Part shown: one piece after another, positions 1 through 30,425 of the stretch
How positions within the stretch are numbered: position 1 is the stretch's first letter
Layout of the letters: the number at the start of each line of letters is the position of its first letter
Assembly: GCA_030613505.1 (NCBI GenBank)
Contig: JAUWLW010000035.1
Span: forward strand, 1 to 30,425
Source of the DNA: Candidatus Zixiibacteriota bacterium
GTDB taxonomy: Bacteria > RBG-13-66-14 > B26-G2 > WVWN01
DNA: 30,425 bases
Direction of reading: 5' to 3'
Made by a program: the position numbers and the translations under genes
Notes under the pieces: model-generated
Told to the model about the DNA's origin: nothing
The model's input: the letters and a program-made list of their open reading frames with translations, nothing else
Databases searched by the model: none

Positions 1-14
1 TGTCAAGGATATAT

Positions 15-824
15 TTACCCGAACGCCACGTCGAGGACCATCATTACGACGAAGCCGAGCATCGCACCCCCCGTCGCGAGGTCGGTGTTGCCGCCGCGCT
101 GCGACTCTGGCACGACCTCCTCCACCACGACGAAGATCATAGCCCCCGCGGCGAAACCCAGCGCGTACGGCAGCAGAGGCCGGGCGAGGAATACGGCCGC
201 AGCCCCCGCGACGCCGGCTATCGGCTCGACTAACCCGGAAAGCTGGCCGTACCAGAAGCTCTTGAGCCGCGACACCCCCTCGCGCCGCAACGGCATCGAG
301 ACCGCGAGCCCCTCCGGGAAATTCTGGATGGCGATGCCGGCGGCCAGCGCGACGGCGCCGCCGAACGAGGCCGTCGGAAAACCGGCCGCGGCCGCGCCGA
401 ACGCTACCCCCACCGCCAACCCCTCGGGGATGTTGTGCAGCGTTATCGCGAGGACGAGCAGCGTGCTCCGCTGCCAGCTCGTCGGTATCCCCTCGGCCTC
501 TTCGCGGCGGAAGCCGATATGAAGGTGCGGTATTATCCGGTCGACGACCGCCAAGAACAGGCCGCCGGCGAGGAAACCCACCGCCGCCGGAAGCCAGACC
601 GGCAAACGTCCCCCCGCCGACATCTCGATGGCCGGGGCCAACAGCGACCAGAAGCTGGCCGCCACCATAACGCCGGCGGCGAAACCCAACATGCCGTCGA
701 GGACGCGCCGGTTCACCGTCTTAGCAGTGAATACGGCCGCGGCCCCGAGCCCGGTCGCCGCCCACGTGAAGCACGTCGCGACCAGCGTCTGGAGGACGGG
801 ATGCATCTCCCGGGCAAAGTCCAT
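15..824 (-). CDS. ZIP-family divalent metal transporter
   Basis: This 269-residue inner-membrane protein belongs to the ZIP (ZupT/GufA-like) family, which moves zinc or related divalent cations toward the cytoplasm. The two metal-binding helices are visible: HNIPEG at residues 130-135 and QNFPEG at 167-172, the paired H/Q-N-x-P-E-G motifs typical of TM4 and TM5. About eight hydrophobic segments span the chain, and the variable loop around residues 100-118 has a short histidine patch (PHLHIG). Length matches bacterial ZIPs. It is the last gene of a minus-strand operon, starting 12 nt after the nitroreductase stop. The Shine-Dalgarno is weak, so translation may depend on coupling; Met7 is an alternative start. 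Family assignment is firm; metal specificity cannot be read from sequence. Confidence 0.92.
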   Translation of the reverse strand: MDFAREMHPVLQTLVATCFTWAATGLGAAAVFTAKTVNRRVLDGMLGFAAGVMVAASFWSLLAPAIEMSAGGRLPVWLPAAVGFLAGGLFLAVVDRIIPHLHIGFRREEAEGIPTSWQRSTLLVLAITLHNIPEGLAVGVAFGAAAAGFPTASFGGAVALAAGIAIQNFPEGLAVSMPLRREGVSRLKSFWYGQLSGLVEPIAGVAGAAAVFLARPLLPYALGFAAGAMIFVVVEEVVPESQRGGNTDLATGGAMLGFVVMMVLDVAFG

Positions 825-836
825 ATATATTCCCGC

Positions 837-1709
837 CTACGCCTCTCGCCAACTCGCCACGTACGACGTCCGCTCGGGGAGCTCGAGTCGAGGCGGCGGC
901 TCGAGCACCTCCCACTTCCCCACCAGCTCGAGCTCTCGAGCCGCAAGCTCGACGTGGCAACACGCTATCCCCATATCGAGGCGCTGGAGGTCACCGCCCG
1001 GGACGTTGATAAGGCGGCTGTTGTAGCCCCGGGTCCGGCGCAGGAAGAGGTGCAAGACGCCCTCGCCTCGCTCCTTCACGATGCGCCACGGTTGGCGGTT
1101 GGAGGCCGACGGTCCCAGCCGCACCATTTCTAAAATTTCGGCGTAGGGGCCCGCGGCCTGGGGCGAGAGCGGCGTCGAGAAGTCGCCGTCGAAGAAGAGC
1201 TCCTCCCACGGCTTGCGCTTCTTGGCCCGGGCGAAGAAGCGCGTGGTAGCGTCCACGAACGTCCTTGAAGAGGCGACGTACCCCACCGGGCTGACCGCCG
1301 GCAGGATTTCGCCCTGGGCCAGGTTTATTTTGGCGGCGAAGCCGGAGCGGTTGAACGACGCGCCGAGCCAGCAGGTCCCCAGCTCGAGGGCCGTGGCCTT
1401 TAAGACGACGCGCTCGAAGGCGCAGCCGTAGTCCTCCATGTCCATCGGGCCCTGGGTTACCGCGCCGGCGAGGAACGTCCGCGCGCCCTTAACCATCCCG
1501 TACGTCCCGAGTTTCTTCAGCTCGGCGCGGTCGCCGGAGGAGGGTTCCACGAGCTGGAGGCGAACGCGGCCGCCGAACGGCCCGGCCTCGAGCGCGGCGA
1601 TGAACTCCTCGAGGCGCGCGCGGTCCCGGGGCTCGAGCGCCCGGCCGTCGTAGCTGCGCCACGACGAACGCGCGCGAATCAGCTCGGTTGCGGCCCGGGT
1701 CGTCGTCAC
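837..1709 (-). CDS. nitroreductase-family protein (TM1586-like)
   Basis: This is a predicted FMN-dependent oxidoreductase of the nitroreductase superfamily, 290 residues from the chosen start. The N-terminal part has the R-x-S-x-R-x-Y/D signature (RSSWRSYDG), and the C-terminal half has GPSASNRQPW, the FMN-contact motif of nitroreductases. Its position in the second half suggests the two-lobe TM1586-type layout. I chose the GTG start at 1709 because it overlaps the upstream gene's TGA as GTGA, matching the ATGA overlap one gene earlier. An ATG at 1754 would extend the protein by 15 arginine-rich residues inside the neighbour and is less likely. The substrate is unknown. It lies in an operon with a propeller protein, a GNAT remnant and a ZIP transporter. 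Confidence 0.82.
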   Translation of the reverse strand: MTTTRAATELIRARSSWRSYDGRALEPRDRARLEEFIAALEAGPFGGRVRLQLVEPSSGDRAELKKLGTYGMVKGARTFLAGAVTQGPMDMEDYGCAFERVVLKATALELGTCWLGASFNRSGFAAKINLAQGEILPAVSPVGYVASSRTFVDATTRFFARAKKRKPWEELFFDGDFSTPLSPQAAGPYAEILEMVRLGPSASNRQPWRIVKERGEGVLHLFLRRTRGYNSRLINVPGGDLQRLDMGIACCHVELAARELELVGKWEVLEPPPRLELPERTSYVASWREA

Positions 1710-1939
1710 AACGTCAACTCCATGTACGTCGCGCCTTCTATGGGGTTCTCGCAATAAGGCTCTGTCTCGCGGAACCCCATCGCGCGATAAAGCGCGCTCG
1801 CCTCCTTCATCGCGGGGACCGTGTCGAGCCGCATCCGCTCGTAGCCGAGCGAGGCGGCGTAGTCGAGGAAAAGCTCGTGGAACAGCGCCAACTCTTCGTC
1901 CGGCGCGGCCGTCGTTATTTTAATTGTTCCGGCCGTCAT
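1706..1939 (-). CDS. GNAT acetyltransferase with internal deletion (77 aa)
   Basis: Only the two ends of a GNAT N-acetyltransferase are present. Residues 1-32 look like the N-terminal strand and helix of a common GNAT subfamily (ending LDYAASLG). They run directly into the C-terminal part (LGYERMRLDTVPAM, then LYRAMGF). The central strands and the acetyl-CoA pyrophosphate loop (usually R/Q-x-x-G-x-G/A), roughly 75-85 residues in full-length relatives, are missing. Both halves join at a shared A-S/A-L-G-Y/F-like sequence, which suggests a deletion between short similar stretches. The frame is intact and the gene keeps tight overlaps on both sides (ATGA with the upstream gene, GTGA with the downstream gene). 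Catalysis is unlikely. It may persist only because it couples translation across the operon. Confidence 0.7.
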   Translation of the reverse strand: MTAGTIKITTAAPDEELALFHELFLDYAASLGYERMRLDTVPAMKEASALYRAMGFRETEPYCENPIEGATYMELTL

Positions 1940-2964
1940 CCGCGCTCCCCCAATTCGCGCAGCGCTTTCAGCGGTATCACGACGACGCCGCGGCCGTCGC
2001 ATTTTTTAGATAGATAACCCACGAAGCCGCGGCTCCTTTTCAACTCGGTAACGTATATAATTTCTTCGCCGTCCTCGAGGCGGATGCGGCACGACGACGG
2101 CCTGCCGCAACCCTTTATCTTGTACCTCGTGAGCTCCCGCTTCTCGGCGTTATAACACTTTAAGAAACCGCCCGGGTCCGCGAGCCAATAATTGCCGCTC
2201 GCGTCCGTACACAGGTCGTCGCAGAAATCGAAGGCCGCAGTCTTACCCAATACGCACGTCACGGCCATAAACCCGGGCTTAAACGTCGACACGCCGCAAA
2301 AAGTTTCGGTAAAACGTATACGGTCCGCCCGGGCGTCGTAATACATGCCGTCGACGCAACGCAGGTCGGGCAAAAATATCCGCGGCTTGCCGTAGTCGCC
2401 GCCCGTCCGCCTCCTCATTTCGTAAATCGCGCCCTTGCCGTTCACGAAACTCATATTGCCGGCGGCGAAGTACAGGTCGCCGCGGCCGTCCAAAGCCAGG
2501 CCGTTCAGGCCCGGGTAGTCACCCGCGATTTTTTCCGCGCTCTCCAGCCCCCTGTCGACCTTGAATATTCCGCCTCCGCGGCCGAGCCAGTCGTCGTCAC
2601 AGGCGGCGACGTAGAGGAAGCCGCCCGGGCCCCGGTCGATACCGCACGCCTTCCCGTCGCCCACCTTCGCCGACTTCACCACCCGCAACGCCTCCCGCGA
2701 CGGCCCGTCGACGAGGTGAACGTTTCCCCAGCCGTCGGTGACGTACGCCCGGCGCGAGGCCGGCTCGAGGTAGAGGTTCTCGCACCCCTTCCCGACGTCG
2801 ACTACGACGGCGCCGTCGAGGTCGCCGAAATCGAGGGACACCGTTTTCGTCCTTACGCCGGCGGACGCGTATATAATACGCGGGACGACGACGAAAAAAT
2901 AGGCCAGCGCCGCGACGACGGCCGACGCGGCCAAGCCTACCCTGAATAGTTTCTTCCTATTCAA
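1936..2964 (-). CDS. membrane-anchored SMP-30/NHL-like beta-propeller protein
   Basis: The 342-residue protein has a single hydrophobic segment at residues 10-30 after a basic N-terminus (MNRKKLFR). The rest looks like an extracytoplasmic beta-propeller, with blades showing patterns such as GRGDLYFAAG, ASGNYWLADPGG and IIYVTELKRS. This resembles SMP-30/strictosidine-synthase-like or NHL propellers; no enzyme-specific metal site is evident. Several cysteines in the second half could form disulfides. It is the first gene of a four-gene operon and its TGA overlaps the next ATG by four bases. It does not carry the C-terminal GKVKALFR-type tag found on the secreted propellers elsewhere in the window, consistent with membrane anchoring. 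Ligand and function are unknown. Confidence 0.65.
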   Translation of the reverse strand: MNRKKLFRVGLAASAVVAALAYFFVVVPRIIYASAGVRTKTVSLDFGDLDGAVVVDVGKGCENLYLEPASRRAYVTDGWGNVHLVDGPSREALRVVKSAKVGDGKACGIDRGPGGFLYVAACDDDWLGRGGGIFKVDRGLESAEKIAGDYPGLNGLALDGRGDLYFAAGNMSFVNGKGAIYEMRRRTGGDYGKPRIFLPDLRCVDGMYYDARADRIRFTETFCGVSTFKPGFMAVTCVLGKTAAFDFCDDLCTDASGNYWLADPGGFLKCYNAEKRELTRYKIKGCGRPSSCRIRLEDGEEIIYVTELKRSRGFVGYLSKKCDGRGVVVIPLKALRELGERG

Positions 2965-3042
2965 GTTGCGCGATTCCTCGATTACCCGTTACCATCGAGC
3001 CGGCGACGCGGGAGGCCTTGAGCGCCGCGGACTTAATCCAAT

Positions 3043-4041
3043 TCACCTCAACACGTATAGGATTACGTGGCCTATGAAATAGAGCCCCAGGATGCCCATC
3101 GAATCCCAGGCCAGGAAGAAGGGGCGCTTGATGGTCCGGTACGTCAGGCCCACGATGGCGGTCGCCGTCATCGCTATCGCCACGCCCGCGGTCACGACGT
3201 GGACGTCCGAAGCCCGGGCCAACAGGGGGCCCTCGACGTACAGGAAGTCCTCTATAGCCAACACCGCTATGTTGAAGAGGTTGCTGCCGAAGAGGTTGCC
3301 CAACGCCAGGTCCACCGCGCCCAGCCGAATCGCCGCGATGGTGACGACCAGCTCCGGCAGCGACGTCGAGAACGCGATGAAGAAGCTCCCCACGAAGGTC
3401 TGACCTAAGCCGGTCATGGCGGCGATCCGTTCGCCCAGGTGCGGCAGGAAGGCCGCGGCGGCGACAATCACGACGGCGTTGACGGCAAACAGCGAGTACG
3501 CCCGCGCCGCCGTCACGTCCCGGTAGCGGAGTTCCTCGGCCATCTCCTTGACGACCGCGGCAATGCGCCTTTTATTGTACAGAAATAAGACGCGCATGGC
3601 GACGACGTACAGCGCGAAGTATACGAAGCTGAAGACGCATACCCAACCGACCGACGGAAACGCCCCCCCCACGTATATGTTGACGACGATCAAACCCAAC
3701 AACAGGACGCCGAAGCCCGCGGATAAAACGTGGCCTTCGTTCACGCCCGTGTATATCGGCTTCCGCCCCGTCATGGCGTCGATCAGCGACAGGATGAGGA
3801 GGTTGAACATGCAGCTGCCGAGAACGCCGCCTACGGCTATATCGGGCAAATCGAATATCGTGACGGCCGCGGCCCCCGACACCAGCTCCGGCAAGGAAGT
3901 CACCGCCGCCAGGAGCAGCGCGCCGATCCACAGGCGGCCGAGGCCCGTCTTCTCGGCTATGATGTCGCCGTACTTCGACAACCTCGAGCCGGCGTAGACG
4001 ATGACGGCGGTGCAGGCGATAAATTGTAACCAAACGACCAC
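3043..4041 (-). CDS. CaCA-family sodium/calcium exchanger
   Basis: This 332-residue polytopic membrane protein is a cation:cation antiporter of the CaCA (YrbG/NCX-like) family. Both inverted alpha repeats are clear. The first has TSLPELVSG at residues 48-56 followed by GGVLGSCMFN at 71-80. The second has STSLPELV at 225-232 followed by GNLFGSNLFN at 248-257. These contain the acidic and polar residues that bind Ca2+/Na+. About ten hydrophobic segments are predicted, with a basic cytoplasmic loop near residues 155-178 between the halves. The GTG start at 4041 is supported by a strong GGAGG about 7 nt upstream. It follows xth and a tiny ORF on the same strand. Ion specificity is inferred from the family only. 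Confidence 0.93.
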   Translation of the reverse strand: MVVWLQFIACTAVIVYAGSRLSKYGDIIAEKTGLGRLWIGALLLAAVTSLPELVSGAAAVTIFDLPDIAVGGVLGSCMFNLLILSLIDAMTGRKPIYTGVNEGHVLSAGFGVLLLGLIVVNIYVGGAFPSVGWVCVFSFVYFALYVVAMRVLFLYNKRRIAAVVKEMAEELRYRDVTAARAYSLFAVNAVVIVAAAAFLPHLGERIAAMTGLGQTFVGSFFIAFSTSLPELVVTIAAIRLGAVDLALGNLFGSNLFNIAVLAIEDFLYVEGPLLARASDVHVVTAGVAIAMTATAIVGLTYRTIKRPFFLAWDSMGILGLYFIGHVILYVLR

Positions 4042-4071
4042 GTTTCCTCCCGCGTTAACCGCGACGGCTTG

Positions 4072-4188
4072 CTACGCTTCCTCTACCGGGACCGGCTCGT
4101 GGGCTTTCCGGAGCACGCCGTTGCGGATGGCCAATAAGGTCAAAACCAGCCACCCGCCGACGGCGTATACGCACAATCTGGTTTGCAT
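4072..4188 (-). CDS. tiny single-helix membrane protein (38 aa)
   Basis: A short ORF begins with an ATG that overlaps the xth stop by one base (TGATG), a typical coupled start. It encodes 38 residues: about 20 hydrophobic residues (VYAVGGWLVLTLLAIRNGVL) followed by a charged tail ending PVPVEEA. It could be a genuine small membrane peptide or the surviving N-terminus of a longer membrane protein. The I-x-N-G-x-L-R pattern after the helix recalls the start of some small integral membrane families, but this is a weak resemblance. It sits between xth and the CaCA exchanger, so it would be co-transcribed with both. Confidence 0.4.
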   Translation of the reverse strand: MQTRLCVYAVGGWLVLTLLAIRNGVLRKAHEPVPVEEA

Positions 4189-4961
4189 CACACGGCCACC
4201 TCTACGCCTATGGGGCAATGGTCCGAGCCCGTAACCTCCGGCATTATGTACGCGGCCTTGACGTTCTTCTTGAAGTTCCCGCTCACGAAGAAGTAATCGA
4301 TGCGCCAGCCGACGTTCCGCTCGCGGGCGCGCGTTTTTAGGTCCCACCAGGTATACTGCCCCGGCTCCCGGTTGAACATCCGAAACGTGTCGACGAAGCC
4401 CCGGCTTACGAACTCGTCGAGCCATGCGCGCTCCCGGGGAAGGAAGCCCGAGACCTTCTCGTTCTCCTTTGGCCGCGCCAGGTCGATCTCCTTGTGGGCG
4501 GTATTGACGTCGCCGCACACGACGATCCGTTCGCCCTTCGCCTTCAATTCATCCACGTACTCGAGGAACGCGCCGTAGAACGCCATCTTGTACCGCAGCC
4601 GCTCCGCCGACGCCTTGCCGTTGGGGAAATATACGTTGAACAACCGGAAGTCGCCGAAGTCGGCGACCTGCGTCCGGCCCTCGACGTCGAACCTTTTAAA
4701 GCCGAAGCCCGCTTTGATTTCATCAGGCTCGAGGCGGGTATAGAGCGCGACGCCGCTGTAGCCCTTCCGCTCGGCCGAGGCGAAATACGCCCGGTATCCC
4801 GCCACCTCTATTAATTCGGCCGGGAGTTGTTCCGGCGCGGCCTTGGTCTCCTGAAGACATAATATATCGGGCCGCTCGCGCAGAACCCACTCCAGGAAGC
4901 CCTTCTTATACGCGGCCCGCAGGCCGTTCACGTTCCAGGACAATATCTTAATCGTCGTCAT
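4188..4961 (-). CDS. xth: exodeoxyribonuclease III (AP endonuclease)
   Basis: Exonuclease III/ExoA of the endonuclease-exonuclease-phosphatase fold acts in base excision repair, cutting 5' of abasic sites and trimming 3' blocks. Catalytic motifs are present: SWNVNG at residues 8-13, LQETK with the metal-binding Glu38, [15 protein letters not shown], the WR-I-D motif near the end, and the terminal GSDHCP with the catalytic histidine. Length (257 residues) is normal for the family. I chose the ATG at 4961 because [13 protein letters not shown] begins exactly at the conserved first strand and AAGG lies upstream. The longer start at 5009 would lie inside the tRNA terminator. It is followed by a coupled tiny ORF and the CaCA exchanger. 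No clear promoter is visible in the 30 bp between the tRNA terminator and the gene. Confidence 0.96.
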
Positions 4962-4990
4962 ATCCAAACCTTGAGCCCTTACCAATAACA

Positions 4991-5017
4991 TAAAAAAGAG
5001 GCGCTGCATAGCGCCTC
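4991..5017 (-). terminator. intrinsic terminator after tRNA-Ser
   Basis: On the minus strand GAGGCGC (5017-5011) pairs perfectly with GCGCCTC (5004-4998) around a 6-nt loop and is followed by six T residues. It sits 18 nt beyond the tRNA 3' end and ends that transcript before xth. Confidence 0.88.
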
Positions 5018-5034
5018 GTTTGTACTTTTAGGAA

Positions 5035-5129
<95 letters not shown>

Positions 5130-5138
5130 GCGGCTGAT

Positions 5139-5167
5139 AAATTACCACGAAAAACGCGGCTCGTCAA
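5139..5167 (-). promoter_or_regulatory. sigma70-like promoter of tRNA-Ser
   Basis: TTGACG (5167-5162) is followed after exactly 17 nt by TAATTT (5144-5139). The -10 is a weak match, but spacing and the position 10 nt upstream of the tRNA 5' end fit. Confidence 0.5.
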
Positions 5168-5207
5168 CGTCAAACGCTCGGGGCAGCCCCGCGGTTATGA
5201 AAACCCG

Positions 5208-5861
5208 CTACTCGTCCTCGCCCTTGGGCCGTTCGACTTTCTCGTCGAAGCCGATGCGCCAGCGCTCCTTGACCTTCGCCGGGTGCATCCGGAGCCAGAG
5301 GTCGTCCGGCAGGTACACCTTGACGCCGCAGAACTCGCACGGCACGACGCGCTCCGTGCCGTCCACCATCAACGCGCCGCCGCACTTGATGCAGCTGAAC
5401 GCTATCGGCTCGGCCGGCGCCTCCTCGCCCCCCTCCTCCTTGCCCTGCAGCGAGCCGCCCACCACTATCGCCGCCGGCGGGTACGCCTCCTTGAGCCCCG
5501 CCGGGACCGGCACGACCGGCATGTCGCGGCCGCACCCCGGGCACTTGTGGACGTACGGCGCCTTTGCCGGGTCCACCGGTAACTCCGTCTTGCACTCCGG
5601 GCAGTACGGCTTCATGCGGCCGTACATCATCGTCGTGTGGAACGTGCCGAAGATCTGCGAATTGGCCCCCTCGCCTTCCCCCGTCTCGCCGGAGCGCATC
5701 TCGCCGTCGGTGTCCCGGAAGATGTCGAGCCAGTAGTCGTGAGGGATGTCGACGTCGGCCTGGCAGCGGTCGCAGTGCGCTACTTCCCACGGGCCGTTGA
5801 GCGGCACCGGCCCGTCGCACTTCGGGCACTTGATGTTGACTTCGAAGACGCCATACAGCAT
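5208..5861 (-). CDS. multi-zinc-ribbon protein (six CxxC pairs)
   Basis: The 217-residue protein contains six CxxC knuckles forming three zinc-ribbon-like modules: CPKC/CDRC at about residues 12-33, CPEC/CPGC near the middle, and CIKC/CEFC near residues 156-179. Each module has the short turn and following hydrophobic strand of rubredoxin-like ribbons. The first and third are each followed by a similar stretch (DIPHDYWL and YLPDDLWL), so the modules are probably internal duplicates. There is no signal peptide or membrane segment, so it should be cytosolic. No enzymatic domain is seen; such proteins may bind nucleic acid or protein partners. It starts 9 nt after a 64-residue protein homologous to its first module. 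The call rests on cysteine spacing. Confidence 0.75.
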   Translation of the reverse strand: MLYGVFEVNIKCPKCDGPVPLNGPWEVAHCDRCQADVDIPHDYWLDIFRDTDGEMRSGETGEGEGANSQIFGTFHTTMMYGRMKPYCPECKTELPVDPAKAPYVHKCPGCGRDMPVVPVPAGLKEAYPPAAIVVGGSLQGKEEGGEEAPAEPIAFSCIKCGGALMVDGTERVVPCEFCGVKVYLPDDLWLRMHPAKVKERWRIGFDEKVERPKGEDE

Positions 5862-5870
5862 AAATTACTC

Positions 5871-6065
5871 CTATTCGGTGGGTTGGCCTTGGGACTCGGC
5901 TCGTTCGTACATTTTGACGATATCCGGCGACGTTCGCCCCAGCGGCTTCAGCTCGACGTCGGCCTGGCACTTGTCGCAGTGGACGCGCAGCAGCGGCCCG
6001 CTTAGCGGCACCGGCGCGTCGCACTTGGGACACTGGACGCTTATCTCGAGTGCGGCGGCGAGCAT
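5871..6065 (-). CDS. single zinc-ribbon protein, paralogue of downstream N-terminal module
   Basis: This 64-residue protein has one CPKC...CDKC zinc ribbon (about residues 12-33). It is closely similar to the first module of the next gene: both read ML..., then CPKCD-x-PVPL-x-GP, then HCD-[RK]-CQADV. The two genes are 9 nt apart and surely co-transcribed. After the ribbon the chain diverges and ends in a charged tail without further cysteines. It is either a stand-alone duplicate or a truncated copy of the larger protein. Frameshift fusion is unlikely because the downstream gene has its own complete N-terminus. Confidence 0.7.
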   Translation of the reverse strand: MLAAALEISVQCPKCDAPVPLSGPLLRVHCDKCQADVELKPLGRTSPDIVKMYERAESQGQPTE

Positions 6066-6090
6066 AGGTGCTCTGGATAGGAAAAACGCT

Positions 6091-6116
6091 AAAAAAAGCG
6101 GCCGGAAACGGGCCGC
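6091..6116 (-). terminator. intrinsic terminator after PIN gene
   Basis: On the minus strand GCGGCC (6116-6111) pairs with GGCCGC (6103-6098) across a 7-nt loop and is followed by seven T residues. It starts 6 nt after the PIN gene stop. Confidence 0.85.
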
Positions 6117-6122
6117 CCAGGA

Positions 6123-6551
6123 TTAACCGTCCGGAAGTAAATAAACCGGTTCAAACTTCAAGTTAACCCTATCGAAGTCCTGATCGGTCGTCATTACTTC
6201 TTTAATACCTAAATCTTTCATTACGGCGAAGCTAACGCAATCACAAAACGAAAATTCTTTGTCGTCGTATTTCAAGAAAATATCGTTCCACGCTCCTGCT
6301 TCGTAGGTAACGCTTCTAACAAGTTCGTATTCCTCGCTGGATAATATTTCGGCCCCAATTCCCGCGCATAGGCGCCAATCTAAACGATGCCTCCCCGGCC
6401 TAATAACTTCGGCGAAAATCAAATCCGTATAAACAAAGGAATAACCTTCCCCCACGAAGTATTCCTTATAATCCCACGCCGTCTTGTACCGGGGGTCGTT
6501 CTTGTTTGCTAAGACGACGAAAAACCCCGTATCCGCGAAAACCTTACGCAT
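6123..6551 (-). CDS. PIN-domain ribonuclease, VapC-like toxin
   Basis: The 142-residue protein is a PIN-domain nuclease of the type used by VapC toxins, which cleave structured RNAs. The acidic metal-binding set is visible: Asp7 in VFADTGFFV, Glu48 in IFAEVI, Asp104 in SFCDCVSF and Asp123/Asp125 in TTDQDF. Length and order are typical. Its start overlaps the upstream gene by 8 bp, the usual toxin-after-antitoxin arrangement. That partner is far larger than a normal VapB. An intrinsic terminator follows. The cassette is clearly AT-richer than its neighbours, which is consistent with horizontal transfer. A PIN nuclease is secure; the toxin-antitoxin role is inferred from context. Confidence 0.85.
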   Translation of the reverse strand: MRKVFADTGFFVVLANKNDPRYKTAWDYKEYFVGEGYSFVYTDLIFAEVIRPGRHRLDWRLCAGIGAEILSSEEYELVRSVTYEAGAWNDIFLKYDDKEFSFCDCVSFAVMKDLGIKEVMTTDQDFDRVNLKFEPVYLLPDG

Positions 6552-7158
6552 TATTCAGGGGTACGAGGCTCGTAAGGTATTCTTCCTTCGGGTGCTCCTG
6601 CTTAAACTTATCGACGGCCGCGCTCAACTTATCCTTTTCCTCCGGGTTCAACCCTACCTTCCGGAATTCGAGGACGTCGAGCGCGATTTCCTTCAGGTTA
6701 TCATATAGGTATTCGATGAAGAATTTATCGTAAACCTCGCGCCGAAACAACGGTTTCTGTCGTAGCTGGTCCGCGTCGTGAAATATCTCGTCGAGCAACC
6801 CGTATTCCCTCGACGCCGAGACGTAACTGTAAATAACGAGTTCCCTAATCTCGTCCGCGAATTCTTCTTCAATCGGTTCGTATACGCCCTTCGCGATGAT
6901 TTTGAAGATACGGGCCAGCTTCCTATTCTTATCGTTAAAAACAAAACGATAGAACAACATCTCGGCTTGGAGATCACTTAACTTCGACACCCACTCGGCG
7001 GTATAAACGCCGCGTTTGGCGTCGAAATACCTTTCTTCTTGGGGTTCTAACGCCGTTATTTCCTGCTCCAACCGCCGTACATATTTATCGGGCAATTCCC
7101 CTTGCTCTTTCATCGTGCCGAGGAATCTTTTTAACCCCACTAGAAAGCTCTTGGCCAT
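6544..7158 (-). CDS. helical protein of unknown function paired with PIN nuclease
   Basis: I do not recognise a family. From the ATG at 7158 (GAGG 8 nt upstream) it encodes 204 residues, largely charged and probably all alpha-helical, with no signal peptide, membrane segment or obvious DNA-binding motif. An in-frame start at 7176 would begin inside the terminator of the 7217-13807 gene and is disfavoured. The gene overlaps the PIN nuclease by 8 bp and shares its AT-rich composition. The simplest inference is an antitoxin or accessory partner, but common VapB antitoxins are about 70-90 residues with an AbrB, RHH or Phd DNA-binding fold. If it is an antitoxin it belongs to a different type. Confidence 0.7.
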   Translation of the reverse strand: MAKSFLVGLKRFLGTMKEQGELPDKYVRRLEQEITALEPQEERYFDAKRGVYTAEWVSKLSDLQAEMLFYRFVFNDKNRKLARIFKIIAKGVYEPIEEEFADEIRELVIYSYVSASREYGLLDEIFHDADQLRQKPLFRREVYDKFFIEYLYDNLKEIALDVLEFRKVGLNPEEKDKLSAAVDKFKQEHPKEEYLTSLVPLNNA

Positions 7159-7174
7159 GTCGCAACCTCGTTTC

Positions 7175-7198
7175 AAAAAGGCGGCCTTAAGGCCGCCT
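7175..7198 (-). terminator. intrinsic terminator after the giant repeat gene
   Basis: On the minus strand AGGCGGCC (7198-7191) pairs perfectly with GGCCGCCT (7186-7179) around a TTAA loop and is followed by a short T run. It lies about 20 nt beyond the stop at 7217. Confidence 0.85.
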
Positions 7199-7216
7199 CG
7201 GGTTTACGGAGTTTCG

Positions 7217-10200
7217 TCATTCCCCGCCGGGCGACGTGAGCGTGAGCGAGAGGTCGCTCTCCCGCCCCTCGTCCTCGTCGTAGGGGACCGCGCGCAGCTT
7301 GATGCTCGAGCCCGGCACGATCGTCGGCACGTCGCGCAGCCGCTCCCACGTGAAGGTCCCCTGGTACGCAGCCGGCGAGAGGTCCGTCAGGTCTTCGGCC
7401 ACCGTCGCCGGGAACCACGTCCCGCCGCCGTCCTCGGAATAGTATACCCGCAACATCACGGCGTTGTTCTCGTCGTCGCGGACGCCGTATTGGACCTTGA
7501 CGGAGCCGTCCTCCTGTTCGGTATAGGAGGTGAGGGAGGCCGTGGGCGGGGCGTTGAGATCCACCCGGAACGGCCTGTTCTCGGCGGCTTCGCCGGCGTC
7601 GGCATCCGCCGCGGTAATGCGGAAGACAACGTCCGTCTCGGCGCCGCGGCCCAGGTCGCGCGCGGCGTCCCACCTGAGCGTGCCGAAGTAGCTCGACTCC
7701 GAAATGCCGGAGGTCGAGGTGAGGACCGTCGCCGGTCGCCACGTCGTGCCGCCGTCGGTGGAGTACTCGCACGTGAGGTCGACGGCGTCGCCCTCGGTGT
7801 CGATGATCGAGTAATCAATCTCGACGGCGTCGCCCTCCTGCTCGGCGATGACGTCGCCCACGACTACTTGCGGCGGCTCGTTGGTATCCACGACGAGCTC
7901 GCCGATGGTGCCCGGCGTTCCCTGCTGCGCGTCGTAGGGCGTTAGGCGGAACGCGACGCCTCGAAGCTCCTGCCCCGGGACGTCCGAGAATAACGACCAT
8001 ACGATGGAACCGTCGTATCGGTCGGGGCCGATGTCCGAGGCCAGGCCGAAGACGGTGGCCGGCTTCCACGTAACGCCGCGGTCGGTGGAGTACTCGGCGA
8101 CGATGCTCAGGCGGTCGCCCTCGTCGTCCGCCAGCGAGTACTCGATCTCCACCTCGCCGCCCACCTTCTCGCCGGCCGGCGCGCGCACCACAACGGTCGG
8201 GAGGCGGTTGTTGTCGACGCGGAAGGCCGTCGAGTACGCGGCCTCGCCCTCGTCGTTGTCGCGGGGCGTAATCCTGATTACGGCGTCGGCCAGGTCCTCG
8301 CCCACGGCGTCCTGGGTGGCGAGCCAGGTAAAGGACCCGCGGTACCGGCCCGGCCCCAGCGCCGTCACGTCGGGCGTAACCGTCGCCGGGTTGAACGTGA
8401 AGCCGCCGTCGTCGCTGTACTCCACGACGAGGTCGACGGCGTCGTTCTCCTCGTCGGCGATGACGTAACTCACCGTTACGTCGCCGGTGGCGTCGGTCGC
8501 GGCGACGGCCACCTCGGCCGACGGCGGCCTGTTGGTGTCGACGTTGACGTTGGTTATCCGGGCCGGCGCGCCGACGTCCGCGTCGGAGGGCGTAATGCGG
8601 AAGGCGACGCTCGAGGAGTCCGCGGCGCCGAGGTCTTGCCGCGCTTGCCAAACCACGGTATTGGCGTACGTGATGGGCGATATGTCGGAGGTGTCGCCGC
8701 TGACGGTCGCCGGCCGCCACGTGGCGCCGTTATCCGTCGAGAATTCGACCTTGACGTCGAGCTGGTCGCCCTCCTCGTCGAATAGCTCGTAGTCTATGGC
8801 GATCTCGTCGCCCTGCTCGCCTTCGAGCTCGCGGAACTCGAGGCGAGGCGGCTCGTTGACGTCGACGCGGAAAGGCCGCGAGACGACGGCCGCGCCCTCG
8901 TCGCGGTCCAACGGCGTTACGCGGAAGAGGGTCCGGTCGGAGTCGACGCCGCCGATGTCCTCGCGCGCGTCCCAGGTGAACGAGCCGGCGTAGCCGGCCT
9001 GGGTCACGCCCTCCAGCGCGCCCGAGACGGTGGCCTCGTCCCACGTCACGCCCTCGTCTATCGAGTATTCGCAGTAGAGGTCGACGGCGTCGCTCTCGGC
9101 GTCGGCCACGCGGTAGCTGACCGTCACCTGGTCGCGGCCCACGTCGCCGGGCGGTATAACCTCCACCGCGGGCGGCTCGTTGTTGTCCACCTGGAACGCC
9201 GTCGTCTCGAACCACGCGCCCACGTCGTTGTCGGAGGGTTTGGCGCGGATCAAGATATCGTCGCTGTCGAGGCCTTGGATATCCCGGGCCGAACGCCAGA
9301 CGACGGTCCCGGCGTAGCCGCTGGGCGAGATACCCGCTACCGCCGCATCGAGCGTGGGCTTGCGCCAGGTGGCGCCGCCGTCGGTCGAGTACTCGAAGTC
9401 GAGGTTGACGGCGTCGTTTTCGGCGTCGGTTATATTGTACTCGAGCGTCACGTCGCCCTGTCTCTCTTCGTATATGTCGGTTAGGACGACGCGCGGCGGG
9501 TCGTTGTTGTCGACGTGTATATCCCGGACGACGACCGCTTCGCCGGCGTCGTTATCGAGCGGCGTTATCCGGAGCAGCACGTTGGAGCTATCCACCCCCG
9601 GCAAGTCGGCGAACGAATTCCAAAGCACGTCGCCGTCGTACTCGCCCGCCGTCAGGCTGTCGATGCCGCCCGCCACCGTCGCGTCGCTCCAGCTCGCGCC
9701 GCCGTCGGTGGAGTACTCGACCTTGAGGCTCACGTCGCTGGCGTCTACGTCGACGATGCCGAACGAGACCTCGACGTCGCCGCCCGACTCCACCGTGATG
9801 GGCGGGACCGAGACGGCGGGGGCGGTATTGTTGTCGAGGTGGAAGGAACCGGTCACGTCCGAGATGCCCTCGTCGTTATCGAAGGGCGTAACGCGGAAGC
9901 GGACGTCCTCGCGGTCGATGTCGGGCAAGTCGGCCTTGGAGTCCCAGATGATGACGCCCGAGTAGCGCGTAGGGTCCATGCGGGTCGTCGTCGCCACGGT
10001 GGCCTCGTGCCAGGTGAAGCCGTCGTCGGTGGAGTATTCGGTCACGATGAGCGACGCGTCGGACTCGGGGTCGTCGAGCTGGTAGCTGATCTCGATGTCG
10101 CCCGACTGTTCGCCCGCGGGGGTCTCGACGCTGATGGTCGGGATCTCGTTGTTGTCGAGGTGGAAGTTCTCGGAGCGGCCGGGGGTACCCACGTCGTTGT

Positions 10201-13200
10201 CCGCGGGCACGATGCGGAAAGCGATGTCGGTCTGGTCCGTGCCGCCGAGGTCATCCTGGGACCGCCACACGACGCTGCCCAGGTAGCCGGAGGAGTAGAT
10301 GTCGTCGAGCTGCCCCTCCACCGTCGCCGTCAGCCACGTCGCGCCGCCGTCCTCGCTGTACTCCGCCGTGACGTTGACGACGTCGTTCTCGTCGTCGGCG
10401 ATGGTGTACTCGATTACGATGTCGCCGTACTGCTCGCCGTCCGGGGTGGCCACGACGACCGAGGGCGGCGTGGAGTTGTCGACGTGGATAGCGGCCGACA
10501 CTCCCGGCTCTCCCACGTCCAGGTCGGACGGCGTTATGCGGAAGAGGATGTCCTCCTGGTCGACGCCCGGCACGTCGCCGGCGCTGTCCCAATCGACGAC
10601 GCCCTCGTAACCGCCGCGCCCTATATCCTCGGTCGGGCCGGAAACGGTCGCGGGCGTCCAGGTCCTGCCGCCGTCGTTGGAGTATTCGCCGAAGATGGCT
10701 AGCGAGTCGCCCTCGTCGTCGCGCAGGCGGTACCGCACGGCGACCGTACCGGTCTGCTCGGCGGCGAGCGGGACTATCTCGGCCGTGGGCGGGTTATTGT
10801 TGTCGACGGCAAAATCCGACGTCAAGCCGGGGCGCCCCTCGTCGTTGTCCGAAGGAATAATGCGGAAGCGCGCCCGGGCGAGGTGCTTATTCATCGTGTC
10901 GCGCCCGGAGTGCCACGTCACCTCGCCGACGTAATCCTCGACGCCGATGGCGGCGGTCGTACCGGAAACGGTGGCCGGCTGCCACGTCGCGCCGCCGTCC
11001 TCGCTGTACTCGGCGCGGAACGACAACGTGTCGCGCTCGAGGTCCGAGAGAGTGTACATCACGACGACGTCGGCCTCCTGCTCCGTCGTGATGTCGTTGA
11101 CCAGCACCGCCGGCGCAGAGTTGTCGTCGACGTGGAACGGCTCCGCCTCCACCGGCTCGCCCTCGTCGTTGTCGAAAACGGTGATGCGGAACTTCGTCTG
11201 CTCGTTGTCGACGCCGAGCATGTCTACGTACGAATCCCACACGAAGCTGCCGACGTATTTGCTGGGCTCGAGGTCCGAGAGCTTGCCGGTAACGGTGGCT
11301 ATCTTCCACTTGTCGTCGAACTCGTCGAAGTACTCCGGCAGGACCGTGACGGCGTCGCCCTCCGGGTCCGACACGTCGAAGACGATCTCCACCGGACCGG
11401 ACTGTTCGCCCTCCACCGGCGATATGGCCACCGTCGGCGTGTCGTTGTTGTCGAGGTGGAAAGAGCCTGTGGCGTCGGTTCTACCTTCGTCGTTATCGAG
11501 GGGCGTTACGCGGAACTGAACCGACGTTTTGTCCACGCCCAGCGTATCGGCCCGCGAGTTCCAGACGATGTCGCCCTCGTACAAACCCGGGCCGATGGCC
11601 GCGGTGGTGCCCGTAACCGTGGCCCCCTTCCACGTCTGGCCGCCGTCGAGCGAGTAGTCCAGCTTGAGCGACAGCACGTCGCTCTCCTCGTCCGACAACG
11701 CGTACGCGACGGTCACGTCGCCGGCGACCTCTTCCTCGATATCCTCCACCGCCACTTGGGGTATGGCGTTGTTGTCCACGTGGAGCTGGGCGATGACGCC
11801 CACGTCGCCCGCGTCGTTATCCGAGGGCGTGAGCCGGAACATAACGTCCTGCTGGTCGAGGCCCTTGGCGTCCTTGTCCGATTCCCAAGCGAGGCTGCTC
11901 TTGTAGCGGCTGGAGCGGATGTCGGCCACTGCGCCGTCCACGGCGGCCTCGTTCCACGTTACGCCCCGGTCCAGGCTGTACTCGGCCTTGAGGGCCACCA
12001 GGTCGTGCTCCGGGTCCGCTATCTCGTAATCCACGTAAACGTCGCGGGAGACCTCTTCCGCGATCGGCTTGATCGTGACGACGGGCGGGACGTTGTTGTC
12101 CACGTGGAGGAGGGTCGTCTCGCCCGCGGTGCCGAAGCCGTTAGGGTCGACCGGGATTACCTTGACCTTAACGTCCTTCTGCTCGCGGTACTCGCGCCAC
12201 TCGTCGGCCAGCACGTCGGCGTCGCGCTCGCCGCCCTTCTCGAGCGGGCCCTTGAGGTCGGCGCTTGAATCCCACATTATGACGCCCTGGTAGCGGTGGG
12301 GGCCGAGGTCGTCGGTCATGCCGGAGACCGTGGCCTCGTGCCAGGTATGGCCCCAGTCGTCGGAGTAAAGGACCCTGATGTCGAGGGTGTCGAGCTGCGG
12401 GTCGGAGAGCCTGTACTCGATGGACAGGTCGCCGGCGTACTCGCCCTCCATCTTGGGCACGACGCATTTGGGGAGCTGGCTCGCGCCGCCCACGTAGCCG
12501 TAGACGCCGGCCTTCCAGTGGCTCTGGTGGAACTCGCTCCACCGCGCGCCCCGGCCCAAAGCGGCGCTGCCGCGCAGGTCGTAGCAGTATAGGTTGCTGG
12601 TGGTGTCGGCCACCACCAGCTCGAGCAGGCCGTCGCCGTCGACGTCGCCCACCGCGGGCGACGACCGCACCGGCCCCGCCAGCATTATGGGCGAGCCCTC
12701 GATCTGCCGCCCCGAGCCGTCGAAGACGTACAGGTTCAGGTCTTCACCGCCCACGACGACATCCAGGCTGCCGTCGCCGTTGACGTCGGCCACGCACGGC
12801 GACGAGTTGTACAGCCGGCCCAGCGTCCGCGCGGGCCACCCCGGCAGCGGCGAGCCGGTCCCGTCCCAGGCGTACAACATCGTATCGCCCGAGCCGACGA
12901 TGACGTCGAGCTTCTTGTCGCCGTCCAGGTCCGCCAGCGCCGGCGACGCTTTCGAGATCTTGTACTCGGTAACGACGGGCCAGCCGGCCACCAGCGTGCC
13001 GTTGGCGTTCCAGGCGTATACGTTGAAATCGTCCGAGCCGACGACTATTTCAAGCGAGCCGTCGTTGTCTATGTCGCCGATGGCCGGCGACGAGCGCACG
13101 TAGTAGCGCGTCTCCACCGGCCACCCCGGGACTATTTTGCCGTCGTTATCTATGAGGTAGACGTTGCCGTCGTCGGCGCCCACCGCGATTTCGGGGAGGT

Positions 13201-13807
13201 CGTCGCCGTCCACGTCCGCGACCGCGGGCGACGACTCCACGCCGCCGCCCACCCGCACCGGCCACCCCATGAGCGCGGTGCCGCTGCCCGACAGCGCGTA
13301 TACCTTACCGTCGGAGGAACCTATTACGATGTCGTCCTGCAGGTCGCCGTCGACGTCCGCGACGGCGGCCGTCGAACGGACCGTGCTGCCGGTCGCCACC
13401 GGGAACCCGGGGACCATCGTGCCGTCGCCGTTGAACGCGTAGATGTTGCCGTCGTCGGAGCCGATGACGACCTCGGCGCGCTTGTCGCCGTCTATATCGC
13501 CGATGGCGGGCGACGCTACTATGCTATCGCCGGTCGCGACGGGCCAGCCGGGCACGATCTGGCCCCGGCCGTCGAAGGCGTAGACCTTGCCGTTCTTGCA
13601 GGCGATGACTATCTCGTCGCGGCCGTCGCCGTCTATGTCGCCCATCGACGGCGAGCTCTCGACGGGGCGGTTCCGGTCGAGGTCTATCAGTATGGGAAAC
13701 GGCGCCTTGTCGACGAGGGCCCGGGCGGCCCCGGCCGAAAATAGACACAGCGCGGCGGCGCCAAAGACAAAAATACATCCTCTCCGTGCCTTATTTATCG
13801 TACTCAT
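7217..13807 (-). CDS. giant secreted FG-GAP propeller / beta-repeat protein (2196 aa)
   Basis: The protein begins with a Sec signal peptide (hydrophobic residues 11-28, likely cleavage after AGAARA near 30). Residues about 50-412 hold eight FG-GAP/VCBS-like repeats. Each has a D-[IV]-D-G-D-style calcium loop and a closing V-Y-A-[WF]-D/N-G strand, giving an integrin-alpha-like propeller. After a linker (FHQSHWKAGVYGYVG) come sixteen repeats with the signature YS-x-DGG-x-TW-x-x-ATV, then a W-x-S-x-x-D strand, then FR-x-x-P-x-DND-x-G and a linking VDNN-x-PP. These look like Ig/fibronectin-type domains in a rod. The last ends at residue 2196 without an LPxTG motif, T9SS domain or the GKVKALFR-type tag. 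A surface or extracellular adhesin/matrix role is inferred. Promoter and terminator are present, so it appears monocistronic. The Shine-Dalgarno is weak. Confidence 0.9.
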   Translation of the reverse strand: MSTINKARRGCIFVFGAAALCLFSAGAARALVDKAPFPILIDLDRNRPVESSPSMGDIDGDGRDEIVIACKNGKVYAFDGRGQIVPGWPVATGDSIVASPAIGDIDGDKRAEVVIGSDDGNIYAFNGDGTMVPGFPVATGSTVRSTAAVADVDGDLQDDIVIGSSDGKVYALSGSGTALMGWPVRVGGGVESSPAVADVDGDDLPEIAVGADDGNVYLIDNDGKIVPGWPVETRYYVRSSPAIGDIDNDGSLEIVVGSDDFNVYAWNANGTLVAGWPVVTEYKISKASPALADLDGDKKLDVIVGSGDTMLYAWDGTGSPLPGWPARTLGRLYNSSPCVADVNGDGSLDVVVGGEDLNLYVFDGSGRQIEGSPIMLAGPVRSSPAVGDVDGDGLLELVVADTTSNLYCYDLRGSAALGRGARWSEFHQSHWKAGVYGYVGGASQLPKCVVPKMEGEYAGDLSIEYRLSDPQLDTLDIRVLYSDDWGHTWHEATVSGMTDDLGPHRYQGVIMWDSSADLKGPLEKGGERDADVLADEWREYREQKDVKVKVIPVDPNGFGTAGETTLLHVDNNVPPVVTIKPIAEEVSRDVYVDYEIADPEHDLVALKAEYSLDRGVTWNEAAVDGAVADIRSSRYKSSLAWESDKDAKGLDQQDVMFRLTPSDNDAGDVGVIAQLHVDNNAIPQVAVEDIEEEVAGDVTVAYALSDEESDVLSLKLDYSLDGGQTWKGATVTGTTAAIGPGLYEGDIVWNSRADTLGVDKTSVQFRVTPLDNDEGRTDATGSFHLDNNDTPTVAISPVEGEQSGPVEIVFDVSDPEGDAVTVLPEYFDEFDDKWKIATVTGKLSDLEPSKYVGSFVWDSYVDMLGVDNEQTKFRITVFDNDEGEPVEAEPFHVDDNSAPAVLVNDITTEQEADVVVMYTLSDLERDTLSFRAEYSEDGGATWQPATVSGTTAAIGVEDYVGEVTWHSGRDTMNKHLARARFRIIPSDNDEGRPGLTSDFAVDNNNPPTAEIVPLAAEQTGTVAVRYRLRDDEGDSLAIFGEYSNDGGRTWTPATVSGPTEDIGRGGYEGVVDWDSAGDVPGVDQEDILFRITPSDLDVGEPGVSAAIHVDNSTPPSVVVATPDGEQYGDIVIEYTIADDENDVVNVTAEYSEDGGATWLTATVEGQLDDIYSSGYLGSVVWRSQDDLGGTDQTDIAFRIVPADNDVGTPGRSENFHLDNNEIPTISVETPAGEQSGDIEISYQLDDPESDASLIVTEYSTDDGFTWHEATVATTTRMDPTRYSGVIIWDSKADLPDIDREDVRFRVTPFDNDEGISDVTGSFHLDNNTAPAVSVPPITVESGGDVEVSFGIVDVDASDVSLKVEYSTDGGASWSDATVAGGIDSLTAGEYDGDVLWNSFADLPGVDSSNVLLRITPLDNDAGEAVVVRDIHVDNNDPPRVVLTDIYEERQGDVTLEYNITDAENDAVNLDFEYSTDGGATWRKPTLDAAVAGISPSGYAGTVVWRSARDIQGLDSDDILIRAKPSDNDVGAWFETTAFQVDNNEPPAVEVIPPGDVGRDQVTVSYRVADAESDAVDLYCEYSIDEGVTWDEATVSGALEGVTQAGYAGSFTWDAREDIGGVDSDRTLFRVTPLDRDEGAAVVSRPFRVDVNEPPRLEFRELEGEQGDEIAIDYELFDEEGDQLDVKVEFSTDNGATWRPATVSGDTSDISPITYANTVVWQARQDLGAADSSSVAFRITPSDADVGAPARITNVNVDTNRPPSAEVAVAATDATGDVTVSYVIADEENDAVDLVVEYSDDGGFTFNPATVTPDVTALGPGRYRGSFTWLATQDAVGEDLADAVIRITPRDNDEGEAAYSTAFRVDNNRLPTVVVRAPAGEKVGGEVEIEYSLADDEGDRLSIVAEYSTDRGVTWKPATVFGLASDIGPDRYDGSIVWSLFSDVPGQELRGVAFRLTPYDAQQGTPGTIGELVVDTNEPPQVVVGDVIAEQEGDAVEIDYSIIDTEGDAVDLTCEYSTDGGTTWRPATVLTSTSGISESSYFGTLRWDAARDLGRGAETDVVFRITAADADAGEAAENRPFRVDLNAPPTASLTSYTEQEDGSVKVQYGVRDDENNAVMLRVYYSEDGGGTWFPATVAEDLTDLSPAAYQGTFTWERLRDVPTIVPGSSIKLRAVPYDEDEGRESDLSLTLTSPGGE
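7220..12460 (-). repeat. sixteen tandem coding repeats (YSxDGGxTWxxATV type)
   Basis: Residues about 450-2196 of the giant protein are sixteen tandem units, each roughly 85-105 residues (about 260-310 bp). Every unit can be located by its YS-x-D-x-G-x-TW-x-x-ATV core, although units 4, 10, 12 and 13 are degenerate there. Units share only part of their DNA sequence, so the array is old and diversified rather than a recent amplification. Unit 1 carries a charged insertion of about 20 residues (around the EYREQKDVKV stretch) not seen in the others. Confidence 0.85.
12572..13660 (-). repeat. eight FG-GAP/VCBS coding repeats
   Basis: Eight units of about 45-48 residues each contain SSPA-[IV]-[GA]-D-[IV]-D-G-D followed by [IV]-V-[IV]-G-S-x-D-G and V-Y-A-[FW]. 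They make up one beta-propeller with putative calcium sites. Unit 5 has DIDNDG and unit 7 DVNGDG in the calcium loop. Confidence 0.85.
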
Positions 13808-13847
13808 AGGCGGCGGCTCGATTGCGATTACCTTAAAGAATGTGTTT

Positions 13848-13888
13848 TTAACCGGTTAATTTCTATCACATTCTAAACGTAAGGTCAA
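13848..13888 (-). promoter_or_regulatory. promoter of the giant gene with a 12-bp palindrome at the start site
   Basis: On the minus strand TTGACC (13888-13883) and TAGAAA (13865-13860) are separated by exactly 17 nt. An extended -10 TGA precedes the hexamer. Immediately downstream, at 13859-13848, is the perfect 12-bp palindrome TTAACCGGTTAA, which would cover the predicted transcription start near 13853. That is a classic repressor-operator position. The leader to the ATG at 13807 is about 46 nt. The region is AT-rich in an otherwise GC-rich window. Confidence 0.55.
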
Positions 13889-13968
13889 GGGAATTAAACG
13901 ATTACGTAATATTTAAGTATGTATACCCCCGACCGCCGTTACAGAATTCGCGTACGCGGCGGCCTACG

Positions 13969-14871
13969 TTATTCGGCCGCCGGAAGCCGCCACCGGTCGT
14001 GCACCCACACCCACTGCTCCGGATAACGCCGTACCCACCGCGCCACCGCCGCCGACCAGGTCGCGGTGTCCTCCTCCACCGCTTGTTTCACCTTCTTCGA
14101 CGTAGACTCCGGCAAAGGCGCCTCGACGACGACGCGGTAATTATTATCGCGTTCGCGGACGACGTACATCGGTATTATGGGCGCGCCGGCCCGCCGGGCG
14201 AGGAGCGCCGGGCCGACGGGCGTCCGCGCCGGCCGGCCGAGGAAGTCCACCGTCACCCCCGGCAGCGACGGAATGTCCTGGTCCGCGAGGACGCCCAGGA
14301 AGCCGCCGCCGCAGAGCCACTTGAGCGGAACCGCCGCGGCCTCGGTCCGGTATATCGTCCGGACGCCCAGCCGCCGGCGGTAGTTCACCAGCAGGCGGTC
14401 GAAATTCTCGTCGTAGGCCGTCGTCGCCAGGACGGCGATGCCGCCCAACCGCCGGGCGACGTAGCCGCCCAATAGTTCCCAGTTGGAGAAGTGGCCGGTG
14501 ACGCCGACGACGCCGCGGCCTTCGGCCATCGCGCGCTCGACGTGCTCAAACCCCTCGACGCGGACGACGCGCGGCAGGTACCGCCGCCGCCACCCCCCGA
14601 AAATTATGAGGTCGACGAAGCCGAGGGCGAAGTGGCGGTACATCCGGCGGCAGATGCGCGCCGCTTCCCGGGGGTCGCAGCCCAGGACGTCGCCGATGCG
14701 GCGCGTAGCGCCGTCGCGGATGCGGCCGCCCACGAGGTACGCCAGCCAGCCGAGGAAGGCCGCCAGCGCCAGCGCGAGCCGCCGCGGCGTTACGGCGACG
14801 AGGGCCCGGAACGCGAGGAAAAAGACGAAGAGGGCGCCGTGGCGAAGGGGCCGGGTTAAGCGGCGCAACAT
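13969..14871 (-). CDS. LpxL/HtrB-type lauroyl acyltransferase
   Basis: The 300-residue protein is a lysophospholipid acyltransferase-superfamily enzyme of the LpxL/LpxM/HtrB group. In diderms these add secondary acyl chains to lipid A at the inner face of the inner membrane. The catalytic H-x4-E motif is GHFSNWE (His127, Glu132). A hydrophobic N-terminal anchor spans about residues 12-48 after a basic start. The later blocks GVLADQD and FLGRPARTPVGPALLARR match the family's substrate-binding region, and the C-terminal PEQWVWVHDRW is the usual ending. Length is typical. It indicates a lipid A-like outer membrane. A good promoter overlaps the start so closely that the mRNA would be nearly leaderless. 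Confidence 0.92.
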   Translation of the reverse strand: MLRRLTRPLRHGALFVFFLAFRALVAVTPRRLALALAAFLGWLAYLVGGRIRDGATRRIGDVLGCDPREAARICRRMYRHFALGFVDLIIFGGWRRRYLPRVVRVEGFEHVERAMAEGRGVVGVTGHFSNWELLGGYVARRLGGIAVLATTAYDENFDRLLVNYRRRLGVRTIYRTEAAAVPLKWLCGGGFLGVLADQDIPSLPGVTVDFLGRPARTPVGPALLARRAGAPIIPMYVVRERDNNYRVVVEAPLPESTSKKVKQAVEEDTATWSAAVARWVRRYPEQWVWVHDRWRLPAAE

Positions 14872-14879
14872 AACCCGCC

Positions 14880-14909
14880 ATTATACGGGGTATTCGCGCG
14901 CGGCGTCAA
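14880..14909 (-). promoter_or_regulatory. promoter of the acyltransferase gene (near-leaderless)
   Basis: TTGACG (14909-14904), an 18-nt spacer and a perfect TATAAT (14885-14880) lie directly upstream. The expected transcription start near 14873 leaves only about 2 nt before the ATG at 14871. Confidence 0.6.
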
Positions 14910-14937
14910 ACGATTTCGGCGGCCGTTTACGCAGAAA

Positions 14938-14963
14938 TAAAAAAGCCGCCCCGAAGGGCGGCT
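14938..14963 (-). terminator. intrinsic terminator with TTCG loop
   Basis: On the minus strand AGCCGCCC pairs with GGGCGGCT around a TTCG tetraloop and is followed by TTTTTT. It ends the 14983-15750 transcript; the plus-strand side also has a T run. Confidence 0.9.
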
Positions 14964-14982
14964 CTTTTTTACCGAGTTTCGG

Positions 14983-15750
14983 TTACTTGTACATCGCCTT
15001 AATTTTGCCCATCGACGACGGCGCGATGCCGACGTTGAGGATCGGGCAGTGTATGGTGTAAATTAAACCGCTGGTCCCGGCTACGAAGAGGTACTGGCCG
15101 TGATAGGTAATGCCGTAATTGTTGCCGGTGGGCTTGGTGAAAGAGGCCGCGAGCGAGCCGGTGGTGGTAAAGCCGTAGACGGTCGTGGTATTCATGCCGC
15201 CCCAGATGAGTTTGTTGCGCCAGTCGTACGCGATGTCGTACAACGCCTGGGAGACGGTGTGGGAACTCGCGATGCTGCCGGTGGTGGTCATGTAGTAGAT
15301 GGTCCGGGGGCTGCTGTAGCGGGAGATGATAATGCGGGTGACGCCCGCGCCGCCGTCGCCGGTGGCGAGGGGCGCGGAGCCGTGACATAAGGACGTCGGC
15401 AGGGCGTAGGAGGCGAAGATGCTACCGGTGGAGGTGTTGGTCCGGTAAATCCGGTAGGGGCTGTTATAACCTTGATTCTGCCAGAGGTTGCCGCCCCACT
15501 GGTAGGCGAGGCCGCGGGTTTGGGCCCCGCCGGCCGCGGCGAAGGAGTTGGACACGGACCCGGTCGTCGGGTTCATCACGTAGATCCTGGCCTGCGAGTA
15601 GTTGATCGAGTACAAGAGGCCGTTGCTCCGGGCCAACCCCGCGCAGGCGCCGCCCGGTATGGCGAAGGAGCGTACGACGGAACCAAGGTCGGCCAAGGCC
15701 ACGCCCGCAACGCACAACGTTAAAACGGCCACGATCAAACTTTTTCTCAT
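14983..15750 (-). CDS. secreted beta-propeller protein, C-terminally tagged (copy 1)
   Basis: This 255-residue protein has a Sec signal peptide (MRKSLIVAVLTLCVAGVALA). A repeated-strand domain follows with blades marked by [TS]-T-T-G-S-[IVL]-x-x-S, such as TTTGSIASS and TTTGSLAASF. The pattern suggests a six- or seven-bladed propeller. The chain ends with APSSMGKIKAMYK, the most divergent member of the shared C-terminal tag. It is one of four paralogues in tandem orientation between 14.9 and 18.6 kb. AGGAGA upstream and a promoter at 15812-15840 support the start. No enzymatic motif is visible. A surface or periplasmic binding role is inferred. Confidence 0.75.
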   Translation of the reverse strand: MRKSLIVAVLTLCVAGVALADLGSVVRSFAIPGGACAGLARSNGLLYSINYSQARIYVMNPTTGSVSNSFAAAGGAQTRGLAYQWGGNLWQNQGYNSPYRIYRTNTSTGSIFASYALPTSLCHGSAPLATGDGGAGVTRIIISRYSSPRTIYYMTTTGSIASSHTVSQALYDIAYDWRNKLIWGGMNTTTVYGFTTTGSLAASFTKPTGNNYGITYHGQYLFVAGTSGLIYTIHCPILNVGIAPSSMGKIKAMYK

Positions 15751-15811
15751 GTGACGTTCTCCTTTCGTGGTAATGTTCGTTTAATCCAGTAACCTTAATC
15801 CTTAGCGCGGC

Positions 15812-15840
15812 AAGGTAACAAATCAAACGCAACAAGTCAA
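15812..15840 (-). promoter_or_regulatory. candidate promoter, propeller copy 1
   Basis: TTGACT (15840-15835), 17 nt, TACCTT (15817-15812). The -35 is good and the -10 weak. The leader would be about 55 nt. The remainder of the 15751-15948 gap holds only the next gene's terminator. Confidence 0.45.
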
Positions 15841-15896
15841 GTTTTTTTATATATCGTACCGGCGGCCTGAGCCCCCCCCGACGCACGAAATCGGTT

Positions 15897-15924
15897 AAAG
15901 AAAAAAGGGAGCCTTACGGCTCCC
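15897..15924 (-). terminator. intrinsic terminator, propeller copy 2 (GGGAGCC type)
   Basis: GGGAGCC (15924-15918 on the minus strand) pairs with GGCTCCC (15913-15907) around a 4-nt loop, flanked by A and T runs. The same stem is used by copies 3 and 4. Confidence 0.9.
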
Positions 15925-15948
15925 TTTTCGGCGTCCGAATAACGTACG

Positions 15949-16686
15949 CTACCTGAACAACGCCTTGACCTTGCCTAAGGAGGCGGGTGCGATGCCGGTG
16001 AAATTCACCTTCGCGCGGATACATAAATTAGGCGAGCTGTAGTCGTGGTACCAGACGTAGTTGCCGTCCCAGGTAACGCCGGCGGGGCGCGCGCAGCCGG
16101 GGGTCGAGAAGGAGTCGATTACTGAGCCCATCGTCGTGCAGTAGTAGAGGAGCGGCGAGCCGGACCAGTTCGTCAGCCATAGGTACCCCGGAGCAACGTA
16201 GTCGACGCCGCCCGGGAAGGTACCCGGTTGCCGGAACGACCTGACCACGGAGCCGGTAGTCGTCATCGTATAGAGCATGTACGACCGCGCCGACGAATAA
16301 TACACGTACGTACCGTTTGAAGATATGCCGTAGCCCGCCGCCGGCGCCGTGAAGGACCTAGAGACGCTGCCGGTCGTCGTTAGCAACACGGCCGTGTACG
16401 GCGAATAAGTATTAACCCAGATATAGCCGCTGGGGGCGTGCGAGACTTCGACGCCCATTGAGCTCGCGACGGTGCGGATGGTCCGTACGAGGGAGCCGGC
16501 CGTGGTATAAACGTGGATCGTGTTATCCGAGTAGTTAGAGGTCGCGTAGAGGTAGCCGCCGGCGTACTCCAGGCCTTTGCGCCACGTCTTTTGAGATACG
16601 AAAGACGATACGACGCTGAGCGTACCCGCGAAAACCGACGTCGCCGTAAGAAGCACGATAGCCGTGAATACCAAACCCTTCTTCAT
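15949..16686 (-). CDS. secreted beta-propeller protein, C-terminally tagged (copy 2)
   Basis: The 245-residue paralogue of copies 1, 3 and 4 has a signal peptide (MKKGLVFTAIVLLTATSVFA). Its blades carry the [TS]-T-x-G-S-[VL]-x-x-[ST]-[FI] motif followed by a GYLW or YVWY strand. Four or more clear TTTGSV or TTAGSL units are seen. The C-terminus is IAPASLGKVKALFR. A strong GAGGAGG Shine-Dalgarno precedes the ATG. It has its own promoter (16740-16768) and terminator. Tyrosines and tryptophans at blade edges would suit carbohydrate or protein binding, but no ligand can be assigned. Confidence 0.78.
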   Translation of the reverse strand: MKKGLVFTAIVLLTATSVFAGTLSVVSSFVSQKTWRKGLEYAGGYLYATSNYSDNTIHVYTTAGSLVRTIRTVASSMGVEVSHAPSGYIWVNTYSPYTAVLLTTTGSVSRSFTAPAAGYGISSNGTYVYYSSARSYMLYTMTTTGSVVRSFRQPGTFPGGVDYVAPGYLWLTNWSGSPLLYYCTTMGSVIDSFSTPGCARPAGVTWDGNYVWYHDYSSPNLCIRAKVNFTGIAPASLGKVKALFR

Positions 16687-16739
16687 GACTTAATCCTCCT
16701 CGTTTAAATATCTCCGAGCCTACGTTTATACTTCACTAA

Positions 16740-16768
16740 TTAATAAGACATAAACTGCCGTATGTCAA
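16740..16768 (-). promoter_or_regulatory. promoter, propeller copy 2
   Basis: A perfect TTGACA (16768-16763) is followed after 17 nt by TATTAA (16745-16740). The leader is about 47 nt. The rest of the 16687-16896 gap is AT-rich with no ORF and holds the terminator of copy 3. Confidence 0.65.
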
Positions 16769-16850
16769 GGTTAATCCGCCGACCCGAAAAGAGACCGTAT
16801 CCCGGACACCGCCGTTCGTTCGACGCTAACGTAAACCAGCGTAACGAACG

Positions 16851-16873
16851 AAAAAGGGAGCCACACGGCTCCC
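16851..16873 (-). terminator. intrinsic terminator, propeller copy 3 (GGGAGCC type)
   Basis: GGGAGCC pairs with GGCTCCC around a 4-nt loop (16856-16862 with 16867-16873), followed on the minus strand by TTTTT. It has the same stem as at 15897-15924 and 17771-17794. Confidence 0.9.
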
Positions 16874-16896
16874 TTTTAAGTATCCGGCACTAATTG

Positions 16897-17655
16897 CTAC
16901 CTGAACAACGCCTTGACTTTGCCGATGGAGGCCGGCGCGACGCCGATGCCGCTCCACCTCATCTGGTAGACCCAGTCGTTGCCGCCGTCGACGAACCAGA
17001 CGTGCTTGCCGTCCCACGCCACGCCCGTCGGCCGGCGGCCTTGCATATACATGGAAAATACGACCGAGCCCGCGGTCGTCATCTGGTAGATAAAACCGCC
17101 GGCGGTGCTCGACTGCGCGAGCCACAAGTACGAGCCGCCCCAGTCGATGCCCTTGTTCAGGTAGCCCTCGCCGTGCGGCGCCTGGAAGGAAGAGACCACG
17201 GACCCCTTGGTCGTCAACTTGTACACGTAATTCCAGTAGTGGCTGCCGGCCGTCGAATACCACAGATGTTCGCCGTCGTACGTGACGCCGTAGCCGTGGG
17301 AGGGCACCACGAAACTCGTGGTTATGCTGCCGGCCTGGTTCACGCGGTATATGCGGTCGCGCGGAACTCTCGGCCAAAAAGAGTACACCCAATAGATGTA
17401 ACCGGTGAAGTCGACGCCGCGAGCGTACGCCGGCTCTTCCAGCGACGATACCAGCGAGCCGGCGGTAGTGGTCTTCAGAACCTCGCGCGGGCCGTTGAAG
17501 TTGGCGTGATATACGTACCCGCCGCGATAGTCGATGCCGTCGGTGCAGTCGTTGCAGGGCGATTCGAACGAGCGGATTATAGAGCCGCCCGTTGCCGCGG
17601 CGCCGCTCGCCAACGCGGTTATTAAAAACGCGATTGGAAGGCACTTTTTCACCAT
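16897..17655 (-). CDS. secreted beta-propeller protein, C-terminally tagged (copy 3)
   Basis: This paralogue has 252 residues from the ATG at 17655; a GTG at 17664 would add three residues. The signal peptide is MVKKCLPIAFLITALASGAAA. The mature chain opens with TGGSIIRSFESP, close to the TGGSVVASFRSP of copy 4. Blades carry TTAGSLVSS, TTKGSVVSSF and TTAGSVVFS followed by GVxWDGKHVWF-type strands. The C-terminus is VAPASIGKVKALFR. Its promoter is among the best in the window (TTGACC-N17-TATAAT) and it ends at a GGGAGCC terminator. Function is unknown beyond a secreted propeller. Confidence 0.78.
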   Translation of the reverse strand: MVKKCLPIAFLITALASGAAATGGSIIRSFESPCNDCTDGIDYRGGYVYHANFNGPREVLKTTTAGSLVSSLEEPAYARGVDFTGYIYWVYSFWPRVPRDRIYRVNQAGSITTSFVVPSHGYGVTYDGEHLWYSTAGSHYWNYVYKLTTKGSVVSSFQAPHGEGYLNKGIDWGGSYLWLAQSSTAGGFIYQMTTAGSVVFSMYMQGRRPTGVAWDGKHVWFVDGGNDWVYQMRWSGIGVAPASIGKVKALFR

Positions 17656-17693
17656 AGGCCTCACTACCTTAAACCTGCCATTTGCGCTGTTAA

Positions 17694-17722
17694 ATTATAG
17701 CACACCAGGCCCCGCGGGTCAA
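17694..17722 (-). promoter_or_regulatory. strong promoter, propeller copy 3
   Basis: TTGACC (17722-17717), exactly 17 nt, and a perfect TATAAT (17699-17694). The predicted leader is about 32 nt. Confidence 0.75.
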
Positions 17723-17770
17723 AGAGGAGCGGCCTAAGCCCTTGAATATTAATAATTTAGCCGAAAACCT

Positions 17771-17794
17771 AAAAAAGGGAGCCGCGCGGCTCCC
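17771..17794 (-). terminator. intrinsic terminator, propeller copy 4 (GGGAGCC type)
   Basis: GGGAGCC (17777-17783) pairs with GGCTCCC (17788-17794) around a GCGC loop, with TTTTTT following on the minus strand. Confidence 0.9.
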
Positions 17795-17818
17795 CTTTCG
17801 GCTTTTTTACGACTACCC

Positions 17819-18553
17819 TTATCGAAAAAGGGCTTTGACCTTGCCGAAGGACGCCGGCTCGACGGCGATCCCGCTTATCGTCATCCGGTAGCAATACTTC
17901 GGGTCGGCCATGCTGCTGTACCAGACGTATATGCCGTCGAAGGCGACGCCGTACGCCCGTCCCACCGGCGCCTTGAATTGCCACACCACGGAGCCCGTGG
18001 TGGTGAGTCGGTAAAGCGTCGAGCCGGCCGACGCGGCGTCCGCGAGCCACAGGTACCGGCCGTCCCAATCCAGGCCGGCGGTATTTTGCGCCGGCGCCGC
18101 GAAGGACGCGACGAGCGAACCGACGGTGGTCATTCTGTAAACGTAATCGGTGGTCGACGACGAAACCCACAGGTGCGTCGCGTCGAGGGTGATGCCGGTG
18201 GCGTTCGCCGGCGCCGGGAACGACGCCTCGATACTTCCGGTCGTATTAATCCTGTAGATAACGCCCGTCGCGGAGTACGTGCAGGTCCAGAAGTAGTGTT
18301 GGCCTCCCTCGACGTCGCGGGTGTCGCCGGGACAGGGGAACGACTTCACCACCGAGCCGTCGGCGTCGGTGGCGTAGATCGTGTTAGTCGTGTTCGATAC
18401 GTGGTACAGGCGGCTGTGCGGAGAGGCGTACGCCATTCCCCGCGGGACGCCCGCGGCGTGCGGCGAGCGGAACGACGCCACGACGGAGCCGCCGGTCGCG
18501 CCGGCGAAACTAGCCGCCGCCAAGGCGACGCCGACGATAATTAAGAACTTCAT
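17819..18553 (-). CDS. secreted beta-propeller protein, C-terminally tagged (copy 4)
   Basis: The 244-residue paralogue has a signal peptide (MKFLIIVGVALAAASFAGA). Blades are marked by TTNTIYATDADGSVVKSF, NTTGSIEASF, TTVGSLVASF and TTTGSVVWQF, each followed by a DxxxLW or DGRYLW strand. The C-terminus is VEPASFGKVKALFR. AAGGA precedes the ATG. Unlike copies 1-3 it has no obvious promoter of its own: comM ends only 48 nt upstream on the same strand with no terminator between, so it may be transcribed by read-through. It is the member with the clearest repeat register. Confidence 0.78.
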   Translation of the reverse strand: MKFLIIVGVALAAASFAGATGGSVVASFRSPHAAGVPRGMAYASPHSRLYHVSNTTNTIYATDADGSVVKSFPCPGDTRDVEGGQHYFWTCTYSATGVIYRINTTGSIEASFPAPANATGITLDATHLWVSSSTTDYVYRMTTVGSLVASFAAPAQNTAGLDWDGRYLWLADAASAGSTLYRLTTTGSVVWQFKAPVGRAYGVAFDGIYVWYSSMADPKYCYRMTISGIAVEPASFGKVKALFR

Positions 18554-18601
18554 TACTATTCCTTGCCGCCTCCACGTGTTTAAGTAACGGTTTTCGTCGT
18601 C

Positions 18602-20137
18602 CTAAGCCCACGCCTGGCGGTCGAGAGTGCGATACTGTATGGCCTCGGAGACGTGCCCCGCGGCCAGCGCCTCGTCGCCGGCCAGGTCCGCGATGGTCCG
18701 CGAGAGCTTCAGAACGCGGTGGTACGCCCGCGCCGTCAGGCCCAGCTTCTCGATGGCGGTGCGTATCAAATTCTCACCCTCGTCGTCGGGCCGGCACCAT
18801 TGCTCGACGTCGCGCGTCGTCATCCGCGCGTTGCAGTAGATGTTCCGGCCGGCGAAGCGCCGCCGTTGGACGTCGCGGGCGCGGTTGACGCGGTCTCTTA
18901 TCATAGCCGACGGCTCGCCCCGTCGCTCGTCGGTCAGCTCCTTGTAGCGCACCGCCGGGACCTCGAGGTGTATGTCGATGCGGTCGAGGAGCGGCCCCGA
19001 TATGCGGTTGAGGTATGCCTGAATTTGGTGCGGCGAGCAGCGGCACCGTCGCGACGGCGAGCCCAACCAGCCGCACGGGCACGGGTTCATCGCCGCCGCC
19101 AGCATGAAGCGCGACGGGAACGACAGCGACATCTTGGCCCGCGATATCGTGACGACGGCGTCCTCCAACGGCTGGCGCAGGACCTCCAGCGCGGGCCGCC
19201 GGAACTCGGGCAGCTCGTCCAGGAAGAGGACGCCGTTGTGCGCCAGCGAGACCTCCCCCGGCCTGGGGATGGAGCCGCCGCCCACCAACCCCGCCTCGGA
19301 TACGGTGTGGTGCGGCGCGCGGAAGGGCCTGGCCGCGACCAGCGCCCGCTCCTTGGGCAAAAGCCCCGCCACCGAGTACACCTTCGTCGTCTCGAGCGCC
19401 TCCTCCAGCGACATATCCGGGATAATGGTGGGGAGGCGCTTGGCGAGCATGGTCTTACCGGACCCCGGCGGCCCGAGCATCAGGACGTTGTGGCCTCCGG
19501 CCGCGGCTACCTCCAACGCGCGTTTGGCGTGTTCTTGGCCTTTAACGTCCGAGAAGTCGGCCACGTACGCCTGGGCGGTGTCGAAGGCCGCGCTCAAGTC
19601 CACCCGCCACGGCGCTACGTCGCCGTCGCCGGCCAGGAAATCCGCGGCCTCTTTGAGGGACTCGACCGGTATGACGTCGACGCCCTCCACCACCGCGGCC
19701 TCGTTGGCGTTGGCCGCCGGGACCAGCAGGCCGCGGCAGCCCAGGTCCCGGGCGCACACCGCGACCGGCAGCGCTCCCCGCACCGACCTGACCGCGCCGT
19801 CCAGCGCCAGCTCGCCCACCACCAGGTAGTCGCCGTCGCGGCCGAACTCCAATTTGCCGTCGGCGGCCAACATCCCCAGCGCGATGGGCAGGTCGAAGGA
19901 GGGCCCCTCCTTGCGCACGTCGGCGGGCGCGAGGTTCACGGTCCACTTCCTCCACCCCACGGGCAGGCCCGAGTTCTTGAGCGCGGCCTGGACGCGGTCG
20001 CGGGACTCCTTGACGGCGGCGTCCGGCAGGCCGACGACGGCGAAGAGGTTCTGGACGCCGCGGCCGGCGTCTACCTCCACCTCCACCTTATACGCGTCGA
20101 TGCCCAAAAGGCCCGCGGATATGATTTTAGCGTGCAC
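18602..20137 (-). CDS. comM: YifB/ComM-family Mg chelatase-like AAA+ ATPase
   Basis: ComM is a hexameric branch-migration helicase that helps integrate incoming DNA during natural transformation; many non-competent bacteria also keep it. The 511-residue chain has the N-terminal Lon-protease-like fold (VVGLPDAAVKESRDRV, then APADVRKEGPSFDLPIALG). The AAA+ core follows, with Walker A GPPGSGKT at 222-229 and Walker B VLFLDE at 303-308. The zinc-finger-like insert NPCPCGWLGSPSRRCRCSP and the C-terminal helical domain (LTARAYHRVLKLSRTIADL) are present. Length is standard. The GTG start at 20137 is preceded by GGGAGAGA. Copy-4 propeller follows 48 nt downstream. Two decayed copies of this gene's 5' end lie near 21.7-21.9 kb. 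Confidence 0.95.
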   Translation of the reverse strand: MHAKIISAGLLGIDAYKVEVEVDAGRGVQNLFAVVGLPDAAVKESRDRVQAALKNSGLPVGWRKWTVNLAPADVRKEGPSFDLPIALGMLAADGKLEFGRDGDYLVVGELALDGAVRSVRGALPVAVCARDLGCRGLLVPAANANEAAVVEGVDVIPVESLKEAADFLAGDGDVAPWRVDLSAAFDTAQAYVADFSDVKGQEHAKRALEVAAAGGHNVLMLGPPGSGKTMLAKRLPTIIPDMSLEEALETTKVYSVAGLLPKERALVAARPFRAPHHTVSEAGLVGGGSIPRPGEVSLAHNGVLFLDELPEFRRPALEVLRQPLEDAVVTISRAKMSLSFPSRFMLAAAMNPCPCGWLGSPSRRCRCSPHQIQAYLNRISGPLLDRIDIHLEVPAVRYKELTDERRGEPSAMIRDRVNRARDVQRRRFAGRNIYCNARMTTRDVEQWCRPDDEGENLIRTAIEKLGLTARAYHRVLKLSRTIADLAGDEALAAGHVSEAIQYRTLDRQAWA

Positions 20138-20209
20138 TCCGTCTCTCCCTGATTAATTAAAGGTTAACGGCAAAACGGCCGTCGCCCAACTCGCTTCGCA
20201 CCCCGGGCG

Positions 20210-21565
20210 CTACTGCGGCGCGACCCTCCAGCCCGCCTTCCCGAAGAGCAATTTTATCAACAAGAGTAGGACCGCGGCGTAAACTAGTATCGCCGCAGCC
20301 GCTATTCCACGGTAATGGTACGCCACGGCGGCGACCGCGGCCCCCCACAGATTGCTCGTAACTACGGACAATAACACCCCGCCCGATAGAAGGGCAATAC
20401 AAAACGTTTTTAATACCCCCCGATAGACGAACGTTTTCAACGCGTAAACCGCCGCCATAAAGGGTACTACTAAAACGACGTAATGCGCGTCCCAAGCGAA
20501 AGGCGATATCAACGCGGCGGCCGTTACGACCAACGAGAAGTACAAATTATCGACGGCAGCCACTCGTACTTCGTCGGGCCCGGCCGCCGACATCCGCCGG
20601 CGTAAAAAGCCCAAAACGAATAAAAGCGCGACCACCGCGGCCGTAACGAACTTGATGACTGGTTTTGCCGCCGCGACGTCAAGGGGCTCCTCCGCGGGGC
20701 AGAACCCCAAGAATTGGCAACCCCGGTAGACAAACGCGCCCAGCGATTGGTTCCCCTCCACGCGGTAGACGAAATCCTCCACCATCCCCGCGCGGACTAC
20801 CCGCCACTGCCACTCCCGAACAAGCTCGGCGTTCCGGCCCCAGCCGGTAAAGCTGGCGGGCGCGAGGAAGAGTAAAACGGCCGTGGCCACGGCTATCGCC
20901 ACGGCGGCGTACCGGCGCCGAGTAAGGAAATATAAAAAAATTAGCGCCGGCGTGATTTTAATGGCGCACGCGCAACCCAGGAGCAAACCGGCGGCCAGCG
21001 GTTTACCGCGCCGATCGAAATACACCGCCAGAACCACCAACGCCCATAGGTAAACGTTGATCTGCCCCAGCTGTAAATTCAATACCCAGAAAGGCGCCGT
21101 CGCGAAGAAAGTAATCACCAAAACGGAATCGATCTTGCCCCGCTTAATTCGGGCCCATTGCTCCCCCGCCCAGGGCATCAACGCTCGAGCCGGATTAACC
21201 AGTAAATAATAAGTAACGCCGAATAAAACAACGAGCGAAACGACGTTCCCCGCATACCATATCGCCGCCGCCACCGTCCGCGGCAAGAGCGAGACCGGGT
21301 ACATCGCGACCGCGAAGAACGGCGGGTATATGTAACCGTCCAAGACGTACGTGTATAGGTCCGCGTCCTCAAAGACGCGCTCCCCGGCCCAATAATACCA
21401 GTGGAAATCGGCCCATCGGCTCTTCGAGATAACATTTACCGAACCTAAAACCAATATTACGACAATGAGGATTAATACAAGGGACTTGGCCACCCTCGCC
21501 CAGACGCGCCGGGGCCGTCGCGCCGTCGCTCCCGCCGCCGCGTTTTCACCGTATTTTTTCACCAT
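20210..21565 (-). CDS. GT87-family polyprenyl-linked glycosyltransferase
   Basis: This 451-residue integral membrane protein resembles GT-C fold glycosyltransferase family 87 (DUF2029), which uses polyprenyl-phosphate sugars on the periplasmic side. About ten hydrophobic helices are seen. The first large loop has the acidic WADFHWYYWAG motif and the following YPPFFAVAMYP. QLGQINVYLWALVVLAVYFDRRGKPLAAG and IKITPALIFLYFLTRRR are typical GT87 blocks. The ATG at 21565 (MVKKYGEN) is chosen because GGAG lies 8 nt upstream; the longer frame needs a TTG at 21598. It could extend cell-envelope glycans or glycolipids. The acceptor is unknown. Confidence 0.8.
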   Translation of the reverse strand: MVKKYGENAAAGATARRPRRVWARVAKSLVLILIVVILVLGSVNVISKSRWADFHWYYWAGERVFEDADLYTYVLDGYIYPPFFAVAMYPVSLLPRTVAAAIWYAGNVVSLVVLFGVTYYLLVNPARALMPWAGEQWARIKRGKIDSVLVITFFATAPFWVLNLQLGQINVYLWALVVLAVYFDRRGKPLAAGLLLGCACAIKITPALIFLYFLTRRRYAAVAIAVATAVLLFLAPASFTGWGRNAELVREWQWRVVRAGMVEDFVYRVEGNQSLGAFVYRGCQFLGFCPAEEPLDVAAAKPVIKFVTAAVVALLFVLGFLRRRMSAAGPDEVRVAAVDNLYFSLVVTAAALISPFAWDAHYVVLVVPFMAAVYALKTFVYRGVLKTFCIALLSGGVLLSVVTSNLWGAAVAAVAYHYRGIAAAAILVYAAVLLLLIKLLFGKAGWRVAPQ

Positions 21566-21663
21566 ACGCCGGACTCCAAAACCGGAAACCTCGCCCAAGA
21601 AAACCCGTATTTATGGTAATTACATAATACGGCCCGGGCAGCCGCCGTTTAGCGTCCCCTTCT

Positions 21664-21716
21664 ACCTCGTAAGGATTCACGCCCGGCCGGCCCGTTGATA
21701 TAACCTCGGCGCGCAT
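21664..21716 (-). pseudogene. decayed copy of the comM 5' end (fragment A)
   Basis: An ATG at 21716 opens M-R-A-E-V-I-S-T-G-R-P-G-V-N-P-Y-E-V-E. It aligns with the start of ComM (M-H-A-K-I-I-S-A-G-L-L-G-I-D-A-Y-K-V-E) with the same spacing, then diverges. The frame runs on into the GT87 start region and is unlikely to encode a functional protein. Confidence 0.5.
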
Positions 21717-21850
21717 CCTCGCTCTCGGCGAACCCGTCAAAAGGTCTCGCCGACGCAGTCGGCTATTTCGCGCGACCGCCAATACGCGGAATGGACCGCC
21801 GGGAACTTCTCCCGCAGGTCGACGCACCGGTCGACGACGACGCGCTCGCC

Positions 21851-21883
21851 GTCCACCTCAACCTCCACTTTATACGCGTCGAT
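21851..21883 (-). pseudogene. second copy of the comM 5' coding sequence (fragment B)
   Basis: These 33 bp match comM codons 13-23 (20069-20101) at 30 of 33 positions, reading I-D-A-Y-K-V-E-V-E-V-D in the same frame. The frame continues about 36 residues to a stop near 21738 with no comM similarity and no obvious start codon. With fragment A it fills most of the 293-bp gap 21599-21891, where I see no other gene. Confidence 0.6.
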
Positions 21884-21891
21884 GGCCTTTT

Positions 21892-22851
21892 TTACCGCGC
21901 GCCGCCGGCGCTTACGTTCACCGGGTAGGTATATCCGCCGGCGATACCCTCCCGGGCGTTTAGATGCGCGGAAAGGAACTGGCCGCAGTTACTACCGATG
22001 TGGTTCTCCTCCGCCTCGCCGATACTCACGATAACGTCGAACCCGGCGGCCCGAAGGTCCCGCACGACGGCGGCCTCTCCTTCCGGCGGCGAGGAGGAGA
22101 GGTAAGATCTTAACCCGTGCCGCTGCGCGCGGTAGGTCGGATTGAGAGGCGTTATCTTAACGAGAAACTTACCCGGGTCAAAGATACGGACCAGGACAGC
22201 CGGGTCGAGCGACGAACCCTCCGCCAACGCGAAGTTCAACGTAACCTTCCGGTCGCCCGGTTCGTAAAACTCCTCGCCGTACGCGGCCACGTCCGCCAAG
22301 GACCACTTTTTTATAGGGACCAACCGGTCGCGCAATTCCTCGTCCGTTGTATGGATCGAGAATTGCAACTGGAAGTTCCCGTCCCGATAATGCCCCCGTT
22401 TAACGGCCAGGAGCCCCTCCCAAAAACGGTCCGCCCCCGCCGGCGCGACCGAGGATAGCGCGGGCAAAAGGCCGGGGGCGCGGTACCGGCGCGGCAGCTC
22501 CTCCAGGACGTCGAGGACGGCCGCGTTGAGCGCCGGCTCTCCCAAACGGGCGAACTGGATCTTGAATTTTTTTACGGGAACGTCGCCCCCCGGGAAATGT
22601 TTTCGGACCAGGAAGTCGACCTGCGCCAGGACCTCCGCCGCCGACAACTTCCCCCGGTAATGATTTCCCGCGTCGCACATCAGACAGCCCACCGGACACC
22701 CGAAGAGCGTCGATACGATCAATACCCACTTCTCCTCGCGGGATAACGGCGGTTGAACGGCCTCGACGAATTCGACCAGCTTCCCCGGTCCGAACTCGGC
22801 GACGTACGCCGTAGCCAGGTCCGGCCGGCCGCAGGTGGCTACGACCTTCAT
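21892..22851 (-). CDS. RlmN-like radical SAM protein
   Basis: The 319-residue protein has the radical SAM cluster motif CPVGCLMC (C-x3-C-x2-C; Cys52, Cys56, Cys59). Its layout is RlmN/Cfr-like: QFARLGEPALN, FSIHTTDEELRDRLVPIKKW, a VTLNFAL strand, KITPLNPT, and a C-terminal SNCGQ with Cys289 at the place of the RlmN methyl-carrying cysteine (ACGQL). The second RlmN cysteine, expected in the strand before the cluster motif (TLCVSS in E. coli), is replaced: the aligned sequence is VLIVST. An ordinary 23S rRNA A2503 methylase activity is therefore doubtful. Its start overlaps the upstream flavoprotein stop as ATGA, suggesting a redox partnership. Confidence 0.8.
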   Translation of the reverse strand: MKVVATCGRPDLATAYVAEFGPGKLVEFVEAVQPPLSREEKWVLIVSTLFGCPVGCLMCDAGNHYRGKLSAAEVLAQVDFLVRKHFPGGDVPVKKFKIQFARLGEPALNAAVLDVLEELPRRYRAPGLLPALSSVAPAGADRFWEGLLAVKRGHYRDGNFQLQFSIHTTDEELRDRLVPIKKWSLADVAAYGEEFYEPGDRKVTLNFALAEGSSLDPAVLVRIFDPGKFLVKITPLNPTYRAQRHGLRSYLSSSPPEGEAAVVRDLRAAGFDVIVSIGEAEENHIGSNCGQFLSAHLNAREGIAGGYTYPVNVSAGGAR

Positions 22852-23738
22852 CGCGGCACCCCCTCCCGGCGGCGGTAGATTTTCAACGCTGCCCGGACGC
22901 CGTCGCCCGCGGCGATCGCGGCCTGCCGTAGATCGCCGTTCCGGACGTCGCCGACGAAATAGAGCCGGCCCTCCGCCTCGAGGCGGGGCGCGTTTTCGTC
23001 CAGTCGCTTCGAGACGAAACGGCGCTCGGGTTCACGGCCGAGGGCGAACAGGACGTAATCGGCGTCGATCGTCTCTTCCCCCGTCGGGCCCGAACACTTC
23101 ACGCCGACGAATCCCTCTCCCCCGACTTCGAATCCCGAAACCTCCGTACGGACCCGGTAATCAATACGCGGCGCCCGGGCCGCTCGCTCCTCCAGAAGCG
23201 GAAGGCACCTCGCCTCGCCTCGCCGGTTCAGGATAAAGACGTCGTTGCTCCGCGCCAGGTTGAGCGCGTAGTCGAAGGCGGCGTCCCCGGCGCCTACGAT
23301 CACGACCTTCTTCCCGCCGACCTCGGCGATAGGATAAACTTCGTAAAAAACCTTGCCCTCGACGTCGGGAGGGACAGGAACAGTATTAAAACGTTTGGGC
23401 CTCGTCCCGGAGGCCACTATTAATACCTTGCACCGGCACGCCCCCGCCGAGCTCTCGAGCCGGAACAAGCCGTCGTCGACGTCGGCCGAGGTAACTTCCT
23501 CGCGACGGACCTCCACCTCGTGCGAGGCGAGATGTTCCTCCAAAAGGTCCGCCAGCTCGCCTCCCGCCACGCCGCCCGGAAAGCCGGGGTAGTTCTCGAG
23601 GCGGAAGGCGTTTCGCACCAGGCCGCCGACGCGGTCCCTCTCGAAAAGCAGCGGTTCGATCCCGCACCGCCGGAGCTGGACCGCCGCCGCAACGCCCGCC
23701 GGGCCGCCGCCTACGATAATAACGTCATTACTATTCAT
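22848..23738 (-). CDS. thioredoxin-reductase-like flavoprotein lacking the CxxC pair
   Basis: This is a 296-residue two-dinucleotide-domain FAD/NAD(P)H oxidoreductase of the TrxR/ferredoxin-NADP reductase type. FAD motifs are GGGPAG at 10-15 and VGDVRNGDLRQAAIAAGDG near the C-terminus; the NAD(P)H motif is GAGDAAFDYA at 149-158. In thioredoxin reductase a CATC redox pair precedes the NADPH motif. The aligned residues here are YEVY (132-135), so both cysteines are tyrosine. It probably passes electrons to something other than thioredoxin, such as a ferredoxin or the co-encoded radical SAM protein. It overlaps the latter by 4 bp and starts 1 nt after the SIR2-TPR stop. Confidence 0.85.
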   Translation of the reverse strand: MNSNDVIIVGGGPAGVAAAVQLRRCGIEPLLFERDRVGGLVRNAFRLENYPGFPGGVAGGELADLLEEHLASHEVEVRREEVTSADVDDGLFRLESSAGACRCKVLIVASGTRPKRFNTVPVPPDVEGKVFYEVYPIAEVGGKKVVIVGAGDAAFDYALNLARSNDVFILNRRGEARCLPLLEERAARAPRIDYRVRTEVSGFEVGGEGFVGVKCSGPTGEETIDADYVLFALGREPERRFVSKRLDENAPRLEAEGRLYFVGDVRNGDLRQAAIAAGDGVRAALKIYRRREGVPR

Positions 23739-23739
23739 T

Positions 23740-25413
23740 TTACGACGGGGTACCCCAAGCCGGGAATTTATCTAAAACGTCGGCCTCTTCTTCCTCGGCT
23801 ATTACGCGCGCGAGGGTTTCTAATAATTCGGGCTCCGGGTGCCCGTCCTCTTTGGCGCGGGACACGTTCAAAGAAAGGTCCCACCCCTGCGAACGGACGC
23901 CTTCGACGATAAGCGACTTTAAATGCTTTAAATTGGCTAGGCGTTCTTTTTCGTCGGCGGTATGCGCGTAATTATAAAAACGGCACTCTAAAATCAAAAG
24001 CGGTTCTTCGGTAAGCTCCAAAGCCCGCGCAAGAAAATCGAGACCTTCCGCGGATTTCCCGGTTCCGAGTAAAAAACCCGCGTAATTGCCGAGGTTGTTG
24101 GCGTGGTTGGGCTCGGCTTCTATCGCCCGCTTATAATACTCCTCCGCGCCGTCGTAATCCTTGCGGATATTTTCTAGGAAAAACGCGTAGTTGCCTGGGT
24201 AGTCGGCGTCGTTCGGCTCAGCCACAACCGCACGCTTGTAATATTCCTCCGCGCCGTCGTAGTCCTTACGGATACTATCTAGGAAAAGCGCGTAGTTGCC
24301 CATCAATTCGTGGCTATCCGGGAACTTTCCGATACCCGCCCGGTAAATTTCGTCGGCGCGATCCGAATCCGATTCCTGGTATTTTCTCGCCTCTAACTCT
24401 ACAGCCCACCAATCTTTGGCCTGCTTTATTACTTTATCAATAGCGACTTCCAAAGCTTCCTTATCTTCGGAACCGGGTGAGCTCGCGACTTTAACTTGTA
24501 ACTTTTCGAAACTACTCCGGTAATTACCGAACAAATCGGCGAAACGCTTCTCCTCCGGGTGTTCTAATCCGAACTCGCCCCAAAGAAGAAGCATAAACTC
24601 GTCGAAATCTTGGTGCTTAACCCAGATAGCATCGCGTTCTTCTAACCAATCGCCAACGTCGCCTTCCGGAATTTGTTTATTTACCCAATAAATACCCCAC
24701 GGTAAAGACCCTGGTGATAACTCCCTCAATAATTCGGCAATACTTTTATCTGCGCCCCCATAACCAAGAAAGATTAAACCGGTTTCCGTAAGTAACGTTT
24801 TAAGTACTTTTTTTACCGCTTCGTCGAGCCTTTCAGTCTCTACCTCTAAGTTCTTCGGCGCGAGCCTCGCGTCGCCGTGTAATTTCATAACCAACGGCCC
24901 GGTACGGGTAATTTTTACGAACCCAATTAGAGACTCGTGAGCAATAACTAAAGGTTTTTTATTAGTATATAAATAAAGGGCGTCGGCCACGAGATCGTCG
25001 AAATTCGTCGTGAGAATAACGTTGCAACTCCGGCAATATTCCTCGTGACTCATGAATTTTGCGACTACTGCGTATCCGAACGCCGGGTCTTTACCGGCGC
25101 AAATACTCTCTATCTCGGTTTGCCTTTCCGCGGCCGTAATAAATAAATCCTCTATTACTTTCCCGTATATCGCCGTCGGGTTTGACCCGTCGTAATCTTC
25201 GTAATAACCCTCCGCCCATTCTTCTGCTCCGCTTTCATTGCCCGTTTTTATCCTCTTTAACTTCGGCAACCACTTTTTTACAAGACTGCCTGCCCCTGGT
25301 ATCCCGGAAGACACCGAACACCCGGCGCCCAAGAAAAACGCGAATTTGCTATCGCCGCATTCGACCGCGGCGCTAAGACGCCTGACGCATTCGTGCGCGC
25401 TTATTTCTCTCAT
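23740..25413 (-). CDS. SIR2-like NADase with TPR repeats, candidate defence effector
   Basis: The 557-residue protein has an N-terminal SIR2-family Rossmann domain: FFLGAGCSVSSGIPG (about 26-40), LTTNFDDL (catalytic-type Asn), LHGDAR (catalytic-type His) and FLGYGGAD. This is the pattern of SIR2 domains in anti-phage NADases (ThsA, DSR, Avs5-like) rather than of zinc-containing deacetylase sirtuins: no four-cysteine zinc site is present. The C-terminal part contains TPR-like repeats, two of them nearly identical (KDYDGAEEYYKRA-[VI]-x-AEPN). The ATG at 25413 is chosen because GGAGG lies 6 nt upstream; the ATG at 25419 abuts GGAGG directly. Composition is AT-richer than the downstream redox genes. 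Inference: infection-triggered NAD+ depletion, with TPRs as sensor or partner surface. Confidence 0.82.
   Translation of the reverse strand: MREISAHECVRRLSAAVECGDSKFAFFLGAGCSVSSGIPGAGSLVKKWLPKLKRIKTGNESGAEEWAEGYYEDYDGSNPTAIYGKVIEDLFITAAERQTEIESICAGKDPAFGYAVVAKFMSHEEYCRSCNVILTTNFDDLVADALYLYTNKKPLVIAHESLIGFVKITRTGPLVMKLHGDARLAPKNLEVETERLDEAVKKVLKTLLTETGLIFLGYGGADKSIAELLRELSPGSLPWGIYWVNKQIPEGDVGDWLEERDAIWVKHQDFDEFMLLLWGEFGLEHPEEKRFADLFGNYRSSFEKLQVKVASSPGSEDKEALEVAIDKVIKQAKDWWAVELEARKYQESDSDRADEIYRAGIGKFPDSHELMGNYALFLDSIRKDYDGAEEYYKRAVVAEPNDADYPGNYAFFLENIRKDYDGAEEYYKRAIEAEPNHANNLGNYAGFLLGTGKSAEGLDFLARALELTEEPLLILECRFYNYAHTADEKERLANLKHLKSLIVEGVRSQGWDLSLNVSRAKEDGHPEPELLETLARVIAEEEEADVLDKFPAWGTPS
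24128..24337 (-). repeat. 105-bp tandem coding repeat (TPR units)
   Basis: Two adjacent 105-bp units (35 residues each) within the SIR2-TPR gene are highly similar, differing mostly at third positions. This implies a recent duplication of one TPR-like unit. Confidence 0.75.
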
Positions 25414-25507
25414 TGCCATCCTCCGCTAACGAAGAAATACTACTCACCCCGGTTATTTTGAAGTTACCGAAACCGACCGGAAATCCGTTTCGGGATTTAC
25501 TACGGCT

Positions 25508-25592
25508 CTAGGCGAAATCGAAACCGCGCTCCCGCGAAAAAGCCGTCGCCTCCTCGAGCGTCGGAATGCCGGCGCGGCCGGCAAGGCGACTA
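25508..25592 (-). pseudogene. duplicate 3' tail of the PfkB kinase gene
   Basis: On the minus strand this reads G-R-A-G-I-P-T-L-E-E-A-T-A-F-S-R-E-R-G-F then D-F-A-stop. It matches the last 22 residues of the neighbouring PfkB protein at 19 of 22 positions. No upstream part of a kinase gene accompanies it; the sequence before it is the small membrane ORF. It is a remnant of a second kinase copy or a partial 3' duplication. With the small ORF it explains most of the 25414-25754 interval; nothing else is seen there apart from the SIR2 upstream region. Confidence 0.75.
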
Positions 25593-25739
25593 GTTATTAA
25601 GGCGCCGCCGGATCCTCTCGCTCAAACGAGGAAACAGAACCTGCGTGACGAAGAGGACGACGCCGGCGGCCGCCATCAAAACGTACGCGATTAAGGCCAA
25701 CGCCACGAGTCCCTGTAGCGTTCGCACCAAAGCGATCAT
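25590..25739 (-). CDS. small membrane protein (49 aa)
   Basis: An ATG at 25739 opens 49 residues with one long hydrophobic stretch (about residues 10-36, LVALALIAYVLMAAAGVVLF) followed by a basic tail (PRLSERIRRRLNN). It lies 15 nt after the PfkB stop on the same strand and is probably co-transcribed. The Shine-Dalgarno is weak (GGTGA very close to the ATG). Its stop codon overlaps the start of the duplicated pfkB tail. Nothing indicates a function. Confidence 0.5.
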   Translation of the reverse strand: MIALVRTLQGLVALALIAYVLMAAAGVVLFVTQVLFPRLSERIRRRLNN

Positions 25740-25754
25740 ATCACCAAAACCCGC

Positions 25755-26699
25755 TCAGAATTCGAAGCCTCTTTCTCGCAAAAACGCCGTCGCCTCCTCG
25801 AAGGTAGGAATACCGGCGCGGCCGCCCAGCCGCCGACACTTCATCGCCGCCACCGCCGAGGCGAAGGTCATGCAGGTCTTGAAGTCCCAACCCTTGAGAA
25901 TGGCGACGTCGAGCGCGCCGTGGAAGACGTCCCCCGCGCCGGTGGTATCGACCACCGGGTCCACCTTGAAGGCCGGGACCTCGAAGAACTCCTCGCCGTC
26001 CAGGCCCGCGGCGCCCCGCTCGCCCAGCGTCACGCCCGTGTACGACGGCCCCGTCTCGGTTAGGGCGCGGCACGCCGCCTCCCAGTCGCGGTGGCCGAAC
26101 ATCTTCTCGGCGAAGACGCGGCTGACGACGGCGACGTCGGCTCGAGCCAAAAGCTCTAGCGAGCCCTCCTTGACCGAGCCGGCGTCGTAGACCACGACGC
26201 CCCCCGCCATCTTACACTCGTCGGCGAAGCAGATGGCCGCGTCCATATCGTACCCGTCTACGTGGAGTATTTTGCACTCCCGCGCCGTCTCGTGGCGGAG
26301 GCGGTCGCACGTGGCCTCGGCCAGCTCGCCTCGACCCGAGACGACGGTGCGCTTCCCGGTCGCCCGGTCCACCAACACCAGCGATATTTGCGATTGCGTG
26401 GCCGGGTGCACGACCTCGCCGCGCACGTCGACGCCCTCGCGCTTGAACTCGTCGATTATGAACCGGCCGGCGAAGTCGTCGCCCACCTGGCCCGCGAACG
26501 CGACGCTAAGGCCCATACGCGCGCAAACGGCGAGCGCCGTCCCCACGGGCCCGCCGCCCTGGCGGTCCATCTCCAGCGCGTGAATCTTTTCGTCGAGCGC
26601 CGGCAGCCGCTCCACGACGGCGACGACGTCCATCGCGGCACAGCCCATGCCGACGACGTCGAACTCCTTGCCACGGGACGGCGTCCACGGAAGCTTCAT
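25755..26699 (-). CDS. PfkB-family carbohydrate/nucleoside kinase
   Basis: This 314-residue ribokinase-fold kinase phosphorylates a sugar, nucleoside or related alcohol with ATP. The N-terminal PfkB signature region is seen as GGGPVGTALAVCARMG (48-63) with GQVGDDFAG (70-78). The C-terminal signature is DTTGAGD (251-257), with Asp257 as the catalytic base. The fold and length are standard. AAGGGG lies 8 nt upstream of the ATG, and a TATAAT promoter sits just beyond. Substrate cannot be assigned. A copy of its last 22 codons occurs about 250 bp downstream. Confidence 0.92.
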   Translation of the reverse strand: MKLPWTPSRGKEFDVVGMGCAAMDVVAVVERLPALDEKIHALEMDRQGGGPVGTALAVCARMGLSVAFAGQVGDDFAGRFIIDEFKREGVDVRGEVVHPATQSQISLVLVDRATGKRTVVSGRGELAEATCDRLRHETARECKILHVDGYDMDAAICFADECKMAGGVVVYDAGSVKEGSLELLARADVAVVSRVFAEKMFGHRDWEAACRALTETGPSYTGVTLGERGAAGLDGEEFFEVPAFKVDPVVDTTGAGDVFHGALDVAILKGWDFKTCMTFASAVAAMKCRRLGGRAGIPTFEEATAFLRERGFEF

Positions 26700-26725
26700 T
26701 CAAACACCCCTTAAAATTATGACGT

Positions 26726-26754
26726 ATTATAATAGAAGGGAGGGCAAGGCACAA
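26726..26754 (-). promoter_or_regulatory. promoter of the PfkB gene
   Basis: TTGTGC (26754-26749), 17 nt, and a perfect TATAAT (26731-26726). It is divergent from the promoter at 26780. Confidence 0.6.
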
Positions 26755-26779
26755 GGCCGGAGTAAGCGTCAAATAGCCT

Positions 26780-26808
26780 TTGACACGTACGCCCCCCGAT
26801 GGTAAAAT
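26780..26808 (+). promoter_or_regulatory. promoter of the 26851-27977 operon
   Basis: A perfect TTGACA (26780-26785), 17 nt, then TAAAAT (26803-26808, 5 of 6). The leader is about 36 nt. Confidence 0.75.
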
Positions 26809-26850
26809 GTAAGGTACTAAAGAAGCGGATTACGAGAAAGGCGGCACAAG

Positions 26851-27231
26851 ATGTTAAGTATAAAAAAATCGTTGGCGTACGCCACGATGATTTCCGTAGC
26901 GGCGGGCGGCTTTATCGTCGCGGGAGCCCCCGCGGCGTCGGCGGCCACCGGCCCCCCGCAACCGTACGAAGAACCCTCGGAAGGTATAGCGGTCCCCATC
27001 TTCGGCCTAATCGCCATCGCCGGCATCGCAACCGTCGCGATATGGCAAGGCGTCAAAGACGCCAAGAAGAAGAAACAAGTCCAACGCGAGAAAGAAGAAG
27101 AGTTGACGGAGCAAGAGAAGTTCGAGGAATATTTCGACTTCGGGCCCGAGGAACTCGACGCCGCGGAGGCGGCGAACCCTAAGAGTACGGCGGCCCCGGC
27201 GGAACCGGCGGCAGCGGCCACCGGCGAATGA
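26851..27231 (+). CDS. exported/membrane protein with charged tail, unknown function
   Basis: This 126-residue protein has a signal-peptide-like N-terminus (KKSLAYATMISVAAGG, possible cleavage near AASA, residue 32). A second hydrophobic helix (IAVPIFGLIAIAGIATVAIW, about 46-66) is followed by a lysine/glutamate-rich stretch likely to form a helix or coiled coil (KDAKKKKQVQREKEEELTEQ). It ends in an alanine/proline-rich tail. It would sit in the inner membrane with the charged part probably cytoplasmic. The last codon overlaps the next gene as ATGA, so it is translationally coupled to the lipoprotein propeller. I recognise no family. Confidence 0.7.
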   Translation: MLSIKKSLAYATMISVAAGGFIVAGAPAASAATGPPQPYEEPSEGIAVPIFGLIAIAGIATVAIWQGVKDAKKKKQVQREKEEELTEQEKFEEYFDFGPEELDAAEAANPKSTAAPAEPAAAATGE

Positions 27232-27977
27232 AGAGAGGTGCCAGTAGTTACGCCCTCGCCTGCAGCGCGGCGTTAACGTCGGCGTTGTTGGTGGGTTGCG
27301 CGTCGGCCCCGAGCGCGCCCGACGTTCAGAAAAGGACTTCGTATTTCCGCGTCGTCCAGCGCTTCAAAACGCCGGGCAAAGGGCTGGCGGATATAACGTA
27401 CGCCAAACGGCATGTCTGGGTCGCCGACGAGGAAGGCGCCGGCCTGATATACAAAATCGACCCGAGTACGGGCTCCGTCCTCTCTTCCGTAACGCCGAGG
27501 TACGGTCCGCCTTCGGCGTTGTGCACCGACGGCGCGTACCTCTACGTAGCGCACGGCGTCACGGGCGACGTCTACCGGCACGTGCTCGAGCCCCGGCTGA
27601 GAGAGCTCACCCACTTCTCCACCGGCCTAGCCGACGTCCGCGGCATGTACTTCGACGCCGGCAACTTCTACGTCTTCGACCAGGCCACGCGGGGGATGTA
27701 CGAGTTCGACGCGGAATGGAAACCCGGTCGCTCGTGGCGCGTCGGCCGGGAGGACGAGACAATAAGGGGGTTGACGAAGGCCGACGGCCGCGTCTGGTCC
27801 GCGGACTGGCGCGACGGGTGGCTCAACCGGCACCGCGTCGTAGGTTTCGACGTCGACCGCAAATTCTGCGCGCCGGGGTGGCATCCGGCGGGGCTCGCCT
27901 GGGACGACGGCTACCTCTTCGTGGGCGATACCGGCTCGCGGCGGATCTACAAGTTGCAATTGAATGCCCGGGAGTGA
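27228..27977 (+). CDS. lipoprotein with beta-propeller fold
   Basis: The 249-residue protein has a lipoprotein signal with lipobox LVGC (Cys24). The mature part has blade-like strands (HVWVADEEGAG, GAYLYVAHG, NFYVFDQATRG, GYLFVGDTGSRRIYKLQ) resembling an NHL/YncE-like propeller. It is an anchored relative of the secreted propellers in this window, but it ends NARE without the GKVKALFR-type tag. It is coupled by ATGA to the membrane protein upstream. It may be a periplasmic or outer-membrane scaffold. No catalytic motif is seen. Confidence 0.72.
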   Translation: MKRGASSYALACSAALTSALLVGCASAPSAPDVQKRTSYFRVVQRFKTPGKGLADITYAKRHVWVADEEGAGLIYKIDPSTGSVLSSVTPRYGPPSALCTDGAYLYVAHGVTGDVYRHVLEPRLRELTHFSTGLADVRGMYFDAGNFYVFDQATRGMYEFDAEWKPGRSWRVGREDETIRGLTKADGRVWSADWRDGWLNRHRVVGFDVDRKFCAPGWHPAGLAWDDGYLFVGDTGSRRIYKLQLNARE

Positions 27978-28050
27978 ACCGCGGTTAAAGCGTTTGAGCT
28001 GCGGCGGCAGCCAGTTGGAATTGATGCCCGCCCGCCGGGCCGAATATAGG

Positions 28051-28078
28051 TTGACATAAAACAGGGCCGTGATAAAAT
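28051..28078 (+). promoter_or_regulatory. promoter of the NHL-repeat gene
   Basis: A perfect TTGACA (28051-28056), 16 nt, then TAAAAT (28073-28078, 5 of 6). The leader is about 43 nt. The rest of the 27978-28127 gap shows no gene. Confidence 0.65.
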
Positions 28079-28127
28079 ATATCGAGGATAATATTCGCCG
28101 TAAAGACCTCAACAGGGAGAAAGGCCT

Positions 28128-29093
28128 ATGATACGCTTAGCGACCTTATTAACGACATTATCGTTGGTTGTTGCCGGGCCGGTTTCGGGCGTTTGGGAAT
28201 ATAAGGGCCAATTTGGAAAGCGCGGCCAGGGACAAGGCGAATTCCAAATCCCCTTCGGCGTCGATTGCTCGAGCCTCGGAGACGTATACGTCGCCGATTC
28301 CACGAACAACCGCATCCAGTATTTCTCCGAGAACGGCATACCCCGCGGCTTGTGGGGTAAACCCGGGTCCGGCAGCGGCGAATTCCGCGAGCCGGTCGGC
28401 GTCGCCGTAGCGCCCAACAGCGACGTATACGTTACGGACCGCCGCAACCACCGCGTGCAATACTTCACGCCAATCGGTTCGTACAAAGGGAGGTGGGGCT
28501 CGTCGGGTTCCGGAAACGGCTACTTCAATTTCCCGGGGGGGATCGACGTCGCGCCCGACGGCAGAGTGTACGTCGCCGATACCAACAACCACCGCATCCA
28601 GTACTTCAGCTCCACCGGCTCTTACCTCGGCAAGTGGGGTGCGTTTGGGACCGGCTCCAAGGAATTCAATAGCCCCTGGGGCGTAGCGGTGGCCCCCAAT
28701 ACCAACGTCTACGTGGCCGACACCTTCAACGACCGCGTCCAATACTTTAACCGGACCGGCGATTATCTCGGCAAATGGGGAAGGAAAGGGACGGGAAAGG
28801 GAGAATTCGACAGGCCCGTGAGCGTAACGGTCGCGGCCAACGGCAACGTCTTCGTCGTCGACAGCGGCAACCACCGCATCCAATACTTCACCGCCGACGG
28901 CAAGAAGGTCCTCGGCGAATGGGGCAAGTTCGGAAGCGGCAACGGCGAATTCAACAGCCCGGGCGACATCGCCATAATGGCCGCCCGGGGGTTCATCTCC
29001 GACCGAAACAACGACCGCGTCCAGTATTTCGACGACACGGCATACGCGGTAGAACCCGCCTCCTTGGGACGGGTCAAGGCCTTGTTTAAGTAA
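28128..29093 (+). CDS. secreted six-bladed NHL-repeat protein, C-terminally tagged
   Basis: The 321-residue protein has a short signal peptide (MIRLATLLTTLSLVVAG). Six NHL repeats follow, each of the form GEF-x-x-P-x-G-[IV]-x-VAP-x-x-x-VYVAD-x-x-N-[HD]-R-[IV]-QYF, making a six-bladed propeller. NHL domains bind proteins, RNA or carbohydrates; no enzymatic site is evident. The sequence ends VEPASLGRVKALFK, the same tag as the four TTTGS-type propellers at 15-18.5 kb although the blades belong to a different repeat family. It has its own promoter and a bidirectional terminator. Confidence 0.88.
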   Translation: MIRLATLLTTLSLVVAGPVSGVWEYKGQFGKRGQGQGEFQIPFGVDCSSLGDVYVADSTNNRIQYFSENGIPRGLWGKPGSGSGEFREPVGVAVAPNSDVYVTDRRNHRVQYFTPIGSYKGRWGSSGSGNGYFNFPGGIDVAPDGRVYVADTNNHRIQYFSSTGSYLGKWGAFGTGSKEFNSPWGVAVAPNTNVYVADTFNDRVQYFNRTGDYLGKWGRKGTGKGEFDRPVSVTVAANGNVFVVDSGNHRIQYFTADGKKVLGEWGKFGSGNGEFNSPGDIAIMAARGFISDRNNDRVQYFDDTAYAVEPASLGRVKALFK

Positions 29094-29110
29094 AGGGTCA
29101 CCGATAACGA

Positions 29111-29139
29111 AAAGAAAGCGGCCGCAAAGGCCGCTTTTT
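29111..29139. terminator. bidirectional intrinsic terminator
   Basis: AGCGGCC (29117-29123) pairs with GGCCGCT (29129-29135) around GCAAA, followed by TTTTT on the plus strand and a T-rich stretch on the minus strand. It sits between the convergent NHL gene and lipoprotein gene and can serve both. Confidence 0.9.
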
Positions 29140-29160
29140 CTAACCTATTTCTACGGGTGC

Positions 29161-29859
29161 CTAACGGACGAACGGCGGCTGGTTGATACGTTTGGGCACG
29201 TCGTAGCTCACCAGCTCGTATTTCACGCTCCGCCAATCGATTAGGTCTCCCGTCGCCATGTCGTACTTCGTATAACTATTCTCGTAGCGGACAAGGCCAT
29301 AGTACTGGGCGTAGTTTTCACGCCAGTATTCGGGTTCGACCTCGTTCTCATTATCGTAGTAAAGTTCTACGCAAATCTCTTTTTCTCCGAACTTACCCGC
29401 CGGCACGTCAACCAGTACGTTACGGCGATATTGCAGCGGAAGGTCGTTGACGAGGCCGGTCTGGGTCCAACCGCCTATCTTTATCGTGTTTGCTATCAGG
29501 TAAGACCACATCCGGCGCAAGACATAGCATGTAACGTCATCGGGGGCGACGATAACGTCGTACGGCGCCGAACCTTGGCGGGTAACGGTAATTACGTACG
29601 ACGTTCCCGGGAACTTCTCGTGATCTTGTTTCGTCGACGTTATCTCGTACGCTAACTTATACTCCTCGCGCGGGCTGAACTTACTCTCTTCGACTACCTG
29701 GTATACCCACTTATTGCCCTTATCGTTAGCGAAATCCGTGGGCAGGAAATTGCAATAGTGCACAGGTGGTTCGGGGCCGTTTCCGTCATCGTCGCAACTC
29801 AGCGCGGTTATCATCAATACGCCGAACGCCAGAAACAATATCACTTTTTTATAACCCAT
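29161..29859 (-). CDS. lipoprotein of unknown function
   Basis: This 232-residue lipoprotein starts at the ATG 29859, 7 nt after a GGAGGT Shine-Dalgarno. The signal MGYKKVILFLAFGVLMITALSC gives a modified Cys22 followed by DDDGNG. In enterobacteria an Asp at +2 keeps lipoproteins in the inner membrane; whether that rule holds here is unknown. The mature part is beta-rich (NKWVYQVVEESKF, TSYVITVTRQG, YYGLVRYENSYTKYD). The D/N-K-G-N-K-W-V-Y opening recalls many uncharacterised secreted bacterial proteins. Composition is AT-richer than average for the window. It has a near-consensus promoter. No function can be assigned. Confidence 0.75.
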   Translation of the reverse strand: MGYKKVILFLAFGVLMITALSCDDDGNGPEPPVHYCNFLPTDFANDKGNKWVYQVVEESKFSPREEYKLAYEITSTKQDHEKFPGTSYVITVTRQGSAPYDVIVAPDDVTCYVLRRMWSYLIANTIKIGGWTQTGLVNDLPLQYRRNVLVDVPAGKFGEKEICVELYYDNENEVEPEYWRENYAQYYGLVRYENSYTKYDMATGDLIDWRSVKYELVSYDVPKRINQPPFVR

Positions 29860-29888
29860 ATTTCGGACCTCCATTATTAACTGCCGAT

Positions 29889-29917
29889 ATTCTAAATAAA
29901 CACTTCTAACTTGTCAA
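29889..29917 (-). promoter_or_regulatory. near-consensus promoter of the lipoprotein gene
   Basis: A perfect TTGACA (29917-29912), 17 nt, and TAGAAT (29894-29889, 5 of 6). The predicted leader is about 23 nt. Confidence 0.8.
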
Positions 29918-29975
29918 TATCTATTTTCGGGCGAAGCGCCGCGCCACCGACGCCGCCGCGCCGTCTTGTACGCCG

Positions 29976-30091
29976 GGGGGCCGACGTTCGACTTCTCGGC
30001 GCGACGTCGGTAACGCGTCCGACCGGCCCGCTACGCTTAAGAATAAAGCGCCGTAGTTCGGCGGCCGCGTCCACGGCCGCCGCTTCTTTTT
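29976..30091 (+). other. three consecutive hairpins ending in a terminator-like stem (possible ncRNA)
   Basis: Within the 297-bp gap, CCGACGT (29981-29987) pairs with ACGTCGG (30004-30010). CTACGCTT (30031-30038) pairs with AAGCG-cc-GTAG (30046-30056, 2-nt bulge). A perfect 9-bp stem CGGCGGCCG/CGGCCGCCG (30059-30067 with 30074-30082) is followed by CTTCTTTTT. No plus-strand gene precedes it and no ORF looks coding, so the terminator-like end is unexplained. I found no clear plus-strand promoter before it, and GC-rich sequence forms stems easily. Confidence 0.3.
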
Positions 30092-30093
30092 CG

Positions 30094-30120
30094 TTGACAA
30101 AAGCTTTTTTTTATTAGAAT
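30094..30120 (+). promoter_or_regulatory. promoter of the last NHL gene
   Basis: A perfect TTGACA (30094-30099) and TAGAAT (30115-30120) with a short 15-nt T-rich spacer; the alternative GAATAT (30117-30122) gives 17 nt. The leader is about 45 nt. Confidence 0.55.
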
Positions 30121-30171
30121 ATAGACTACCTTCGCAGGCGCTGGCTCTAGCGTCAAACAGGAGGAGAAACT

Positions 30172-30425
30172 ATGAGAAGTTGCGCGTTTTTCATAATTGC
30201 GGCGTTAGCGTTCATGGTTACGGCAGGCCTAGCCGATTTTACTTGGGTTTATAGAAGCTCTTGGGGTTCGTTCGGGATGAGCGACGGCAATTTCATATAT
30301 CCGTCGGGCATAGCCGTTGCGCCCGAGGCCGAGGGCGACGTCTACGTAGCCGATACCAACAACCACCGCATCCAATACTTCAAAGGAACGGGTTCGATCG
30401 GCTCGTTCGAAGGGACGTGGGGGAA
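30172..30425 (+). CDS. secreted NHL-repeat protein, 3' end outside window
   Basis: An ATG preceded by AGGAGGAGAAAC opens a signal peptide (MRSCAFFIIAALAFMVTAGLA). The first NHL blade follows (PSGIAVAPEAEGDVYVADTNNHRIQYF). It is very similar to blade 3 of the 28128-29093 protein (VYVADTNNHRIQYF). The gene runs off the window after about 84 codons. By analogy it should be a six-bladed secreted propeller; whether it ends in the GKVKALFR-type tag is a direct test of that motif. Confidence 0.85.
   Translation, partial: MRSCAFFIIAALAFMVTAGLADFTWVYRSSWGSFGMSDGNFIYPSGIAVAPEAEGDVYVADTNNHRIQYFKGTGSIGSFEGTWG

What the first reader, a model, noticed from the sequence alone, without database searches (positions are those of the whole stretch)
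14983..29093. Shared C-terminal tag on secreted propellers of two unrelated blade families
Five proteins end with the same 12-residue signature directly before the stop codon: P-[AS]-S-[LIMF]-G-[KR]-[IV]-K-A-[LM]-[FY]-[RK]. Four are TTTGS-type propellers (14983-15750, 15949-16686, 16897-17655, 17819-18553) and one is an NHL propeller (28128-29093) whose blades are otherwise dissimilar. All five have cleavable Sec-type signal peptides. The membrane-anchored propeller (1936-2964), the lipoprotein propeller (27228-27977) and the giant FG-GAP protein lack it. Conservation at the extreme C-terminus across different folds is what a sorting, export or anchoring signal looks like (compare T9SS C-terminal signals, LPxTG, PEP-CTERM). 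I do not recognise this motif as a named domain. No candidate processing enzyme or translocon is encoded in this window.
Basis: partly seen in the sequence, partly recalled or inferred. Interest (0 to 1): 0.85.

Follow-up and report, generated by a model that had tools for sequence, protein, structure and literature searches.

The report
Short tail tag on exported proteins
About a hundred exported proteins of an uncultured bacterium (Candidatus Coatesbacteria) all end in the same dozen amino acids, a tag also found in several other groups of bacteria that carry the type IX secretion machine, so it is probably a very short, so far unnamed shipping label for moving proteins to the cell surface.

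Summary
The five tags are in place. The genome (lineage of Candidatus Coatesbacteria) holds 101 copies of the core G-[KR]-[IV]-K-A-x-[FY]-x, and all 101 end at a stop codon; the reversed-pattern control gives 0. Carriers include propellers and other folds. 86% of tagged proteins have a signal-peptide-like N-terminus and none is a clear lipoprotein. AlphaFold puts the tag outside the propeller, disordered or as a short helix. In a related genome, tandem propellers that gained a lipobox have a stop codon just before a decaying tag. A W-form, [TS]-W-G-x-[IV]-K-[AST]-x-[FY]-[RK]-stop, occurs in multiple copies in 15 of 372 genomes outside the phylum. All 15, and all tagged Coatesbacteria, encode SprA, the type IX secretion (T9SS) translocon; only about a quarter of sampled genomes do. 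The own genome has SprA (E 4e-93), ten PorV-family proteins and 48 canonical type A signals, but no tagged protein matches any known T9SS or CTERM signal model. Best explanation: a new short C-terminal export signal, probably read by the T9SS. That the tag is a targeting signal is well supported; the T9SS route rests on co-occurrence and is not shown.

The parts
14986..15021 (-). tag PSSMGKIKAMYK at the C-terminus of propeller 1 (gene 14983-15750)
15952..15987 (-). tag PASLGKVKALFR at the C-terminus of propeller 2 (gene 15949-16686)
16900..16935 (-). tag PASIGKVKALFR at the C-terminus of propeller 3 (gene 16897-17655, possibly from GTG at 17664)
17822..17857 (-). tag PASFGKVKALFR at the C-terminus of propeller 4 (gene 17819-18553)
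   Evidence: AlphaFold: residues 226-244 outside the propeller, pLDDT about 50, short helix 236-243
29055..29090 (+). tag PASLGRVKALFK at the C-terminus of the NHL propeller (gene 28128-29093)
   Evidence: AlphaFold: residues 307-321 pLDDT below 50
14983..18553 (-). cluster of four tagged secreted propellers, each with a Sec signal peptide
   Evidence: fold class confirmed for 17819-18553 (best PDB match glutaminyl cyclase 3nol, E 5e-11)
28128..29093 (+). tagged secreted NHL propeller (PF01436, E 1.2e-39)
27228..27977 (+). lipoprotein propeller without tag (natural contrast); its stop is followed in frame by T-A-V-K-A-F-E, a possible decayed tag
1936..2964 (-). propeller with an N-terminal membrane anchor, without tag (natural contrast)
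30172..30425 (+). 5' part of a further secreted NHL propeller, cut by the contig end; C-terminus unknown

Best explanation
The tag is a C-terminal targeting signal for proteins that enter the periplasm by Sec and signal peptidase I. It is [AG]-[VI]-x-P-[AST]-S-[LV]-G-[RK]-[VI]-K-A-L-[FY]-[RK]-stop in Coatesbacteria and [TS]-W-G-x-[IV]-K-[AST]-[LMI]-[FY]-[RK]-stop elsewhere. Shown: its sequence, its strict C-terminal position in this genome, its restriction to signal-peptide proteins that are not lipoproteins, its position outside the fold, its loss in lipoprotein paralogues, and its co-occurrence with SprA. Inferred: a surface shuttle of the SprA/PorV translocon (one of the ten PorV-family proteins) binds the exposed tail and pulls the protein through the outer membrane, as PorV does with the 70-100 residue type A domain. 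It would then be a new, minimal class of T9SS signal used beside type A. Whether the tag is cleaved, and whether the cargo is released or kept on the surface, is unknown.
For: Anchoring: 101 of 101 occurrences end at a stop in the own genome, and 245 of 285 in 16 genomes outside the phylum. Selection on the peptide. Signal peptides: 74/87 tagged against 65/170 other ORFs; in a larger phylum set, 244 tagged proteins include 0 lipoproteins and 211 SPI-like, against 13 and 217 among 653 untagged (p 2e-4). Not part of the fold. Lipoprotein NHL paralogues in L117/L128 carry an in-frame stop directly before the tag, with the remnant decaying (AVAPASLGRVKALFR, AGAPAYLGRVKALFR, AIAAALPGRVKALFS). T9SS link: own SprA TIGR04189 E 3.7e-93, above cut-off; SprA in 14/14 phylum genomes; PorV family in 38/38 genomes tested, 10 copies in the own genome; 48 type A signals in the own genome. 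Outside the phylum all 15 genomes with two or more real tags have SprA, against 81 of the other 357 (p 6e-10; 8 of 8 families, p 2e-5). About 20 further genomes carry one tagged protein, mostly of 140-175 aa, also with SprA; in the three pairs examined it lies directly downstream of the T9SS gene porD. Precedent: the HBP35 signal was mapped to the last 22 residues of its domain (PMC11285876, PMC5445135).
Against: Co-occurrence may reflect shared ancestry of these lineages rather than function. Many SprA-positive genomes lack the tag, and every tagged genome tested also has type A domains, so the tag is not required for a working T9SS. Known signals are folded domains of 70-235 residues (PMC11285876, PMC12618676), and the PorV/SprA pocket is described as sized for them (PMC10994853); a 12-residue tail would need another binding mode or shuttle. 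No dedicated shuttle or processing enzyme was identified. The domain-swap test on NHL relatives gave nothing; only a 24-residue passenger match links a tagged and a type A protein. No experiment exists.
Confidence: 0.6

Rival explanations
1. The tag is read by a separate, still unknown outer-membrane export or anchoring system that happens to live in the same lineages as the T9SS.
For: The tag looks nothing like type A, B or C domains: no NCBIfam or Pfam signal model matches any of 88 tagged proteins. Tag numbers vary widely among SprA-positive genomes (0 to 127).
Against: The association with SprA is one-sided and strong: 15 of 15 multi-tag genomes outside the phylum, with the only phylum exceptions resolved. 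The single-copy tagged gene sits next to porD in three genomes. No other translocon candidate was found, though none was searched for systematically.
Confidence: 0.2
2. The tag is not an export signal but a retention or assembly peptide: a basic amphipathic tail that docks already exported proteins on a surface partner or membrane.
For: AlphaFold draws residues 236-243 as a short helix, at low confidence. The sequence allows an amphipathic helix with L, V, L, F on one side and K/R on the other (inference). Lipoprotein paralogues, which have another anchor, drop it.
Against: No type A domain or other known export signal is present on any tagged protein, so export itself would be unexplained. 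The highly specific G-x-[IV]-K-A core is more than a generic membrane helix needs.
Confidence: 0.14
3. The tag is structural: it closes the last propeller blade.
For: Most tagged proteins are propellers (28 of 88 match NHL), and it follows the last strand.
Against: It lies outside the fold at pLDDT about or below 50 in both models; untagged homologues end at the last strand; it also ends proteins that are not propellers (W-form).
Confidence: 0.03
4. A DNA-level repeat or assembly artefact that happens to end genes.
For: GGCCGCGTGAAGGCGTTGTT recurs verbatim in many copies.
Against: Third codon positions vary freely, Ser at -10 comes from both TCN and AGY codons, and all three stops are used. 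The same peptide appears with other codons in other phyla.
Confidence: 0.01

Closest known systems
T9SS type A C-terminal domain (TIGR04183 / PF18962)
   Same: C-terminal signal on Sec/SPI-exported cargo, many per genome, co-occurrence with SprA; ends in a hydrophobic-basic tail; both present in the own genome
   Different: Type A is a folded Ig-like domain of about 70-100 residues with five motifs; the tag is about 12-15 residues, not folded on its own in the models, and matches no part of the model
T9SS type B (TIGR04131) and type C (cl41395) C-terminal domains
   Same: Alternative T9SS signals beside type A, which show that the translocon can accept different signals through different shuttles (PMC12618676, PMC10202324)
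   Different: Both are of about 100 residues or more; type B is often paired with a neighbouring porP/sprF gene, which was not looked for systematically here
PEP-CTERM, LPXTG, GlyGly-CTERM and similar sortase-type tails
   Same: Short conserved tail at the extreme C-terminus of signal-peptide proteins
   Different: They consist of a motif, a hydrophobic membrane helix and a basic end (general knowledge); the tag has no membrane helix and no sequence follows the motif
Outer-membrane protein beta-signal (BAM/DegS-type C-termini)
   Same: Aromatic residue near the C-terminus of exported proteins
   Different: Here it is on soluble propellers and other folds, with a basic last residue and a G-x-[IV]-K core

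Membership tests
T9SS type A CTD cargo | match to TIGR04183 / PF18962 at the C-terminus | tested here: not met
   0 of 88 tagged proteins match in NCBIfam or Pfam; 0 of 239 tagged ORFs carry a type A domain by a locally built model
T9SS type B CTD cargo | match to TIGR04131 / PF13585 | tested here: not met
   0 of 88 tagged proteins
T9SS cargo (any type) | Sec/SPI signal peptide at the N-terminus | tested here: met
   74/87 in the own genome, 211/244 in the phylum set, 24/29 in other phyla, by a crude in-house rule
T9SS cargo (any type) | host genome encodes the translocon SprA/Sov | tested here: met
   own genome TIGR04189 E 3.7e-93; 14/14 phylum genomes; 15/15 multi-tag genomes outside the phylum
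T9SS cargo (any type) | host genome encodes PorV-family shuttles | tested here: met
   38 of 38 genomes tested, 10 copies in the own genome
T9SS cargo (any type) | export across the outer membrane depends on SprA and on the C-terminal signal | not testable with these tools
   needs a genetic experiment
PEP-CTERM / LPXTG / CTERM sortase substrates | C-terminal motif followed by a transmembrane helix and basic residues; match to a CTERM model | tested here: not met
   no residues follow the motif; no C-terminal sorting model among the NCBIfam matches of 88 tagged proteins. The ScyF matches are to its NHL repeats

The most novel reading that the evidence does not exclude
The tag marks a separate, undescribed outer-membrane export or anchoring pathway, with its own receptor, that is spread over several phyla and is distinct from the T9SS found in the same genomes.
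Probability: 0.2. Interest if true: 0.92.

Novelty: new variant of a known kind. Interest (0 to 1): 0.82.

Why it matters
Reviews describe the T9SS signal as a folded domain of 70-100 residues or more, in contrast to the short signals of other systems, and place the T9SS in Bacteroidota and related FCB phyla (PMC11285876, PMC10202324). A 12-residue tail with the same job would show that the folded domain is not essential, point to the part of the signal that the translocon reads, and give a portable tag for surface display. It would also assign a location to many unannotated proteins in uncultured phyla, since one small model would find them. If the tag belongs to another machine, it exposes a secretion pathway nobody has named.

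Tried and rejected
Blade closure was rejected and so was a DNA repeat. Chance was rejected by reversed-pattern controls and by the pattern without stop. CTERM and known T9SS signal models gave no match. Two apparent exceptions to the SprA link, G002 and G004, were resolved with the own SprA as query (both have it, in broken frames). Single hits in SprA-negative genomes were read where a locus was available and are very short chance ORFs (G171, G183, G331) or, in G021, an L-form match on a long frame open at the locus edge; G132, G217 and G285 were not read. One of the two G014 hits is also chance, so G014 was moved to the single-tag class. The swap test, which asked whether NHL relatives in tag-poor families carry type A domains, was uninformative: those whose C-terminus could be read carry neither signal. 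Literature searches for short T9SS signals, also combined with candidate phyla, found no description of the motif. The whole genome was not available as a file, so a full proteome count of tagged against untagged secreted proteins was not made; control ORFs come only from the stretches fetched.
Full report
WHAT IS THERE. The window is one whole contig (C71, 30,425 bases) of a 2.86 Mb draft genome. Named relatives with the same tag are Candidatus Coatesbacteria (CP070633.1, CP070755.1, JAUVZD01...) and a MAG filed as Zixiibacteriota (WVWN01...) that, judging by matching contig coordinates, is genome G003, which the genome tool places in the same genus as the window. A pattern for G-[KR, or N/S/Q/H]-[IV]-K-A-x-[FY]-x-stop finds 101 places in the genome and none for the reversed pattern. 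Dropping the stop codon from the pattern adds no place at all: this core does not occur inside any reading frame of the genome. About 95 of the hits end ORFs of useful length; a few end very short frames that look like broken genes. The consensus over 88 proteins is [AG]-[VI]-x-P-[AST]-S-[LV]-G-[RK]-[VI]-K-A-L-[FY]-[RK]; positions -14, -12 and -10 were not part of the search and are still 98-99% conserved. Codon usage shows selection on the peptide, not on the DNA.

WHO CARRIES IT. Of 88 tagged proteins, 28 match NHL repeats and many others weak propeller models; YCF48-like and InhA-type MAM proteins and several unassigned folds also occur. A simple signal-peptide rule finds 74 of 87 tagged proteins positive against 65 of 170 other ORFs. 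This rule is crude and over-calls in the control set. In all Coatesbacteria stretches fetched, 244 distinct tagged proteins include no lipoprotein and 211 SPI-like ones; 653 untagged ORFs include 13 lipoproteins and 217 SPI-like.

NOT PART OF THE FOLD. AlphaFold models of the fourth propeller and of the NHL protein, each from 35-36 related sequences, give propeller bodies at pLDDT 90-99 and tags at about or below 50. Foldseek confirms a propeller, best match glutaminyl cyclase.

A NATURAL EXPERIMENT. In WVWN01000065.1 (L117, L128), four related NHL propellers have a lipobox followed by an acidic, P-rich linker (..VVLLGAC-EESPTEPPKPE..). Each ends ..QYFKKRD and a TAG stop, and behind the stop lies the old tag: intact in one (AVAPASLGRVKALFR), altered in two (AGAPAYLGRVKALFR, AIAAALPGRVKALFS), frameshifted in the fourth. 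TAG is a normal stop here: 42 of 95 tags in the own genome use it. Two more lipoprotein NHLs (L110, L068) end at the last strand with no tag, by inspection. Most SPI-type NHL relatives keep the tag (55 strict, plus about seven near variants by inspection). Two tagged NHL proteins had a weak lipobox-like match that I judge spurious; the stricter rule does not call them. Switching to a lipid anchor and losing the tag thus go together, as expected if the tag serves only proteins released into the periplasm. In the window itself, the untagged lipoprotein propeller is followed in frame by T-A-V-K-A-F-E, which may be such a remnant but is too short to be sure.

BEYOND THE PHYLUM. A loosened pattern was run over 386 genomes. 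Tags are many in the own genus (82-127), fewer in the order and class (12-24) and rare in the other family of the phylum (0-4). Outside the phylum the position of L is mostly W: [TS]-W-G-x-[IV]-K-[AST]-[LMI]-[FY]-[RK]-stop. Fifteen genomes in eight families have several (4-47); one more (G014) had two hits, of which one is a 27-residue chance frame. Without the stop codon, 245 of 285 occurrences in these 16 genomes still end at a stop, and 24 of 29 W-form proteins read have signal-peptide-like starts. About 20 further genomes have exactly one tagged protein, mostly of 140-175 residues with a signal peptide and an Ig- or fibronectin-like body (my reading of the sequence; no Pfam match); in the three genomes where an upstream neighbour was identified (L071, L196, L197) it is porD (DUF4835, NF052317) of the T9SS.

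THE LINK TO TYPE IX SECRETION. SprA_N was searched in the same 386 genomes: 107 have it, and none of 14 control genomes. Every multi-tag genome outside the phylum has it: 15 of 15 against 81 of 357 for the rest, and 8 of 8 families against 61 of 245 (one search gives the version with G014 included). Phylum genomes G002 and G004 were missed by the Pfam model but hit by the own SprA protein at E = 0. The own SprA is 1,953 aa and passes TIGR04189. The genome also has ten PorV-family proteins and 48 type A signals. No tagged protein has a type A domain. Type A domains occur in all 55 SprA-positive genomes tested, tagged or not, so the tag is an addition, not a replacement. One hint of interchange: tagged proteins in G004 end their passenger in ..VSGDDLADLQANADAAMDSYP.. 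before the tag, and a protein in G003 has ..VAGANLAELQANADAAYDKYW.. before a fibronectin-like segment and a type A domain (24 residues, 62%); this is weak.

MECHANISM. In known T9SS, cargo enters the periplasm by Sec, its C-terminal domain is taken up by SprA and a PorV-type shuttle, and it is released or attached outside (PMC12618676, PMC10994853). Type B cargo uses other shuttles of the PorP/SprF family (PMC12618676), so the translocon accepts different signals. The extreme C-terminus matters in type A: losing two residues traps RgpB, and the HBP35 signal was mapped to its last 22 residues (PMC11285876, PMC5445135). I therefore propose that the tag is a minimal tail of this kind, read by one of the PorV-family proteins. 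Shown here: sequence, position, carriers, loss in lipoproteins, co-occurrence. Inferred: the receptor, the route and the fate of the cargo. A difference from type A is that type A tolerates extension at the C-terminus (PMC11285876), while this tag is flush with the stop in the own genome.

LIMITS. Co-occurrence over families is not independent evolution; the families are unnamed and may cluster in a few phyla. Signal peptides and lipoboxes were called with simple rules. Absence from the literature rests on an open-access library searched by words.

Noticed in passing
L156:3812-11797 (G000:C76): The sprA gene is followed by two TolQ/ExbB-like genes and one TolR-like gene, which could be a motor different from PorL/PorM; whether PorL/PorM are absent was not tested. 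Upstream and divergent lie two tagged NHL propellers, one with the variant ..PVSLGKIKALFE.
   Followed up: partly
L071:1123-1527, L196:1098-1529, L197:1098-1529: A single-copy tagged protein of about 134-143 aa (signal peptide, Ig/fibronectin-like body, ..TWGSIKAMFR) lies directly downstream of porD and has no family model; it looks like an unrecognised T9SS-associated protein.
   Followed up: partly
L117:989-4866 and L128:6276-7226: Tandem NHL lipoproteins with an in-frame stop before a decaying tag: loss of the tag with gain of a lipobox.
   Followed up: yes
window 27978-27998: In frame behind the stop of the untagged lipoprotein propeller: T-A-V-K-A-F-E, a possible remnant of the tag.
   Followed up: partly
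G003 / WVWN01 records (among L078-L149): MAG A-C077 is titled Candidatus Zixiibacteriota but matches G003, which sits in the same genus as this Coatesbacteria-type genome, and shares the tag; the record title is probably wrong.
   Followed up: partly
window 7217-13807: 2,196-aa secreted protein with FG-GAP-like repeats followed by many tandem repeats of about 100 residues; it carries no tag at its C-terminus.
   Followed up: no
genomes: The PorV family is expanded to 6-21 copies in nearly all SprA-positive genomes of these phyla, against 3-4 in the two genomes with the strongest SprA match (G216, G346).
   Followed up: no
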